Positions 1 to 64,000 of a stretch of DNA of 64,000 nt are shown here, one piece after another. This stretch comes from Pseudemcibacter aquimaris (GTDB taxonomy: Bacteria > Pseudomonadota > Alphaproteobacteria > Sphingomonadales > Emcibacteraceae), in NCBI RefSeq assembly GCF_028869115.1, contig NZ_CP079800.1:2951501-3015500 (forward strand), given 5' to 3'. Numbering within the stretch: the stretch's first letter is position 1; each line of letters starts with the position of its first letter. Under the pieces are notes generated by a model, which saw nothing but the letters and a program-made list of their open reading frames with translations, was not told the origin of the DNA and searched no databases. The position numbers and the translations under genes are program-made.

Positions 1-221
1 TTACACATGCGTGTTACACGCGGCCAACCAAATGTGGCCGCCTCCCCTTCAAGGTTATAGGACAGCTCAACGACCTTTTCGATCTCGCCTTTAAGTAGTG
101 CGTTTTCAATCTCACCCACCCGGGTACGCAGTTCAGTTTTAAATTCAACCGCAACTTTTTTAACGGCATGTCTGGCACGAATAAGCATCGCAGCTTTTTC
201 CATTTCAAGATCTTTATTCAT
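1..221 (-). CDS. Partial Hpt-like small helical protein (C-terminus outside window)
   Basis: The first 73 codons are present; the gene runs off the left edge of the window. The start is an ATG preceded by a strong GGGAGGGG ribosome-binding site and overlaps the stop of the upstream response regulator, so the two are translationally coupled. The protein is charged and helical (starts MNKDLEMEKAAMLIRARHAV). Its segment SYNLEGEAATFGWPRVTRM resembles the active-site helix of histidine phosphotransfer domains, usually written A-H-D-L-K-G-x-x-x-T-F-G-[YW]-P. Here the position of the phosphorylatable His is Tyr. The pairing with a receiver protein fits a phosphorelay or a degenerate Hpt partner. The family assignment rests on one motif only. 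Confidence 0.55.
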   Translation of the reverse strand, partial: MNKDLEMEKAAMLIRARHAVKKVAVEFKTELRTRVGEIENALLKGEIEKVVELSYNLEGEAATFGWPRVTRMC

Positions 222-744
222 CGCCCCCTCCCGCTTGTTCGCCATTACCTGTGGATGATCTTCTATCATTATCACCGGTCCATTCAGGAATATTCATGGT
301 TTTCCGACGACGGTTCGGGCCAACATATTCATCAACGTTGATAAATTCGCGTCTGTTAAAAAGCGCATTATATGTTTTTTTATAAACCTGATCTGGTGAA
401 AATGGTTTGCCGATGACTTCGGTTACGCCAGCATCTCTTGCCATGGTAATTGTATCAATGTCAGTAAGGCCTGTATTTAGAATGACCGGAATATCTGCTG
501 GATTTTTATCACAACTTGATGCGCGGATCATTTTTATGAAATTAAGGCCCTTTCTATTTTCAAGCATAAAGTCGATAAAAATCGCATCATAGGTTTTATT
601 GTAAAAAAGCTTTTCCGCGTCTTCGAGAGTTTTGCAAAGGGTCAGTTTCTTGATGCCGAATGCATCAAGAATTGAATATAAGGTTTTCGCAATGAAAGTA
701 TTGTTATCAACGATTAATACTTTTAGACCAGCGAAATCTGACAT
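214..744 (-). CDS. CheY-like response regulator, receiver domain with short basic tail
   Basis: This is a single-domain response regulator of 176 residues. The receiver domain spans roughly residues 6-125: acidic pocket D13, phosphoacceptor D58 in IDFMLENRKG, the Thr of ILNTG, and the conserved Lys in GKPF. After it comes a YVGPNRRR element, a tail seen in many alphaproteobacterial stand-alone regulators, then a low-complexity acidic C-terminus. There is no DNA-binding domain, so it probably signals through protein contacts. I chose the ATG at 744 (MSDFAG) over the upstream in-frame ATG at 756 because GGGAGT sits 5 nt before it. The stop overlaps the start of the Hpt-like gene at 221. Confidence 0.85.
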   Translation of the reverse strand: MSDFAGLKVLIVDNNTFIAKTLYSILDAFGIKKLTLCKTLEDAEKLFYNKTYDAIFIDFMLENRKGLNFIKMIRASSCDKNPADIPVILNTGLTDIDTITMARDAGVTEVIGKPFSPDQVYKKTYNALFNRREFINVDEYVGPNRRRKTMNIPEWTGDNDRRSSTGNGEQAGGGDE

Positions 745-859
745 TCTTACTCCCATAAAATTATTATATTTTTATCATACGGTGCTCACTTATCAATTTT
801 ACTGACAAAGTGAAAATAGAAGGTTACTTATTATAGAAATGAAATTCAAGGAGAAGTCA

Positions 860-2155
860 TTGAGCGAGTATCAGAATAAAGTCTTTTGGCATCAAAATGT
901 AGATTTTCATATTGATAAAAAACCTCTTGAAAGTTCATCAGACATCGTCATTGTGGGCGCTGGGTTCACGGGGCTTGCGACCGCACTTCATCTACTCCGC
1001 GCGGGAAAATCCGTCACAATATTCGATGCCATGACAATTGGCGAAGGGGCAAGCGGTAAAAATGGCGGCATGGTCGGCCCAAGCCTTCATAAACTTGGAC
1101 TTGCTGGACTTACAAACGCATACGGCCGTCAAAAAGCATTAGAAATATTACAAGAAGGCATGACGGCCATTTCCTATTTTCAGGAATTCATTGCTGAAGA
1201 AAATATTGATTGCGACCTAAAAATGACGGGTCGATTTCGCGGTGTCACCAATGAACAAGCATTAGAGGGGGTAAAACGTGATAGTGAAAACCTGCTCGCG
1301 CTTGATGGCTTTAAATATGACGTCGTCGAAAAGCAAAACGTCCATGATGAAATCGGGTCTGATCTTTACCAAGGTGGGGTAATTTATCATCAGGATGGCG
1401 GCTTACAACCTTATAAGCTTGTGACATCACTGGCGACAAAAGTGACCGAACTGGGCGGTATCATTCATGAAAACACCCGCGTAAGCGACATCACCAAAAC
1501 ACCAAACGGATTTCAAGTTGAAACGACCATCGGTACTGTTAGTGCTGGTGATGTTGTTGTGGCTAGTAATGCCTATACCAAAAAATTTGGTGGCAATTAT
1601 TCCAAATGGTTCTCGAAAAGGTTATTACCGATAACATCTGCAATGATCGCGACGGAAGAACTTCCGAAAGATACCATTGACAGGTTTTTCCCGAAGAAAC
1701 GTATGCATGGCGGCAATCATAGACTGGTGCAATATTACCGTGCTAGTCCGGATCATAAACGTGTCCTTTTTGGTGCACGTGGGCCGGACAGATTAGATAG
1801 AGCCGATAAAAACGGCCCCGTTTTAAAAGAACATCTTTGTAAAATTTTCCCTGAACTGGAAAATGTCAAAATCGATTATTCATGGTCTGGGCGTGTTGCT
1901 TATACGTTTGATCATACACCCCATCTTGGAATACAGGACGGCATATATTACGCGATCGGATATTGCGGTTCCGGCGTCACCAGATCAATATACCTCGCCC
2001 GTCAATTAAGCCGCCGGATATTAGGTCAAGAAAACCACCAAACCGCCTTTGATGATTTAGGGTTTAAATCAAAACCATTTTACAACGGAAACCCTTGGTT
2101 TATGCCGGCCGTCCTAAAATGGCATAGTTTCCTTGACCGGATAGAAGGAAACTAA
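860..2155 (+). CDS. FAD-dependent oxidoreductase, DAO family (PuuB-like)
   Basis: This is a flavoprotein of the D-amino-acid-oxidase/glycine-oxidase fold, about 431 residues. The N-terminal dinucleotide-binding motif IVGAGFTGLATALHL is followed by GEGASGKNGG, characteristic of the gamma-glutamylputrescine-oxidase-like subgroup. C-terminal GYCGSGVTRS closes the FAD site. It probably oxidises an amine or amino acid; the substrate cannot be read from sequence. A TTG at 860 preceded by AAGGAG with 6 nt spacing is the best-supported start; the alternative is ATG 839 (7 residues longer), which has no clear ribosome-binding site. It is followed after 37 nt by a secreted peptidase in the same direction. 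Confidence 0.85.
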   Translation: MSEYQNKVFWHQNVDFHIDKKPLESSSDIVIVGAGFTGLATALHLLRAGKSVTIFDAMTIGEGASGKNGGMVGPSLHKLGLAGLTNAYGRQKALEILQEGMTAISYFQEFIAEENIDCDLKMTGRFRGVTNEQALEGVKRDSENLLALDGFKYDVVEKQNVHDEIGSDLYQGGVIYHQDGGLQPYKLVTSLATKVTELGGIIHENTRVSDITKTPNGFQVETTIGTVSAGDVVVASNAYTKKFGGNYSKWFSKRLLPITSAMIATEELPKDTIDRFFPKKRMHGGNHRLVQYYRASPDHKRVLFGARGPDRLDRADKNGPVLKEHLCKIFPELENVKIDYSWSGRVAYTFDHTPHLGIQDGIYYAIGYCGSGVTRSIYLARQLSRRILGQENHQTAFDDLGFKSKPFYNGNPWFMPAVLKWHSFLDRIEGN

Positions 2156-2192
2156 ATATAAATAAACATCACAAAATAATAAGGGGACTAAA

Positions 2193-4226
2193 ATGAAATT
2201 TATAATATCAACGCTTGCTGTTGCGGGTTTGATTGCCACTGCATCAGCACAGACAACCGATACCGACCGTAAATTTACGGCACTGGACGTATTTAATCTG
2301 GAATATGCGACTGATCCACAACCATCCCACGATGGCAGTGAAATTGTATATGTCAGAAGATCAAATGACATTATGACGGACAGAACCAGATCAAACCTCT
2401 GGAGCGTTAAAACGGATGGTTCCGAAAATCGCCCGTTATTATCAGGGCGTGATAATTATTCATCCCCACGTTGGTCGCCAGACGGCAAAAAGCTTGCTTA
2501 CCTGTCAAGTGCAGAAGGCAGCAACCAAATTTACCTACGCTGGCATGATAGTGGCCAAACAGCGCTTCTTAGCAATTTAACCGTTTCACCAAGCAACATC
2601 ACATGGTCACCGGATGGGAAATGGATCGCCTTTACAGCGCGTGTTGCCGTTAAAAATCCAACACTTGCAAAACCCGTCCCAAAACCAAAGGGCGCCAAAT
2701 GGGCCGACCCAATGGTTATCATTGATGCAGCACGTTATCAAAGAGACGGCAGCGGCATCATGACCCCTGGATACACACAGATTTTTGTATTGCCATCTGA
2801 CGGTGGCACCCCAAGACAAATTACCAAGGGTAATTTCGATAGTGGTGGTTCCCTATCATGGTCAGCTGACAGTTCACATATCCTGTTTTCGTCAAACCGC
2901 CATGAAAACTGGGAAATGGAATCATCAGAATCCGATATTTTCGCCGTTGATATTAATGATGGCTCATTACGCCAAATCACAAATGAGCCAGGATCAGAAC
3001 GCAACGCAACTTATTCACCGGACGGCAGTAAAATTGCATTCACCAAACAATCAAACGCAAAGGTGATGTTTAAAAACACCTATCTTTATGTGATGAATGC
3101 TGATGGTTCGGATGAAAAAAATCTGACACCTGACCTTGACCGTCCGGCGAGCAGTATTAAATGGGATCAAGATAACCAACATATCTATTTCCAGTTTGAT
3201 GACCATGCAGTACGCGCCGTTGGTAAAACAAATTTTGATGGCGATATGGAAATCGTGGCCTTAAACCTTGGCGGCACGTCCCTTGGTCGCCCGTATTTAA
3301 GTGGCGGATATAATGTCGGCAAAAGCGGTCTTATTGCCTATACATACGGCACGGATCAACGGCCGGCGAACATCGCTATTAGCGCCGACAATAATCGCCG
3401 CGTTCTTACTGCGTTAAACGAAGATTTCTTGTCCCATAAAGATCTGGGAGAAGTGCATGAAATAAATTACACATCATCCATTGACGGAACGCCAATCCAA
3501 GGTTGGTATCTAACACCACCCAATTTTGATCCGAACAAGAAATATCCATTGATCCTTGAAATCCATGGCGGGCCGAGCGCTGCTTATGGTCCAGGGTTTT
3601 CTGCCGAATTTCAACGCTTTGCCGCCGAAGGATATGTGGTCTTTTATGATAACCACCGCGGCAGCGCCAGCTACGGTGAAAAATTCTCAATGTTGCTGCA
3701 TAACAAATATTCAAGTGAATATGACTTCGCCGATCATAATTCCGGTGTTGATGCCATGATTGATCTTGGTTTCATTGACGAAGACAACCTGTTTATCACT
3801 GGTGGTTCAGCGGGCGGTATTGCCGCCGCTTATGCCATAGGCCTTACGGACAGATTTAATGCATCTGGTGTGATCAAGCCAATTACAAACTGGCTTAGTA
3901 AATCTCTCTACGCCGACAGTTCTACAGGGCAGTTAAGAAACCAGTTCCCAGGATACCCGTGGGATCATGTTGATCATTTCTGGAAACGGTCCCCAATGTC
4001 ACTGGTGGGTAATGTGAAAACTCCGACATTGCTGATGACTGGTGAAGAAGACCGCAGAACACCAATTCCGGAAATTGAACAATATTATCAAGCGCTCAAG
4101 TTATTAGGTGTGGATACCATCATGGTACGCGTTCCCGGTTCACCGCACGGCATCGCCGGACGACCATCGCGATTAAACGCAAAGGTCGATAATATCATGG
4201 CGTGGTTTGAACGCTATAAAAAATGA
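2193..4226 (+). CDS. Secreted S9-family peptidase (prolyl oligopeptidase/acylaminoacyl-peptidase type)
   Basis: The protein has 677 residues with a signal peptide (cleavage probably after ATASA, residues 15-19). The first ~400 residues are a WD/TolB-like propeller with repeated SPDGKK/SPDGSK motifs (for example near 90, 135 and 270). The alpha/beta-hydrolase domain carries HGGPSAAYG, nucleophile Ser539 in GGSAGG, Asp620 in GEEDRRTP and His652 in SPHG, so the triad is complete. It should cleave short peptides in the periplasm and could feed the neighbouring amino-acid oxidases. A ribosome-binding site AAGGGGA precedes the ATG. The 3' end overlaps the convergent FAD oxidoreductase gene by 13 nt. 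Confidence 0.93.
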   Translation: MKFIISTLAVAGLIATASAQTTDTDRKFTALDVFNLEYATDPQPSHDGSEIVYVRRSNDIMTDRTRSNLWSVKTDGSENRPLLSGRDNYSSPRWSPDGKKLAYLSSAEGSNQIYLRWHDSGQTALLSNLTVSPSNITWSPDGKWIAFTARVAVKNPTLAKPVPKPKGAKWADPMVIIDAARYQRDGSGIMTPGYTQIFVLPSDGGTPRQITKGNFDSGGSLSWSADSSHILFSSNRHENWEMESSESDIFAVDINDGSLRQITNEPGSERNATYSPDGSKIAFTKQSNAKVMFKNTYLYVMNADGSDEKNLTPDLDRPASSIKWDQDNQHIYFQFDDHAVRAVGKTNFDGDMEIVALNLGGTSLGRPYLSGGYNVGKSGLIAYTYGTDQRPANIAISADNNRRVLTALNEDFLSHKDLGEVHEINYTSSIDGTPIQGWYLTPPNFDPNKKYPLILEIHGGPSAAYGPGFSAEFQRFAAEGYVVFYDNHRGSASYGEKFSMLLHNKYSSEYDFADHNSGVDAMIDLGFIDEDNLFITGGSAGGIAAAYAIGLTDRFNASGVIKPITNWLSKSLYADSSTGQLRNQFPGYPWDHVDHFWKRSPMSLVGNVKTPTLLMTGEEDRRTPIPEIEQYYQALKLLGVDTIMVRVPGSPHGIAGRPSRLNAKVDNIMAWFERYKK

Positions 4227-5539
4227 TCTTTAATACGTGTCAATTGACTACCGGTTTCATAGAAAGCCTGACGTAATAGATTAAACGGCACATTTTCAGG
4301 TGATTTTAACGGCAGGGGTAATTCTCCTGCCGTTTTCTTTTCCATCATGAAATCAGCGACTTCACGTCCAATCGCCGTTCCCGGTGAAATACCACGGCCG
4401 CTAAAGCCGTTAATGCTGTATAGATTATCTGATAAATGATGAAAATTCGGCACATAATTTTTTGAACACGCGATCCGCCCCGCCCATTTATAGGTCCATT
4501 CAACAGGTCCCACTTTCGGGAAAGTATCACGCACCATTTTATTAGCCCAACTGGTAAAAAGAGGCGCATTATTCATAAAAATATTACCGATCGTGCCGAT
4601 AATCAAACGGCCCGCTTCATCGGTTCTATAAGAACGCATGACCATGCGCGTGTCCCATGTCCCGTTTTTACCGGGCAGATAATTTTCAAGCTGTTCTTCA
4701 GATAATGGATCTGTTGCCATTTGCGCGTAATACATGGGCGTAAATGTGCGTTCCAGATCAGGGCAAATTTTTGAAAGATATGCGTTCGTCGCCACCAATA
4801 CTTTCTTTGCTTTCAAAAGCCCCTTTTCCGTTTTGATGTACCAAAGATCACCGACCTTAAATATATCAAGCGCTGGCGTTCCCGTGTAAATGGTCGCGCC
4901 CGCTTTTTCGGCCGCCTTCATTAACCCATGACAATATTCAAGCGGTTGAATAGTACCCGCACGCTTATCAAGAATTGCACCCAGATAATTTTCCGCGGCC
5001 GATAATTCAAACGTCTGTTCACGGTCGAGTAGTTCCAGATCAATACCGCGCCTTGCATTTTGTTCTATCTTTTTCTTTAGATCATCCATGCCTTTTTCAG
5101 AATGGGCAAAATGCAGCGTTCCATTGCGTAAAGCTTCGCATTGAATATCGTTATCTTCGATGATTTTATGAACAAGTGATGGTGCCTCACTAAGTAGCGC
5201 ATTTAATCGTTCGCCATATGCTGATCCTAATGCCTTTACAACATCATCGGGGCCAATCCAAAGCCCCGCATTGGTTAAGCCCACATTGCGGCCCGAACCA
5301 CCAAAACCGCTGAATTCCGCCTCTAGTACCGTGACGTTTATACCGTCTTCCGCAAGCCTTAATGCCGCGGAACATCCGGTAAAACCACCACCAATAATTG
5401 CCATATCACAGACGGCTTCATGGTCCAGAATGTTTACCTTTATTTCCGAATGGCGGGTTTTCGCCCAAAGGGAATTATTTGCTTGTTCAGTCATTGGCTT
5501 TACGGCATTGTTGTTATAATTTATCCCTGTATAGTTCAT
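4214..5539 (-). CDS. FAD-dependent oxidoreductase, DAO family (second copy, divergent)
   Basis: This is a 441-residue flavoprotein of the same superfamily as the gene at 860 but clearly diverged. IIGGGFTGCSAALRLAEDG forms the Rossmann motif near residue 47; GGSGRNVG follows; GFSGRGISPG is the C-terminal FAD motif. The start used is the first ATG (5539); an ATG at 5494 (MTEQANN) is an alternative and neither has a strong ribosome-binding site. It diverges from the ornithine-cyclodeaminase-family gene, whose start is only 18 nt away, so the two promoters must overlap. Likely role: oxidation of an amino acid or amine; substrate unknown. Confidence 0.82.
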   Translation of the reverse strand: MNYTGINYNNNAVKPMTEQANNSLWAKTRHSEIKVNILDHEAVCDMAIIGGGFTGCSAALRLAEDGINVTVLEAEFSGFGGSGRNVGLTNAGLWIGPDDVVKALGSAYGERLNALLSEAPSLVHKIIEDNDIQCEALRNGTLHFAHSEKGMDDLKKKIEQNARRGIDLELLDREQTFELSAAENYLGAILDKRAGTIQPLEYCHGLMKAAEKAGATIYTGTPALDIFKVGDLWYIKTEKGLLKAKKVLVATNAYLSKICPDLERTFTPMYYAQMATDPLSEEQLENYLPGKNGTWDTRMVMRSYRTDEAGRLIIGTIGNIFMNNAPLFTSWANKMVRDTFPKVGPVEWTYKWAGRIACSKNYVPNFHHLSDNLYSINGFSGRGISPGTAIGREVADFMMEKKTAGELPLPLKSPENVPFNLLRQAFYETGSQLTRIKDHFL

Positions 5540-5556
5540 ATTTATTCGGAGTCCAG

Positions 5557-6501
5557 ATGAAAATCCTAAGCAAAGAAGATTTGGCCAATAATTTGCCTTA
5601 TGCTGAACTGATCCCCGCGTTAAAAGAAGGTTTTAAAGAGGGTGCCGAAACACCACTTCGTCATTCGCATCAAATTAAAACCCATAGCGGTACTGATAAT
5701 ACTTTGCTGATTATGCCTTGTTGGCAAGCGGGCGGTAAAATGGGCATTAAAACCGTCATGGTCTGCCCTGATAATCATAAACAGGGATTAGGTGCCGTGC
5801 AGGCATCATACATGTTGCTGGATGCAGATACGGGAATACCGCTTGCGCAGATGGACGGCGATGAATTAACGGTCAGGCGCACGTCAAGTGCTTCCGCACT
5901 CGCAAGTTCCTTTCTTTCAAATCCTGATGCCACAAGCATGATTATGATGGGGGCGGGTAAACTTGCCCCGCATATGATTAAAGCCCACGCCACCGTCAGA
6001 AATTTGAAAAACATTTATATCTGGTCCAGAGACCATGATCAGGCAACAGAGCTGGCAGCAACGTTAGATAATGAATTATCAGCAAAAGTCATATCAGTGA
6101 ACGATCCGGAAAAATATGTTTATGAATGTGACATTATTTCATCCGCAACGCTCGCCACTGACCCTATCATTAAGGGCGCTTGGTTGAACCCTGATAAATG
6201 GCAACATATCGATATAGTTGGCGGTTATAATTATGATATGCGCGAAGCCGATAACGATGTCATGAAAAATGCCGCCATTTTTGTTGATACGTTCGATGGC
6301 GCGATGGCGGAAGCCGGTGACATTTTACGCCCCATTGATGAAGGCGTGATTACCAAAGATGACGTGCTTGCTGATCTATTTTCCATGGTGTCCGATGATT
6401 TTAAAAGACCAGATCAAAAACATACTGTTTTTAAATCCGTTGGAACCGCGCTGGAAGACTTGGTTGCTGCAAATTTGGCCTATAATAAAATATCCGGTTG
6501 A
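5557..6501 (+). CDS. Ornithine cyclodeaminase / mu-crystallin family protein
   Basis: The 314-residue protein belongs to the OCD/mu-crystallin family, whose members include ornithine cyclodeaminase, alanine dehydrogenase and ketimine or pyrroline-2-carboxylate reductases. Family signatures are visible: MPCWQAGGKMGIKTV (Lys of the substrate site), RRTSSASALAS, the nucleotide-binding turn MMGAGKLAPHMIKAH, and the late IVGGYNYDMREAD. The start is the ATG at 5557 with CGGAG upstream; a longer frame to 5398 has no ribosome-binding site and would cross the divergent gene. With the neighbouring FAD oxidoreductases, reduction of a cyclic imine made by amino-acid oxidation is plausible, but this is inference. 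Confidence 0.85.
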   Translation: MKILSKEDLANNLPYAELIPALKEGFKEGAETPLRHSHQIKTHSGTDNTLLIMPCWQAGGKMGIKTVMVCPDNHKQGLGAVQASYMLLDADTGIPLAQMDGDELTVRRTSSASALASSFLSNPDATSMIMMGAGKLAPHMIKAHATVRNLKNIYIWSRDHDQATELAATLDNELSAKVISVNDPEKYVYECDIISSATLATDPIIKGAWLNPDKWQHIDIVGGYNYDMREADNDVMKNAAIFVDTFDGAMAEAGDILRPIDEGVITKDDVLADLFSMVSDDFKRPDQKHTVFKSVGTALEDLVAANLAYNKISG

Positions 6502-6537
6502 AATTCATAATTTTTAAGAGTATCAGTTACCGCAGAC

Positions 6538-6691
6538 GGTGCCCGCGGGGTAAGTACCCCAAGGGATAATAGGGAACACGGTAATCCGTGACTGTGCCCG
6601 CAACTGTGATTGGAGCGTTCATTTTCATTAAGCCACTGAGCAAATCGGGAAGGCGAAAATGGACATTAATCCTTAAGTCAGGAAACCTGCC
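6538..6691 (+). ncRNA. Cobalamin (B12) riboswitch aptamer
   Basis: The conserved blocks of the cobalamin riboswitch occur in order: GGTGCC at 6538, AGGGAACACGGTAATCCGTG around 6570-6590, the B12 box-type CCCGCAACTGTGA around 6598-6610, GCCACTG then TCGGGAAGGC, and the closing AAGTCAGGAAACCTGCC ending at 6691. It lies 141 nt before a BtuB-type receptor gene and its uptake operon, which is the textbook location. B12 binding should turn expression off. Confidence 0.95.
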
Positions 6692-6832
6692 ATCTAAATC
6701 GCCATGACCGGTCACCGGGTTAGTGACAGGAGCGGACATTCCGTATGGGTGATATCTCATCAGTCATACGAGAGGTACATCAAAATCATTCCTCATGCAT
6801 GACTTAGTAAGAACATAAATGAGGATATCATT
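6692..6832 (+). promoter_or_regulatory. Expression platform of the B12 riboswitch with possible RBS-sequestering helix
   Basis: This 141-nt leader links aptamer and btuB. The segment 6750-6760 (TGATATCTCAT) is complementary, with one bulged G, to 6819-6830 (ATGAGGATATCA), which contains the GAGG ribosome-binding site of btuB. A competing CCTCAT at 6791-6796 can also pair with ATGAGG at 6819-6824. There is no U-run typical of an intrinsic terminator, so translational control is favoured. The fold was derived by eye. Confidence 0.6.
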
Positions 6833-8653
6833 ATGAAAAAAACATTATTATTAAGCACTTGCTTAATTACCCCTTTATTCATTCAACCTGCGACCGCGCA
6901 GGAAGAAACAGAAGTCATCGTGGTTAGTGCCACAAGAACAGAACAACCCCTTTCCAATATCGGTAGCAGTATTTCTGTTGTCACCGCAGAAGACATCGAA
7001 CTTTCACAAGTCAATTTCCTGCATGATGCACTGATTAGATCACCAGGTGTTAATTATAATCAGAACGGTACATTCGGTGGCGTTTCATCACTGCGTATCC
7101 GTGGCGCGAAGCAGGTCACATTCCTAATCGATGGTGTACAGGTCAATGACCCATCGACAACAGACGGTACCGGCAACTACGCGAATTTTGACGTAAACGC
7201 TATTGAGCAGATCGAGGTTCTTCGCGGTTCACAGTCCATTTTATATGGTTCAGACGCCATGGGCGGTGTGGTTAACGTCATCACAAAAAGCGGCCAAGAA
7301 GGTTTCGGCGGCAGTGCATTCGTAGAAGGCGGCAGCTTTAATACATTTTCCGGCGGCGGCAATATTTACGGCGGCACAGAACAATTCGGCTATAGTCTTT
7401 CCGCCAGAACAATTGACACTGACGGTATTTCAAAAGCTGACGAAAACGATGGCAACACCGAACGTGACGGTTATAAAAACACAGCTCTGCATGGTAAGTT
7501 CACTGGAAATCTAACCGAAAATTTCAAAACCGAATTTATCGGCCGATATAATAAATCAAGAAGTGAATATGATGCCTTTGGCCCAATTGATGGCGACCAA
7601 ATTGATCATACAACCGATTATTTGATTGCAAACCGTAACAGACTTGAACTTTTAGACGGGCGCTTCACAAACACACTATCGTTTGAGTTATCCCAAACAA
7701 AGCGTGAAGGTGAAGCAACGGACGGCACAAAAACAGAAGTTGGCAATGGTAAACGTATCAATATCGATTATTTCGGTCATTATAAAGTGAACGATATGGT
7801 CGGCCTTTCATTTGGCCTTCAACACGAAGAAACTGAAGCCAGTAGTGCTAGCGACCGTAAATTCAACATCGATAGTATCGTTTCAGAAGTCAGCTTCCAA
7901 GGTATTGAAAACCTTACCGTAACAGCAGGTGGCCGTTATGATAACCACAGCCAATATGGTGATACCTTTAGCCCGCGTGTCACTGCAGCCTATTACATGG
8001 AAGATAGTGGCACCAAGATTTATTCAAACTGGGCAGAAGGCTTTAAAGCACCAAGTATTTATCAGCTTTCTTTCTTCTGCTGTGGTTTAACGGAACCTAA
8101 TCCAAATCTATTACCGGAAGAAAGCACATCTTGGGAAGTGGGTATCGAGCAGGAAATTCTTGGTGAAGATATTGTTGCCGGGATTACTTATTTCGATCAA
8201 AAGACAACAAACCTGATCGATTTCAGTTATACCGCTGGATATGACAATATCGCAGAAGCAAGATCAAAAGGTATTGAAGTATTCATTGATGCTGAAATAA
8301 ACGAAATGTTCTCTTTCGCTGCGAATTATACATATACGGACGCAACGGATGTTGAAACGGGTGATCCGTTACCACGTGTGCCAAAAAATACTATTTTTGC
8401 TGAATTGCGCGTTAGGCCAATTGAAGAATTATTCTTTTCATTCAGTGTGACACATAATGATGAATCAACCGATCCATATTCCCCAACTGTTGATGCATGG
8501 ACACGTGCCGATTTCAGAACGTCATATACAATAAATGAAAATTTTGAAATCTACGCAAGAATTGATAACCTGTTCGATAAAGAATACCAGCAAGTTTATG
8601 GCTACGGTACGCCGGACCGTTCATATTATGGTGGTGTAAGAGCAAAATTTTAG
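6833..8653 (+). CDS. btuB: TonB-dependent vitamin B12 outer-membrane receptor
   Basis: The 606-residue receptor has a signal peptide ending ATAQ, a TonB-box-like TEVIVVSATR at the mature N-terminus, a plug domain (LIDGVQVNDPS, QIEVLRGSQSILYGSDAMGGVVNVIT) and a C-terminal beta-barrel ending in aromatic-rich YYGGVRAKF. Length matches BtuB (about 600). The B12 riboswitch upstream and the btuF-btuC-btuD genes downstream make cobalamin the likely ligand. It is expected to move corrinoids into the periplasm using TonB energy. Confidence 0.93.
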   Translation: MKKTLLLSTCLITPLFIQPATAQEETEVIVVSATRTEQPLSNIGSSISVVTAEDIELSQVNFLHDALIRSPGVNYNQNGTFGGVSSLRIRGAKQVTFLIDGVQVNDPSTTDGTGNYANFDVNAIEQIEVLRGSQSILYGSDAMGGVVNVITKSGQEGFGGSAFVEGGSFNTFSGGGNIYGGTEQFGYSLSARTIDTDGISKADENDGNTERDGYKNTALHGKFTGNLTENFKTEFIGRYNKSRSEYDAFGPIDGDQIDHTTDYLIANRNRLELLDGRFTNTLSFELSQTKREGEATDGTKTEVGNGKRINIDYFGHYKVNDMVGLSFGLQHEETEASSASDRKFNIDSIVSEVSFQGIENLTVTAGGRYDNHSQYGDTFSPRVTAAYYMEDSGTKIYSNWAEGFKAPSIYQLSFFCCGLTEPNPNLLPEESTSWEVGIEQEILGEDIVAGITYFDQKTTNLIDFSYTAGYDNIAEARSKGIEVFIDAEINEMFSFAANYTYTDATDVETGDPLPRVPKNTIFAELRVRPIEELFFSFSVTHNDESTDPYSPTVDAWTRADFRTSYTINENFEIYARIDNLFDKEYQQVYGYGTPDRSYYGGVRAKF

Positions 8654-8662
8654 GGAAATTCA

Positions 8663-9511
8663 ATGAAAGCAGGCATTTTAAAATATTTTTTAATGACGGC
8701 TTTCATGATTTTAATGTCGGGGGTGTCCCATGCGGATCGCCCCCGCGCCGTTTCTATTGATTTCTGCGCCGATCAATATTTACTTGCGCTGGCAAGTAAT
8801 GATCAGATTGTTTCGATATCGAAACAATCTTTGGAACCACATTCATATTACAGAGACCGTGCAAAAACACTGCCCAATTTTGATGGCACACTGGAACAAA
8901 TCCTTACCTTAAAAAACACGCACATCATGGCCACCGAAGGGGCCTATAATGTGTTACCAGCACTCATTAATTACGGCATCGAAACAATCAGAACAAGTTA
9001 CGGCCACAGACCAGAGGTCGTATATGAAAATATCGAAAATTTCGCGAAATTTCTTAATCAAGAAGAACGTGGTCAAACACTGATCAAAGAACGTCAGACG
9101 ATCCTTGCTAAACTGCAATCACTGCCATCTAAAAACAAAACAATACTGTATTTAACCCCAAGCGGGTATACAGCAGGCACTAGCACCTATGTGGATGATG
9201 TTATTAAGATGGCCGGATATAAATCCTATGCCGAAACACATGGAATTACCAGTTGGCAGCCATTATCACTTGAACGGGTCATTTTAAATCCTCCTGATCT
9301 GATCATTACCAGTTTCTTTGATAATAAAAATGTTCATGTTTCCCATTGGAGCCTGACACGCCACCCGAAAATTGTTGAACTGATGGACCATATTCCAACC
9401 ATTCCGGTCCCCGGGCAACTTTCTGCCTGTGGTGGCTTATTTTCTATTGAGGCCGCAGATTATATTCGTAATCAGGCAGATGATTTATTAAAACATGAGG
9501 AAATAAAATGA
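8663..9511 (+). CDS. btuF: Periplasmic cobalamin-binding protein of the ABC importer
   Basis: The 282-residue substrate-binding protein has an N-terminal signal peptide (cleavage near VSHA, about residue 25). It is a class III (BtuF/FhuD-type) binding protein; RAVSIDFCADQYLLALASNDQIVSIS matches the first lobe of that family. It begins 9 nt after btuB and ends with a 4-nt overlap with the permease, so the four btu genes form one transcript under the riboswitch. The coding sequence contains an unusual 26-bp perfect palindrome (8805-8830). Confidence 0.88.
   Translation: MKAGILKYFLMTAFMILMSGVSHADRPRAVSIDFCADQYLLALASNDQIVSISKQSLEPHSYYRDRAKTLPNFDGTLEQILTLKNTHIMATEGAYNVLPALINYGIETIRTSYGHRPEVVYENIENFAKFLNQEERGQTLIKERQTILAKLQSLPSKNKTILYLTPSGYTAGTSTYVDDVIKMAGYKSYAETHGITSWQPLSLERVILNPPDLIITSFFDNKNVHVSHWSLTRHPKIVELMDHIPTIPVPGQLSACGGLFSIEAADYIRNQADDLLKHEEIK
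8805..8830. repeat. 26-bp perfect palindrome inside btuF
   Basis: Twelve bases (GATTGTTTCGAT, from 8806) are followed directly by their exact reverse complement, and the flanking A/T pair extends it to 26 bp. It lies near codon 50 of btuF, encoding QIVSISKQS. It could be a dyad operator or a long RNA hairpin, or chance. Confidence 0.7.
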
Positions 9512-10509
9512 CACCATTCATTTCCCATAAACAATTGAATTTATTATTAACTTTATTACTAATCAGCATTTCATTCGCATCGCTTTTTATCGGTTCTGTC
9601 GACCTTAGCATCGCTGAAACATTCACAACATTAATTGGCGGTGGTAGCGATACATCAAACATCATTATTTATGAATTAAGGTTCCCACGGGTGTTTATGG
9701 GCATCCTTGCAGGTGCAACATTGGGATTAAGTGGTGCGGCCCTTCAGGGTATGCTTAGAAACCCACTTGCGGACCCCGGCATCATCGGGGTTTCATCAAT
9801 GGCTGGACTTGGCGCAGTGATTGCCATTTATTTCGGGCTCACGGCCCTTTTTCCCGCTGCCATTCAAATTATGGCAATTGCTGGCGCTTTAATTGCCATA
9901 TTTATATTGATGTTGATCGCATCCAAAGACAGCAGCGTGTTAACACTGATCCTGTCCGGGGTTGCGATTAGTTCACTGGCAACTGCCGCCATATCCGTTG
10001 CAATGAATTTTGCACCCAATCCAATGACATTACAGGAAATGGTGATGTGGATGCTTGGGTCCCTTGAAAACAGGACCATTTACGATATTTCCATATCGCT
10101 GCCGTTTATTCTTGTTGGATGGTTGATGCATGTCGGTATTTCACATGGACTTGATGCCCTAAGCCTTGGTGAAGAAACAGCAAAAACCATGGGCATTAAT
10201 ACCAAAAACATGCAGTTACGCATTATCATTGGCAGCGCGCTGTCTGTCGGGGCTGTTGTCGCAGCATGTGGCGCCATTGGTTTTATCGGCCTTGTGGTAC
10301 CGCACATCATCCGCCGTATTTCCGGATATGAACCGGGTAAGCTTTTAATACCGTCTGCACTTATGGGAGCCGTTCTTTTGATGCTTGCCGATTTATTGAC
10401 ACGTGTTCCATTTGGCGCAGGGCAACTAAGATTAGGTGTCGTGACCGCCATCATCGGCGCGCCAATGTTCCTGTATATTATTTTTAAAACCAGAAGGACA
10501 ATGAGATGA
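9508..10509 (+). CDS. btuC: Cobalamin ABC transporter permease (FecCD family)
   Basis: The 333-residue polytopic membrane protein belongs to the FecCD/BtuC family. Hallmarks are RFPRVFMGILAGATLGLSGAALQG near residue 60, NPLADPGIIGVSS, and late in the protein GAIGFIGLVVPHIIRR, the loop region that contacts the ATPase. About nine to ten hydrophobic segments are visible. It overlaps btuF by 4 nt (ATGA) and btuD by 4 nt, indicating translational coupling. It forms the inner-membrane channel for the corrinoid delivered by BtuF. Confidence 0.93.
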   Translation: MTPFISHKQLNLLLTLLLISISFASLFIGSVDLSIAETFTTLIGGGSDTSNIIIYELRFPRVFMGILAGATLGLSGAALQGMLRNPLADPGIIGVSSMAGLGAVIAIYFGLTALFPAAIQIMAIAGALIAIFILMLIASKDSSVLTLILSGVAISSLATAAISVAMNFAPNPMTLQEMVMWMLGSLENRTIYDISISLPFILVGWLMHVGISHGLDALSLGEETAKTMGINTKNMQLRIIIGSALSVGAVVAACGAIGFIGLVVPHIIRRISGYEPGKLLIPSALMGAVLLMLADLLTRVPFGAGQLRLGVVTAIIGAPMFLYIIFKTRRTMR

Positions 10510-11282
10510 GCCAGTTAAACGTTCAAAATATGTCCCTCACCCTTGATGGAACAAAGATTTTAAATGATGTATCACTATCGCTAAAGACCGGAAAAATTGT
10601 TGGCTTAATTGGCCCCAACGGCGCCGGAAAAAGCATGCTATTAAAATCCATACTTGGCCTTATCGATGAAGCAGATGGCAACGTGCGCATTGATGATCAG
10701 GATTTTTCAGAACTTCATGAAAAGGAACGCGCCAAACATATATCATATGCACCGCAAGGCGCGCCCGTCCACTGGCCATTGATGGTCGGGAATTTGGTTT
10801 CATTAGGCCGCATACCCCATTTAAACCCATGGCAGTCAACAAGTGAAAATGATCAAAAGTTAACACTGGACGCTATGAAAAAAACCGACGTCGCCCATTT
10901 ATCAACACGGCTTGCGACCAGCCTTTCGGGTGGCGAACGCGCGCGTGTTATGCTTGCGCGTGCCATTGTGACGGACAGTGATTTTCTTTTTGCCGATGAA
11001 CCGATTGAGGCGCTCGACCCCTATCACCAGATCAAAATCATGCAGATTTTATCAACCCTTGCCCATGATGGGAAAGGTGTTCTTGTGGTGCTTCATGATT
11101 TAAATTTCGCGAACCAGTTTTGTGATGACTTGATCCTGTTAAATCAAGGAAACATCATGGCAAGCGGATCACCAGATGACGTACTGACTGATGAAAATAT
11201 TAAAGATGCTTACCACATCAACATCAGTAGAGCCGAAAAAAATGGTCAAACTTATCTCTTTAATGCCGGGGCAATGGATTAA
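10506..11282 (+). CDS. btuD: Cobalamin ABC transporter ATPase
   Basis: The 258-residue ABC ATPase has Walker A GPNGAGKSM near residue 38, Q-loop YAPQGAP, signature LSGGERARVML, Walker B FLFADEPIEALDP and switch His in VVLHDLNFA. FecE/BtuD-type length. It is the last gene of the btu operon and overlaps the convergent penicillin-acylase gene by 23 nt, with no intrinsic terminator between them. Confidence 0.92.
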   Translation: MSQLNVQNMSLTLDGTKILNDVSLSLKTGKIVGLIGPNGAGKSMLLKSILGLIDEADGNVRIDDQDFSELHEKERAKHISYAPQGAPVHWPLMVGNLVSLGRIPHLNPWQSTSENDQKLTLDAMKKTDVAHLSTRLATSLSGGERARVMLARAIVTDSDFLFADEPIEALDPYHQIKIMQILSTLAHDGKGVLVVLHDLNFANQFCDDLILLNQGNIMASGSPDDVLTDENIKDAYHINISRAEKNGQTYLFNAGAMD

Positions 11283-13614
11283 ATTTAAGCGTCCATTCCG
11301 CCTCGCCGGGCAAGAACGGCGTTTTATTTCCTTCTAACCAATCCTGATGGCCCGCACCATAATATGGCGAAAGCGGGTGACCCGATTGCCCGGATGGTAA
11401 GTCCATATAACCATTTTCTTCATAACCCGGACTGACCACAATTCGTTCCGATTGACCCTGTGTTTTTCCGGCGATGTGCGGCATGTTTTCCGTATCACCA
11501 TTTTGCGCATATGCGGGCATATCAATCATATTACCAAGCAATGGCACCGCCGCACTTAACGGATGCTTGATAGAGGTCGTATTACGCACACCCCATGTAT
11601 ATTCATTAAGCGGTGTTCCCCCCTTAATCACATCTTCCCATGCATCAAAGGCCGCCTTTTCAAAGAAAAATTGCCAGCTTTGATATTCCGGTGGCAACCA
11701 TCCCGCTGGCATTTCGCTCACCAGTTTCCAAAGCGGTGCTTCCCACTGTTTGGTGGCACGGTCATATTCACATGCCTCATCAAACTGAACACAAGCTGCG
11801 GTTATTCGTGAAAATAGATTTTCATAAACCTGATCGCGGTAATCTTTCACCAACCTAAATCCAACCGAATTTTTATCGGCGAAACCACCCCAATTATTAA
11901 CTCCTGTCAAATACGCATCAAATGCCGCATCACCCGATTTTTCAAGAACACCTGTTAATTGTTCTTGCCAACGCGATAAAAACACCGCTTCGTTATCAAG
12001 CATAATGCCATATAAATCATCCTCGACAACTGGTGAGTTTAATTGATTTAGACGATCACGAATTTGTTGCTGTCTGGCACCAAGATCATACCTATTTGTG
12101 CCCACCTGTATTAAATCATCGCCAGATACAACGCGGGAATTGGCCGTCCATAACCTGTCATTTTCAGGGTTTAGAACCCTTGGGTATTCTGCTGATCCAT
12201 ACCAATCATTCCAAACCCGCGATCCATCTGACCAATTAAAAATTTCACGGTAATCACCATTCGGTCTATTAGCAATGCGTCCAAATATGGTCCATCCTGC
12301 ATTACCATCACGGTCAACAATCATGGCATTTTGTGCAGGAATGCCCATTTCGCCGGCGATACTCATGGCTTGTTCTACGGATTTTACCTGTTCCATTTGC
12401 ATTAATGACATATTGACCCCGTCCGGCATGTGCGCAACCCAACGATAGGCATATTTACCATGCGTCCCTTTATCAATAACCGGACCCCAAATGGTTTCAA
12501 CGACTTCTAACGTATCATCCGTACCCCCTTTAACGCTGATGGATTCGGTTATTCGGTCAAAATCTTTATAGCCATCTTTCGTCAAATACTGGTTTTCATT
12601 TTCCGGATTGATGGTTAGCTCGATAAGATCAGATGTATCGATATTGGTATTGGTAAAACCCCACGCAACATCACCATTACTTCCCACAACAATGGCTGGC
12701 GCACCTGCGAGGGAAACACCCGTTATATCAAGCGATCCGTCATTTGATTTAAGCCTTAATTTATACCAAATCGACGGTGCCCTAATGGTCAAATGCATAT
12801 CATTTGAAAGCATCGCTGCACCAGTTTCCGTCAGGTTCCCTGTTACCGCCCAGTTATTGCTACCGAGCATCGGTTTATCATCACGTTCAAACTGGTTAAA
12901 GGCGATATTATAATTTGGCGCATCCGGTATTTCTGTCATTTGAAATGGCGCAGCATCTTCTTGAAGTGGGGCATCCCATTCTGTTCTATCCGGCAGCAAA
13001 AACGCCACCATTTCCGGTGATAACGATTGTTTCAATAAATGATTTTGCCATTCAAAGCCGCCATCAGCACTTTGCAATGTAAAAAACATCGAATAAATGG
13101 CAAGAAACGTATCTTCGCGTGTCCATGGTTCCGGGTCAGCATTCAAAAGCCAATATTCAAATGGCTTTGATCCAAGTGACGAAAGCCCCGCATTAACACC
13201 CGCAACATATTGATTTAAAATATCAAGCTCTTCCGCGGATATATGATCCATGGCAACACGGGCACGGTGGCGGAAACGGTGAAATCTGTTTTCCTTATCC
13301 GTTTCTACTGCAAGATCACCGAATAGTGCCGACAATTCACCGGATGCCATTCTGCGCGACAGATCCATTTGAAAGAAACGTTCCTGCGCATGGATATAAC
13401 CCGTCACAAAGGCAAGATCCGTTCTATTTTCTGCGGTGATGGTTGCATTACCGTTTTTATCACGTTCAACAGAAACAGGGGCCGATACCCCTGTTGTTTC
13501 CAACTCACCCTCTAAATTCGGAAGGCTCGCTTGAAACCCGTAATAGATAACCGCAAGCGCTGCAAATGTCAGCGTTGATGAAAAAATCCCAATTCGTAGC
13601 AACCATTTAAACAT
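11260..13614 (-). CDS. Penicillin acylase family Ntn hydrolase (membrane-anchored or exported)
   Basis: The 784-residue precursor is of the penicillin amidase / acyl-homoserine-lactone acylase family. One hydrophobic N-terminal segment (residues 8-25) exports or anchors it. The alpha part has VERDKNGNATI and YIHAQERFFQMDL; autoprocessing is expected between Gly251 and Ser252 in MLGSNNWAV, leaving Ser252 as N-terminal nucleophile of the beta chain. Downstream SNDMHL is the usual substrate-site motif. Such enzymes hydrolyse acyl amides (beta-lactams, N-acyl-homoserine lactones, acyl-peptides); the substrate is not identifiable here. Its terminal 23 nt overlap btuD. Confidence 0.9.
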   Translation of the reverse strand: MFKWLLRIGIFSSTLTFAALAVIYYGFQASLPNLEGELETTGVSAPVSVERDKNGNATITAENRTDLAFVTGYIHAQERFFQMDLSRRMASGELSALFGDLAVETDKENRFHRFRHRARVAMDHISAEELDILNQYVAGVNAGLSSLGSKPFEYWLLNADPEPWTREDTFLAIYSMFFTLQSADGGFEWQNHLLKQSLSPEMVAFLLPDRTEWDAPLQEDAAPFQMTEIPDAPNYNIAFNQFERDDKPMLGSNNWAVTGNLTETGAAMLSNDMHLTIRAPSIWYKLRLKSNDGSLDITGVSLAGAPAIVVGSNGDVAWGFTNTNIDTSDLIELTINPENENQYLTKDGYKDFDRITESISVKGGTDDTLEVVETIWGPVIDKGTHGKYAYRWVAHMPDGVNMSLMQMEQVKSVEQAMSIAGEMGIPAQNAMIVDRDGNAGWTIFGRIANRPNGDYREIFNWSDGSRVWNDWYGSAEYPRVLNPENDRLWTANSRVVSGDDLIQVGTNRYDLGARQQQIRDRLNQLNSPVVEDDLYGIMLDNEAVFLSRWQEQLTGVLEKSGDAAFDAYLTGVNNWGGFADKNSVGFRLVKDYRDQVYENLFSRITAACVQFDEACEYDRATKQWEAPLWKLVSEMPAGWLPPEYQSWQFFFEKAAFDAWEDVIKGGTPLNEYTWGVRNTTSIKHPLSAAVPLLGNMIDMPAYAQNGDTENMPHIAGKTQGQSERIVVSPGYEENGYMDLPSGQSGHPLSPYYGAGHQDWLEGNKTPFLPGEAEWTLKFNPLPRH

Positions 13615-13652
13615 GTCTTGACCCTTGTTTTTTAGTCATAGTAATCAAGCAC

Positions 13653-13688
13653 AAAAAAATAGGCCAGACAATTTCCTGTCTGGCCTAT
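13653..13688 (-). terminator. Intrinsic terminator after the lipoprotein acylase gene
   Basis: Reading the minus strand, ATAGGCCAGACAG and CTGTCTGGCCTAT form a GC-rich stem with a short loop, followed by seven T. It lies 22 nt past the stop of the gene at 13710 and separates it from the next acylase gene. Confidence 0.88.
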
Positions 13689-13709
13689 CAAATTTAATAT
13701 TTTGGTAAA

Positions 13710-15920
13710 TTATTCACCTGGGTGATAGGTGCGTTCCGCATTCGCGTCCACATCTTCGCTGTAGAAATGAACATCACGGAATGTGCCATTACCATACATT
13801 TCGCCTTGATCGAAGAAATGCGGTGAATTTGGATCACTGTTTAAGCCACCCGCCATAATCGCTTTCGCGGTAACCTTATCACCAAACTCAACGGATGCGA
13901 CAAAGCTGTTACCGCTTGTGCCGTACCATTTTTTGGTTGTTGGATATTGACGTGTACCGATTGATGCAAGCGCACCCCAACGACCTGATGCAAGCTCCAT
14001 TGGATAGCTTGGCTTGCTATCATCAAATGTTTGACGAATGCTACCATCATTACGTTGGAAACGGTTGATCTCGCCCCATGGCATTTTCCATGAACCGAAA
14101 TCTTCTGTCATACGGTCCATCGCTGCTTTAAGTGATGAAAGCTGTTGTTCTGCTGTGAACTCTTTTTCAATATATTCATATTCGTAATATGGATGAAGAC
14201 CACGTCCACGCGGCAACAGTTTCCAAAGCTCGTTACCCCAATGATGGGCCAGCGATGTTTCAATGGATTCCGCACTTGCTTTTTTATCCCATGCCACAAG
14301 CATATCAACTGCTTCTTTAAGGCTTTCATCTGGGTTCGCATCATATGCGGCCTTCAGCACAGGAACAAAACGTTCAAACGCAGGAAGAAGCCCGTCGTAA
14401 CCAACCTCGATCAATTTATCCACATCAAAATCATTGATATTTGGGTAAAGCTTAAGCGCATGTTCACCACGTGGGTTTTCAAAGTTCACCGACATATAAG
14501 GCGGGTAATCTTCTTGTTTCGGGCTGTGGCCCGGACCCGCTGCTGTAAATGGCCAGTTGTTGGTATTATAAAGCCAACCTGAACCCGGGTTCAGCAGATT
14601 AATCGCATCTTCAACCGGATGTAAACCTTGCCAATCTGTTGCAGGGTTACTGCCATCAACCGGATGGTTGTAATCAAACTGTGTGTCACGGATCGGATGG
14701 AAGTTACCGTGGAAGTAAGCAATATTGCCGTCTTTATCCGCATAAACAGTGTTATTTGATGAGTTAGATTTAAGTCTCATCATTTCATAGAACTCTTCAT
14801 ATGTTTTTGTTTTGGTACGTACATATGATTGGTTCAGTGCCGTTAGCGGAATGTTCATTAGCTGAATACTGACCCATTTACCGTCTTGTTCACGGATAAT
14901 TGGTCCACGGTGTGTATGGTAAACGGTGAAATCACGCGATGCCATACCACTATCTGTTTTATATTCAATGGTTTCTGTTGATACTTTTACTTCACGTTCT
15001 TCATCACCATATTTATAGAATAATTTGCCATCCTTTTCGATGATGGTTTCAAGTGCCTCATCAATCACATCTGAACGTGTTGATGTATGCATCCAACCGT
15101 TATATTCGTTAAAACCTTGGTAAATAAAGAACTGACCCCATGTAAGCGCACCATATGCGTTTAGCCCCTCTTCAGAAACCATGTGGGCTTCTTCACGGAA
15201 GTAATGGGTTGTATGCGGGTTAATATAAAGAAGTGCTTTACCGTTTTTTGTTTTTTCCGGTGCAATTGCCATACCGTTTGAACCACGTGGCTCCCAATCA
15301 ACACGGTCAAAATCTACTTCGACTGATGCCAATGTATCTGTACCGCCATAAAATTTTTCAAGATCCGCAATTGAAACACGCTCGATATCACCACCGATAC
15401 TACCTTCCGAGAATGAAAGCGCCATCCATGGTTCAAAACGTTTGATCACTTTTGGCTGAACTTGCGGGTTTTTATAAAGGAAATAATTAAGTCCATCCGC
15501 ATAGGCGTTCATAAGCTCTTTTAACCATTCTGGTGCCTCTGCATATAAACGTTTCATTTCATCACGCTGAATGAAAAGGCGCATACGAAGATCACGGTAA
15601 ATTTCGCTTTCACCTTCTGCTTGCGCAAGAAGTCCCATTGCGTTCATGTAATTCACTTCAACGCGGTTAAAATCATCTTCCGCTTGTGCATACATCACAC
15701 CGAATACTGCATCCGCATCCGTTTTACCGTAAATATGCGGCACACCCCAGTTGTCACGTTTGATCGTGATATTTTGTGCTTGTGCTTCCCAGCGTGCAAC
15801 TTCATCGGAAACTGCGGCTGCTTCCGGTGCTGCATTTGTTGATTGTTCCTGTTGATTTACATCGCCACCAGAACAGGCAGACACAGCAAGAATTGTTGAT
15901 AATAATAGTAATTTTTTCAT
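13710..15920 (-). CDS. Penicillin acylase family Ntn hydrolase, lipoprotein
   Basis: The 736-residue protein has a type II signal peptide with lipobox VSAC (Cys16), so it should be membrane-tethered in the periplasm. Family motifs: IKRDNWGVPHIYGKTDADAVFG at residues 53-74, FGVMYAQAEDDFNRVE, and the autoprocessing site PRGSNGMAI with Ser214 as predicted beta-chain nucleophile. It has only family-level likeness to the neighbour at 11260, so it is not a recent duplicate. The early nucleophile and WRHR-free alpha chain resemble the aculeacin/cephalosporin-acylase side of the family. Substrate unknown. It has its own terminator. Confidence 0.9.
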   Translation of the reverse strand: MKKLLLLSTILAVSACSGGDVNQQEQSTNAAPEAAAVSDEVARWEAQAQNITIKRDNWGVPHIYGKTDADAVFGVMYAQAEDDFNRVEVNYMNAMGLLAQAEGESEIYRDLRMRLFIQRDEMKRLYAEAPEWLKELMNAYADGLNYFLYKNPQVQPKVIKRFEPWMALSFSEGSIGGDIERVSIADLEKFYGGTDTLASVEVDFDRVDWEPRGSNGMAIAPEKTKNGKALLYINPHTTHYFREEAHMVSEEGLNAYGALTWGQFFIYQGFNEYNGWMHTSTRSDVIDEALETIIEKDGKLFYKYGDEEREVKVSTETIEYKTDSGMASRDFTVYHTHRGPIIREQDGKWVSIQLMNIPLTALNQSYVRTKTKTYEEFYEMMRLKSNSSNNTVYADKDGNIAYFHGNFHPIRDTQFDYNHPVDGSNPATDWQGLHPVEDAINLLNPGSGWLYNTNNWPFTAAGPGHSPKQEDYPPYMSVNFENPRGEHALKLYPNINDFDVDKLIEVGYDGLLPAFERFVPVLKAAYDANPDESLKEAVDMLVAWDKKASAESIETSLAHHWGNELWKLLPRGRGLHPYYEYEYIEKEFTAEQQLSSLKAAMDRMTEDFGSWKMPWGEINRFQRNDGSIRQTFDDSKPSYPMELASGRWGALASIGTRQYPTTKKWYGTSGNSFVASVEFGDKVTAKAIMAGGLNSDPNSPHFFDQGEMYGNGTFRDVHFYSEDVDANAERTYHPGE

Positions 15921-15994
15921 AGATTATTTGCCCCTTATTGCAATTATGAAATGACAATAGTGCGAGTCACCAACCCTGTAAAGGGTTAGACCAT

Positions 15995-16027
15995 AAAAAA
16001 GGCCCGTATCAATTGATACGAGCCTTG
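15995..16027 (-). terminator. Intrinsic terminator after TonB receptor
   Basis: On the minus strand, AAGGCTCGTATCAA and TTGATACGGGCCTT form a near-perfect stem followed by six T. It sits 22 nt beyond the stop of the receptor gene at 16049. Confidence 0.9.
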
Positions 16028-16048
16028 TTTTAATTATTTTACGCAATA

Positions 16049-18145
16049 TTAGAAGCGTACGCGAGCACCACCAAAGAATGCACGTGGTCTGCCAACGAAG
16101 TAACGCGGTGTACCAAATGATACGTCAGCACGCTCAGCATATCTAACATTCGTCAGGTTCATGACGCGCATGAAGATATCCACACCTTCCATTGCTTCTG
16201 CCTCAATTCGGAAATTAAGGTAATTATGACCTTCGTATTTAATGGTATTAGTCGGTTCCATATAATACTCACCCATATAAATCCATTCTAGGCCAGCCTT
16301 AACCTTATCCGCAGGCGCCCAGTTAAGCTGGATGCTACCGAAATTACGTGGGGCTGTATCAATATCAAGGCCGTTCCAGTTGATATCACCAGTCATATAA
16401 TCGAAATCATATGTATGTTCCGCATAACTTCCGTTGAAACGAACGCTTACATCTTGTGGGAAACGGTATTCAAACATACCTTCCACACCGATGTGTTTGG
16501 ATGCACCATTATCAACGTTAATGCGGTTATCCTGGAAGATCACATTGTCTTTCTTCATGTAAAAACCGGCAACTTCATAAGAATAAGTATCTGCATTACC
16601 GCGAATACCCACTTCAATACTATCCAGTTTTACGCTATCGATATCTGCAACCAATTGCCCACGTTGCAAACGGTATAGTTCAGTTGATTGTGGTGCACGG
16701 AAACCGCGGCTATAGCGGGCGAAGAAACGGTTTGTTTCATCGATCTTAAAAAGCATGCCTGCTTCAAATGACACATTATCAAATTTGTCTTCGCGGTCTT
16801 CAGGACGCGTATAACGACAACCATCAGAATGCGCACATGCATCGCCATTTTCATCGACCTGACCACTAACCATACGGTTATCATAATCATAGGCCATATG
16901 TTCGGCGCGAATACCACCGACAAGTGTCAATTGGTCCGTCACATCAAAATCACCGCGCACAAAACCGGCAATCATTTTGGTATCAACTTCGTAATCATAG
17001 TTTTTACCCACAGGTAGTCTTGTGACTAAGAAACCTTGTGTTGGTGGATTTTCCTGTGTTTGCACAAGCTCACCTTTACCAATTTCAGCATCAATACCCG
17101 CGATCACTTCGAACTGGCCACCTTCATTGATATAGAAACCATTCTGGAAACCAAAACTTGTTTGCTTGTTTTCTTCAAGCGGCTGACCTGGAAGGAAGTG
17201 CATCAAGAATTCCATATCCATTGTACGAGCATATGGTGAGATTTGGAAACGTACGTTATCAGCAATTTCTGTGGAAATTGTTGACCAGTAACGGAATGAC
17301 TTCGCCTTACGGTATGCTTCCGGGTTACCGTTTGTTTTGGCTGCAACCGGGTCTTTATATATACCAAGCTCTGTCCAATCGTCCGGCTCTTCAAGGTATC
17401 CTGCTGTTTCCTGATCAAGGTTTGTGAATTGGAAATTCGTTGAAATGCTTAATTCACCATTATCAAATTCGTGTCTGAAATGACCCTTCTGTTGGTTAAA
17501 TCCGCTTTCTTCGATATAACCGCCATCACGGGCTGCCATGCCGCTTACGCGAACGCCATGGTTTCCTTCTTTAAAAGCAACAGAACCCGTTCCACGGAAA
17601 TATCCCCATGAACCACCCTCAAAACTTGCTTCTGATTCCGCATCGCCTACTGGGCGGGAAACTACGTTAACAATGCCGTGCATTGCGTTTGAACCGTAAA
17701 GTACAGAACCCGGCCCGCGCACCACTTCCACGCGACCACCTTGTTCTGGGAATGCATCAAAAAGCTCGTTCACGTTACAAAAACCGGCGCCACGTAATGG
17801 AATGCCGTCCATTGCCGTCAGAAACGCACCACAGGCACCCGCACCGGTAAAGATCGGCGAACGGAGCGAGATGAGAGACTCTTGTCCATTGTTTCTGGAA
17901 ATGTTGGCACCAGCGATACCCTGAAGTGCTTCGTTAATATGTGTTGGCGCGATAAATGAAATTTCCGACCCTGATACGGAAGCTTGGTTACCCACAACAT
18001 CGCTTGCGATTTTAGTACTGCGTGTTGCAGTCACTGTCACCACATCTTCGTTTACCTGTGCATCAGAAGTTTCCTGAGCCTGAGAGAAGATTGGTGAGAA
18101 TGCAAAAACACTAACCCCCAATAAAGCTATATTTTTGACGTTCAT
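16049..18145 (-). CDS. TonB-dependent outer-membrane receptor, ligand unknown
   Basis: This is a 698-residue receptor with a signal peptide ending SQAQ, a TonB-box-like EDVVTVTATRST, and a plug domain (IRSPIFTGAG-like region, EVVRGPGSVLYGSNAMHGIVNVVS). The 22-strand barrel ends PRAFFGGARVRF. Two cysteines in the plug (near GACGAF and GFCNVN) and two in an extracellular loop (DACAHSDGCRY) probably form disulfides. No regulator, sigma factor or ABC genes flank it. It diverges from the PQQ-dehydrogenase array, so uptake of PQQ or of a sugar/alcohol substrate can be proposed but not shown. Confidence 0.9.
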   Translation of the reverse strand: MNVKNIALLGVSVFAFSPIFSQAQETSDAQVNEDVVTVTATRSTKIASDVVGNQASVSGSEISFIAPTHINEALQGIAGANISRNNGQESLISLRSPIFTGAGACGAFLTAMDGIPLRGAGFCNVNELFDAFPEQGGRVEVVRGPGSVLYGSNAMHGIVNVVSRPVGDAESEASFEGGSWGYFRGTGSVAFKEGNHGVRVSGMAARDGGYIEESGFNQQKGHFRHEFDNGELSISTNFQFTNLDQETAGYLEEPDDWTELGIYKDPVAAKTNGNPEAYRKAKSFRYWSTISTEIADNVRFQISPYARTMDMEFLMHFLPGQPLEENKQTSFGFQNGFYINEGGQFEVIAGIDAEIGKGELVQTQENPPTQGFLVTRLPVGKNYDYEVDTKMIAGFVRGDFDVTDQLTLVGGIRAEHMAYDYDNRMVSGQVDENGDACAHSDGCRYTRPEDREDKFDNVSFEAGMLFKIDETNRFFARYSRGFRAPQSTELYRLQRGQLVADIDSVKLDSIEVGIRGNADTYSYEVAGFYMKKDNVIFQDNRINVDNGASKHIGVEGMFEYRFPQDVSVRFNGSYAEHTYDFDYMTGDINWNGLDIDTAPRNFGSIQLNWAPADKVKAGLEWIYMGEYYMEPTNTIKYEGHNYLNFRIEAEAMEGVDIFMRVMNLTNVRYAERADVSFGTPRYFVGRPRAFFGGARVRF

Positions 18146-18495
18146 TTTTTTCTTTCTAGGTTATAAAGTTACATTATTGAGTGCGCTTATAAACATACAA
18201 GCTGAAACGAAACTGAATAGAAATTCATAGAATCAGTTTAAAAACACATGGGAATTACTGAATTTCAGTAAATTTTACAACCTTCAATTGGCCAATTCAC
18301 CCCTTAAAACTAAACAATATGCTATAATATTACATTTTTTGCCTGATCTGACCAATTTTCTATGTACAAGCCTACGGTTTCTGCCTATAAGGATGCCAAT
18401 TATGTTGGAAAAATAATAAACCACCAATTTCATTGGATGCGATCAACATAACCAAAAAATACATATTTCGTATTAACCAAAATAGGGAGAGAAGC
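18146..18495. promoter_or_regulatory. Divergent promoter region between TonB receptor and dehydrogenase array
   Basis: This 350-nt AT-rich spacer has no plausible gene. TGCTATAAT at 18320-18328 is a good extended -10 element reading toward the dehydrogenase, leaving a leader of about 160 nt. No good -35 was seen. Nothing else recognised. Confidence 0.4.
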
Positions 18496-20586
18496 ATGAA
18501 GCTTAACTTGAAAAAGTCCGTCATGGCGCTCACGATGTTGGCTACTGGCCTAACGTCTGCTATCGCCAATGCGGATGAGCCGGGTACCGCAAATGGTGAA
18601 TGGCATCATTATACGGGGGATATGAAGGGTTCCCGCTACACACCGCTTGATCAAATCAACGCGGATAACTTTGAAGACCTTGAAATGGTCTGGAACTTTT
18701 CAACCAAAAACCTAGGTACACGCGGCGAGTATAAGCTTGAAGTAACACCGATTATGGTTGATGGCGTTATTTACGCAACGGCGGGTACGCGCCGTACGGC
18801 AATCGCCCTTGACGGTCAAACGGGCGAATTAATGTGGCTTCATAGCATGCGCGAAGGTCTTCGTGGTGGTATGGCCCCTCGTCAGCTATCTGGTCGTGGT
18901 CTTTCTTACTGGTCAGACGGCAATGGTGATGACCGTATCTTTTACGTAACAACTGGTTACCGTTTGATCGCACTTAATGCCCACACAGGTGTTCCAATCG
19001 ATAGCTTCGGTACAGATGGCAACGGTATTCTTGATCTTAAAATCGGTGCCGTACAAGGCAACGAAGTACAGATCGACCTTGTCACTGGTGAAATCGGTCT
19101 ACATGCGACACCAACTGTTGCAGGCGATCTGATCATCGTGGGTTCTGCGATGAAAGAAGGTATGACCATCGATAACTACAACAATACCAAAGGTCTTGTT
19201 CGTGCGTTTGATGTTCGTACTGGTAAAAAAGTATGGCAATTTGACCCAATTCCACGTCCAGGCCAGTTCGGTAATGACACATGGCTTGATAATTCTTGGG
19301 AACGCAATGGTAACACAGGTGTTTGGACACAGATCACTGTGGACGAGAAAAACGAACTTGTTTTCCTAGCGGTTGAAAGTCCATCATCTGACTTCTATGG
19401 TGGTCACCGTCCTGGTGATAACCTGTTTGGTGAAAGCCTTGTTGCTGTTGACCTAAACACGGGTGAATATAAGTGGCATTTCCAAGTGGTCCACCATCCG
19501 ATTTGGGACCATGACCTGTCATCAGCACCGCTAATTATGGATGTAACAATTGACGGTCAGGACCGCGAGATCATCGCGCTTCCGACAAAGCAATCATATA
19601 TTTACGCGTTCGACCGTGTAACAGGTGAGCCGATTTGGGATATTCCGGAAGTTCCGGTACCACAAGGTAATGTGCCGGGTGAATGGTATTCACCAACACA
19701 ACCAATGCCACCAGAGCACCTGCATTATGGTCGTGGTAAGCTAAATCTACCTGATGATTTCATCGATTTTACACCTGAAATGCGCGCAGCAGCAGTTGAA
19801 AAGTCCAAAAACTGGGACTGGAGCAACGGCGGTATGTATAACCCACCACTACTTGGTGAAGTGGGCGGCATCCTTGGTGCGATTAACATTGGTGCGACAA
19901 CCGGTGGTACAAACTGGCCGGGTGCATCATTCGATCCTGAAACAGGTATCGTATATGCCCCAGCAGCGACATCAATCCTGAACAACCTTTCAATGGCGCC
20001 GCCACCAGAAGGTTATTCAAACGTGAACTACATGGCTGGCCGTAAAGGTCAACCATTCCGCATGCGTAATGCGGCGGGTACAGGTCAAAACCCTGACGCA
20101 CCGGATGAAGTAAACTATCCTGTGTATGATGGCCCACCTGTTGAAATTCCATCACTAACCATCGAAGGTCTTTCAATCCTTAAGCCACCATACGGTGTTC
20201 TTTCAGCGATTGATATGAACAAAGGTGAAGTGATCTGGACAGTTCCACACGGTGAAACACCAGACAACGTTCGTAACCATCCAAAACTACGTGGCATGGA
20301 TATTCCACGCACTGGTCAACGTGCAAACGTTGGTGTGGTTGTGACCAAAACACTTGTAATCGTTGGTGATCAACAAGTAACAAACCCTGGTGACCGTGAA
20401 CGTGGTGCGATGCTTCGTGCCTATGACAAAATGACTGGTGAAAATGTTGGCGAAGTTTGGATGCCAGCGGGTCAATCCGGTTCACCGATGTCATACCAAA
20501 TCGACGGTAGACAGTATATTATCGTATCTGTATCGGGTGGTGCATATCCGGGTGAATTCCGTGCATATGCGCTTCCTGAAGATTAA
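18496..20586 (+). CDS. PQQ-dependent periplasmic dehydrogenase, array copy 1
   Basis: The 696-residue exported quinoprotein has a signal peptide ending IANA (about residue 24). It is an eight-bladed propeller of the PQQ glucose/alcohol dehydrogenase superfamily: HHYTGDMKGSRYTPLDQI near the N-terminus, repeated TGE/TGK-W blade motifs (TGELMWLH, TGKKVWQFDP, TGEYKWHFQ, TGEPIWDI), VHHPIWDHDLSSAP, and C-terminal GQSGSPMSY...SVSGGAYPGEFRAYALPED. It has no membrane anchor and no fused haem domain, so it needs a separate electron acceptor; a cytochrome c gene follows. The start ATG 18496 has GGGAGAG upstream; a longer frame from 18433 lacks a signal peptide. About 85% alike by eye to copies at 21296 and 24110. 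Confidence 0.9.
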   Translation: MKLNLKKSVMALTMLATGLTSAIANADEPGTANGEWHHYTGDMKGSRYTPLDQINADNFEDLEMVWNFSTKNLGTRGEYKLEVTPIMVDGVIYATAGTRRTAIALDGQTGELMWLHSMREGLRGGMAPRQLSGRGLSYWSDGNGDDRIFYVTTGYRLIALNAHTGVPIDSFGTDGNGILDLKIGAVQGNEVQIDLVTGEIGLHATPTVAGDLIIVGSAMKEGMTIDNYNNTKGLVRAFDVRTGKKVWQFDPIPRPGQFGNDTWLDNSWERNGNTGVWTQITVDEKNELVFLAVESPSSDFYGGHRPGDNLFGESLVAVDLNTGEYKWHFQVVHHPIWDHDLSSAPLIMDVTIDGQDREIIALPTKQSYIYAFDRVTGEPIWDIPEVPVPQGNVPGEWYSPTQPMPPEHLHYGRGKLNLPDDFIDFTPEMRAAAVEKSKNWDWSNGGMYNPPLLGEVGGILGAINIGATTGGTNWPGASFDPETGIVYAPAATSILNNLSMAPPPEGYSNVNYMAGRKGQPFRMRNAAGTGQNPDAPDEVNYPVYDGPPVEIPSLTIEGLSILKPPYGVLSAIDMNKGEVIWTVPHGETPDNVRNHPKLRGMDIPRTGQRANVGVVVTKTLVIVGDQQVTNPGDRERGAMLRAYDKMTGENVGEVWMPAGQSGSPMSYQIDGRQYIIVSVSGGAYPGEFRAYALPED

Positions 20587-20610
20587 TAGGTAGCGATACA
20601 TTCAAATTTG

Positions 20611-20633
20611 GGGGGATCAATCATTGATCCCCC
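20611..20633 (+). other. Perfect intercistronic hairpin without U-tract
   Basis: GGGGGATCAA (20611) and TTGATCCCCC (20624) form a 10-bp perfect stem with a 3-nt loop 24 nt past the dehydrogenase stop and 45 nt before the cytochrome gene. There is no T-run after it, so it more probably stabilises or processes the mRNA than terminates it. Confidence 0.6.
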
Positions 20634-20678
20634 TGTACATTTAAAGATGAAATTTAACCAATATTAAACGGGACAAAA

Positions 20679-21116
20679 ATGAAACTAACACACAAAATTT
20701 CAATGGTTGCAGGCGCAGCATTATTTGCGCTTTCCATGCAAAATTCCGCTAACGCTCAAATGGCAAACGTTTGGGATGGCGCCTATACAGATGCACAAGC
20801 CGTTCGCGGTGAACAATCATATCAGGAACATTGTTCCGAATGTCACGGCACACAAATGCAAGGCCGTGAAGAAGCACCAGCACTAAAACAAGGTGCATTT
20901 ATTTATAACTGGGACGGTATGCCAGTAAGCGTACTCTTCCAACGTCTTCGTGAAACAATGCCACTGGATGATCCACGCGGCACACCACGTAAAGTGAAAG
21001 CGGACATTCTTGCTTACATCATGAAGCAAAATGGTTTCCCTGCTGGCAGCGCGCCACTTCCATATCAGAATTCAAGACTTAAGCGTATTCAATGGAATGC
21101 TTTAAAACCAGAATAG
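20679..21116 (+). CDS. Small periplasmic cytochrome c, array copy 1
   Basis: The 145-residue protein has a signal peptide ending NSANA and one haem site CSECH (residue ~46) in a class I cytochrome c domain; candidate axial Met ligands are in GTQMQG or ETMPL. It is placed after a soluble PQQ-type dehydrogenase and is its probable electron acceptor, passing electrons on to a terminal oxidase. The mature part is almost identical to the copy at 23556 while the signal peptides differ. A terminator follows, so the unit is dehydrogenase plus cytochrome. Confidence 0.9.
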   Translation: MKLTHKISMVAGAALFALSMQNSANAQMANVWDGAYTDAQAVRGEQSYQEHCSECHGTQMQGREEAPALKQGAFIYNWDGMPVSVLFQRLRETMPLDDPRGTPRKVKADILAYIMKQNGFPAGSAPLPYQNSRLKRIQWNALKPE

Positions 21117-21140
21117 AATCACTTTAGTTTCATCGTTTAG

Positions 21141-21177
21141 AACCCCTCTGGAACATCTGTTTTCAGAGGGGTTTTTT
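21141..21177 (+). terminator. Intrinsic terminator after cytochrome copy 1
   Basis: AACCCCTCTG and CAGAGGGGTT form a 10-bp stem, loop of 13 nt, followed by TTTTT. It closes the first dehydrogenase-cytochrome unit. Confidence 0.9.
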
Positions 21178-21237
21178 ATTATTTTCGCAATATTTCATTA
21201 TTTTGCGTGGCAATATCCGCTGATTTTGGGAATAACC

Positions 21238-21271
21238 TTGACATTTTGTTATATTATAACAATGATATAAA
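21238..21271 (+). promoter_or_regulatory. Probable promoter of dehydrogenase copy 2 with internal inverted repeat
   Basis: A consensus -35 TTGACA lies at 21238-21243. The -10 is less clear (AATGAT at 17 bp or TATAAA at 22 bp spacing). Between them TTGTTAT-ATT-ATAACAA (21246-21262) is a perfect 7-3-7 inverted repeat, a possible operator. Confidence 0.5.
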
Positions 21272-21295
21272 TGCAAAATATGACGGGAGAGCAGA

Positions 21296-23386
21296 ATGAA
21301 CTTAAGTTTCAAGAAAACCGTGATGGCAATCACGACACTGGCAACCGTATTTTCACTCGGCATTGCCAATGCAGAAGACAAGGGCACAACAAACGGCGAA
21401 TGGCATCATTATACTGGTGACATTAAAGGGTCACGTTATACGGCGCTTGATCAAATCAACGCGGATAACTTTGAAGACCTGGAAATGGTATGGTCATTTT
21501 CGACTAAAAACCTTGGTACACGTGGCGAATATAAGCTTGAAGTCACGCCACTTATGGTGGACGGCGTACTTTACGCGACGGCAGGAACCCGCCGCACGGC
21601 AATTGCACTTGATGCTGTAACAGGGGAACTGATGTGGCTTCATAGTATGCGCGAAGGACTTCGTGCGGGTATGGCCCCACGTCAATTATCGGGCCGTGGC
21701 CTTTCTTATTGGTCAGATGGCAATGGCGATGACCGCGTTTATTACGTATCCACCGGTTACCGCCTTATTGCGCTTAATGCCCATACCGGCGTTCCAATTG
21801 AAAGCTTTGGACCAAGCGGCAATGGTATTCTTGACCTTAAAGTCGGCGTTGTTCAAGGAAACGAAGTACAGATCGACCTTGTGACCGGTGAAATCGGTCT
21901 TCACGCGACACCAACAGTTGTTGGCGACATGATCATCGTGGGCTCTGCGATGAAAGAAGGCATGACGATTGATAACTACAATAACACCAAAGGCCTTGTG
22001 CGTGCATTTGATATTCGTACCGGTGAACTGATTTGGCAATTCGATCCAATCCCACGCCCGGGCCAATTCGGCAACGACACCTGGCTTGATAATTCATGGG
22101 AAAGAAACGGTAACACAGGTGTTTGGACACAAATTACTGTAGACGAGAAAAACGAACTTGTTTTCCTTTCCGTAGAATCACCATCATCAGATTTTTATGG
22201 CGGACATCGTCCGGGTAACAATCTGTTCGGCGAAAGTATCGTTGCCGTTGACTTAAAAGATGGTTCTTATAAATGGCACTTTCAAATTGTTCACCATCCA
22301 ATTTGGGATCATGACCTATCATCAGCACCGCTTGTCATGGATGTCACCATCGACGGTGAAGAACGCGAAATTCTTGCGCTACCAACAAAACAGGCATTCA
22401 TGTATGTGTTTGACCGTATAACAGGTGAGCCGATTTGGGATATTCCGGAAGTGCCGGTACCACAAGGCAATGTGCCCGGTGAATGGTATTCCCCAACTCA
22501 GCCACGTCCATCGGACAAGCTACTATATGGTAATCCTGAACTGGATTTTCCGGATGACCTGATTGATTTTACGCCGGAAATGCGCGAGCAAGCCATCAAG
22601 AACCTTGAACGTTGGGTCTGGAAAGACGGCACCCTTTATAACCCACCAATTCTTGGTGATGTAAATGGAATGCTTGGTGCGATTAACCTTGGTAATGCTG
22701 GTGGTGGTACCAACTGGCCGGGCGGTGCATTCGACCCTGAAACAGGTATCGTTTATACATCGGCAACAACAGGTTCTATTGGCGGCATATCACTGGCACC
22801 CCCACCAGAAGGATATTCAAACGTACGGTATATCCTTGGACGTAAGGGTGAACCATTCCGTATGCGTAATGCGGCCGGCACTGGTCAAAACCCAGACGCA
22901 CCGAAAGAAGTAAACTATCCAGTATATGATGGCCCACGTGTTGAAATTCCATCACTAAATGTGGAAGGACTTAATATCCTTAAACCACCATATGGTGTTC
23001 TTGCAGCGATTGATATGAACAAGGGCGAGGTAAAATGGCGTGTTGCACACGGTGAAACACCGGATAATGTTCGCAACCATCCAAAACTTCGTGATATGGA
23101 TATTCCGCGCACCGGTCAACGTTCCAGTGTTGGTACCGTTGTCACCAAAACACTTGTGATTGTAGGTGATCCACGTGTGACGAACCCCGGTGACCGTGAA
23201 CGTGGTGCGATGCTTCGTGCATATGACAAGGAAACCGGTGAAAATGTTGGTGAAGTATGGATGCCAGCAGGGCAATCAGGTTCACCGATGTCATATATGG
23301 TGGACGGCAGACAGTATATTATTGTTTCCGTATCCGGCGGTGCATATCCGGGTGAGTTTCGTGCATATGCATTACCAGAAGATTGA
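21296..23386 (+). CDS. PQQ-dependent periplasmic dehydrogenase, array copy 2
   Basis: This is a 696-residue paralogue of the dehydrogenases at 18496 and 24110, same length and same blade motifs (TGELMWLH, TGELIWQFDP, DGSYKWHFQ, TGEPIWDI). The signal peptide ends ANA (GIANA). Differences concentrate in the stretch after DFTPEMRE (residues ~400-480: LERWVWKDGTLYNPP, TSATTGSIGGIS), where copies 1 and 3 agree more with each other, so substrate or partner specificity may differ. ATG preceded by GGGAGAG. Its own promoter precedes it and a hairpin follows. Confidence 0.9.
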   Translation: MNLSFKKTVMAITTLATVFSLGIANAEDKGTTNGEWHHYTGDIKGSRYTALDQINADNFEDLEMVWSFSTKNLGTRGEYKLEVTPLMVDGVLYATAGTRRTAIALDAVTGELMWLHSMREGLRAGMAPRQLSGRGLSYWSDGNGDDRVYYVSTGYRLIALNAHTGVPIESFGPSGNGILDLKVGVVQGNEVQIDLVTGEIGLHATPTVVGDMIIVGSAMKEGMTIDNYNNTKGLVRAFDIRTGELIWQFDPIPRPGQFGNDTWLDNSWERNGNTGVWTQITVDEKNELVFLSVESPSSDFYGGHRPGNNLFGESIVAVDLKDGSYKWHFQIVHHPIWDHDLSSAPLVMDVTIDGEEREILALPTKQAFMYVFDRITGEPIWDIPEVPVPQGNVPGEWYSPTQPRPSDKLLYGNPELDFPDDLIDFTPEMREQAIKNLERWVWKDGTLYNPPILGDVNGMLGAINLGNAGGGTNWPGGAFDPETGIVYTSATTGSIGGISLAPPPEGYSNVRYILGRKGEPFRMRNAAGTGQNPDAPKEVNYPVYDGPRVEIPSLNVEGLNILKPPYGVLAAIDMNKGEVKWRVAHGETPDNVRNHPKLRDMDIPRTGQRSSVGTVVTKTLVIVGDPRVTNPGDRERGAMLRAYDKETGENVGEVWMPAGQSGSPMSYMVDGRQYIIVSVSGGAYPGEFRAYALPED

Positions 23387-23394
23387 TCAAACCC

Positions 23395-23422
23395 AAAAGG
23401 GGCGCTGATCAGTGCCCCTTTT
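23395..23422. terminator. Hairpin terminator after dehydrogenase copy 2
   Basis: AAAAGGGGC-G-CTGA and TCAG-T-GCCCCTTTT form a symmetrical stem with one G-T pair, 8 nt past the stop. Its ends are A- and T-rich, so it could act in both directions, but the T-run is short. Confidence 0.65.
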
Positions 23423-23555
23423 AAAAATGTTCAGTTTAAATTAAGCTATGTTATGTATAAGATTAATAAACGAAGAGAAGTGGGATTTAGTGCTACCCTT
23501 AAAATGACATAATCATTTCGTAGGGTTAAATTTCTAACAGTAAGACGAGAATAAG

Positions 23556-23999
23556 ATGAAAGTAATGAAAAAAATTTTAGTAGTAGCAGCCCCAATGTTT
23601 GCTGCATTAATCATGAGTAATTCCGCAAATGCCCAAATGGCAAACGTTTGGGATGGTGCCTATACAGAAGCACAGGCCGTTCGCGGTGAACAATCATATC
23701 AGGAACATTGTTCCGAATGCCACGGCACACAAATGCAAGGCCGTGAAGAAGCACCGGCGCTAAAACAAGGTGCATTTATTTATAACTGGGACGGTATGCC
23801 AGTAAGCGTACTCTTCCAACGTCTTCGTGAAACAATGCCACTGGATGATCCACGCGGCACCCCACGTAAAGTGAAAGCGGACATCCTTGCATACATCATG
23901 CAACAGAATAATTTCCCAGCTGGCAACGCGCCACTTCCGTATCAGAATTCAAGGTTGAAGAGAATTCAATGGAATGCACTGAATCCTGCTGAAAATTAA
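23556..23999 (+). CDS. Small periplasmic cytochrome c, array copy 2
   Basis: The 147-residue monohaem cytochrome is a duplicate of the gene at 20679. The signal peptide (KKILVVAAPMFAALIMSNSANA) is unrelated in detail to that of copy 1, yet the mature domain from QMANVWDGAYT onward is almost identical, and 101 consecutive nucleotides (23760-23860) are identical to 20883-20983. The haem motif is CSECH. It is separated from dehydrogenase copy 2 by a hairpin and 169 nt, so it may have its own promoter. The start could be the first ATG or the ATG three codons on. Confidence 0.9.
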   Translation: MKVMKKILVVAAPMFAALIMSNSANAQMANVWDGAYTEAQAVRGEQSYQEHCSECHGTQMQGREEAPALKQGAFIYNWDGMPVSVLFQRLRETMPLDDPRGTPRKVKADILAYIMQQNNFPAGNAPLPYQNSRLKRIQWNALNPAEN

Positions 24000-24030
24000 G
24001 CAAAAATCTTAGACAATATTCTTGCAATGA

Positions 24031-24066
24031 AAGCCCAAAAAATCATATGATATTTTGGGCTTTTTC
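24031..24066 (+). terminator. Intrinsic terminator after cytochrome copy 2
   Basis: AAGCCCAAAA and TTTTGGGCTT form the stem, followed by TTT and C. It lies 31 nt beyond the cytochrome stop. Confidence 0.85.
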
Positions 24067-24109
24067 TTATGGGTTTAAGAAAATCTGGAATTAATTTAGG
24101 GAGAGAAGC

Positions 24110-26200
24110 ATGAAGCTTAACTTTAAGAAGTCTTTTGCTGCTTTGACGATGCTGGCCACCGGCCTTGCGTCATCATTTGCAATGGCAGAAGCGCCGGGCA
24201 CCGAAAACGGTGAATGGCATCATTATACCGGGGATATTAAGGGTTCCCGCTATACCGCACTTGATCAAATCAATGCGGACAACTTTGAAGACCTTGAAAT
24301 GGTCTGGAACTTTTCAACCAAAAACCTCGGTACACGTGGCGAGTATAAGCTTGAAGTAACCCCACTAATGGTGGACGGCGTACTTTACGCAACAGCCGGT
24401 ACGCGCCGTACGGCAATCGCACTTGACGCGGCAACGGGCGAATTAATGTGGCTTCACAGCATGCGCGAAGGTCTTCGTGGTGGTATGGCCCCTCGTCAGC
24501 TATCCGGTCGTGGCCTTTCTTACTGGTCAGACGGCAATGGCGATGACCGCGTTTATTACGTAACAACTGGTTACCGCCTAATCGCGCTAAACGCGCATAC
24601 TGGTGTTCCAATCGACAGCTTTGGCCCTGATGGTAACGGTATTCTTGACCTTAAGGTCGGCGCTGTTCAAGGTAACGAAGTACAGATCGATCTTGTAACC
24701 GGTGAAATTGGTCTTCATGCGACACCAACAGTTGTTGGTGACATGATCATCGTAGGTTCTGCGATGAAAGAAGGTATGACCATTGATAACTACAATAATA
24801 CCAAAGGTCTTGTACGTGCATTTGACATCAGAACTGGCGAGAAAATCTGGCAATTTGACCCGATTCCACGTCCGGGCCAGTTTGGTAACGACACATGGTT
24901 AGACAATTCATGGGAAAGAAACGGTAACACAGGAGTTTGGACACAGATTACTGTGGATGAGAAAAACGAACTTGTTTTCTTAGCCGTTGAATCACCATCA
25001 TCTGACTTCTATGGTGGTCACCGCCCTGGTCCAAACCTATTCGGTGAGAGCCTAGTAGCTGTTGACCTTAAGACAGGTGAATACAGATGGCATTTCCAAG
25101 TGGTTCACCATCCAATTTGGGACCATGACTTGTCATCAGCACCGCTGATTATGGATGTCACCATTGACGGTAAAGACCGCGAGATCATTGCACTGCCAAC
25201 AAAGCAGGCATTCATCTACGCGTTTGACCGTGTAACAGGTGAGCCGATTTGGGATATTCCGGAAGTTCCGGTACCACAAGGCAACATTCCTGGCGAATGG
25301 TATTCGCCAACACAGCCAATGCCACCAATGCATCTAATGTATGGTCGTGGTAAACTTGATCTACCGAATGATCTGATCGACTTTACACCTGAGCTACGTC
25401 AAGCAGCCCTTGATAAAATGCATCACTGGGATTGGAGCAACGGCGGCATGTATAACCCACCGATCGAAGGTGATGTAAATGGTACACTTGGTGCGATTAA
25501 CATCGGTGCGACAAACGGTGGTACAAACTGGCCGGGTGCGTCATTCGATCCTGAAACAGGTATCGTATATGCGCCAGCATCAATGATTGCACTAAACAAC
25601 CTTTCAATGGCGCCTCCACCAGAAGGATATTCAAACGTTCGCTATATGGCGGGTCGTAAGGGTCAGCAGTTCCGCATGCGTAATGCAGCGGGTACAGGTC
25701 AAAACCCTGACGCACCGAAAGAAGTGAATTATCCTGTATTTGATGGCCCACGTGTTGAAATTCCTGGACTAAATGTCGAGGGTCTTTCAATTCTTAAGCC
25801 GCCATACGGTGTGATCGCTGCGATCGATATGAATAAAGGTGAAGTGATCTGGCAAGCACCACACGGTGAAACACCAGACAACGTTCGTAACCACCCGAAA
25901 CTTCGTGGCTTAGATATTCCACGTACTGGTCAAAGTGGTGCACTTGGTGTTGTTGTAACCAAGACACTTGTGATCGCTGGTGATTACCGCGTGACAAACC
26001 CAGGTGACCGTGAGCGTGGCGCGATGCTTCGTGCATACGACAAAATGACTGGTGAAAATGTTGGCGAAGTTTGGATGCCAGCAGGACAATCCGGTTCACC
26101 AATGTCATACATGGTTGATGGCAGACAGTTCATTATCGTTTCCGTATCGGGCGGTGCATATCCGGGTGAATTCCGTGCGTATGCTCTTCCAGAGGATTAA
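24110..26200 (+). CDS. PQQ-dependent periplasmic dehydrogenase, array copy 3
   Basis: This is the third 696-residue quinoprotein of the array, closest to copy 1 (same AGGGAGAGAAGC ribosome-binding site and first codons, same DWSNGGMYNPP segment). Signal peptide ends SFAMA. Blade motifs TGELMWLH, TGEKIWQFDP, TGEYRWHFQ and TGEPIWDI are intact, and the C-terminal GAYPGEFRAYALPED is identical. Unlike the other two copies, no cytochrome gene follows; a terminator closes the unit, so it must share a cytochrome with its neighbours. No PQQ synthesis (pqqABCDE) genes are in the window. Confidence 0.9.
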   Translation: MKLNFKKSFAALTMLATGLASSFAMAEAPGTENGEWHHYTGDIKGSRYTALDQINADNFEDLEMVWNFSTKNLGTRGEYKLEVTPLMVDGVLYATAGTRRTAIALDAATGELMWLHSMREGLRGGMAPRQLSGRGLSYWSDGNGDDRVYYVTTGYRLIALNAHTGVPIDSFGPDGNGILDLKVGAVQGNEVQIDLVTGEIGLHATPTVVGDMIIVGSAMKEGMTIDNYNNTKGLVRAFDIRTGEKIWQFDPIPRPGQFGNDTWLDNSWERNGNTGVWTQITVDEKNELVFLAVESPSSDFYGGHRPGPNLFGESLVAVDLKTGEYRWHFQVVHHPIWDHDLSSAPLIMDVTIDGKDREIIALPTKQAFIYAFDRVTGEPIWDIPEVPVPQGNIPGEWYSPTQPMPPMHLMYGRGKLDLPNDLIDFTPELRQAALDKMHHWDWSNGGMYNPPIEGDVNGTLGAINIGATNGGTNWPGASFDPETGIVYAPASMIALNNLSMAPPPEGYSNVRYMAGRKGQQFRMRNAAGTGQNPDAPKEVNYPVFDGPRVEIPGLNVEGLSILKPPYGVIAAIDMNKGEVIWQAPHGETPDNVRNHPKLRGLDIPRTGQSGALGVVVTKTLVIAGDYRVTNPGDRERGAMLRAYDKMTGENVGEVWMPAGQSGSPMSYMVDGRQFIIVSVSGGAYPGEFRAYALPED

Positions 26201-26222
26201 TCGGTAACCCATAAATAATTTA

Positions 26223-26250
26223 AAGGGAGCGCTTGTCGCTCCCTTTTTTT
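26223..26250 (+). terminator. Intrinsic terminator after dehydrogenase copy 3
   Basis: AAGGGAGCG and CGCTCCCTT stem with TTGT-type loop, followed by seven T. Classical Rho-independent site. Confidence 0.93.
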
Positions 26251-26507
26251 GTGCCTGTATAGCGAGCGAGCAAGGTAATAGACTTCAAAGCCATAAGAAT
26301 AGTATTCCCCTATCTACAATCAGCTCTCTCAATTATATATCCCACCATATAAACGTCCATTAAGCGTATTACGAATAGCATTGCTGAGTTTAGTCAATAT
26401 ATGTGTGTGCATAGCAGCGCTCGTTCCTACCGCTCTCTCCTTGAGAGGCTCAAGGATCACAGCAAGGAATGATTACACGTAACTGTTCGCCGTCTTTAAC
26501 GACCACT
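26251..26507. other. Gene-free spacer between convergent units
   Basis: I see no coding sequence, promoter or repeat that I can support in these ~257 nt between two facing terminators. A small hairpin CTCTC-CTT-GAGAG near 26440 is the only structure noticed. Confidence 0.5.
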
Positions 26508-26541
26508 AAAAAACCCCCGGCGATTGCTCGTCGGGGGTTTA
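26508..26541 (-). terminator. Intrinsic terminator after NHL protein 1
   Basis: Reading the minus strand, AAACCCCCGACGAG...CTCG-like loop...CCGGGGGTTTTTT forms a strong GC stem with six T. It lies 56 nt beyond the stop of the NHL gene at 26598. Confidence 0.85.
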
Positions 26542-26597
26542 AAATTCTAACTAAAAAGGCTTAAGAGCTAAGCTCTCACCTTCAATACAACGCTCGC

Positions 26598-27803
26598 TTA
26601 GTTAAGCTCGCCAGCAGGCCATAGTGCACCTTGGTCCATTGCAGGGATATCAGTGATACCTTTTGCAATAAACTTCTGAATACGCTTACCTTCGTAAGTT
26701 TCAGTTGTATAGATGTTGCCTTTTGAATCTGTTGCAAGACTGTGTGGTGCGAACCATAGACCTGGTTGACGACCACCGCCACCAAACTTAGTTAGTACTT
26801 CCATTGACTTACGGTCAATGATGTAAACACGTTGGTTTTGGCCATCTGCAAGATAGATGTATTTTTGCTCTTCATCGCGTGAAAAATCAAGATCCCAAGT
26901 TGAACCTTGTGAACCAGTTTCAATAGCAATGAATGTTTCTGATAGATAGTTACCATCGCGGTCAAAAACCTGGATACGGTCAGACGTACGGTCACAAACA
27001 TAAATCAGGCCGTCGTTTGATGGCTCAACACAGTGAACCGGGCCAGTGAATGTTTTTGACGGTGGTGTGTTTGGATCATGGCGATAGCGCTCTGTCGGGT
27101 CAACGATGTTTTTCTCACCATATGCACCCCAGTAACGTTTAAATTCACCAGTATCCGCATCAAGAACAGCAATACGGCGGTTACCATAACCATCAGCAAC
27201 AAACGCTTCGTTTGTTTCTTCAACAACAGAGATCTTCGCTACACGAGAGAAGTGAGTTGTGTCATTACTATCTGGTCTGTTAATGCCAGGTGTACCATAC
27301 TGAGCGATAAATTCACCAGTATTTGTAAACTTAAGGATATGACTGTCGCCACGGCCGTTACCACCGATCCAAATGTTACCTTTATGGTCAACTTCGATAC
27401 CGTGGTTTGAATCAGGCCATGTGTATGGCGCGCCTTCAACCGGGCCACCCCATGCACGAACGAGGTTACCGTCCGGATCAAATTCTACGATAGGAGGAGC
27501 CGGTGTACAGCAAATTGATGTACCTTCCTGAAGTCCCAGTTCAGCAAACGGCTTAAAGATTCCCTCACCCCATGCGCGGTGAACGATATAAATATGGTCG
27601 CGTTTATCAACAGCTACACCGATTACGTTCCCCAAAATCCAGCCATTTGGTAGTGGCTGTGGCCAAAATGGATCGACTTCAAAAGAAGGAGCCTGGGCAG
27701 ATTGTGCCGTGGCTTCTGTCTTCATGTAGTCTTGTCCAAGGTTTAGACCAATGAGAGAAACAGCAAGAGCGGCCCCCATTAAAACCTTATTCTTTAATTT
27801 CAT
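26598..27803 (-). CDS. Secreted NHL-repeat beta-propeller protein
   Basis: The 401-residue protein has a signal peptide (cleavage near ATAQ) and then NHL-type repeats such as GVAVDKRDHIYIVHRAW, GNIWIGGNGRGDSHILKF, GLIYVCDRTSDRIQVFDRDGNY and GNIYTTETYEGKRIQKF. The family relates to peptidyl-alpha-hydroxyglycine lyase propellers, but the catalytic set of that enzyme cannot be confirmed here. A Cys pair (SICCTP) lies near residue 95. It is convergent with the quinoprotein array and related at a distance to the two NHL proteins at 30228 and 37686. Function unknown. Confidence 0.8.
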   Translation of the reverse strand: MKLKNKVLMGAALAVSLIGLNLGQDYMKTEATAQSAQAPSFEVDPFWPQPLPNGWILGNVIGVAVDKRDHIYIVHRAWGEGIFKPFAELGLQEGTSICCTPAPPIVEFDPDGNLVRAWGGPVEGAPYTWPDSNHGIEVDHKGNIWIGGNGRGDSHILKFTNTGEFIAQYGTPGINRPDSNDTTHFSRVAKISVVEETNEAFVADGYGNRRIAVLDADTGEFKRYWGAYGEKNIVDPTERYRHDPNTPPSKTFTGPVHCVEPSNDGLIYVCDRTSDRIQVFDRDGNYLSETFIAIETGSQGSTWDLDFSRDEEQKYIYLADGQNQRVYIIDRKSMEVLTKFGGGGRQPGLWFAPHSLATDSKGNIYTTETYEGKRIQKFIAKGITDIPAMDQGALWPAGELN

Positions 27804-28028
27804 GATTTCATTCCATTATTTTGTTTATTATCATTCAGCTTAGCATAACGTCTACGTTCTCCTAAACTGAACACTATGCTGCGAAATGATGATACAATAT
27901 ATCATTTGTATGTTCAAGCATTGAATCACACTATATTTTTCTTAAAAAATTGACTCTTTCCCTAGGGTTTCCTATGAATATCGCGGGTAAAAATAAAACA
28001 AGATCAAAATCTGGGAAAAAGGGAAAAA

Positions 28029-29369
28029 ATGGCACTTTTAAACGGTAAAATGACCAAAATCGCACTACAGATCATTTTGTCTGTAATGATTTTATTTTCT
28101 GCACTAACATCACCGCTTAAGGCGCATGATATTCCGGCGTCTGTCACGGTGCATATGTATGTAAAACCGGAAGGGGACACATTAAAATTATTAATGCGTG
28201 TGCCGCTCGAATCCATGAGCGAACTTGTCTATCCCACCTGGGGCCCGGGCTTTCTCGATTTTGAAAAGGCGGACGCGGTATTCCTTGATGCCGCGCATGT
28301 TTACCTGACGGAAGAATTAAAAGTATACGAAGAAGGCGTGTTGATCGAAGATAAGACAATCACCGCTTACCGTGCCACTTCCCCACAAGATAGCGCCATC
28401 AGATCATGGGATACGGCCATTGAAAATATCAATAAGCCGCCGCTAAAGAATGATGAACGCCTTTATTACGGGCAAGCGGTTCTGGATATTATGTATGAAT
28501 TTCCGATCAAATCCGATCAATCCCGTTTTTCCATTGAACCGACCTTGAAAAAACTGGCGACCATCACTAATACGGTTTTAAGGTTTATTCCTGCCGGTAG
28601 CGGCGAACGCGTGTTTAACTATATTGGTAACCCGGGTGTTGTTGAACTGGACCCAAGCTTGCTGCACGCGCTTTATGAATTTATGGAACTTGGTTTCCTG
28701 CATATTCTTGAAGGAACTGACCATATCCTATTCCTTTTATGTCTTGTTATTCCGGCGCGTACCATTCGTGAATTAATCCCGGTGATTACATCGTTTACCG
28801 TAGCCCATTCTATCACGCTTATTTCAACGGCCTTTGGCCTTGCGCCGCAGGCCCTTTGGTTTGCGCCGCTGATTGAAATGTTAATCGCAGTTTCCATCGT
28901 TTATATGGCGTTTGAAAATATTGTCGGTGCCAAGCTTAAGAAACGCTGGATGGTGGCCTTTGGTTTCGGTCTTGTGCATGGCTTTGGTTTCTCATTCCTT
29001 CTATCGGAAAGCATGCAATTTGCCGGATCACACCTGTTTACGTCGCTGCTGTCATTTAACCTTGGTGTGGAACTGGGTCAGCTGCTTATTCTTATAGTGC
29101 TGGTACCGGTGCTTAATCTGATGTTCAGATTTTTCGTCGCTGAAAAGCCGGGTACAATTTTACTATCCGCGCTTGTCGCCCACAGCGGCTGGCACTGGAT
29201 GACAGAACGCAATGACCGCCTGAATGAATATGTTTTCATCTGGCCGGAATTCAATGCAGCCTTTTATGCGGAACTAATGCGCTGGGGCATGCTCGCCGTC
29301 ATCGTCGGCGCCGCATCATGGGCCATGTATGAACTCGCGAAATACATCGAACGCCGAACGGTGAAATAA
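28029..29369 (+). CDS. HupE/UreJ-family integral membrane protein with large periplasmic N-domain
   Basis: The 446-residue protein has an N-terminal signal sequence (to about residue 35), a ~180-residue extracytoplasmic domain, then about six to seven membrane segments of the HupE/UreJ_2 type. Conserved histidine motifs are HILEGTDHILFLL, VAHSITL, HGFGFSF and HSGWHWM, which in this family suggest metal transport or binding (HupE is a nickel permease). The substrate cannot be told. Start preceded by AAAGGGAA. It is flanked by a repeat-like palindrome downstream and stands alone. Confidence 0.82.
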   Translation: MALLNGKMTKIALQIILSVMILFSALTSPLKAHDIPASVTVHMYVKPEGDTLKLLMRVPLESMSELVYPTWGPGFLDFEKADAVFLDAAHVYLTEELKVYEEGVLIEDKTITAYRATSPQDSAIRSWDTAIENINKPPLKNDERLYYGQAVLDIMYEFPIKSDQSRFSIEPTLKKLATITNTVLRFIPAGSGERVFNYIGNPGVVELDPSLLHALYEFMELGFLHILEGTDHILFLLCLVIPARTIRELIPVITSFTVAHSITLISTAFGLAPQALWFAPLIEMLIAVSIVYMAFENIVGAKLKKRWMVAFGFGLVHGFGFSFLLSESMQFAGSHLFTSLLSFNLGVELGQLLILIVLVPVLNLMFRFFVAEKPGTILLSALVAHSGWHWMTERNDRLNEYVFIWPEFNAAFYAELMRWGMLAVIVGAASWAMYELAKYIERRTVK

Positions 29370-29388
29370 GTTCACCAACCCACAATAA

Positions 29389-29495
29389 TCCGTCACTCCG
29401 GCCCCCGAGCCGGAGTCCACGGAATCCTCTATGACAAAATAAATTTATCCACTGAAATGATTTCGTGGATTCCAAATCAAGTTTGGAATGACACG
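29389..29495. repeat. Inverted-repeat intergenic element (REP-like)
   Basis: Two related half-elements face each other: GTCACTCCGGC...GCCGGAGTCCACG at 29391-29421 and CGTGGATTCCAAAT...TTTGGAATGAC at 29464-29492. Each is itself a small hairpin and the second, reverse-complemented, matches most of the first. GTCATTCC...GGAATCCACG elements of this kind are widespread in alphaproteobacteria. Confidence 0.7.
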
Positions 29496-29608
29496 TGAGG
29501 TATATTGACAATTAAGCTCCTATCACGCAAGGTTCCTGCATTGGGGCACTTGGGGTTTCAAATTTTCTTGCTCTGATACTGCCCTTTACAATTGAGAAAA
29601 GGTAAACC

Positions 29609-30190
29609 ATGTTGGGCTGGATATTATTTCCACGTGAATTACGCGAAGCTATTTATGAGTTAAAATCAAAGAATGACTTTCGACCAAAAGGGTTGAGAAG
29701 AGTTTATTTGCGTTTCTGGCTGCTATTAATTTTATCTATGGGGGTTCTTTATCTCTATCTTTTCATAAAACCTGATGAACATTTTATACTTTTATTCTCA
29801 GTTTTTCTCGCGATTCTAGCCATTAAGTTACCCAGGTCCTTGGCGAAAGATAGAATTATTGCTTATTCTACGGGTTGTGTTGTTTCCGGTGAATATTCTT
29901 ATGTAAAGTACGTTACTCCTGCCATACTTAATGGTGGAAATGGTTTCATAGGATGTACATATATAGACGATAACTCTATAGCTCATAAACGTTCTTGGGG
30001 TGGTCTAGTAACTTATTGGGGTCGTAAACATGTAAGAGCAGTAGGTGAGAAAGTACCTATATTTTATACAATAAATCGTCCCGAGGACGGCATTCCCTAT
30101 CTTGCCCCGGTTTTCAATGCATACTGTATCAGCAAGTCACGTATGAACATCGACTGGGATCAATATCTTCAAACAAAAAAAGCCTGCTGA
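29609..30190 (+). CDS. Hypothetical membrane protein
   Basis: I do not recognise this 193-residue protein. It has a cytosolic N-terminal stretch (~35 residues), two adjacent hydrophobic segments (LRFWLLLILSMGVLYLYLFI and ILLFSVFLAILAIKL) and a ~110-residue soluble C-terminal domain with YVTPAILNGGNGFIGCTYIDDN. The C-terminal part, with GKVPIFYTINRPEDG-like wording, resembles small domains that follow membrane hairpins in many unnamed proteins. Codon use looks more AT-rich than in neighbours, which may indicate recent acquisition. It sits just after the inverted-repeat element and ends in a bidirectional terminator. Confidence 0.65.
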   Translation: MLGWILFPRELREAIYELKSKNDFRPKGLRRVYLRFWLLLILSMGVLYLYLFIKPDEHFILLFSVFLAILAIKLPRSLAKDRIIAYSTGCVVSGEYSYVKYVTPAILNGGNGFIGCTYIDDNSIAHKRSWGGLVTYWGRKHVRAVGEKVPIFYTINRPEDGIPYLAPVFNAYCISKSRMNIDWDQYLQTKKAC

Positions 30191-30208
30191 AATTCAGCAG
30201 GCTTTTCT
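30175..30208. terminator. Bidirectional intrinsic terminator
   Basis: AAAAGCCTGCTGAA and TTCAGCAGGCTTTT form a near-perfect stem with T-runs on both strands. It serves the membrane-protein gene ending at 30190, whose stop lies in the stem, and the facing NHL gene ending at 30228. Confidence 0.92.
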
Positions 30209-30227
30209 TTTAATTATCTAACGCGAA

Positions 30228-31283
30228 TTAACGACGTTGTGGTGGGTTTGCGAAATATCCTTTTGGGATATATTTGCGCATTCTACGTTGCAGCACTTCT
30301 GCGCCGTAAACGTTACCGTCTTCGTCGGCGGTTACGCCCTCGGCCACGGATGTATAACGTGGTTCCATGCCGTTATTTGGATCAGGAATAAATGCCGTGA
30401 CCCAACCGGTAAGCGAGCTACCGATACGGATGCCGCGTTCCCAACCTGGGTTACGTTGGTATCCAGTATTTGATTCACTGTCGGCCACATACATCACGTC
30501 ATTTTTGTCGATGTAAATGCCACTTGGGCGACCAAACTGTGTCCAGTAATCAAGGTGGTTACCATCCTGATCAAAGATTTGAATACGGTTATTATAACGG
30601 TCACCAACGAATACTTTGCCTTCTGAATTGATGGCGATGGCGTGTGGCTCAAGGAATTGACCACGGTCTGTGCCGGCCTCGCCCCATTCTTTGATATATT
30701 CGCCCTTGCTGTTGAATTTCACGATACGGTTATTACCAGATGGGTTATGACCATCAGCCACGAAAATATCACCGTTGGCGGCAACAGCAACGTCATTCGG
30801 CTGATCAAATTCATAGGCGCCCGTACCAGCAACACCCGCCTTACCCAGTGACATTAACAGTTCACCATCCGGGCTAAATTTATGAACCTGATGGCCCTTG
30901 CCACGTTCCGCATCGCCGCGTGCATCCGCAATCCAAAGGTTACCGTCCGGATCCACATGCATTCCGTGTGGCCAAACGATCATATTTTTACCGAAACTTT
31001 TTAAAATGTTACCTTCTTGATCCACAAGCATGATCGGGTCTACATCCGGTGTATCAAGACAGTTTGAATTGCCGCCGCAACGTTCCGCAACCCAGATTTT
31101 GCCATCACCAGCATAATATACGGTACTTGTAGCACCCCATTTACGACCATCCGGCAATTCAATCCATTCGCCTTTGATGGCTTCGTATGGGTTTGAAACT
31201 TGCGCATTCGCCGTACCGACGAAAGCCGCTGAAACAGCGCTTGCTGTAATCAGAAGTTTTGCCAGTGTTTTTTTATTTAACAT
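30228..31283 (-). CDS. Secreted NHL-repeat protein (peptidyl-hydroxyglycine lyase-like propeller), copy A
   Basis: The 351-residue protein has a signal peptide ending ANAQ and six NHL-type blades: GKIWVAERCGGNSNCLD, GNLWIADARGD, GDIFVADGHNPSGNNRIVKFNSKG, GKVFVGDRYNNRIQIFDQDGN, DVMYVADSESNTG and GNVYGAEVLQRRMRKY. Two cysteines (ERCGGNSNC) are placed to make a disulfide. It is strongly similar over its full length to copy B at 37686. ATG preceded by GGAGGA. A terminator follows. Families of this kind are often found near metal- or quinone-dependent periplasmic enzymes; enzymatic activity here is unproven. Confidence 0.82.
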   Translation of the reverse strand: MLNKKTLAKLLITASAVSAAFVGTANAQVSNPYEAIKGEWIELPDGRKWGATSTVYYAGDGKIWVAERCGGNSNCLDTPDVDPIMLVDQEGNILKSFGKNMIVWPHGMHVDPDGNLWIADARGDAERGKGHQVHKFSPDGELLMSLGKAGVAGTGAYEFDQPNDVAVAANGDIFVADGHNPSGNNRIVKFNSKGEYIKEWGEAGTDRGQFLEPHAIAINSEGKVFVGDRYNNRIQIFDQDGNHLDYWTQFGRPSGIYIDKNDVMYVADSESNTGYQRNPGWERGIRIGSSLTGWVTAFIPDPNNGMEPRYTSVAEGVTADEDGNVYGAEVLQRRMRKYIPKGYFANPPQRR

Positions 31284-31363
31284 TTAATGTCCTCCAATAA
31301 TTTGTGCGTTTGTTATTTTGTAACATTACGCATTGGACAATAAATATCATGCTTTGTAAAGGG

Positions 31364-32029
31364 TTATTCAGGGGAAAGATGCCCTGTTTTCACATAAATA
31401 AGCGCACCGTCATCCTTGGTATAGGGGTGATGCTGGCTAAGGTGTGGTGAACGCAGCCATGTACCCTTGGGATATTCGCCATGCTCATCGTAAAAAGTGC
31501 CCTCAAGTACAAAAATTTCTTCGCCGCCCCAATGTTGATGCGGTTTAAAAACGGTGTTTGGTGCCCATTTTACAAGCGCGGCATGTTCCGTTCCATATTC
31601 ATGCAGCGGCATGACCGACAACCCCGGTACAAGTCCCGGCAACCATTCGGCATCATTTGTGTTGATCCAAAATTGCGCCGTGTCATTTTCATCAAACTGG
31701 CACAGTTTTACGAATATTGTTGCGCCCTCATCGCCAATACGTGGCGTGTGGCTGGTGCCGATGGGATTACGCACGTAACTGCCTGCCGGATAATCATAAT
31801 GTTCATCGGAAAACACCCCTTCGAGCACGAAAAATTCTTCACCGCCCACATGGGTATGCGGGGAAAATTCGCTATTGGGGGCAAATTTGACGATGGTGGT
31901 GGCACGGGCCACTTCATCACCAATGCGGTCAAGCATCATCCGATCTACCCCCGCCATCGGCGACGGAACCCATTTATAATCATCCGGTCTTATGACAACG
32001 GTTTTATCAAATTCGGCATTTAACTGCAT
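31364..32029 (-). CDS. Double-cupin protein (ChrR cupin-like)
   Basis: This ~221-residue protein has two tandem cupin halves. Each has the metal-binding pattern: HTHVGGEEFFVLEGVFSDEH with PIGTSHTP, and HQHWGGEEIFVLEGTFYDEH with PHLSQHHP. This is the ChrR-type cupin without the anti-sigma zinc domain. I chose ATG 32029 with GGAAAG upstream; a GTG four codons earlier (32041) is the alternative. It lies 52 nt after SpoVR, possibly in the same transcript. Role: a metal-dependent sensor or dioxygenase-like enzyme; not determinable. Confidence 0.82.
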   Translation of the reverse strand: MQLNAEFDKTVVIRPDDYKWVPSPMAGVDRMMLDRIGDEVARATTIVKFAPNSEFSPHTHVGGEEFFVLEGVFSDEHYDYPAGSYVRNPIGTSHTPRIGDEGATIFVKLCQFDENDTAQFWINTNDAEWLPGLVPGLSVMPLHEYGTEHAALVKWAPNTVFKPHQHWGGEEIFVLEGTFYDEHGEYPKGTWLRSPHLSQHHPYTKDDGALIYVKTGHLSPE

Positions 32030-32081
32030 GGCACTTTCCACAACAAAATAATGATCATCAGGGAAAGTAGTGAATTAAAAT

Positions 32082-33623
32082 TCAGCCGTCAATGGACATC
32101 ACAACTTCGTTGGTTAGCGGATTGATGGAATTTAATTCGATTTTATACCCCCACAACCTGCGGATATGGGAAATGACCCTTTTGGCTTCTTTATCATCCA
32201 ATTCAATTTCATTATTCATCCAATGAAGCAGGGTTAACGTCCGGTCCCCTTTTAAATCCACATTGGTTACCTGAATATCCAGATCCATATTGGCCACCGA
32301 ATGTTGCGCGGCAAGTGCGCTTCTGATGGCTTTATAGCCCGCCTGATTATGGATGTTTTTAATCTCAAGATCGCGTTTTTTCATATTGTCATAAATATTG
32401 AAAAACCGGAAATCCCGCACCAATTTTGGGCTTAAAAACTGCAAAATAAAACTTTCATCACGGAAATTTTCCCATGCGTCTTTTAATGTTTCCACGGTTT
32501 TATTGCTGCCTGCGAAATCAGGAAACCATTCGCGGTCTTCATCAGTGGGATTTTCACAAATTCTCTCGATGTCTTTCATCATCGCAAACCCCAGCGCATA
32601 GGGGTTAAGCCCACCATAATAGGGACTGTCAAATTCAGGTTGGGCGACAACACGCGTGTGAAAATCAATAAATTCAAGCATTGAACCTTCTGTGATTTGC
32701 CCCGTGTCATAAAGCCTGTTCATGATGTGATAATGGGTAAAACAAGCGCATCCTTCGTTCATCATTTTCGTCTGTTTTTGCGGATAAAAATATTGGGCGA
32801 TGGACCTGACGATCCGTAATATTTCGCTTTGCCAACGTTCAAGAACTGGGCTGTGTTTTTCCAGAAAATAAATCAGATTGGATTCCGGCAATCCTAATTT
32901 TTGCGATAATATTCTTTCGTATTCTGCCTGATCGTCTGTTTTTTCTTTTTCAATTTCAGGAAGGGTACGCCATAACTGTCTGTATTGTGACTGTTCATAT
33001 TCAAGGCGCTGAATTTCCCGTTTTTGAATTTCACTGTTATCAAGCTTTTGCGGTCTGGTGTATTTATCAACGGACTGGTCGCGTAACGCATGGGCGGAAT
33101 CAAGGATTTTTTCAACGGCCTCAACACCGTGTTTTTCTTCGCATTTGGCGACATAGTTTTTCGCATATTGCAAATAGTCAAGGATCGCATCCGCATCCGT
33201 CCATTGTTTAAACAGGTGATTATTTTTAAAGAAGTGATTATGACCAAAGGCCGCATGCGACATCACAAGCGCCTGCATGGTCATTGAATTTTCTTCCATG
33301 ATATAACAAATGCATGGGTCAGAATTAATGACAATTTCATAAGCAAGCCCGCTGAAACCTTTTTTATACATAATCTCATCACGCAGGAAACTTTTACCAA
33401 AGGACCAATGATTATACATCATCGGCATGCCGATTGATGAATAGGCATCCAGCATCTGTTCCGATGTTATGACCTCGACCTGTGTTGGATAAACATCAAG
33501 GCCCATTTCATTTAAGGCGATATCTTCTATCGCTTTAAAGGTTCGTTCAATGGTTAAAAAATCCCATTCCGCCTGTGAATAAAGAAGCTCTTTACCGATT
33601 TCTTTTTTTGAAACGTCCGCCAT
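32082..33623 (-). CDS. spoVR: SpoVR family protein
   Basis: The 513-residue protein matches the SpoVR/YcgB family in length and motifs (YPTQVEVITSEQMLDAYSSIGMPMMYNHWSFGK near residues 43-78, NEGCACFTHYHIMNRLYD, and YYGGLNPYALGFAMMKDIERIC). It starts directly after the DUF444 stop (TAA then ATG), so the pair is co-translated. The PrkA-DUF444-SpoVR trio is conserved across proteobacteria and linked to stationary phase, nitrogen and stress adaptation; the biochemical role of SpoVR is unresolved. Confidence 0.95.
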   Translation of the reverse strand: MADVSKKEIGKELLYSQAEWDFLTIERTFKAIEDIALNEMGLDVYPTQVEVITSEQMLDAYSSIGMPMMYNHWSFGKSFLRDEIMYKKGFSGLAYEIVINSDPCICYIMEENSMTMQALVMSHAAFGHNHFFKNNHLFKQWTDADAILDYLQYAKNYVAKCEEKHGVEAVEKILDSAHALRDQSVDKYTRPQKLDNSEIQKREIQRLEYEQSQYRQLWRTLPEIEKEKTDDQAEYERILSQKLGLPESNLIYFLEKHSPVLERWQSEILRIVRSIAQYFYPQKQTKMMNEGCACFTHYHIMNRLYDTGQITEGSMLEFIDFHTRVVAQPEFDSPYYGGLNPYALGFAMMKDIERICENPTDEDREWFPDFAGSNKTVETLKDAWENFRDESFILQFLSPKLVRDFRFFNIYDNMKKRDLEIKNIHNQAGYKAIRSALAAQHSVANMDLDIQVTNVDLKGDRTLTLLHWMNNEIELDDKEAKRVISHIRRLWGYKIELNSINPLTNEVVMSIDG

Positions 33624-34940
33624 TTATTTTCCCTCCTGCGCATTTGATTTGGAAAATAAATCCTTCAGAACCGGGAAGATATCCGCAGCACCCGTCACTT
33701 TTTTAATGGCAAAGTTTTGATTACCCATATTCACAGAATCATATGTTTGCCACAGGTTAGTCGCACTTTTTTGCCCATTGAAAATGGCTTCTTCCCGTTG
33801 ATCCCATATTTCGACATAGGCAAAATACTGACATTGCGGCAGTAAAACATTCTGCAGCAAATATTGGCATCTTTCATTATCACTGGTTAAATTATCACCG
33901 TCGGATGCCTGCGCGGCATAGATATTCCAATCTTCGGCGGGATAGCGTTCCTTGATGATGTCATTCATTACTTCCAATGCCGTTGAAACCTTGGTTCCCC
34001 CCGTTTCACGGGAATGGAAAAATGTATCCTCGTCCACTTCGCTTGCCATATGGGTGTGCCTGATAAACACAATATCCACTTTTGAATATTGCCTGATCAG
34101 AAATAGATGCAGCAACATGAAGAAACGTTTGGCAAGGTCTTTGTGAACCTCGCTCATGGAACCGGAAACATCCATTAGGCAAAACATTACCGCATGTGTC
34201 GTTGGTTTTTCGATTTGATTGAAACTAGTAAAGCGCACATCAAGAGGATCGATATATGGAATGACCCGACGCCTGCCTGATTTTTTCTTTAACGTCTGAC
34301 GCAGTTTTTCGAGCATTTCCTTATCAGCATCGGTTTTTCTTTTCTTTGCTTCGACTTTTGCAATATCTGCTTCTAAGGCTTGAAGTTCTTCATCGCTAGG
34401 CCGTCTAAGACATAACCGTCTTGCCAGACTATTTTTCATGGTTAGCTTCAGGTTTAGATTGCTTGGAGATCCGGACCTTCTATATCCGGCCCGTTGCAAT
34501 TCATGGGTGGTTTCATTTTTTATTGATGTTTTGACGAAATCCGGCAATTCCATATCTTCGAAAAAGATATCCAGAAATTCATCTCTGGTCAGTGAAAATT
34601 GGAACATGTCTTCACCTTCACCGTCTTCACTGGCTTCGCTTCCGGCGCCTTTTCCGCCACTTGGTGGTCTGCTAATTTTATCTCCGGGCATAAAATCCTT
34701 GTTGCCAGGAAAAATTCTATCGCGAATTCCTTTTTCCTGATCACCGATAAAGCGTGGTTCATGCAATCCATCAGCGGGGATGCGGATATTTTCTTCCCCT
34801 TCGGTGTTTGAAATTTTTCGATTGGTAATGGCATCATTGACCGCTTTCTTGATTTGCTTTTTCGCACGTTTAAGAAAGCGCTGACGGTTCGATATGCTTT
34901 TACCCTTTGGGTTAAGGCGTCTGTCAATTATATGCATCAT
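33624..34940 (-). CDS. yeaH: YeaH/YhbH family protein (DUF444) with vWA-like domain
   Basis: The 438-residue DUF444 protein has a charged N-terminus (MMHIIDRRLNPKGKS), a linker with FQFSLTRDEFLDIFFEDMELPDF, and a C-terminal von Willebrand A-like fold with the metal-site pattern CLMDVSGSMSEVHKDLAKRFF (DxSGS). It lies between PrkA and SpoVR in the conserved operon order, with a 57-nt gap after PrkA. Two adjacent ATGs (34940, 34937) are possible starts. YeaH is thought to act with the PrkA/YeaG kinase. Confidence 0.95.
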   Translation of the reverse strand: MMHIIDRRLNPKGKSISNRQRFLKRAKKQIKKAVNDAITNRKISNTEGEENIRIPADGLHEPRFIGDQEKGIRDRIFPGNKDFMPGDKISRPPSGGKGAGSEASEDGEGEDMFQFSLTRDEFLDIFFEDMELPDFVKTSIKNETTHELQRAGYRRSGSPSNLNLKLTMKNSLARRLCLRRPSDEELQALEADIAKVEAKKRKTDADKEMLEKLRQTLKKKSGRRRVIPYIDPLDVRFTSFNQIEKPTTHAVMFCLMDVSGSMSEVHKDLAKRFFMLLHLFLIRQYSKVDIVFIRHTHMASEVDEDTFFHSRETGGTKVSTALEVMNDIIKERYPAEDWNIYAAQASDGDNLTSDNERCQYLLQNVLLPQCQYFAYVEIWDQREEAIFNGQKSATNLWQTYDSVNMGNQNFAIKKVTGAADIFPVLKDLFSKSNAQEGK

Positions 34941-34997
34941 TACTCATTTACTTTCGTTTGTTGGTTTCATTCTCCTTACGTCTTTCATCACCCCTCA

Positions 34998-36944
34998 TCA
35001 TCCGGCTTTATTGATCCGCATGTACCATTCCACAAGTCTGTGAACCTGTCTTTCGCTATAGCCAAGCTCTGTCATGCGGCTGACAAATTCATGGTGTTTC
35101 ACTTCGCTTTCTTTGTCTTTCTTGGAACCAAAACTAATCACAGGAAGCAGGTCTTCCACTTTACTGAACATACGTTTTTCGATGACTTCGCGTAGCTTTT
35201 CATAAGAGGACCATTTTGGGTTACGCCCTTTATTATTGGCCCGAGCCCGAAGCGCAAATTTCACGACCTCATTACGGAAATCTTTCGGGTTTGAAATACC
35301 CGCCGGTTTTTCAATTTTTGAAAGTTCCTGATCCAGAATTTTTGTGTCAAGCAATTGTCCGGTATCCGGATCTTTGAAATCATGTCCTTCGATCCAGCTA
35401 TCAGCGTATGAAATATATCGGTCGAAAAGATTCTGACCATAGTCAGAATAGGATTCCAGATAGGCCTTTTGAATTTCATGACCGATGAATTCAGCGTATC
35501 TTGGTGCAAGTTCACCTTTGATGAAATCAAGATATTGTTTTTCCATATCATCAGGGAGCTGTTCCCGTAAGATGGATTGTTCAAGCACATACATCAAATG
35601 CACAGGGTCACATGCGACCTCAAGCGTGTCGTAATTAAAAGTTTCTGCAAGAACCTTAAACGCAAACCGTGTGGATACGCCCTTCATTCCTTCGTCAATG
35701 CCGGCTGTATCCTTATATTCCTGAATTGGTTTTGCTTTGGGATCGACATCTTTTAAATTATCACCGTTATAAACCCGCATTTTTGAAAACAAGTTTGAAT
35801 TTTCATGTTCATGTAGCCGCGTCATCACAGCAAATTTTGAAAGCATATCAAGCGTGCCCGGCGCACATCTACTGGTATCCAGTTCTGAGCCGGATAAAAG
35901 TTTTTCATAAATTTTCGCCTCTTCATCAACCCGCAGGCAATAAGGTACTTTGATCACGTAAACACGGTCGATAAAGGCTTCGTTGTTTTTGTTGTTTTTA
36001 AAGGTCTGCCATTCAGATTCATTTGAATGGGCCATGATGATGCCTTGAAACGGAATGGCGCCAAGGTTTTCCGTACCAATATAATTTCCTTCCTGTGTTG
36101 CGGTTAATAATGGATGCAACATTTTGATCGGGGCTTTGAACATTTCCACGAATTCCAAAATGCCTTGCGTTGTTGCATTTAACCCACCGCAATATGAATA
36201 GGCATCGCTGTCATTCTGACTAAAATATTCAAGTTTTCTGATATCCACTTTACCGACAAGTGTTGAAATATCCTGATTATTTTCATCACCGGGTTCCGTT
36301 TTCGCGATGCTGATTTGTCTTAATTTGGATGGTCTTAATCGTGCCACCGAAAATTTGGAAATATCACCGTCAAATTCTTCAAGTCTTTTTAGCGCCCATG
36401 GGGACGCAAGCCCGGTTAATCTATGTTTTGCGATACCGTATTTTTCTTCGAGCAAGTCACCCATTTTTTCCTTATCAAATAAACCTAAAGGCGATTCAAA
36501 AATTGGGCTTAATTGATCGCCAGCCTTAAGCACATAAATCGGTTCATTTTCCATCAGGCTTTTTAATCGTTCCGCCAGTGATGATTTACCACCACCCACA
36601 GGGCCGAGCAAATAAAGTACCTGTTTTCTTTCTTCTAACCCTTGTGATGCATGGGTGAAGTAACCAACTATTCTTTCGATGGTTTCTTCCATGCCATAAA
36701 AATCTTTAAACCCATCGTAAATTTTTATGGTGCGGTTCATAAAGATGCGGCCCAGACGTTCATCCTTGGATGTATCAACAAGGGTTGGGTCACCAATGGC
36801 TTTTATCATCCGTTCAGAAGCAGAAGCATACATTGACGGATCTTCAGAGCATCCATGCAAATAATCCCGAAGGGACATTTCTGTCTCTTTATATTCTTCG
36901 TATTGCTTGAAGAACTCGTCAAATACATTTAGTTCTGCTGTCAT
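34998..36944 (-). CDS. prkA: PrkA/YeaG serine protein kinase
   Basis: The 648-residue protein is of the PrkA/YeaG family: AAA+-like N-terminal domain with P-loop YLLGPVGGGKSSLAERLK near residue 105, then EGNYIGTENLGAIPFQGIIMAHSNESEW, and a C-terminal kinase-like domain ending VHRLVEWYMRINKAG. I chose the ATG at 36944 (MTAELNVF) because GGAGAG precedes it with proper spacing; the ATG at 36959 is five codons upstream. First gene of the PrkA-DUF444-SpoVR operon. PrkA homologues are Ser/Thr kinases or proteolytic ATPases active in stress. Confidence 0.95.
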   Translation of the reverse strand: MTAELNVFDEFFKQYEEYKETEMSLRDYLHGCSEDPSMYASASERMIKAIGDPTLVDTSKDERLGRIFMNRTIKIYDGFKDFYGMEETIERIVGYFTHASQGLEERKQVLYLLGPVGGGKSSLAERLKSLMENEPIYVLKAGDQLSPIFESPLGLFDKEKMGDLLEEKYGIAKHRLTGLASPWALKRLEEFDGDISKFSVARLRPSKLRQISIAKTEPGDENNQDISTLVGKVDIRKLEYFSQNDSDAYSYCGGLNATTQGILEFVEMFKAPIKMLHPLLTATQEGNYIGTENLGAIPFQGIIMAHSNESEWQTFKNNKNNEAFIDRVYVIKVPYCLRVDEEAKIYEKLLSGSELDTSRCAPGTLDMLSKFAVMTRLHEHENSNLFSKMRVYNGDNLKDVDPKAKPIQEYKDTAGIDEGMKGVSTRFAFKVLAETFNYDTLEVACDPVHLMYVLEQSILREQLPDDMEKQYLDFIKGELAPRYAEFIGHEIQKAYLESYSDYGQNLFDRYISYADSWIEGHDFKDPDTGQLLDTKILDQELSKIEKPAGISNPKDFRNEVVKFALRARANNKGRNPKWSSYEKLREVIEKRMFSKVEDLLPVISFGSKKDKESEVKHHEFVSRMTELGYSERQVHRLVEWYMRINKAG

Positions 36945-36959
36945 AATACTCTCCATCAT

Positions 36960-37311
36960 AAAGAATTAAAGTAACTGTCAGACAGAAGAGGCGTTATTGA
37001 TACTATGGGATTACGCTCACCTATTCTGACAGGTCTTCAGAAGGAAGTGGACTTGGATAAGTTTCCTAATTTTTGCGTATGTGGAAGCCTTATCACGCGC
37101 CGACTTCCTTCCCCGATTTGCAACTCATTATGCAAATTTTTCAATATATTAAATATATCAAATAAACGGTTGCGAATTAAAAAATTATGATCAAATTTTC
37201 GAGAGTAAAATGTTATTTTTATCAATAAAAGAACGTGTAATGAACCAAGTATAAAACAGAATCATGACGAGTTTGTGTTCTTGATTTATCATTATACGAT
37301 ATTTTGGTTAA
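36960..37311. promoter_or_regulatory. Spacer upstream of prkA with inverted repeat
   Basis: No gene is supported in these ~350 AT-rich nt. They must hold the prkA promoter. ATTTGCA (37116-37122) and TGCAAAT (37131-37137) form a 7-8-7 inverted repeat about 170 nt before prkA, resembling operator dyads of Fur-like regulators only loosely. Nothing else recognised. Confidence 0.45.
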
Positions 37312-37623
37312 TTATACACTACCTTCTTTCTCAATAACGAGTATTCGTGCTGCGCCAATAGGATGCGCCACATGTTCCGTACCAATGGATGCATAAAAAA
37401 TATCCCCTGTTTCAAGGACCACGGCATGCTCATTTCCGTCCTCGCGGTATTTCATTTCGACGCGGCCATCCAGCACGGCAAAAACCTCTTCCCCGTCATT
37501 GATATGCCAGATATATGGCTCATCAGTCCAATGAAGTCGCGTCGTGATACCGTCCATATTTGCAATATCTTTGGCACCCCACGCTTTATCCGCTTTAAAT
37601 TCTTTGCTTCTGATGATTTCCAT
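37312..37623 (-). CDS. Small single-domain cupin protein
   Basis: The 103-residue protein is one cupin domain: LHWTDEPYIWHINDGEEVFAVLDGRVEMKY with ETGDIFYASIGTEHVAHPIG. The first cupin motif has fewer His than usual (WHINDGEE), and GTEHVAHP supplies the second. ATG preceded by GGGAT. It is 56 nt after a strong terminator of the NHL gene upstream (37686), so it is transcribed separately. Such small cupins bind metal and often act as isomerases or sensors. Function unknown. Confidence 0.78.
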   Translation of the reverse strand: MEIIRSKEFKADKAWGAKDIANMDGITTRLHWTDEPYIWHINDGEEVFAVLDGRVEMKYREDGNEHAVVLETGDIFYASIGTEHVAHPIGAARILVIEKEGSV

Positions 37624-37635
37624 AATTTATCCCAT

Positions 37636-37668
37636 AAAAAAAAGCCCCCACGTAAAATGGGGGCTTTT
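37636..37668 (-). terminator. Intrinsic terminator after NHL copy B
   Basis: On the minus strand AAAAGCCCCCATTTTACGTGGGGGCTTTTTTTT gives an 8-9-bp GC stem with a T-run, 18 nt beyond the NHL stop. Confidence 0.9.
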
Positions 37669-37685
37669 CAATCAATAATCAAACA

Positions 37686-38729
37686 TTATCTGCGGCGTGG
37701 TTCACCGCGGTATGTTTTTGGAATATATTTACGTACTTTACGTTGACGTACTTCAGCACTGTAAATATTACCGTCTTCATCGGCGGTTACACCTTCCGCA
37801 ACACTGGTGCCCGGCATATACCCCTGATTTGGATCAGGAATAAATGCATGCACCCAACCCGTACGGCTATCACCAACACGGATACCACGTTCCCAACCAG
37901 GGTTACGCTGATAACCAGTGTTTGATTCACTATCCGCCACATACATCACGTCATTTTTATCAATGTAAATACCACTCGGGCGACCAAATTGTGTCCAGTG
38001 ATCAATATGGTTACCATCCAGATCGAAAATCTGCACACGTGAATTATGGCGGTCACCAACAAACAATTTACCTTCTGAATTGATCGCAAGGGCATGTGGT
38101 TCATTAAATTCACCACGTTCCGCACCCATCGTGCCAAATTCCATCAGGTATTCGCCTTTGCTGTTATATTTCACAATACGGTTGTTTGTTCCGGGACGGT
38201 GACCATCAGCCACGAAAATATCACCATTTGGCGCAACGGCCACGTCATTCGGATTTGTGAATACATATTTATCCTGACCGGCAACACCCTTTGTCCCGAT
38301 GGACATCAACAGTTCTCCGTCCGGGCTAAATTTATGAACCTGATGACCGACTTTGCGTTCTTCGTCACCACGTGCGTCCGCAATCCAAAGATTGCCATCC
38401 GGATCCACATGCATTCCATGCGGCCAGACGATCATATTACGACCAAAACTTTTTAAAATATTGCCGTCTTGATCAACCAGCATAATCGGATCAACGTCCG
38501 GGGTATCAAGACAATTTGAATTACCGCCACAACGTTCTGCGACCCAGATTTTGTTATCACCTGCATAATAAACTGTGCTTGTCGCGCCCCACTGACGTCC
38601 ATCAGGCAAATCAAACCATGCGTCACCCACAGGTTCATATGGGTTATCCTGTGCCAGTGCCGATGTTGTCATGGCTGCAACAATTGCACTTGTCGCAAGC
38701 AACGTTTTTCCTAGAGTTCTAAATGTCAT
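37686..38729 (-). CDS. Secreted NHL-repeat protein, copy B
   Basis: The 347-residue paralogue of the protein at 30228 is highly similar through all blades: GATSTVYYAGDNKIWVAE, CGGNSNCLDTPDVDPIMLVDQ, NMIVWPHGMHVDPDGNLWIADARGD, YVADSESNTGYQRNPGWERGIR. The signal peptide ends ALAQ. The main differences are the loops around residues 130-200 and the last 30 residues. The ATG is preceded by GGAGGAG. It lies 85 nt downstream of the histidine kinase gene but probably has its own promoter in that gap. Confidence 0.82.
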   Translation of the reverse strand: MTFRTLGKTLLATSAIVAAMTTSALAQDNPYEPVGDAWFDLPDGRQWGATSTVYYAGDNKIWVAERCGGNSNCLDTPDVDPIMLVDQDGNILKSFGRNMIVWPHGMHVDPDGNLWIADARGDEERKVGHQVHKFSPDGELLMSIGTKGVAGQDKYVFTNPNDVAVAPNGDIFVADGHRPGTNNRIVKYNSKGEYLMEFGTMGAERGEFNEPHALAINSEGKLFVGDRHNSRVQIFDLDGNHIDHWTQFGRPSGIYIDKNDVMYVADSESNTGYQRNPGWERGIRVGDSRTGWVHAFIPDPNQGYMPGTSVAEGVTADEDGNIYSAEVRQRKVRKYIPKTYRGEPRRR

Positions 38730-38814
38730 GAATTCTCCTCCGTATATTTGAAATTTTTGTTAAGTCCCACTCTTATGGCAGGTATTGGACAATAATTTAC
38801 GGAGTTTGTAAAGA

Positions 38815-40131
38815 CTAACTTGAACCAAGCTGAATTGTGATTTTAAGCCCCCCCAACTGTTCTGACCTACCATATTTTATATCGGCACCGATCAGATCAA
38901 TAATTTCACGAACAATGGAAAGCCCCAAACCGTGCCCTTCACCCGCTTCATCAAGCCTGATACCGCGTTTTTCAATTTCTTTAATTTTTTCGTCCGTGAT
39001 ACCGGGGCCGTCGTCTTCGATGATGACTTTAAAATTATGTCGCCCTTCAACAGTTACTGCAATTTTACTCTTTGCCCATTTGCATGCATTATCAAGCAAA
39101 TTACCAAACAGTTCCATCATGTCATGCTGATCCCCGACATAGGTGGCATTGTCATTAATGTCTGCACTGATTTCCAAGGATTTATCCTGATAGATCTTTT
39201 CCAATGTATCAATCAGCGGCACCAACATGGTTTTGATATTAATTTTATGACCATGTGCTGATGTGCCGATAATACGCGCTCTTTTAAGTTCACTATCAAG
39301 CTGATGCTTAATTTGCGCCGTCGCACTGATGATTTCTTCTGATGATCGTTCATCTTTACTACCCGACGCACTTTGTTCAATAAGTGCAAGCGGTGTTTTT
39401 AATGCATGCGCAAGATTACCAAGCGCCGTTGATGATCGTTTAATACGGTTATCAACCATCACCATTAATTTATTAATTTCCCGCACCAGTGGTAAAACTT
39501 CCTCAGGTACTTTTTCATCTAGGAAATATTTATCACCGGACCCAATTGCCGTTAATTCTTCCGATGTTTTTTGTAATGGTTCCATCCCCCTGTTCACAAT
39601 GAAGCGCTGAATAAGCATGAGCAGCACAACAATACCACCATTTAAAAACACAAGCGCAATGGTTAGTGACTGTAAGTTTTCTGTGATTGGCGTATAATCC
39701 TCGGCAACAGAAATTATTATTTTCTGGCCTTCTTTTTCATATGCGCCCTGAAGCACTAAAAGTTTCTGTTCAACCGGGCCATCGCTTTCAATTAGCCTTA
39801 CTTGCCCAACTTCAAGATCAGCTTCAGCAAGCGTCTGATCCCATAAGGATCTGGAAAGGTATGTTTGATGATCCAAATCGATACGGTAATAATTTCCGGA
39901 AAATGGGTTTGAGAACACCGGATTAAGGCTTACCTCATTAAGCCTTAAAAGCCCGCTTTCATCAGGTGCTAAGTTGGCAATAAGACCGTCCGTATCATAC
40001 TGTAATCTTGATTCTACGAATGTTTTTCCAAAACTATTGAAGAATACAATATTGATGATCATCAACGTGCTGAAAAAGATCAATGAAACCAGAAAAACAC
40101 CAAGATTTAATCGGGTCTTCAAGCTGCTCAT
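38815..40131 (-). CDS. Membrane sensor histidine kinase (PhoQ-like)
   Basis: The 438-residue kinase has two membrane helices (residues ~9-31 and ~155-175) flanking a ~125-residue periplasmic sensor region. Then HAMP-like region and dimerisation/phosphoacceptor site GNLAHALKTPLALIEQS with the His, N-box LLDNACKWAKSKI, G1 EDDGPGITDEKI and G2 GEGHGLGLSIVREII. It overlaps the response-regulator gene by 4 nt (ATGA). The N-box with ACKWA and the short linker resemble PhoQ-like kinases of alphaproteobacteria; the stimulus is unknown. A divalent-cation or envelope signal is the family expectation. Confidence 0.9.
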   Translation of the reverse strand: MSSLKTRLNLGVFLVSLIFFSTLMIINIVFFNSFGKTFVESRLQYDTDGLIANLAPDESGLLRLNEVSLNPVFSNPFSGNYYRIDLDHQTYLSRSLWDQTLAEADLEVGQVRLIESDGPVEQKLLVLQGAYEKEGQKIIISVAEDYTPITENLQSLTIALVFLNGGIVVLLMLIQRFIVNRGMEPLQKTSEELTAIGSGDKYFLDEKVPEEVLPLVREINKLMVMVDNRIKRSSTALGNLAHALKTPLALIEQSASGSKDERSSEEIISATAQIKHQLDSELKRARIIGTSAHGHKINIKTMLVPLIDTLEKIYQDKSLEISADINDNATYVGDQHDMMELFGNLLDNACKWAKSKIAVTVEGRHNFKVIIEDDGPGITDEKIKEIEKRGIRLDEAGEGHGLGLSIVREIIDLIGADIKYGRSEQLGGLKITIQLGSS

Positions 40132-40790
40132 TGGTCTATCCCGAAAATATAGCCTTGCCCTCTTTTGGTTTTGATATATTCGGCCCCAAGAAGGTTACGC
40201 AGTCTTCTGACATAAACTTCGATAACATTGCTATCTTTATCGGAACCATCATCATAAATATGATCGGTCAGATGCCCTTTTGATAAAATTTCATTTTGAT
40301 GCAGTATCATATACCGGAGCAATCTAAATTCTGTCCCGGTTAATGGGTGTTCTTTATCCCCTTTAATCACGGACTGTCTATTTTCATCCAGTTTGATATC
40401 ACCGCATTCCATTGTTTTTGTGACTTTTTTCTTGGTACGTCTGATCAGGGCATTCAATCGTTCAAGCAGTTCTTCAAAATGAAACGGTTTTCCCAGATAA
40501 TCATCTGCGCCCGCCTGGAAACCATCCACACGTTCCTGCCAATCATCACGCGCGGTCAAAATAAGTACGGCGGATGCATTGCCGTCTTTACGCCAGTTTT
40601 TAAGAACCTCTAACCCCGAAATATCCGGCAAGCCAATATCAAGGATCACAACATCATAAGAAATTTCATTTCCCATAAACTCGGCGTCCTCGCCTGTGGT
40701 GATAAGATCAACGGCAAAGCCCTTTGATTTTAAATCGTCGGCTAATCTCGGCCCTAATTTCGGATCATCTTCAACAAGTAATAGCCGCAT
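40128..40790 (-). CDS. OmpR/PhoP-family response regulator
   Basis: The 220-residue regulator has an N-terminal receiver domain (acidic pair in VEDDPKLG, phosphoacceptor Asp in VVILDIGLPDISGLEVL, LTARDDW, GKPFHFEEL) and a C-terminal winged helix of OmpR type (LTGTEFRLLRYMILHQNEILSKG, VIEVYVRRLRNLLG). It overlaps the PepSY gene by one base (TAATG) and the kinase by 4 nt, so all three are co-translated. PepSY-RR-HK is a common PhoPQ-type arrangement. Confidence 0.95.
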   Translation of the reverse strand: MRLLLVEDDPKLGPRLADDLKSKGFAVDLITTGEDAEFMGNEISYDVVILDIGLPDISGLEVLKNWRKDGNASAVLILTARDDWQERVDGFQAGADDYLGKPFHFEELLERLNALIRRTKKKVTKTMECGDIKLDENRQSVIKGDKEHPLTGTEFRLLRYMILHQNEILSKGHLTDHIYDDGSDKDSNVIEVYVRRLRNLLGAEYIKTKRGQGYIFGIDQ

Positions 40791-41116
40791 TATTCATCCT
40801 TAAGATGCGATGCATCTTCCCCTGTTCTGCCATCAATCAGATGGACATCAACGACGCCGTTTTCTTTAAGAATTTCAAAATAATAAATAAGGTTTCCGTC
40901 AAAACTGACCAATTCGACCTCAATTATTCTGTCATTTTCGGCTCTGGGAATTTTGCTAAGGATATATTCATAATCCAGCACATTACCGCTTTCGAGGTGT
41001 TCATTTATTTCACCACGGGAAAGGGAACTGCTTCCGACAAGCTGCGCAGACGCATTACTCAAGAAAAGAACCATAAAAATCAGTATGGTATTTATTGCAA
41101 ACAATCTAACTTTCAT
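40790..41116 (-). CDS. Periplasmic PepSY-like domain protein
   Basis: The 108-residue exported protein has a signal peptide ending NASA. The rest is a short helical stretch (SRGEINEHLESGNVLDYEYIL) and a beta-hairpin with IIEVELVSFDGNLIYYFEIL followed by DVHLIDGRTGED, which is the PepSY pattern. PepSY proteins in this position are thought to modulate the cognate sensor kinase. First gene of the three-gene operon. Confidence 0.8.
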   Translation of the reverse strand: MKVRLFAINTILIFMVLFLSNASAQLVGSSSLSRGEINEHLESGNVLDYEYILSKIPRAENDRIIEVELVSFDGNLIYYFEILKENGVVDVHLIDGRTGEDASHLKDE

Positions 41117-41219
41117 ATGATGACATATTACCTGCGTCTATTAATGACTTTATCATAAAGTGATTATGATATTTTTCAAAAATAATTATGATTGATAGCA
41201 CAAATAACTGAAATCAAAC

Positions 41220-42260
41220 TTAAAATTCGGAAATAACGGTAACACCGTTACTTTCAAATTTATCCATATTGATCAAGGCATCAATGGATTGTTCAAGCGA
41301 TATTTCCTGACCGATTAGTTTCTCTGGCGCGAGGCTCCCCGCTGCAATCATATCCATCATTTCCGGGTATCTGTGCGCGGCCATACCGTGGCTTCCGATT
41401 ATTTCAAGTTCATTGGCAACCACAATATCCATTGGTAGTGGCGGTGTGCTTTGATCAGCCACCAAAAGTCCAACTTGAATATGTTTTCCACGTTTCTTTA
41501 GTGACCTGATTGAATTTTCGCACGTAATCGGATTTCCAAGCGCATCCATAGAAATATGAACACCACGTTTCGTAATTTCAAAGATGGCTTCTGATACATT
41601 GGCAGTTGTTTTCGCATTGATACCAAACTCAGCACCGATGGATTTTGCAAATTCAAGTTTTTGATCATCAATATCAATGGCAATAACGCGTGCACCATAG
41701 GCACGGGCAATCATAATTGCGGATAGGCCAACACCACCACAGCCATGAACCGCAACCCATTGACCATCAGCGACTTTACCCTGTTCCACAATACCGCGGT
41801 ATGATGTGATGAACCGACAACCAAGACTGGCGGCCGTTACAAAATTCATACTATCCGGCAATCTTACCAGATTTAAATCCGCCTGATGAATGCCGACATA
41901 TTCGGCAAATGATCCCCAATGGGTAAATCCGGGCTGGAACTGATTATCGCAAACCTGTTGATTGCCACTATCGCATTCAGGACAGTGACCACAACCACCA
42001 ACAAACGGCACCGTGACACGGTCACCGACTTGCCATTTTGTAACGTCTTTTCCAACCGCCTCGATAATACCGGCAAGTTCATGACCCGGCACATGGGGCA
42101 GTGGAATATCAGGATCATGACCAACCCAGCCATGCCAATCGCTGCGGCAGACGCCTGTTGCCATTACTTTTAAGACAACACCATGATTTTCCGGTGTTGG
42201 ATCGGCAACATTTTTGATTTTTGGCATGTCACCATATTGTTCAAACAGAACTGCTTTCAT
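41220..42260 (-). CDS. Zinc-dependent alcohol dehydrogenase family protein
   Basis: The 346-residue medium-chain dehydrogenase has catalytic-zinc ligands in [10 protein letters not shown] and [10 protein letters not shown], structural-zinc Cys cluster [17 protein letters not shown], and NAD(P) site [15 protein letters not shown]. It overlaps the upstream transketolase gene by one base (TAATG), so the two are made together. It may oxidise or reduce an aldehyde or alcohol made by the TPP enzyme or by ring catabolism; substrate unassigned. Confidence 0.9.
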
Positions 42261-44590
42261 TAATGCCTCTTTAATCTTCCGTGCGCGCCAACAATGGCGG
42301 CGCTGTCGATCATAAAGTGCTCATATAAATCAGGCAAGTCACCGGTTTGTCCGAAGGCTTCAACACCCAGCGGCACAACTGGATTACCACGAATACTACC
42401 AAGCCATGATAGATTTAACGGATGACCATCACAAACAGACACAACCATTGAATCACGTGGCAATTCATCCAATAATTTTTCAATATGAGACACTTTCGGG
42501 CGTTTATTAATCGCCGAACTTCTTCTTGATGCGGCCCAGTCACGATAAAGAATATCCGATGATGTTACCGCCATCACGGCCATATCCTTGTTTTCCTGTT
42601 GCAGATCCTGAACCGCGCCCATTACTTCTGGTGCAATGGCGCCCGCATAAATAATCACGCGAGATGTACTGCTTGTTGGTTTTCTTAACCAATAGGCACC
42701 CTTGACGATGTTATCTTTATCTTCTTCAGTAAGGGTTCTTGGGAGCTGTTCAATTTTTCTGGTTGATAGACGTAGATATACGGATGATCCATCCTCATCC
42801 TGCATGGTTTCAAAACCCCATTTCATCAGTACAGCTAACTCATCAGCATAAGATGGCTCAAGTGTCGTAAGGCCCGGTTGCGATATGCCAATAAGAGGCG
42901 TGCCGATCGATTGATGAGCACCGCCCTCTGGCCCAAGTGTAATACCGGATGGTGTCGCCACTAGCATAAATCGGGCGCCTTGGTACGCAGCATAATTAAG
43001 GGCATCAAGACCACGTGCAATGAACGGATCATAAAGTGTGCCCACAGGGAACAATCTTTCACCAAAATTTTTATGTGCAAGCCCAAGTTGCCCGAGCAAT
43101 GAAAACAGATTGTTTTCCGCAATCCCAAGTTCCATATGTTGCCCTGCTGGCCCTTTTTGCCAGATTTGTGAGCTTGGGATGCGTTTATCTTTAAATACGT
43201 CCGCTACATCTTCGCGGGCATAAAGTTTTCTTCTGTTCACCCACGGCCCAAGGTTTGTTGATGATGTCACATCCGGGCTTGTGGTAATAATGTGGTCCGC
43301 CAGTTCGCTGTCACCCTTTGCCAGTTCGAACATAATTTTTCCGAACGCTTCTTGCGTGGATTGAAGATCATCTTTTGGCGCCGGAATTTCCGGAATGCGG
43401 ATTGTCGCCGCTTTTTTCATGGTTTTATGGCGCTGCTGATAATCACAGTTTGAAATATAATGGGTTAATTTTTCCGCATGCTCTTCAACACCACCAAATT
43501 TATCCCATTCTGCGCCTTCCGGTACTTGTTGATCTTTCTGGAATTGTGCCATTTGGCCGACACTCATAAGACCCGCATGGTTATCCTTATGCCCTGCAAG
43601 CGGCAAGCCTTTACCCTTGACCGTGTAAGCAATAAAGCATTGTGGTTGTTCGCTGTCTGCTTCACCGAAAGCTTCGGTCAATGTTTCAAGATCATGACCG
43701 CCAAGGTTCGTCATCACTTCAGCAAGTTCCGGATCATCATAACTATCCAGAAATTCACCAATCCCGCTGGTGCCTTTTAATTCTTCTTCAAGTTGTTTAC
43801 GCCATTCAGCGCCCCCTTGATAGGTAAGCGCGGAATATAATTGGTTCGGACAATTATCAATCCAATTCAGGATCGCTTCACCGGCGGGACCATCTTGGGC
43901 CTTCATCAGTTTTTTACCGTATTTCAAGGTTGATACTTTCCAACCAAGACTATCAAAAACACCGCTGATCCGCTCAAATAAAGCATCATCAACAACACCA
44001 TCAAGGCTTTGACGGTTATAATCAATCACCCACCATAGGTTTCTTGCCTGATGTTTCCATCCTTCAAGTAGACTTTCAAAAATATTTCCTTCGTCAAATT
44101 CCGCGTCCCCCGCAAGCGCAATCATCCGGCCCGTCGCATTTTCATCATACCAGCCATGATCAACCATATAATCCTGCGTCAGCGTATTAAATAGCGTTGC
44201 GGCCACACCCATACCAACGGATCCCGTTGAAAAATCAACATCCGTTGTATCTTTTGTCATGGATGGGTATGACTGCGCACCACCAAAGGCACGGAAATTA
44301 TGCATCTTTTCCTGTGTCTGACGGTCCATCAAATACATGATCGCATGAAGAATTGGTGACGCATGCGGTTTAACCGCAACGCGGTCATTGGGACCAAGAA
44401 TATGAAAATACAGCGCCGTCATGATACTGGCTAGAGACGCACTTGATGCCTGATGACCACCGACTTTTAGCCCATCACGGCTTGGTCTTAAGTGATTGGC
44501 ATTGTGGATCATATAACTCGCGAGCCATAACACCTTCTTTTCAAGGAGTTTTAAGCTGCGAATGTCATCTTCTGTGGTAATTTTGGTCAT
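42260..44590 (-). CDS. AceE-like TPP enzyme (transketolase family)
   Basis: The 776-residue protein is a homodimeric E1/transketolase-like enzyme. The N-terminal half has a TPP-binding stretch ([21 protein letters not shown] near residue 160, then NRQSLDG). In the middle are [20 protein letters not shown]; the second half has the pyrimidine domain ([19 protein letters not shown]) and a transketolase C-terminal domain. It resembles pyruvate dehydrogenase AceE/transketolase in size but no E2 or E3 subunit gene is near. It is preceded by its own inverted repeat and followed immediately by an alcohol dehydrogenase. The substrate is unknown. Confidence 0.82.
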
Positions 44591-44615
44591 CTCTTGATCG
44601 TGTCCTTTTAAAAAA

Positions 44616-44631
44616 GTTACTGGTCAGTAAC
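44616..44631. promoter_or_regulatory. TetR-type inverted repeat upstream of the TPP-enzyme gene
   Basis: GTTACTG-GT-CAGTAAC is a perfect 7-2-7 inverted repeat 25 nt before the start of the transketolase-like gene, in the 74-nt gap after the PLP-enzyme gene. The pattern is typical of TetR-family operators. It suggests that the last two genes can be expressed separately from the genes upstream. Confidence 0.6.
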
Positions 44632-44664
44632 ATAATAAAACAGATCATGCCAAAGAGATGTTAA

Positions 44665-45813
44665 TTATGCAAGCAGATTCTTATTATCCTTTAACGCACC
44701 AATGACCGCGTCAATGTCATCATTGTTGTTATAAAAATGCGCTGATATTCTTAAATTACCATCTCTACAGGACGCGATAATGTTCCTTTCGGCCAGTGCC
44801 GCCACTAAAGCATATTCATCTGTTGATGCCACAGTGATCATAGCGCCATGCTTATTCGGGTCCATTGGTGACATCAGTTTTCCGCCAATTTCCTGAACTC
44901 CTTTTTTAAGACGCTCATTTAAAGCGGCAACATGTTCACGAATATTTTCCACGCCCACTTCCAGAATTAATTTTAGCCCCGCTTCCACTGCATAAAGATT
45001 AGGGACCGATGGCGTACCTTGTTCAAAACGACGTGCATTCGTTGCCGGTATATTATCATGAATAAGCATCGCATGGATATCTTCTTGCGCAAACCATCCG
45101 GTTTGTGTGGGTTCTGATTTGGTAATCAGGTCTTCGCGTACATATAAAAACCCAACACCCGCCGTTGAAAGCAAATATTTAAGCGACCCGCCAACGATGA
45201 AATCCACTTTCCATTCATTAACATCAATGGGAACCGCACCCACACCCTGATACGCATCCACCAAAATAAGTGCGCCATTCTTTCTGGCAATATCACGGAT
45301 CGCGGGAATATCCGCAAGTGCACCATTGCGGTAACACACAAGCGGCACGGCAACCAGTAAGGTTTCATCATCAACAAGACGGTCCAGATCATCAAGATCA
45401 ATCATACCGTCCGTTTCTTTCACATGCACCACTTCAGCGCCATGCTTTTTAAGTGCATGCCATGCTTGTGCCTCTGTCGGGAAAGCAAGATCGGTTGTTA
45501 CGATTTTCTTTCTTTTGCCACTGAAATCAAGGCTACTGGATATGGCGCTTAATGATGCGGATGCGGATGTGGTCACGGCCATCTCATCTGCCTTTGCTGA
45601 TAGTAAATCTGCAAATAAGGAACGCACTCGTTCCAAACGGTCACACCACCCAATCCAGTCCGCGCCGACCTCATGACGGTCTTTCAAATAACGCTGGAAA
45701 GCGCCTTCGACCTCTAACGACAAGGCCGCATAAGAACAGCTATTGATATAAACAGTATTTTTAAATATCGGGAAATGTTCCCGATAAGCACGCATTGATT
45801 TCATGGTTTTCAT
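44665..45813 (-). CDS. Class V aminotransferase-fold PLP enzyme
   Basis: The 382-residue fold-type I PLP enzyme belongs to class V (kynureninase / cysteine desulfurase / isopenicillin N epimerase clan). Visible: TTSASASLSAISSSLDF, the PLP Asp in LILVDAYQGVGAVPID, and the Lys of GGSLKYLLSTAGVGFLY. It lacks features that would single out kynureninase, but cleavage or epimerisation of an aromatic amino acid would fit its place in the anthraniloyl-CoA cluster. It starts 5 nt after the CDGSH-cupin stop, with AGGA ahead of the first ATG; ATGs 3 and 6 codons in are alternatives. Confidence 0.82.
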   Translation of the reverse strand: MKTMKSMRAYREHFPIFKNTVYINSCSYAALSLEVEGAFQRYLKDRHEVGADWIGWCDRLERVRSLFADLLSAKADEMAVTTSASASLSAISSSLDFSGKRKKIVTTDLAFPTEAQAWHALKKHGAEVVHVKETDGMIDLDDLDRLVDDETLLVAVPLVCYRNGALADIPAIRDIARKNGALILVDAYQGVGAVPIDVNEWKVDFIVGGSLKYLLSTAGVGFLYVREDLITKSEPTQTGWFAQEDIHAMLIHDNIPATNARRFEQGTPSVPNLYAVEAGLKLILEVGVENIREHVAALNERLKKGVQEIGGKLMSPMDPNKHGAMITVASTDEYALVAALAERNIIASCRDGNLRISAHFYNNNDDIDAVIGALKDNKNLLA

Positions 45814-45818
45814 AAATC

Positions 45819-46880
45819 CTAATAATTAATAGCCGGGCTGCCGGATGGATAAAATACACCCATCAACTGCATTCCACCTTCATCCGTACATTCAACAGAA
45901 TGGCCCTGACGGTGCGGCAGGAATAATACATCACCTGTCTTTACTTCCGTGACTTTAGTTCCGGTCCACATTTTCCCGTAACCCGTCAAAATGACGATCG
46001 CTTCTTCATATAAATGGCGGTGCATTGCCGCACGCGATTTCGGAATTTGACCAATGAATTGTGTTACCTCGTTTGACCCAACCTTTTTATCCACGAGTTC
46101 CTGATAAATGCGGTTCGCCATCACATTTGCTGTTGCCTCATCAAATGCAATGTATCGTTCTTCCTGTTCCGTCTGGAATGTTGTTTCATTGTCATCCGTA
46201 ACCGTTAAATCCGTTAGTAATGGACATGCGGTCGCATAAATCACCATTTCTTCATCCGTAATCACACGGAATTTTTCACCAGGGCGGACATAAAGACCCG
46301 CTTCTTTATCAACATTAAATTCGCGGCCTGCGATATCAACAGTACCCGCGCCGGATACGAAATACAGAACCGTATCGACCCCTTCATATTCCATCCACTT
46401 GGTTGTTCCAGCTGATACAGTTAAACGGTGAAGACTTAATTTAGTTGCACCGTCTTCCTTGGCGATGACCGGTTGATACCTTAAATTACCCACGACCGTA
46501 TCATTTTTATCATTTGGTGTCATAACATATGCACCACCATCGACAAGTGCTTTACCGTTTGCATCCTGATCAATTTGAACCGAATCTTTCATTGATAAGA
46601 TTTCAGCATCAGATGCTTCAGCGTAAACATCTTCAAGGTTATTATGGGCACCATCACAATATGGGCCTGATTTTGTTGCTTTACAGGCACAAAGAAGAAC
46701 ATCTTCCGTTTTCTCTGCCTTAAACACCATCGGTCTATGTTCCGTCCCCTTATGGGCACCATCACAGAATGGCTGTGTTTTACTTAATTTACAGGTACAC
46801 CATGCGTATTTCTTCCCTTCTTCAAGGCTTACCAGACACGGTTTATTTTCAACAACATATTCTACAGGATCATCAGACAT
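45819..46880 (-). CDS. Two-CDGSH iron-sulfur plus cupin fusion protein
   Basis: The ~353-residue protein starts with two CDGSH iron-sulfur motifs (CTCKLSKTQPFCDGAH near 25-40 and CACKATKSGPYCDGAH near 62-78), each with the three Cys and one His expected to hold a [2Fe-2S] cluster. After a spacer come two cupin-like halves (TVSAGTTKWMEYEG...VSGAGTVDI and MHRHLYEEAIVILTGYGKM...PHRQGHSVECTDEGG). The start is ATG 46880; it overlaps the preceding stop by 8 nt. Combining redox Fe-S and a cupin suggests a dioxygenase-like or redox-sensing protein in the pathway. Confidence 0.85.
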   Translation of the reverse strand: MSDDPVEYVVENKPCLVSLEEGKKYAWCTCKLSKTQPFCDGAHKGTEHRPMVFKAEKTEDVLLCACKATKSGPYCDGAHNNLEDVYAEASDAEILSMKDSVQIDQDANGKALVDGGAYVMTPNDKNDTVVGNLRYQPVIAKEDGATKLSLHRLTVSAGTTKWMEYEGVDTVLYFVSGAGTVDIAGREFNVDKEAGLYVRPGEKFRVITDEEMVIYATACPLLTDLTVTDDNETTFQTEQEERYIAFDEATANVMANRIYQELVDKKVGSNEVTQFIGQIPKSRAAMHRHLYEEAIVILTGYGKMWTGTKVTEVKTGDVLFLPHRQGHSVECTDEGGMQLMGVFYPSGSPAINY

Positions 46881-48921
46881 TTTCTTCACTTTCTTCAGCA
46901 AGTTTCACCAATAATGGCGACGGTCTCCACCACCTGTCCCCATATTTTGCGGCAAATTCATTTATTCTTTTTAACACGTATTTTAACCCAAGATGTTCTA
47001 CATAATGCATTGGCCCGCCCTTGTACCGCGGAAAACCAAATGCAAATGCATAAACAACATCAATATCACTTGTCCTTTGGGCGATGCCCTCTTCGACAAT
47101 TTTATACCCCTCATTAATAAGCGCGAAAATACATCTCTCTTCGATTTCTTTTGATGAAATATCGTCGCGCTTTATATTATATTTCTTGGCAAATTCTTCA
47201 GCGAGCTCTTCTACGAGCGCGTGTTTCTTTTTATCACGCCCATCATATTCATAAAAACCTGCCCCTGTTTTTTGACCCTTATGTCCGGCGTCCACCAATG
47301 CAGCATGCACACTGAACGCTCGCTTATCATAAGCATCATCTGATAGCTTTGATCTGGCCATCACACCAATATCAATCCCCGCCATATCAAGCATGCTGAA
47401 CATGCCCATGGGCATTCCAAAATCATACATGGTCTGATCAACCTGTTCGACACTTGCACCTTCAAGCAGCAAAAGTCCCGCTTCACGGCCATAACAGGAT
47501 GACATACGGTTCGCAATAAACCCATAACATACGCCGGAAAGAACTGGTGTTTTTCTAATTTTTTTCGCAAGCTTAAATGCGGTTGCGATTACTTCATTAG
47601 ATGTATTATCCGTTTTTACAATTTCCAAAAGCGGCATGATATGCGCCGGGCTAAAGAAATGAAGGCCGATGACATCTGAAACGCGGCTTGTTGCCGTTGC
47701 CATTTCATCAATATCCAGGAATGATGTGTTGGTCGCGATAATCGCACCATCTTTGGCCACGTTATCCAGTTTTGACAACACTTCTTTCTTGATGTTCATA
47801 TCCTCGAATACGGCCTCAATCATCAGATCGCTATCTGATAAATCATCATAAGACGTCGTTACCGATAACGCGTTCATGGCGGCCGCCATTTGTGTGTCCG
47901 TCATTCTGCCTTTACTGACATTGGATGCATAAATTTTTTCAATTTTTTGTTTCGCCGCATTTGCAGCGTCACCCGTAATTTCAAGAAGCGTGACCGCCAT
48001 ACCGGAACTTAAGAAATTGACGGCAATACCGCATCCCATAATGCCACCACCAACCACGGCGACGTTATTGATATCTCTTGTGGCCGTATTTTTATCAATG
48101 CCATCTACTTTCGCGGCTTGACGTTCCGCGAAAAAAAGATGCCTTTGCGCTTTTGAATGGGAACTTGCCACCAGTTCCATAAATTTTTCACGTTCGAACT
48201 CTATCCCTGCATCAAAATCAAGATCACATGCCACTTTTACGGCATCAATAGCAGCAAAAGGCGCAAGAAACCCGCGCGATTTTCTGGCAATTTTCTTTTT
48301 AAAGTCAGCAAATAATTCTTCGCCCGCGTCACACTTTAAATCGCGAATGCGTCTAACGGTTTTATCTTTTGCAAAATTTATAGCGTCACATAACAAATCA
48401 TCCGACACCAAATCAGCCACCCCGAGTGACAATGCCTTTTCGGCCTTAATTGGTTTTCCGGACGTAATCATTTCAAGGGATTTTTCAGCACCGATTAAAC
48501 GCGGCAATCGTTGCGTGCCACCTGCACCAGGCATAAGTCCCAAATTCACTTCCGGCAGACCGACTTTTGCGCGCCCGTCCATCACACGGTAATGACAGGC
48601 AAGCCCCACTTCAAACCCACCGCCCAAAGCCGTTCCATGCATCGCGGCAATCAGTGGTTTGGAGAATTCATCCATTTCCGCCATCAGTTCCGGTAACGTA
48701 GGGCTTACAGGTGGTTTGCCAAATTCGGTAATATCAGCACCCGCACAGAATGTTCTTCCCGCACAATGGATCACGACGGCATTTACAGTATCGTTATTGT
48801 TTAATTCGCTTAAGGCTTTTGAAACCCCGTCGCGAACCGCATGCGAAAGCGCATTTACGGGCGGGTTATCAATAGTAACAACTGCGATATTGTCATTTAT
48901 ACTGGTGCTTACGATGCTCAA
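46873..48921 (-). CDS. Enoyl-CoA hydratase / 3-hydroxyacyl-CoA dehydrogenase fusion
   Basis: The 682-residue protein is a bifunctional beta-oxidation enzyme. N-terminal crotonase domain (residues 1-190): oxyanion motif AGADITEF, HGTALGGGFEVGLACHY, and the catalytic-glutamate region LPEVNLGLMPGAGGTQRL. C-terminal part (from ~290): NAD site VAVVGGGIMGCGIAVNFL, 3HCDH signature VIGLHFFSPAHIMPLLEIV and the C-terminal domain. Closest to the FadJ/FadB-type fusion without thiolase. It overlaps the thioesterase gene by 4 nt and should hydrate and oxidise ring-derived CoA intermediates. Confidence 0.92.
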   Translation of the reverse strand: MSIVSTSINDNIAVVTIDNPPVNALSHAVRDGVSKALSELNNNDTVNAVVIHCAGRTFCAGADITEFGKPPVSPTLPELMAEMDEFSKPLIAAMHGTALGGGFEVGLACHYRVMDGRAKVGLPEVNLGLMPGAGGTQRLPRLIGAEKSLEMITSGKPIKAEKALSLGVADLVSDDLLCDAINFAKDKTVRRIRDLKCDAGEELFADFKKKIARKSRGFLAPFAAIDAVKVACDLDFDAGIEFEREKFMELVASSHSKAQRHLFFAERQAAKVDGIDKNTATRDINNVAVVGGGIMGCGIAVNFLSSGMAVTLLEITGDAANAAKQKIEKIYASNVSKGRMTDTQMAAAMNALSVTTSYDDLSDSDLMIEAVFEDMNIKKEVLSKLDNVAKDGAIIATNTSFLDIDEMATATSRVSDVIGLHFFSPAHIMPLLEIVKTDNTSNEVIATAFKLAKKIRKTPVLSGVCYGFIANRMSSCYGREAGLLLLEGASVEQVDQTMYDFGMPMGMFSMLDMAGIDIGVMARSKLSDDAYDKRAFSVHAALVDAGHKGQKTGAGFYEYDGRDKKKHALVEELAEEFAKKYNIKRDDISSKEIEERCIFALINEGYKIVEEGIAQRTSDIDVVYAFAFGFPRYKGGPMHYVEHLGLKYVLKRINEFAAKYGDRWWRPSPLLVKLAEESEENV

Positions 48922-49349
48922 GTTGCTGCATCCTCCGTCATATAGGGTTGCATGGCTTCTTTCACAAATTCAGGAAGCGGGTGGCTTTTCATGATGTTGC
49001 CTTTTCCTTTGATGTAAACGAGTTTTACATCAGCGCTTAAGATTTCTTTTTCGCCGACTTTGGCCTCAATAAATACAGAAAATGATGCTCGACCAATTTT
49101 TGTTACCACTAATGACCATTCAACATAATCTTCCAGTTCAGCCGGGCTTTTAAAATTTACATTTAAATTGACGGTTGGGACGCCGTAGTCCGTATCAACA
49201 ATCATTTCCTTATATGAAAATTTTACGACTTCGGCGAAGAAATCCTCAACGATATCATTTATCATTTCCACCAGACGCGGGTAATATGTGATCCCGGCGG
49301 CATCGGTTTGCCCAAATCGAATTTTTCTCGTGACTTTAAAAACGGCCAT
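48918..49349 (-). CDS. Acyl-CoA thioesterase (hotdog fold, 4HBT type)
   Basis: The 143-residue protein has the 4HBT pattern: RKIRFGQTDAAGITYYPRLVEMINDIVEDFF with the catalytic Asp/Gly region, then NVNFKSPAELEDYVEWSLVV. It lies 21 nt after the ring-hydroxylating fusion protein, with GAGGGA before the ATG. In aromatic-CoA gene clusters such enzymes release stalled CoA esters. Confidence 0.9.
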   Translation of the reverse strand: MAVFKVTRKIRFGQTDAAGITYYPRLVEMINDIVEDFFAEVVKFSYKEMIVDTDYGVPTVNLNVNFKSPAELEDYVEWSLVVTKIGRASFSVFIEAKVGEKEILSADVKLVYIKGKGNIMKSHPLPEFVKEAMQPYMTEDAAT

Positions 49350-49370
49350 TTGCTATTCCCTCAAAAGATA

Positions 49371-51716
49371 TTATTTATGGCTGCTTGGTTTGGCTTTTTG
49401 TTGCCATTCAAGCTGCTGTGCTCTTGCCTTCTCTTTTAAGCTATAGGCTTGCTGTTTTCCAGAAAGATATTGTTTTTCCCAGTCATTATCAGGCAAATCC
49501 ACCCCATACCATGCTGCCGCTTCACGTGTGAAAAACGGATTCCATAAATGCGGTCTTCCGATGGCCACAAGATCAGCCCGTCTTGTGTGTAAAATGGTAT
49601 TCACCTGCGCTGGTTCTGTAATGGCACCAACAGCCATTGTCGCAACACGCGGAACATTACGAATGGCTTCGGCAAACCCAACCTGGAACATACGACCATA
49701 AACCGGTTTTTGATCAGGGACTGTTTGTCCAGCGGACACATCAATCAGGTCAACACCCGCATCCCTAAATGCATTTGCGATTGCGAATGTGTCTTCCTCC
49801 GTTATGCCGCCTTCTTTCCAATCGGATGCTGAAATACGCACCGACATTGGCTTGTTAGCTGGCCAAACTTCACGCATTGCCGCGAATACTTCAAGCGGGA
49901 AACGCATTCGATTTTCAATGGATCCACCATATTCATCATCACGTACATTGGTTAATGGCGAAAGGAATGACGCCAGCAAATAACCATGGGCGGCATGCAT
50001 TTCGATCATATCAAATCCGGCACGGTCAGCGCGCACGGTTGCTTGTTTGAAATCGGCAATGACCTTATCCATATCATCACGGTTCATTTCTTTCGGCATG
50101 TCTGAAATACCGTCCAGAAATTCCATTGATGATGCTGATAACAGATCCCAATTTTTCCCCTGATCCTTAATCGGGTGATCCGGTGTTTCCCATCCAAGTT
50201 GGGTTGATCCTTTACGTCCCGCATGTCCAAGCTGCATACAAATTTTTGTTTTTGTATTTTCATGAACAAAATCGACGATGCGTTTCCATCCCGCCTCATG
50301 TTCATCGGTCCACATGCCAGGACAGCCAAGTGAAATGCGGGCTTCCGGTGACGGGCATGTCATTTCCACATTCATTAATCCCATGCCGCCCCGTGCGGCA
50401 CCACCATAATGCACCAGATGCCAATCGGTCAGGTTGCCATCCTCATCCGCGGAATATTGTGCCATTGGTGACATCACCACACGATTTCTTAATTCCATTT
50501 CCCCGAGTTTAAATTTGGTGAACATCGGTGTCGGTCTGCTTTCGCGGTAATCATATCCACTTTGCTGATAATACCGCTCGTACCATGCATCATCCATTTT
50601 CTTGACAAACTCAGGATCGCGCAAAATCAGGTTATCATATGTAATCGATTTTGAACGGCACATAACGACCGCTGCAAACTGCATCAAATCCATATCCCAG
50701 GAACGGTCCATATGTTCAAACCATGCAAGTGACACATCCGCATTATGTTGTAAAATTTGAGCCGGTGTTTCACGTTCCGCAACATATTGTTTAAATGCTT
50801 TTTCAATGGAATTTTCGCCATGTTCCACCACCGCATCCGATAATGAAATCGCGCATTCCATGGCGAGTTTTGATCCTGATCCAATTGAAAAGTGTGCTGA
50901 TGCCTTTGCATCGCCAAGAATAGCGATATTTTTATGATACCAATTATTGCAATAAATACGCGGGAATTGACGCCACATGGAACGATTGATGATCAGGTTA
51001 TGACCTTCCAACTCTTCCGCGAAAATCTTTTCTAACTTATCGGCTGATCCCTGCTCATCAAATTCTTCAAATTCAAAGGCTTCCCAGCACTCGTTTGACA
51101 TTTCAAAGACCCATGTCGATGTACCCTCTTCATATTGATAGGTATGGGCGCAAATGGGGCCATGCTCCGTATCTTTAAAAAAGTACGTAAAATCATCCAC
51201 TTTTCTGGTTGATCCCATCCATGTGAATCTGTTCGATTTCACCGTGATGCTCGGATCAAAATATTCCTTATACTGTTCGCGGATACTGGACCCGATCCCG
51301 TCACAGGCAAGAATCATATCACTGTCTGCAAAATCATCCTCAAGCGTTGATGCATCAATTCTTGCACCGTATGTAATTTTGACCCCCAGATCAGAACATC
51401 TGTTTTGTAATACCTTTAACAGATTAAGTCTGGAACAACCGGCAAAACCGTTGCCGCCGCATCTGACCTCTTCCCCTTTATATTTAATGATAATATCATC
51501 CCAATATGCAAACTCATCACGGATCAGTTCATATGATTCATGGTCACGGCTTAAAAATTCATCCAGTGTATCATCGGAAAAAACCACACCAAAACCAAAG
51601 GTGTCATCAGCCCTGTTTTGTTCAAAGACTTCAATTTCCCAATCCGGTTTTGCCTTTTTCGTCAGTAATGCAAAATATAATCCGCCCGGACCCCCACCGA
51701 TCACTGATATCTTCAT
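49371..51716 (-). CDS. FAD monooxygenase / old-yellow-enzyme fusion (2-aminobenzoyl-CoA monooxygenase/reductase or salicylyl-CoA hydroxylase type)
   Basis: The 781-residue protein joins two enzymes. Residues 1-~390 form a class A flavin monooxygenase: VIGGGPGGLYFALLTKK, then MILACDGIGSSIREQ (GD/DG motif) and YWHKNIAILGDAKASAHFSIGSGSKLAM. Residues ~410-760 form an old-yellow-enzyme NADH:flavin oxidoreductase: MSPMAQYSADEDG, HLVHYGGAARGG, MQLGHAGRKGS, MIEMHAAHGYLLASFLSP, NRMRFPLEVFAAMREVWP, ITEPAQVNTILHTRRADLVAIGRPHLWNP. This architecture is that of the Azoarcus 2-aminobenzoyl-CoA monooxygenase/reductase and of salicylyl-CoA 5-hydroxylase/oxidoreductase fusions. Start: ATG 51716 with AGAGGA 6 nt before (an ATG 13 codons upstream has none). 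First gene of a minus-strand operon divergent from a MarR gene. Confidence 0.88.
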   Translation of the reverse strand: MKISVIGGGPGGLYFALLTKKAKPDWEIEVFEQNRADDTFGFGVVFSDDTLDEFLSRDHESYELIRDEFAYWDDIIIKYKGEEVRCGGNGFAGCSRLNLLKVLQNRCSDLGVKITYGARIDASTLEDDFADSDMILACDGIGSSIREQYKEYFDPSITVKSNRFTWMGSTRKVDDFTYFFKDTEHGPICAHTYQYEEGTSTWVFEMSNECWEAFEFEEFDEQGSADKLEKIFAEELEGHNLIINRSMWRQFPRIYCNNWYHKNIAILGDAKASAHFSIGSGSKLAMECAISLSDAVVEHGENSIEKAFKQYVAERETPAQILQHNADVSLAWFEHMDRSWDMDLMQFAAVVMCRSKSITYDNLILRDPEFVKKMDDAWYERYYQQSGYDYRESRPTPMFTKFKLGEMELRNRVVMSPMAQYSADEDGNLTDWHLVHYGGAARGGMGLMNVEMTCPSPEARISLGCPGMWTDEHEAGWKRIVDFVHENTKTKICMQLGHAGRKGSTQLGWETPDHPIKDQGKNWDLLSASSMEFLDGISDMPKEMNRDDMDKVIADFKQATVRADRAGFDMIEMHAAHGYLLASFLSPLTNVRDDEYGGSIENRMRFPLEVFAAMREVWPANKPMSVRISASDWKEGGITEEDTFAIANAFRDAGVDLIDVSAGQTVPDQKPVYGRMFQVGFAEAIRNVPRVATMAVGAITEPAQVNTILHTRRADLVAIGRPHLWNPFFTREAAAWYGVDLPDNDWEKQYLSGKQQAYSLKEKARAQQLEWQQKAKPSSHK

Positions 51717-51760
51717 TTTTGTTCCTCTCTTGTGAAAGGAATACAGTAACCTCATTTATC

Positions 51761-51770
51761 TTACATGTAA
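51761..51770. promoter_or_regulatory. Candidate MarR operator TTACATGTAA (site 1)
   Basis: A perfect 10-bp palindrome lies in the 120-nt spacer between the divergent monooxygenase operon (start 51716) and the MarR gene (start 51837). The same palindrome occurs at 58817. MarR family members usually bind such dyads near their own promoter. Confidence 0.65.
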
Positions 51771-51836
51771 ACTAATATTGCACACTTGCAGTTTTTATTG
51801 TTCCCGATATAGTGCACTGACGGAGGACTAAAAAGA

Positions 51837-52298
51837 ATGGTTGAAAGTAAATACACAGAACGACAAAGAGAAAGCCTCAAACTCTGGATTGAGCTGCTTC
51901 GATATTCCAATAAATTGGAACAGATTATCGATGACAAGCTGCGCCAGAATTATGGCCAGAATATCTCGCGTTTTGATGTGCTTTCACAATTGGTTCGTGA
52001 AAATGGTGACGGCTTAACCGTTGGTGAACTTGCGTCACGCTTGATCGCATCCAAAGGGAATATCACGGGCCTGATTGACCGCATGCAAAAAGACGGCCTT
52101 ATCGTTAAAACCGCGAAAAAAGATGACCGCCGCAGTTTCATCATCACCATCACCGATAATGGCACTAAGCTGTTTACTGAAATGGCCGAAAATAATGCCC
52201 AGTGGGTGGAAAATGCCTTAAGTGCCCTTGATATGGAACATATGAAAGAATTCACAAATTTCTTAAATCAGTCCCGTGCAACACTCGACGAAGATTAA
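51837..52298 (+). CDS. MarR family transcriptional regulator 1
   Basis: The 153-residue regulator has the winged helix with recognition region VGELASRLIASKGNITGLIDRMQKDGLIVKTAKKDDRRSFIITITDNG (the DDRR wing). ATG preceded by GGAGG at 10 nt. It is divergent from the monooxygenase fusion operon and ends with a 4-nt overlap on the convergent CoA ligase gene. Probably the local repressor responding to an aromatic CoA thioester or acid, as known for BadR- and HcaR-type relatives. Confidence 0.92.
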   Translation: MVESKYTERQRESLKLWIELLRYSNKLEQIIDDKLRQNYGQNISRFDVLSQLVRENGDGLTVGELASRLIASKGNITGLIDRMQKDGLIVKTAKKDDRRSFIITITDNGTKLFTEMAENNAQWVENALSALDMEHMKEFTNFLNQSRATLDED

Positions 52299-53863
52299 TT
52301 TTTCAAATCTTTCCTAAGCAGCTTTCCCGTCGCTGATTTTGGAAGCGCATCAATAAATTCAATGGCACGTGGATATTTGTATGGGGCCACAATGGATTTC
52401 ACAAAATCCTGAATATCCTTGATCAAATCATCATCGCCTTTAAACCCACTTTTTAAAACAATAAAGGCTTTTACAATTGTACCGCGATCTTCATCTGGCG
52501 CGCCAATAACCGCACATTCCTGAACCGCATCATGGGCCATCACGGCTTGTTCCACTTCCGGAGCGGCAATATTATAGCCGGATGAAATAATGATATCGTC
52601 ACCACGGGCCACAAACCAAAAATAGCCATCCTGATCCCTTTTGAAAATATCACCCGTGATGTTCCATCCGTTTTCAACATAATTTCCTTGCCGATCACCA
52701 TTTAAATATCGGCATCCCGTTGGCCCTTTAATCGCCAATCTTCCCGCTTCACCGTCCGGCAACGGATTTCCGTCATCATCAAGTATTTCGGCGATAAAGC
52801 CGGGAACGACCTTTCCCGTTGCACCGGGTCTGATGTCATCGCCACTTGCGGAAATAAACACATGAATCATTTCCGTGGCACCAATGCCATCAATTAACCT
52901 TATGCCTGTTGCATCATAAAAATCATCCGACACTGATTTAGGCAAATTTTCACCCGCAGAAATACAAGTTTTTAGTGACGAAATATCACGCTCATGAACC
53001 TGCCCCGTTAGTACTTTATAAGCTGTCGGCGCGGTGAATAAGGTCGTGACTTTATGTTTTTCAATTGTGTCCAAAATGGCATCGGGACCCGGTTTTTCCA
53101 AATAAACCACGCAGGCACCAACACGGGCTGGAAAAACCAATAACCCGCCAAGCCCAAATGTAAATGCAAGCGGCGGTGAACCGCATACAACATCATCCGA
53201 TTTCATTTTTAGTGTATATTTCGAAAATGTATCCGCCATCGCCAAAATATCGCGGTGAAAATGCATTGTCGCTTTGGGAAGTCCCGTTGTCCCGGAAGTA
53301 AAAGCAAGAATGGCAACATCATCACTGGCGGTTTGCACCACATCATACTGGCCTGATTTGCCGTTCATTTTTCCCTGAATATCATTATAGGAAACAACAT
53401 GTTTTGCTTTGCCACGACTTGATGACAGCAAATCAATGGACAGATCATTTTCCATGATAATCATATCCGGCTCGCAAACACCGATAATCCCATCTAGTTC
53501 TTTTTGCCTTAGCATGGTCATGGTCGTGACAACGATGCACCCGGCTTTTAAAACACCAAACCAAAGAGCGGCGAGCATGGGACTATTATCCCCTCGCAGT
53601 AAAACCCTGTTGCCGGGAACCAAGCCATAATCATCAACAAGCGTCAGCGCCACATCATTGGAAATTTTATCAAGTTCAGAATATGACCAGCATATATCCC
53701 CCATTTTAATGGCGTCATTTTCGGGATGGCCATTATCAAGCAAAACGGCCGCAGCATTTAAGACATTTGGGTATGGTGGTACATCATCGCCAAAAATAAA
53801 TTCCGGCCATGTGTCCCGTGCCGGCAATCTATCTTTTGCAAATGTATCAATATGTGCGCTCAT
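52295..53863 (-). CDS. Benzoate/2-aminobenzoate-CoA ligase family protein
   Basis: The 522-residue AMP-forming acyl-CoA synthetase has A3 motif AFTSGTTGLPKATMHFHRDI, A5 IDGIGATEM, A7-A8 GWNITGDIFKRDQDGYFWFVARGDDIIISSGYNIAAPEVE and the catalytic Lys in PKSATGKLLRKDL. Its length and N-terminal WSYSELDKISN fit the benzoate-CoA ligase family, which includes 2-aminobenzoate-CoA ligase. It is the last gene of the operon from the cyclase onward and should activate the aromatic acid that the monooxygenase fusion then attacks. It begins 2 nt after the MarR 2 stop. Confidence 0.88.
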   Translation of the reverse strand: MSAHIDTFAKDRLPARDTWPEFIFGDDVPPYPNVLNAAAVLLDNGHPENDAIKMGDICWSYSELDKISNDVALTLVDDYGLVPGNRVLLRGDNSPMLAALWFGVLKAGCIVVTTMTMLRQKELDGIIGVCEPDMIIMENDLSIDLLSSSRGKAKHVVSYNDIQGKMNGKSGQYDVVQTASDDVAILAFTSGTTGLPKATMHFHRDILAMADTFSKYTLKMKSDDVVCGSPPLAFTFGLGGLLVFPARVGACVVYLEKPGPDAILDTIEKHKVTTLFTAPTAYKVLTGQVHERDISSLKTCISAGENLPKSVSDDFYDATGIRLIDGIGATEMIHVFISASGDDIRPGATGKVVPGFIAEILDDDGNPLPDGEAGRLAIKGPTGCRYLNGDRQGNYVENGWNITGDIFKRDQDGYFWFVARGDDIIISSGYNIAAPEVEQAVMAHDAVQECAVIGAPDEDRGTIVKAFIVLKSGFKGDDDLIKDIQDFVKSIVAPYKYPRAIEFIDALPKSATGKLLRKDLKN

Positions 53864-53864
53864 G

Positions 53865-54329
53865 TTACTCGCTTAAATTTTGTCTAACCTGCATCAGGAT
53901 ATTGGTGAATTTGATGATATCGTCTTCTTCTATGCCGATAAATGCTTTTTTATAAACATCACTGGCCAGTGCGCGCAAGTCCGATAACATGCCCGTTCCT
54001 TTTTCGGTGATAAAAACTTCGATCACGCGGTTATCATCCGGAAATGGTTTTCTGATGATCAAGCCATCATTTTCCATGCGGATCAAGATGCGGGTAATGG
54101 TAGAAATTTTGGTCACAGATCTTCTGGAAAGCTCACCAACCGTGCTTGGATTCTTATCGCCAAGCAACATCAAAATACGCCAGCTTGGTTGATCCATATC
54201 CAGATCTTTTAATCGTTCTGTTGTCTGCTGCGTATATGTCGCGGACGTTCTGTTTAAATTATAAAGCGGGTAATCATCTAAAATGAAATCAGGATGATCC
54301 GGCCCATGCAAACTCACCTTTTCCTGCAT
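53865..54329 (-). CDS. MarR family transcriptional regulator 2
   Basis: The 154-residue regulator has a winged helix (VGELSRRSVTKISTITRILIRMENDGLIIRKPFPDDNRVIEVFITEKG). It starts inside the 3' end of the iorB-like gene (41-nt overlap), with GGAGGT 11 nt before the ATG, so the overlap is probably real. It is a different sequence from MarR 1 (about 30% alike by eye), giving the cluster two regulators. Confidence 0.9.
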   Translation of the reverse strand: MQEKVSLHGPDHPDFILDDYPLYNLNRTSATYTQQTTERLKDLDMDQPSWRILMLLGDKNPSTVGELSRRSVTKISTITRILIRMENDGLIIRKPFPDDNRVIEVFITEKGTGMLSDLRALASDVYKKAFIGIEEDDIIKFTNILMQVRQNLSE

Positions 54330-55779
54330 CTTTTTCTGAAACCTCCGTCATTTTCTGGTCTTTCAGAACTTCGTTAAACTCTATCCCCCGCTCACTTAAT
54401 AGGGCAGCATCACGTATCCTTATAATTGTTTCTGCCGTGATTGTTTCATCATTTTCAATTAACGCCATAATGCGTGAAAAGCGATTGATGCCCCGTTCAT
54501 GGGTACTGCCATACCCTTTAATTAAACGCGGACATTTTGAAATTTCAAGTGCTAATTCACTATCGCCTTGTTTTGCCTTTACAATTTCAAGCCATGCATT
54601 GATGCGCGTCATTTCTTCTTTATACCGTAATGTTTTACGTCTCATGCCCCTTAAACTCGCAACAAAGCGTAATATTAAATACCCGATTATTGTTTTTGGG
54701 CGGATAATGCGGCCTTTCTTGAAAAATCTGGAAAAAAACCTTTTCCAAAACGCAGAGTTTTTCATCATCTGGCCAAGCCCTGCCGGCAGCGTATGGCAAA
54801 ATTCTTCATATCTGGGATGGAAAAAATCATGCCCGTACCAGATTTGATGATCACCTGCGCGAACTTCGGATGATATTTTTTCATTTCGTTCCACGCGCGT
54901 TTTCAAATCGGCGACCCTGATGATATCTTCAAATGACATCCAAAGCGCCAAATGTCTTGCTGTTTCTGTTAAAAGCGTCGGATCATTAATCCCTTCAAGC
55001 TTGGCAAGATATTCATCTGCATATTCCACATCCTGATAATCCACTAATTTATGCACACCATATGTAATGATTGCTCGTGCCTCTTCTGGGAAATCTTTAA
55101 CACTATCAAGTAATTTTACTGGGCTTTGGTTTTCCTGTTTTTCGATACTTCCATTCTGCGCTGCATTAAAACCAAGCTCAAAACCAGCGAGGTTACTTTC
55201 CACCGCACGACCAGATTTTTTAATGGTTGCTTCGAATGTTTCACGTTTAAACGGCAATGCCCCTGATCCGGCAAGAGCGCCAAATAATACACTTGAAATA
55301 ACGCTTGATGATTTAAGCACCATTTCATTCATATCAAACAGAATTAAATTTTTAGCGGCCTTTTTAATGGCATCACGCACCGCATCACTATCCAACCGCC
55401 CATCGCCCATATTTTCTTTTTCTGAAATGGCAAAAACACGGTGATCCGATGCGATTAAGGTTGTTCTGTCCTGTGTTACAATGCCGCGGTTGACGGCGCG
55501 TCCCGCTTCCATTAATTCGGCGGCGATACAAATATCAACATCACCGGATACTGGCATTAAAGCAAGGACCGGTTCTTGATCTTTAATATTATTTTCAGGA
55601 TAAATTTCAATGGCATAAATGGTTGTCCCTGTTCGCTGCGCCACACCGGCGATGGCGGTATATTGGGCGCGGTATCCGTTGGCTTCGGCCAGTTCCACAA
55701 TCCAGTTACTAAGCACGCCGCCGCCCTGTCCGCCAAGGGCAGAAACGGCAATAGAAATTCTGTCACGGGAATTTGTCAT
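54289..55779 (-). CDS. Indolepyruvate oxidoreductase beta-subunit family protein, extended
   Basis: The 496-residue protein begins with the gamma/beta domain of 2-oxoacid:ferredoxin oxidoreductases (SIAVSALGGQGGGVLSNWIVELA, TAIAGVAQRTGTTIYAIEIYP) over residues 1-~190. A ~300-residue C-terminal extension (DUF6537-like: LAKLEGINDPTLLTETARHL, RRKTLRYKEEMTRINAW) makes it much longer than classical IorB (~200). It overlaps the alpha-subunit gene by 4 nt. Together they should oxidise an aryl-pyruvate to an aryl-acetyl-CoA. Confidence 0.87.
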   Translation of the reverse strand: MTNSRDRISIAVSALGGQGGGVLSNWIVELAEANGYRAQYTAIAGVAQRTGTTIYAIEIYPENNIKDQEPVLALMPVSGDVDICIAAELMEAGRAVNRGIVTQDRTTLIASDHRVFAISEKENMGDGRLDSDAVRDAIKKAAKNLILFDMNEMVLKSSSVISSVLFGALAGSGALPFKRETFEATIKKSGRAVESNLAGFELGFNAAQNGSIEKQENQSPVKLLDSVKDFPEEARAIITYGVHKLVDYQDVEYADEYLAKLEGINDPTLLTETARHLALWMSFEDIIRVADLKTRVERNEKISSEVRAGDHQIWYGHDFFHPRYEEFCHTLPAGLGQMMKNSAFWKRFFSRFFKKGRIIRPKTIIGYLILRFVASLRGMRRKTLRYKEEMTRINAWLEIVKAKQGDSELALEISKCPRLIKGYGSTHERGINRFSRIMALIENDETITAETIIRIRDAALLSERGIEFNEVLKDQKMTEVSEKDAGKGEFAWAGSS

Positions 55780-57905
55780 AATAGCCCCGCTTTCTTTAAT
55801 CTAGTCATGCGTTTCTTTTCTGCGCCATGTTGCATCCAACCAATTACATTACGTCTGAATTTATCCTTAAATTTATCCCATGATGATGGATTATAAATAA
55901 GCGATACTTTTGAAAATGACGGACATAATACCTCTGCATGAGCGACTTCACCACAATGGCCACATCCCACGCAGCTATTATCCACATAGGCAACAGGATC
56001 GGATTTTAAGGGATCTGGATTTTCTTTTAACGTTAGTGACGGACACCCTGACAAGCGTATGCAGCTATGATCACCTGTGCATGTTTCGCTATCCACATAA
56101 AACCGGTCTCGCACCATTCGTTCGCCGGATTTAACATTGTTATTAAAAATCGGTTTTTCACGGCGCTGCCTGTTGAGCATACATTCGCCCTGCGCGACAA
56201 TAACCTTTGGCCCTTTAAAGCTGGTCGTCATGGCGTCCAATAGCGTGCTATGCATTTCTACAAGGTCATATGTACGCACCGTTTTCACCCATTTAACGCC
56301 CACACCCTTAACGGCGTCAGCAATAGAATGCTGGGTACTGCGTTTTTCATGTTCCCCTTTTGATGAAAGCAGGTCCTGTCCGCCCGTGGCCGCAGAATAG
56401 TTATTATCAACAATCATCAACACATTGTCGGTCTGATTAAAAACCGCATTTCCGACACCACTGGTCAGTCCGTTATGCCAAAATCCGCCGTCCCCCATGA
56501 TGGAAAGCGTGCGTTTATTCGCATCTTTATTAAAAGCTGATGCCCCCGCCCACCCAAGGCCGTAACCCATTGTGGTGTTGCCAATATTAAAAGGCGGCAA
56601 AATAGAAAATAAATGACAGCCGATATCCGCACTAATATGAAGGTCGCCGATTTCTTTTTGTACCAATTGAATGGCTGTGAACATCGGCCTTTCCGGACAT
56701 CCCGTACAAAATCCAGCCGGACGCGGCGGCACATCAACCATATCAAACTTTTTAACATCGAATGATTTTTCACCAATCAATCCATGTTGTCGGGCAAATT
56801 TTTCAAGGCCCGCCTTTATGACATCGGTGGTATATTCCCCAATATCACTGATCATATCTTTACCATGCAACAAGACGCTAGATTTCGCCTTACGCAAAAT
56901 ATTGCTCAGTTCATGTTCGATATATTCGGGATGCCCTTCTTCCACAAGAAGGACCGCTTCCTTGCCACTGGTAAATTCAAGAATTTCATCATCAATGACC
57001 GGATAGGTCACATTCATCACATAAATAGGAATATCCGTATTGCCAAATTCATCACTTAACCCCAGTAATTCAAGGGCGCGTATCAAACTGTTATATAGGC
57101 CGCCCTGAACAATGATGCCGATGTCTTTTCTATCACCACCAAGCAATTCATTCAGTTTATTATCTTTGATGAATTTCACCGCAGCGGGCCAGCGGTTTTT
57201 TAGTTTTTCATGTTCATGAAGATAATTGGCAGGCGGTAAAACGATCCGTGACGTGTCCCTGTTCGGGTTTTCCATGGCATCCTGTAATTTAAATTCAGGT
57301 TCCACATTATCCTTGGCGGTAAAGCGGCCATATACATGACAAGCCCTGATACGCAGTTCAAGCATCACGGGTGTATTTGACGCTTCAGAAAGTTCAAAAC
57401 CGGTTTCAACCATATCAACGATCGACGTTAAATTCGGACGCGGATCTAGCAACCACATTTGCGATTTCATGGCAAAAGCATGGCTTCGTTCCTGCATGAT
57501 TGAGGAACCCTCGCCGTAATCTTCGCCGACAATAACCAGCGCACCACCCGTCACCCCGCCGGATGATACATTGGCAAGCGCGTCACTGGCCACGTTGGTT
57601 CCAACTGTGGATTTCCAGGTCACAGCCCCCCTTAACGGATAATTCACCGACGCCGCCAGCATAGCGGCGGCTGTGGCCTCGGACGCAGATGTTTCAAAAT
57701 GAACATTAAGTTCATTCATAATCTCTTCCGCATCCGCCAAAACATCCATCAAATGGGATATGGGGGATCCTTGATACCCGCCCACGTAAGAAACACCGGA
57801 CTGGAGAAGAGCTTTCGTGACGGCTAATATGCCCTCGCCACGAAAGTCTTCCCCTTTACCCAGTCTTAATTTTTCAACTTCTTTTTTAAAGGACCGTTCC
57901 GCCAT
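55776..57905 (-). CDS. iorA: Indolepyruvate ferredoxin oxidoreductase alpha subunit
   Basis: The 709-residue protein has an N-terminal pyrimidine-binding domain (QGSPISHLMDVL, FETSASEATAAAMLAASVNYP), a TPP-binding region (IGNTTMGYGLGWAGASAFN, IMGDGGFWHNGLTSGVGNAVFN, VDNNYSAATGG) and a C-terminal iron-sulfur region (CTGDHSCIRLSGCPSL and CVGCGHCGEVAHAEVLCPS). The first of these lacks one usual Cys spacing, so at least one complete [4Fe-4S] site is expected. It follows the cyclase gene by 6 nt and is coupled to the beta subunit. It should produce an aryl-acetyl-CoA and reduced ferredoxin from an aryl-pyruvate. Confidence 0.92.
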   Translation of the reverse strand: MAERSFKKEVEKLRLGKGEDFRGEGILAVTKALLQSGVSYVGGYQGSPISHLMDVLADAEEIMNELNVHFETSASEATAAAMLAASVNYPLRGAVTWKSTVGTNVASDALANVSSGGVTGGALVIVGEDYGEGSSIMQERSHAFAMKSQMWLLDPRPNLTSIVDMVETGFELSEASNTPVMLELRIRACHVYGRFTAKDNVEPEFKLQDAMENPNRDTSRIVLPPANYLHEHEKLKNRWPAAVKFIKDNKLNELLGGDRKDIGIIVQGGLYNSLIRALELLGLSDEFGNTDIPIYVMNVTYPVIDDEILEFTSGKEAVLLVEEGHPEYIEHELSNILRKAKSSVLLHGKDMISDIGEYTTDVIKAGLEKFARQHGLIGEKSFDVKKFDMVDVPPRPAGFCTGCPERPMFTAIQLVQKEIGDLHISADIGCHLFSILPPFNIGNTTMGYGLGWAGASAFNKDANKRTLSIMGDGGFWHNGLTSGVGNAVFNQTDNVLMIVDNNYSAATGGQDLLSSKGEHEKRSTQHSIADAVKGVGVKWVKTVRTYDLVEMHSTLLDAMTTSFKGPKVIVAQGECMLNRQRREKPIFNNNVKSGERMVRDRFYVDSETCTGDHSCIRLSGCPSLTLKENPDPLKSDPVAYVDNSCVGCGHCGEVAHAEVLCPSFSKVSLIYNPSSWDKFKDKFRRNVIGWMQHGAEKKRMTRLKKAGLL

Positions 57906-57911
57906 AAAGGA

Positions 57912-58691
57912 TTATTTATCCTTTAACGCGAGTACGCGCAGCGGGCTACCGGAACCATTTTCAATTTTTAATGGCGGCACGATAAGGATCGAACCCGTCG
58001 CCGGAAGCTTATCCAGATTGGTAAGGCTCGCGAGACCATATTTATTGGCCCCATGCATTAATGAATGCGCAGGAAACGGAATTTCAAACATCGCGGCCGC
58101 ACCGGCGTCTGTACCAACGGTTTCAACACCCCAACCCATGATGTCTTTTTCAATTAAATACTGAATACAACATGCTGATGGTCCCGGTGAATGCGGACCA
58201 TTTTCATCCGCATTTAAGAAATTATCACGGCCAACCAAACCAAGCCAGTCCGTACGCATCAGCACCCATGAACCCGCTGTAATTTCACCGTGTTCTGCTT
58301 CCCATGCCTGCACACCTTCTTTGGTCAAAAGGTAATCTTTATCTGCTGCTGTTTCTTTTGAACAGTCAATCACAAACGCAGGGCCAACCAGATTTTGTGC
58401 CGGCAATGTATCCGTGCCACCGTCCTGATAATCTTTACCACTGACCCAATGGATCGGGCTATCGAAATGGGTGCCAGTATGTTCACCCATATGAATAACG
58501 TTCCAATACCACGCTGGTCCGTCTTCGTCATATTTCGAAATTTGCTCCATTGAAAATGGTGCTGAATTTTTGGCAATTTCTTCCGGCAGATGGATGATCG
58601 GTGTGTCAGGTCCTAACACTTGCGTTAAGTCAACAACTTCGATATCACCAGTCCCCAGTCCTGTTGCCAGATCGGCTAATGTATTTGACAT
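57912..58691 (-). CDS. Cyclase family protein (kynurenine formamidase-like metal hydrolase)
   Basis: The 259-residue protein is of the cyclase/KynB fold (PF04199): DLTQVLGPDTPIIHLP, metal site MGEHTGTHFDSPIHWVSG (HxGTHxDxP pattern), and PFPAHSLMHGANKYGLASLTNLDKLPATG at the end. The family holds arylformamidases and other amide or lactone hydrolases. First gene of a minus-strand operon that continues into iorA, iorB, MarR 2 and the CoA ligase. Formamidase activity on an N-formyl-aromatic would fit tryptophan-derived substrates, but is not shown by the sequence. Confidence 0.87.
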   Translation of the reverse strand: MSNTLADLATGLGTGDIEVVDLTQVLGPDTPIIHLPEEIAKNSAPFSMEQISKYDEDGPAWYWNVIHMGEHTGTHFDSPIHWVSGKDYQDGGTDTLPAQNLVGPAFVIDCSKETAADKDYLLTKEGVQAWEAEHGEITAGSWVLMRTDWLGLVGRDNFLNADENGPHSPGPSACCIQYLIEKDIMGWGVETVGTDAGAAAMFEIPFPAHSLMHGANKYGLASLTNLDKLPATGSILIVPPLKIENGSGSPLRVLALKDK

Positions 58692-58816
58692 AGAATCCTC
58701 CCTAAAATTTTGTCTTAATAGATACTATAAATACGAATCATTTGATTTTGCAAATAATATCATAAATTTGAAACATATTTTTATTTTACTTGCGCCTAAG
58801 CTTTTCTCTTTTTACT

Positions 58817-58826
58817 TTACATGTAA
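58817..58826. promoter_or_regulatory. Candidate MarR operator TTACATGTAA (site 2)
   Basis: The perfect palindrome is identical to site 1 at 51761. It lies 20 nt before the SDR start codon and 125 nt upstream of the divergent cyclase start. The two flanks also share TGAATATT/CTAATATT after the dyad. Confidence 0.65.
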
Positions 58827-58846
58827 TGAATATTTTAGGGGCGAAG

Positions 58847-59596
58847 ATGGCACTATCAGGAAAACATGCAGTGGTAACCGGTGGCGGAACCGGTATTGGC
58901 CTTGCGATCACCAATGCTTTGGTAATTGGGGGCGCCGATGTAACGATTATGGGGCGTAACCTTGAACGCCTTGAAAAAATCGCCCAGAAAAATGATAAAA
59001 TCCACGCCGTTCAAATCGACATCATGAATGAACAAAGTGTTCAAAATGCCATCCAAAAGACAAGTGAATTCAAACCCATTGATATTCTTGTGAATAATGC
59101 AGGTGATGCGGACAGCGGACCTTTCGAAAAAATGGATTTGGACCGCTGGAAATTTATGATTGATCTTAATCTAACCGGAACTTATCTGGTCACCAGTGCC
59201 GTAATGACTGACATGCTGGAACGCGGTGCGGGTAACATCATCAATGTGGCGAGCACCGCCGGATTGCATGGTTATGCCTATACATCCGCCTATTGCGCGG
59301 CGAAACATGGCGTCGTGGGGTTAACAAAATCGCTCGCCCTTGAAATGGCAAATAAGGGGATCTCCGTAAACGCTTTATGCCCCGGATATGCCAGAACCGA
59401 CCTTGTCATGAATGCGGTTAAAAATATCATGGCGGCAAAAGGAAAAACCGAAGAAGAAGCCATCAATGGCATGTTGGCCCCAAGCGGGCAACAAAGATTA
59501 ATCGAGCCTGATGAAATCGCAGAACAAGCCATCAAAATATGCGAACAGAATTTAAACGGTGAAATCATTATCATCGACGGGGAAGAAAGAGAATAA
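58847..59596 (+). CDS. Short-chain dehydrogenase/reductase
   Basis: The 249-residue SDR has NAD(P) motif [16 protein letters not shown] (LVNNAGDAD) and the catalytic Ser-Tyr-Lys in [23 protein letters not shown]. Probably a 3-hydroxyacyl-CoA dehydrogenase. The start is ATG 58847 preceded by AGGGGCGAAG; an upstream TTG frame from 58790 crosses the operator palindrome. First gene of the plus-strand operon, ending 2 nt before the enoyl-CoA hydratase gene. Confidence 0.92.
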
Positions 59597-59598
59597 TC

Positions 59599-60408
59599 AT
59601 GAACCCAGAAACATTCAATCCGGAACATTTCTTATGGAATTTCAAAGACGGCATCGCCACCATCAAGCTTGACCGACCGGAAAGAAAAAATCCGCTTACC
59701 TTTGATAGCTATGCTGAATTACGCGATACATTCCGTGATCTGGTTTACACCAAAGATGTAAAAGTGGTTATTTTTGCCCCGAACGAAGGCAATTTTTCAT
59801 CAGGCGGTGATGTCCATGATATTATTGGGCCACTCGTTAAAATGGATATGACGGAACTGTTGGATTTCACACGCATGACCGGCGATCTTGTGAAAGCCAT
59901 CCGTGCTTGTCCGCAACCGGTTATTGCCGCGGTTGATGGTATTTCCGTGGGCGCTGGCGCGATTATCCCTATGGCAAGTGATCTACGCATCGGAACACCG
60001 GAAAGTAAGACAGCGTTTCTATTTAACAAAGTGGGACTTGCCGGATGTGATATGGGTGCCTGTGCCATATTACCACGCATTATCGGACAGGGGCGCGCAT
60101 CAGAACTATTATACCTTGGGCGTAGCATGAGCGGCGAAGAAGGATACAATTGGGGATATTTCAATCAGCTTGTATCCGGTGACGAATTGATCGCCGCAGC
60201 GGAAAAGATGGCATCAAAAATCGCATCTGGCCCAACATTTGCCAATGGCATCACCAAAAACCAGCTGAATATGGAATGGGATATGAGCATCGACGCGGCC
60301 ATAGAAGCAGAAGCACAAGCGCAAGCAATTTGCATGCAAACCAAAGATTTCGAACGCGCATATCATGCATTCGTGAATAAAGAAAAACCAGTATTTGAAG
60401 GTGACTGA
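59599..60408 (+). CDS. Enoyl-CoA hydratase/isomerase family protein
   Basis: The 269-residue crotonase has the oxyanion-hole motifs [10 protein letters not shown] and [11 protein letters not shown]. At the usual catalytic-glutamate positions it reads [20 protein letters not shown], where an Asp is present but the canonical Glu pair is not obvious, so it could be a ring-opening hydrolase or isomerase rather than a plain hydratase. This subtype with CDMGAC recurs in aromatic-CoA ring-cleavage clusters. It overlaps the acyl-CoA dehydrogenase start by one base. Confidence 0.88.
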
Positions 60409-61583
60409 TGAATATCAACGTGGATCAAACATATCTCGATTGGCCCTTTCTGGAAGATCACCATCGCACACTCGCTATTGATCTGGAAAAATGGTGTCAG
60501 GAACATCTAAACAACATTGACCATTGTGATGTTGATCGCGCCTGTAAGGATATTCTATCAAAACTAGCCAGTGGTGGTTGGCTTCAATATGTCGTTCCAA
60601 AAGAATATGGCGGCATTCATGAAAATCTGGATGTCAGATCATTATGTCTGATCCGTGAAACACTTGCCCGTCATGACGGTCTCGCGGATTTCGTATTCGC
60701 CATGCAGGGCCTTGGCAGCGGCACAATCACACTATTTGGTTCAGATGACATAAAAAGAGAATATTTGCCCGCGGTTGCAAGCGGCAAAAAAATGGCGGCA
60801 TTTGCCCTTACCGAACCGGAAAGTGGTTCTGATGTCGCCAATATGACAACCACAGCCGAACTTAATGATGATCATTATGTCATTAACGGTGCAAAGACAT
60901 TCATATCCAATGGTGGTATAGCCGATTATTATGTTCTTTTTGCAAGAACTGGTGACGCACCGGGTGCAAAAGGATTATCAGCCATTATTCTTGATGCTGA
61001 TGCCAGCGGATTAGAAATCACAGAACGGATAGAGGTCATCGCACCACATCCACTAGCGACACTTGAATTTAACAATGTGAAGATTCCTGTTTCTAAAAGT
61101 TTAGGAAACAGCGGCGACGGTTTCAAAGCCGCAATGGCAACACTTGATATATTCCGATCAACCGTTGGTGCGGCGGCCCTGGGGTTTGCAAGACGCGCCT
61201 TATCAGATGCGGTTAAACGTACCAATGAACGCCATCTTTTTAATGCGCCACTTCATAATTTACAACTCGTTCAAGGCATGCTTGCCGACAGTGCCACAGA
61301 TATTGATACAAGTGCGCTACTGATTTACCGTGCAGCGTGGACGAAAGATACCAAACCGGGCCGCGTCACCCGTGAAGCCGCCATGGCAAAAATGCACGCA
61401 ACAGAAACCGCACAGCAGGTCATTGACCGCGCCATCCAGATTTTTGGTGGACAAGGTGTCGTCAGCGGTGTCAAAGTAGAAGAATTATATAGGGAAATTC
61501 GTGCGCTTAGAATATATGAGGGGGCGACCGAAGTTCAAAAAGTGGTCATCGCCAGGGAAACATTAATACAGTTCGAGGAATAA
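60408..61583 (+). CDS. Acyl-CoA dehydrogenase
   Basis: The 391-residue flavoprotein has FAD/substrate signatures [28 protein letters not shown]-like region [30 protein letters not shown] and the catalytic Glu in [16 protein letters not shown]. Dehydrogenation of a ring-derived or pimelyl-type CoA ester would fit. Its stop at 61583 lies 5 nt before the RidA gene. Confidence 0.93.
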
Positions 61584-61588
61584 TAAAA

Positions 61589-61996
61589 ATGAAGCATCTT
61601 TTGCCAGATGGCTGGCCACGACCAAAAGGATATTCAAACGCAATCAGTGTTAAAAACGGCCGCACTATTTATGTGGCGGGACTTGTGGGTTGGAACGAAC
61701 GCGAAGAATTTGAAAGTGATAACTTAACCGATCAATTTAGAAAAACACTTGAAAATACCGTTGCCGTGCTTGCGTGTGATAATGCAGGGCCAGAACATAT
61801 CGTGCGCATGACATGGTATATTACCGACCGCGAAGAATATCTTTCAAACTTAAAAGAAATGGGAGCCATTTACCGCGATGTTATGGGGAAAAATTTCCCC
61901 GCAATGGCATGTGTCGAGGTATCTGCATTAATGGAATCCCAAGCTAAAATTGAAATTGAAACAACCGCCGTGGTTGAAGCAGAAAATGGGGAATAA
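61589..61996 (+). CDS. RidA-family protein (YjgF/YER057c/UK114)
   Basis: The 135-residue protein is of the RidA superfamily: GWPRPKGYSNAISVKNGRTIYVAGLVGWN, FRKTLENTVAVLACDNAGPEHIVRMTWYITD, and FPAMACVEVSALMESQAKIEIETTAV. A conserved Arg of RidA (in the R-x-x-x-E region) may be replaced, as there is no RxCxxx..Q pattern: it reads AMACVEVSALM. This suggests one of the Rid subgroups other than archetypal RidA. RidA proteins hydrolyse enamines/imines to ketones and ammonia, which is just the chemistry the ring intermediate 2-amino-5-oxocyclohex-1-ene-carboxyl-CoA would need. Confidence 0.88.
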   Translation: MKHLLPDGWPRPKGYSNAISVKNGRTIYVAGLVGWNEREEFESDNLTDQFRKTLENTVAVLACDNAGPEHIVRMTWYITDREEYLSNLKEMGAIYRDVMGKNFPAMACVEVSALMESQAKIEIETTAVVEAENGE

Positions 61997-62001
61997 AATT
62001 T

Positions 62002-62568
62002 ATGGATAATACATTGCTGGTTGAAGGACGCGAATGCGGCAAATGCGAAGCATGCTGTGTCGAATTAACCATTCAAGATCCAGAGCTTTTAAAGCTGCCC
62101 GGTGTAAAATGTCAGCATTTATCAAAAAAACACGGCTGCACCGTCTATGAAAATAGACCCAAAACATGCCGCGATTATTATTGCATGTGGCGTTTTATGC
62201 CAAACCTTGACGAAAACTGGAGACCTGATCTTAAAGGCATTATGATTAGGAGAGCTTATAACGGCATTCCAAAAGGATACGAGGGAAAAATCGCCCTTAA
62301 TTTCGAAGTGATCGGCAAAAAATCTGTCATTCATGATATGGACTTTATCGAAGTACTCGGCGGTTTTATTGTAAATGGATTTCCATGTTTTCTATCCATC
62401 GGCAAACCACGTAGACAAACAAGCCTCGTGTTTTTAAATAATAAAATCCTGCATCTTATCCAAAATAGAAATCTTGATGGATTAAAGGCGACGTTAACTG
62501 ATGCCTTAAAACACAGTGCCAAAAATGTTGGTAAAAAAATGTACATCGAGGATGGTGAAATCATATGA
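62002..62568 (+). CDS. YkgJ-family cysteine cluster protein
   Basis: The 188-residue protein has the cysteine-cluster motif CGKCEACCVELT followed by KCQHLSKKHGCTVYENRPKTCRDYYCMW, which makes eight to nine Cys plausible as zinc or iron-sulfur ligands (YkgJ/UPF0153). The C-terminal ~100 residues are unrecognised. It starts 5 nt after the RidA stop and overlaps the lipoprotein start by 4 nt, so it is in the same operon. It could be a maturation factor or a metal-binding accessory of the cluster. Confidence 0.8.
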   Translation: MDNTLLVEGRECGKCEACCVELTIQDPELLKLPGVKCQHLSKKHGCTVYENRPKTCRDYYCMWRFMPNLDENWRPDLKGIMIRRAYNGIPKGYEGKIALNFEVIGKKSVIHDMDFIEVLGGFIVNGFPCFLSIGKPRRQTSLVFLNNKILHLIQNRNLDGLKATLTDALKHSAKNVGKKMYIEDGEII

Positions 62569-63395
62569 TAAAAAAAACTCTGCTTTCACTTATGCTATTT
62601 TCTTTGGCATCTTGCGCAGGTGAAAATGAAATTCATCCTGTAAACGAAGACGTCCTGTTTATTGTGCTCGGTAAAATGTCACTTTACAACCAAGATGCTG
62701 ATGGGGGCCATGAATTACGCGATCATCATTTCGTTGCCGAAATAATGCCTAAAGAAAAAGGAAAAATATTGGGCGGTACATTAACCAGTGCTGATGATTC
62801 ATCCTTTTCATTACCCTTTAACCCGGAAGGGCCACAATTCCTTGCCCATGGCGCCAGAACCATGACACCGGAAGAATTGCATGATGCCCACCCAGATGGC
62901 ACCTATATTTTCAATTATCAAACGCCAAATGGTGAAATGACCGGACAACCACTGGCGATTACCCGCCGTGACACAACGGATATCATGCCGTTACCGGCAA
63001 CGATTTCACTGTCCCAAAATGGACTGGACATAGACGAAAATGATATTGACCCTGAACAGGATTTAATCGTTCATTGGACACCGATGAAAGGCAACATGAA
63101 AAACCCTAATAGCGAACTAGCCGATCTGACGTTCGTACTCGGGTTTGATTGTTTCGGAAACAACATTGCCCACAGTGGCAGACCATATAACGGCAAACCA
63201 TATCTGACTTATGAAACAACGGAATTTACTATTCCGGCAAGTAGCTTGTCGTCGGGTGTTAGTTATCAATTTATTGTCGAACAGGCGACCGCCGATGTAA
63301 TGCGTCATCAAGGTGTTCCTGGCATCGCAACATATGCCACATTGACTTTTTTAAATGGCAAAACATTAGGCGAAAACACCTGCCCTGCCAAATAA
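62565..63395 (+). CDS. Hypothetical lipoprotein
   Basis: The 276-residue lipoprotein has a type II signal peptide with lipobox LASC (residues 14-17). The rest has no motif I recognise; segments such as LPATISLSQNGLDIDENDIDPEQDLIVHW and VSYQFIVEQATADV look like fibronectin-like beta domains. It is translationally coupled to the YkgJ-type gene. No role in ring degradation is evident. Confidence 0.7.
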   Translation: MIKKTLLSLMLFSLASCAGENEIHPVNEDVLFIVLGKMSLYNQDADGGHELRDHHFVAEIMPKEKGKILGGTLTSADDSSFSLPFNPEGPQFLAHGARTMTPEELHDAHPDGTYIFNYQTPNGEMTGQPLAITRRDTTDIMPLPATISLSQNGLDIDENDIDPEQDLIVHWTPMKGNMKNPNSELADLTFVLGFDCFGNNIAHSGRPYNGKPYLTYETTEFTIPASSLSSGVSYQFIVEQATADVMRHQGVPGIATYATLTFLNGKTLGENTCPAK

Positions 63396-63475
63396 TCCTA
63401 TACATATTAAAGAAATTATCTTATAGCGGATTTTATTGATTAACCGCCAATAATACGACGATAAGGAAATGTGTG

Positions 63476-64000
63476 ATGACCAATAAGTTTGCACTTGCAC
63501 TACATGGGGGTGCCGGCCCAAGAGCCGGAAAAGATTATTCTGTAACCGAAGCCCATATGGAAGAACTCACCCGCGAAGGGGAAGCACTTCTTAAATCGGG
63601 CGAAACAGCACTTGATGTCGTTGAAATTATGGTGGCCAATCTGGAAAGCTCTGGCCTTTATGTTGCTGGTAAAGGGTCCGCCCCAAATGTCATGGGCAAA
63701 GTGGAACTAGACGCCGCCATTATGGAAGGACACACACAAGCGGCCGGTTCCGTATCTGCCATTCAGGATGTCATCAGCCCGATCGGCGTCGCCAAGGCCG
63801 TTTTGCAAAATTCACCTTGTGTGATGATCACTGCACAAGGCGCCAATCAATTTGCCGATGAACATGGATTTGAAAAAATAGGTGATCCTGAAAATTATTA
63901 TGTTCTGCCCATCGGCGTTAGTCAGGAAGATACGGAACAAACAGACATGATGCATGGCACGGTTGGTGCTGTAGCGCTTGATATTCATGGAAATCTCGCG
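63476..64000 (+). CDS. Isoaspartyl peptidase/L-asparaginase (Ntn hydrolase), partial
   Basis: The first 175 codons are present; the gene continues past the window. LALHGGAGPRAGKDYSV near the N-terminus and MHGTVGAVALDIHGNLA at the edge are family signatures; the Thr of HGTVG is the nucleophile exposed by autocleavage. Type 2 plant-type asparaginase/isoaspartyl aminopeptidase. ATG preceded by AAGGA. Separated from the lipoprotein gene by 80 nt, so may be a separate unit. Confidence 0.92.
   Translation, partial: MTNKFALALHGGAGPRAGKDYSVTEAHMEELTREGEALLKSGETALDVVEIMVANLESSGLYVAGKGSAPNVMGKVELDAAIMEGHTQAAGSVSAIQDVISPIGVAKAVLQNSPCVMITAQGANQFADEHGFEKIGDPENYYVLPIGVSQEDTEQTDMMHGTVGAVALDIHGNLA

Follow-up and report, generated by a model that had tools for sequence, protein, structure and literature searches.

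Which compounds feed a bacterial 2-aminobenzoyl-CoA pathway when the expected genes for anthranilate degradation stand beside genes for an IorAB-like oxidoreductase and a cyclase-family protein? In the window, the 64,000-nucleotide stretch analysed here from the genome of the marine-type alphaproteobacterium Pseudemcibacter aquimaris, domain and model searches recovered all ORFs that the first-pass annotation had named at this locus, with their domain assignments. Two MarR genes, which it had not named, also lie there. The features are, in window coordinates:

41220-42260, minus strand: Zn-dependent alcohol dehydrogenase (PF00107, PF08240)
42260-44590, minus: TPP enzyme, homodimeric E1/transketolase-like (transketolase/PDH-E1-like; aceE 175/859.9 bits; best PDB 1L8A)
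44665-45813, minus: class V PLP enzyme (PF00266; best PDB 5B7S)
45819-46880, minus: double-CDGSH/bicupin protein (two CDGSH motifs, HRHLYEE, PHRQGH)
46873-48921, minus: enoyl-CoA hydratase/3-hydroxyacyl-CoA dehydrogenase, FadJ-like (PF00378, PF02737, PF00725)
48918-49349, minus: 4HBT-type thioesterase (PF13279)
49371-51716, minus: FAD-monooxygenase/OYE fusion, 781 aa (NF006101, full length)
51761-51770, no strand: palindrome TTACATGTAA, candidate operator in the fusion/MarR 1 divergent promoter (exact in window)
51837-52298, plus: MarR-family regulator 1, divergent from the fusion (PF12802/PF01047)
52295-53863, minus: AMP-forming ligase, 2-aminobenzoate-CoA ligase by similarity (best PDB 4WV3)
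53865-54329, minus: MarR-family regulator 2, within the isatin/ligase unit (PF01047)
54289-55779, minus: IorB-like subunit with POR domain and DUF6537, proposed beta subunit (PRK08312)
55776-57905, minus: IorA-like subunit with TPP domain and ferredoxin-like cysteines, proposed alpha subunit of an isatinate:CoA oxidoreductase (PF02775)
57912-58691, minus: isatin hydrolase homologue, Cyclase family PF04199 (best structure match and signature motifs)
58817-58826, no strand: palindrome TTACATGTAA again, isatin hydrolase/SDR divergent promoter (exact in window)
about 58847-59596 (listed ORF opening with a TTG at 58790), plus: SDR of the 2-aminobenzoyl-CoA cluster (PF00106)
59599-60408, plus: crotonase PRK08258 (471.7 bits, cut-off 330)
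60408-61583, plus: acyl-CoA dehydrogenase (PF00441, PF02770, PF02771)
61589-61996, plus: RidA-family enamine/imine deaminase (PF01042)

The grouping exceeds chance, as judged by its recurrence across nine loci from the window genus. In the five on long contigs (L063-L066, L069) the set from alcohol dehydrogenase to crotonase is complete. Contig ends truncate three others, among them G421, which also shows no thioesterase. At the G443 locus no IorAB, hydrolase, second MarR, thioesterase, PLP enzyme, CDGSH-cupin or alcohol dehydrogenase was seen. The core had been recognized early as the aerobic 2-aminobenzoyl-CoA (anthranilate) repertoire, and ligase, fusion, SDR, crotonase, acyl-CoA dehydrogenase, RidA and hydratase/dehydrogenase are indeed present, the SDR being kept beside the fusion across the compared loci; the pathway of Azoarcus evansii (PMC4539516) and Arthrobacter Rue61a (PMC3534580), in the parts of those accounts drawn on here, comprises a ligase, a fusion and beta-oxidation-type enzymes as well. 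The fusion, whose length of 781 aa is borne out by a start closely preceded by GAGAGGA (the longest possible ORF has 794 aa), possesses both halves with the motifs GGGPGG, GDA and HAAHGY, is 45% identical to the Rue61a fusion and is probably, by its sequence, a 2-aminobenzoyl-CoA monooxygenase/reductase. The ligase has its best PDB match in the anthranilate-CoA ligase 4WV3 (269 bits; runner-up a benzoate-CoA ligase, 250 bits), is 52% identical to the plasmid-encoded Rue61a ligase that adjoins the Rue61a fusion and can, by similarity only, be classed as an anthranilate-CoA ligase.

The cyclase-family protein scores 344 bits to 4J0N, 313 to 5NNA and 298 to 5NMP with phmmer, against 26 bits to the kynurenine formamidase 4COB in the same search. 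It carries the isatin hydrolase signature, as taken from the relevant part of PMC6117287, with WYW at 61, HTGTHFDSPIHW, the D/H pair and GLAS at 219, and the Mn ligands H-x3-H-x-D and the catalytic H79, D193 and H207 are all matched by pattern and alignment; a GLAS or GLQC motif and the W-x-W/F pocket are also found in 17/17 hydrolase homologues from fusion loci. The best structure match and the published signature residues identify this protein as a homologue of isatin hydrolase, with a predicted conversion of isatin to isatinate (2-aminophenylglyoxylate). Sequence, metal site and signature motifs agree with the Labrenzia and Ralstonia enzymes, but unlike in that account, as far as it is used here (PMC6117287), the window hydrolase is placed in a CoA-thioester pathway.

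We moderately favour the reading that the locus is a two-entry regulon for aerobic 2-aminobenzoyl-CoA degradation, with anthranilate and isatin as entries. In the first entry the ligase would activate anthranilate. In the second, isatin hydrolase would open isatin to isatinate, a 2-oxo acid directly on the ring, which the IorAB-like enzyme would oxidatively decarboxylate onto CoA, yielding 2-aminobenzoyl-CoA at no expense of ATP. Phenylglyoxylate oxidoreductases, which give benzoyl-CoA, provide the analogy for this step. The fusion would then hydroxylate and reduce the ring of 2-aminobenzoyl-CoA, and SDR, crotonase, acyl-CoA dehydrogenase, RidA, hydratase/dehydrogenase and thioesterase would accomplish the final breakdown. 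Gene content, families, the isatin hydrolase signature, co-distribution and the common palindrome are established from sequence; all catalytic steps, and most of all what IorAB acts on, are our inference.

The distribution of the genes bears on whether the isatin genes belong to the CoA pathway. In a sample of the order (296 genomes, 79 genera) the fusion occurs in 102 genomes of 36 genera; IorA, found in 59 genomes of 23 genera, is in all 59/59 accompanied by the fusion, as is isatin hydrolase in 56/56. Hydrolase and IorA change together in on average 8.7 of 9 phylogenetically independent pairs (median p 0.004) and lie at most 500 bp apart in 48/55 order genomes having both, and form one cassette with IorB. 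In Caballeronia the cassette stands beside the fusion in a stretch in which no ligase is annotated, and in other genomes it accompanies an indole-monooxygenase set. Against the two-entry reading, IorA is less than 15 kb from the fusion in 22 of the 39 genomes with positions entered. Outside the order (n=380), where the fusion was counted by our own cut of 670 bits, 40/57 IorA genomes possess it (Fisher 7e-22); the other 17/57 count against the two-entry reading.

Alternatively, hydrolase and IorAB might detoxify or use isatin separately, with isatinate converted to free anthranilate that reaches the pathway via the ligase alone. This is unlikely, yet deserves weighing, as the ligase is kept in the window genus and a Variovorax region designated iadC-K2, by name excluding iadA/iadB, yielded anthranilate in the relevant part of PMC12633357. 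Against it stand the finding that, within the order sample, IorA is never seen apart from the fusion, and the ligase itself, which is matched in 30/59 IorA-positive versus 39/43 IorA-negative fusion genomes, leaving 29/59 of the former without a match (22/44 among those at least 90% complete). Assembly gaps may account for some missing ligases. In favour of two entries, ligase and/or IorA are present in 98/102 fusion genomes, though 4/102, one of them 66% complete, show neither; in genus g285 nine genomes have the ligase only, three IorA only and one both. Against the two-entry reading, the ligase/IorA trade-off is non-significant after phylogenetic correction (among independent pairs, 4.0 opposite, 0.1 alike and 4.9 without difference; median p 0.125), and the exclusion per locus vanishes once the tally includes the window genus, in which both are present (all 145 loci, p 0.15; 117 long-flank loci, p 0.04).

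That IorAB instead converts tryptophan-derived indolepyruvate to indoleacetyl-CoA, making the cluster a tryptophan module, is doubtful. Indolepyruvate appears in the family names, and IorB passes the PRK08312 subfamily cut-off (605.3 bits, cut-off 348), but IorA misses the indolepyruvate ferredoxin oxidoreductase equivalog TIGR03336 (308.8 bits, cut-off 650.9), its usual partner is isatin hydrolase and no cluster gene evidently uses indoleacetyl-CoA. The tryptophan/indole route of the first-pass annotation is given up, as the cyclase belongs with isatin hydrolases and not with kynurenine formamidases, the PLP enzyme fails the kynureninase model and IorA fails the equivalog; isatin entry fits the data better than entry through tryptophan and indolepyruvate.

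It is very improbable that salicylyl-CoA is the substrate of the fusion and that salicylate is broken down by the cluster along a gentisate-like route. The name of NF006101, bifunctional salicylyl-CoA 5-hydroxylase/oxidoreductase, would suit this, as would a gentisate-dioxygenase-like cupin beside the fusion in some relatives (Caballeronia). The fusion scores 1002.3 bits over the full length of this model, under its curated cut-off of 1078, which also tells against the two-entry reading; the OYE half, the ligase match to anthranilate-CoA ligases and RidA argue against it, and gentisate dioxygenase was not found among the cluster families. The fusion tree comprises two-domain fusions only. A kynurenine route from tryptophan to anthranilate, with the cyclase as kynurenine formamidase and the PLP enzyme as kynureninase, is scarcely credible, since, despite common superfamilies, weak model matches and the kynureninase 1QZ9 ranking second, at 95 bits, among the structures matched by the PLP enzyme (best 5B7S), both identities were rejected with scores far under the cut-offs (TIGR01814, 116.7 versus 246.4 bits; TIGR03035, 29.3 versus 223.05 bits) and with GLAS where kynurenine formamidases carry an I(L/I)E motif.

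For the preferred two-entry regulon, control is suggested by the palindrome, which recurs with at most one mismatch in the fusion/MarR 1 gap of 9/9 genus loci and in the isatin hydrolase/SDR gap of 6/7 that retain it, the second gap lying between SDR and ligase in G443. Being common to both divergent promoters, it suggests that both units are under one regulon, with the palindrome as candidate operator. A MarR 1 homologue is near the fusion in many loci, and MarR 2 adjoins IorB also in L080, L081 and L083.

The proposal that extra genes enlarge the cluster, and would recur in fusion neighbourhoods, is supported for IorAB, hydrolase and, as the limit of the linked extension, the CDGSH-cupin, which tracks IorA (17/40 IorA-positive versus 2/40 IorA-negative fusion genomes tested). 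It lacks such support for the TPP enzyme and the alcohol dehydrogenase, fusion neighbours seen only in the window genus: in 136 fusion neighbourhoods outside it the former had no match and the latter a single one, at 29%. It is a long shot that two things hold together: that IorAB works as an isatinate:acceptor oxidoreductase (2-aminobenzoyl-CoA-forming) and supplies the iadAB function still lacking, and that the double-CDGSH/cupin protein is a novel type of self-sufficient iron-sulfur/cupin oxygenase supplying isatin in lineages without indole monooxygenase. With the Alloyangia protein as query, indole monooxygenase had no match at E 1e-20 in 11/11 genus genomes, and no PF00866 Rieske beta subunit is matched anywhere in the window genome, whose two PF00848 proteins both lie away from the cluster. 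These missing matches were counted against the two-entry reading.

Known systems share parts of the arrangement, as far as the portions of the accounts used here describe them. Those of Azoarcus evansii and Rue61a begin at free anthranilate via the ligase; the window cluster adds the isatin hydrolase/IorAB entry. The iad auxin loci resemble the window in a gene annotated as kynurenine formamidase and in MarR control, and their iadA/iadB are IorA/IorB homologues that may be counterparts of the window pair (PMC9613470, PMC12633357). There iadA/iadB are exclusive markers of iad-like loci, and isatin and isatinic acid intermediates (PMC9613470) on a route since revised (PMC12633357), with anthranilate as described end product and no role given to iadAB in those portions; iad loci carry the IadDE Rieske alpha and beta subunits, whereas the window genome, without the beta subunit, has the fusion cluster attached. 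In iif/ind indole degradation, whose indole monooxygenase, flavin reductase and SDR have homologues beside the cassette in the relatives L223, L242 and L243, IifA makes anthranilate directly and no isatin gene is described in the portion used (PMC6221969); the window genus lacks an indole monooxygenase match.

In its relevant part, a 2018 review poses the place of isatin on the indole pathway as a question and regards isatin hydrolase as worth testing (PMC6221969). The cassette would be a concrete, assayable answer, namely that carbon from isatin is brought in as a CoA thioester. The proposed role of IorAB offers a function for iadA/iadB and may explain the gene pair in auxin- and indole-degrading bacteria; if true, genes of this IorAB subfamily annotated in aerobes as indolepyruvate oxidoreductase would carry the wrong name.

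The window lies in a 3.37 Mb genome represented by a single contig, whose closest named records in a single scan come from environmental assemblies that carry the label Emcibacteraceae, Kordiimonadaceae or Alphaproteobacteria. ORF and domain analysis of the window recovered every gene listed in the first-pass annotation, with the families as given there, and the genes are arranged in four units, each of which, judged from spacing, probably corresponds to one transcript:

Unit 1, minus strand: isatin hydrolase homologue (57912-58691), IorA (55776-57905), IorB (54289-55779), MarR2 and 2-aminobenzoate-CoA ligase (52295-53863)
Unit 2, plus strand, divergent from the hydrolase-to-ligase unit: SDR, crotonase, acyl-CoA dehydrogenase and RidA
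Unit 3, minus strand: FAD-monooxygenase/OYE fusion (49371-51716), thioesterase, hydratase/dehydrogenase, CDGSH-cupin, PLP enzyme, TPP enzyme and alcohol dehydrogenase
Unit 4, plus strand, divergent from the fusion: MarR1 alone

Elsewhere the window encodes three successive PQQ-dependent dehydrogenases (18433-26200; 85% identity between the second and third), PrkA kinase, DUF444 and SpoVR side by side (32082-36959), two adjoining penicillin-amidase-family proteins next to a TonB-dependent receptor (11260-18145) and two NHL-type proteins (26598-27803 and 37686-38729) with a weak likeness to ScyF, far under the ScyF cut-off.

The core of the 2-aminobenzoyl-CoA pathway is already known. The NF006101 match spans the full length of the window fusion, yet stays 76 bits below the cut-off; the protein is 45% identical to the fusion of the Arthrobacter Rue61a plasmid, and the ligase shares 52% identity with the product of the gene directly preceding that plasmid fusion. 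Anthranilate-CoA ligase activity is described for two expressed Rue61a ligases, one of them plasmid-borne, in PMC3534580; from gene order, the assayed plasmid ligase is probably the gene preceding the fusion. The top structure match of the window ligase is an anthranilate-CoA ligase (269 bits), with benzoate-CoA ligase close behind (250), and a route by way of salicylate is a weak alternative. In a tree of 87 fusions, a quick build with SH-aLRT support only and without single-domain hydroxylases or the Azoarcus evansii sequence, the window fusion falls in a supported clade with a Pseudoteredinibacter and next with Ruegeria, Paracoccus and Marinibacterium, while the Rue61a fusion lies outside these clades on a long branch of unsure placement. 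Because this tree is discordant with the hosts, it suggests that the fusion may have been transferred horizontally.

Flavoproteins of 488-508 aa adjoining the fusion in three loci (L080, L090 and L115) belong to the OYE family, and their reading as oxygenases was dropped. Genomes G210, G300 and G378 have IorA but no full fusion, with lone OYE proteins, possibly a split fusion, among the top scorers on the fusion model; G104 and G113 show similar OYE scores without IorA. The fusion stretches of G544, G519 and G427 contain one in-frame TGA apiece, which may reflect a pseudogene, an assembly error or a match artefact.

The cyclase gene between IorA and the divergent SDR is an isatin hydrolase homologue by sequence: it scores 344, 313 and 298 bits in phmmer against isatin hydrolases of solved structure, and no more than about 26 against kynurenine formamidases. 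All signature sites set out in PMC6117287, that is the metal ligands, the catalytic histidines and aspartate, the W-x-W pocket and the GLAS motif, are found in it, and 17 of 17 cyclase homologues of fusion neighbourhoods conform to these patterns as well. Four extra plasmid homologues fit the W-x-W/F, metal and GLAS/GLQC patterns, the search pattern having missed or misplaced the D/H pair in three. On these motifs and on model scores, the kynurenine route was rejected. IorAB would instead convert isatinate, with CoA and decarboxylation, to 2-aminobenzoyl-CoA as substrate of the fusion.

The distribution of the genes points to such an entry. Among 296 genomes of the order (thresholds E<=1e-100 for fusion and IorA, E<=1e-40 for isatin hydrolase), the fusion occurs in 102, IorA in 59 and the hydrolase in 56, and all IorA (59/59) and all hydrolase genomes (56/56) bear the fusion. 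Both IorA and hydrolase are present in 55 genomes, IorA without hydrolase in four and the reverse in one; the two genes lie less than 500 bp apart in 48/55, less than 7 kb in three more and on separate contigs in four. Without tree correction, the chance of all 59 IorA genomes falling within the 102 fusion genomes is ~1e-34, and that of 23 IorA genera falling within 36 fusion genera of 79 is ~5e-11. Across the 78 rows of the fusion tree that bear both traits, nine independent pairs differ in IorA, and an average of 8.7 of these show the hydrolase changing alike (median p 0.004). In a class sample of 380 genomes beyond the order, with the fusion counted at >=670 bits, IorA was found in 57, the fusion in 70, both in 40 and IorA without fusion in 17; outside the order IorA is thus strongly associated with the fusion, but not contained in fusion genomes.

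With respect to the ligase, a match (threshold 1e-120) is present in 30/59 fusion genomes of the order with IorA versus 39/43 without (Fisher 1.5e-5), and in 22/44 versus 34/37 of those at least 90% complete; ligase, IorA or both occur in 98/102. One genus (g285) has the ligase alone in nine genomes, IorA alone in three and both in one. Independent pairs lean in this direction too, being opposite in 4.0 and the same in 0.1 cases, but not significantly (median p 0.125). Fusion neighbourhoods were read at 145 loci, leaving out 10 duplicates and three contig fragments of genus members; IorA occurs in 20, 16 of these with the hydrolase, which is found in one of the other 125. Over all 145 the ligase/IorA opposition is not significant (p 0.15), an effect of the window genus, where the two occur together. 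With flanks of at least 7 kb, IorA is found in 0/52 ligase-bearing versus 14/59 ligase-lacking loci when that genus is excluded (Fisher 7e-5), and p is 0.04 when it is included (117 loci), these by-locus values being inflated by relatedness.

Other bacteria combine the genes with a potential source of isatin. On an Alloyangia pacifica plasmid, isatin hydrolase and IorAB share a stretch of ~17 kb with the fusion cluster and with a set of indole monooxygenase, flavin reductase and SDR, and a ligase homologue (46%) lies 7 kb beyond this stretch. The Alloyangia monooxygenase scores 608 bits against PDB 7Z4X, which we take to be the Acinetobacter indole monooxygenase, 205 against 9J0H (styrene/indole monooxygenase family) and at most 142 against styrene monooxygenases. 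Within the family of the host, two genomes (L242, L243) have a 10 kb stretch with flavin reductase, indole monooxygenase, SDR, an AraC-type gene and an amine-oxidase-like flavoprotein, followed in the list by IorB, IorA and isatin hydrolase. Indole monooxygenases convert indole to 3-hydroxyindolin-2-one, according to section 8 of PMC6221969, and the amine-oxidase-like flavoprotein would oxidise this product to isatin. The Alloyangia-type enzyme occurs at >=50% identity in 11/59 IorA genomes and at 34% in one more.

It has no match in any of 11 window-genus genomes, and was on this ground rejected as isatin source in the window genome. The Rieske enzyme IadDE was likewise rejected, as two alpha proteins are present, one at 0.21 Mb and the other (L240) adjoining the left edge of the window, but the beta subunit is absent genome-wide. 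In L240 (1-4824) the Rieske ring-hydroxylating alpha adjoins two flavoproteins, one amine-oxidase-like by Pfam.

Further arrangements differ in composition. In Caballeronia SBC1, IorAB, thioesterase, fusion and cyclase lie in a 30 kb stretch for which the plasmid gene table, itself incomplete, lists no ligase, and Sulfitobacter and Paracoccus plasmids have hydrolase, MarR and IorAB together, the fusion being absent from the stretch shown. IorAB also stands with a cupin and a fumarylacetoacetate-hydrolase gene in Caballeronia (L225 20733-21860), Shinella (L229 10598-11722) and Ruegeria (L224 6797-7921), perhaps a second lower pathway; the L225 cupin, the sole one of the three scored, resembles gentisate/5-aminosalicylate dioxygenase, under both cut-offs.

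Among the extra genes, the CDGSH-cupin tracks IorA, a link not seen for the TPP enzyme or the alcohol dehydrogenase. The CDGSH-cupin carries two CDGSH motifs, both complete, and a single HxHx3E...H cupin site. Searched in 40 of 59 IorA-positive and 40 of 43 IorA-negative fusion genomes, it was found in 17/40 versus 2/40 (Fisher 1.3e-4, uncorrected; one of the two partial). In G606 it adjoins IorB, and G453 and G467 have it on the hydrolase contig at a distance of less than 8 kb; G443, of the window genus and 99% complete, lacks IorA, hydrolase and CDGSH-cupin genome-wide. Of the 40 IorA-positive genomes searched, it occurs in 1/8 with indole monooxygenase versus 16/32 without (p 0.11). That it supplies isatin is a guess. 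Its predicted structure (mean pLDDT 67, mostly <50 in the CDGSH part) comes closest to bicupins, oxalate decarboxylase and quercetin dioxygenase among them (TM ~0.4). The bicupin fold also occurs in seed storage proteins, and this modelled match does not settle function.

The palindrome TTACATGTAA is exact in both divergent promoters, at 51761-51770 between fusion and MarR1 and at 58817-58826 between hydrolase and SDR, with a single one-mismatch copy elsewhere in the last 26 kb of the window; the 12-mer has two matches in the window versus 0.5 expected, which is weak on the window alone. In genus loci, copies with at most one mismatch occur in 9/9 fusion/MarR1 gaps and 6/7 SDR gaps when these are extended by margins of 60-80 bases, and six one-mismatch copies outside them. 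A shared candidate MarR operator is the natural reading, although close relatives may conserve upstream sequence anyway. A sigma-70 promoter scan did no better than chance.

In the open-licence papers searched, no description of an isatin hydrolase/IorAB entry into 2-aminobenzoyl-CoA was found, nor any paper that links IorAB to isatinate or isatinic acid; only PMC9613470 brings together isatin and indolepyruvate ferredoxin oxidoreductase, and the sole match for CDGSH with cupin is unrelated by title and abstract. On balance, we lean towards a two-entry 2-aminobenzoyl-CoA regulon, in which isatin hydrolase and IorAB would provide an entry beside the ligase. This entry is the candidate new part, added to a pathway core that is the known part.
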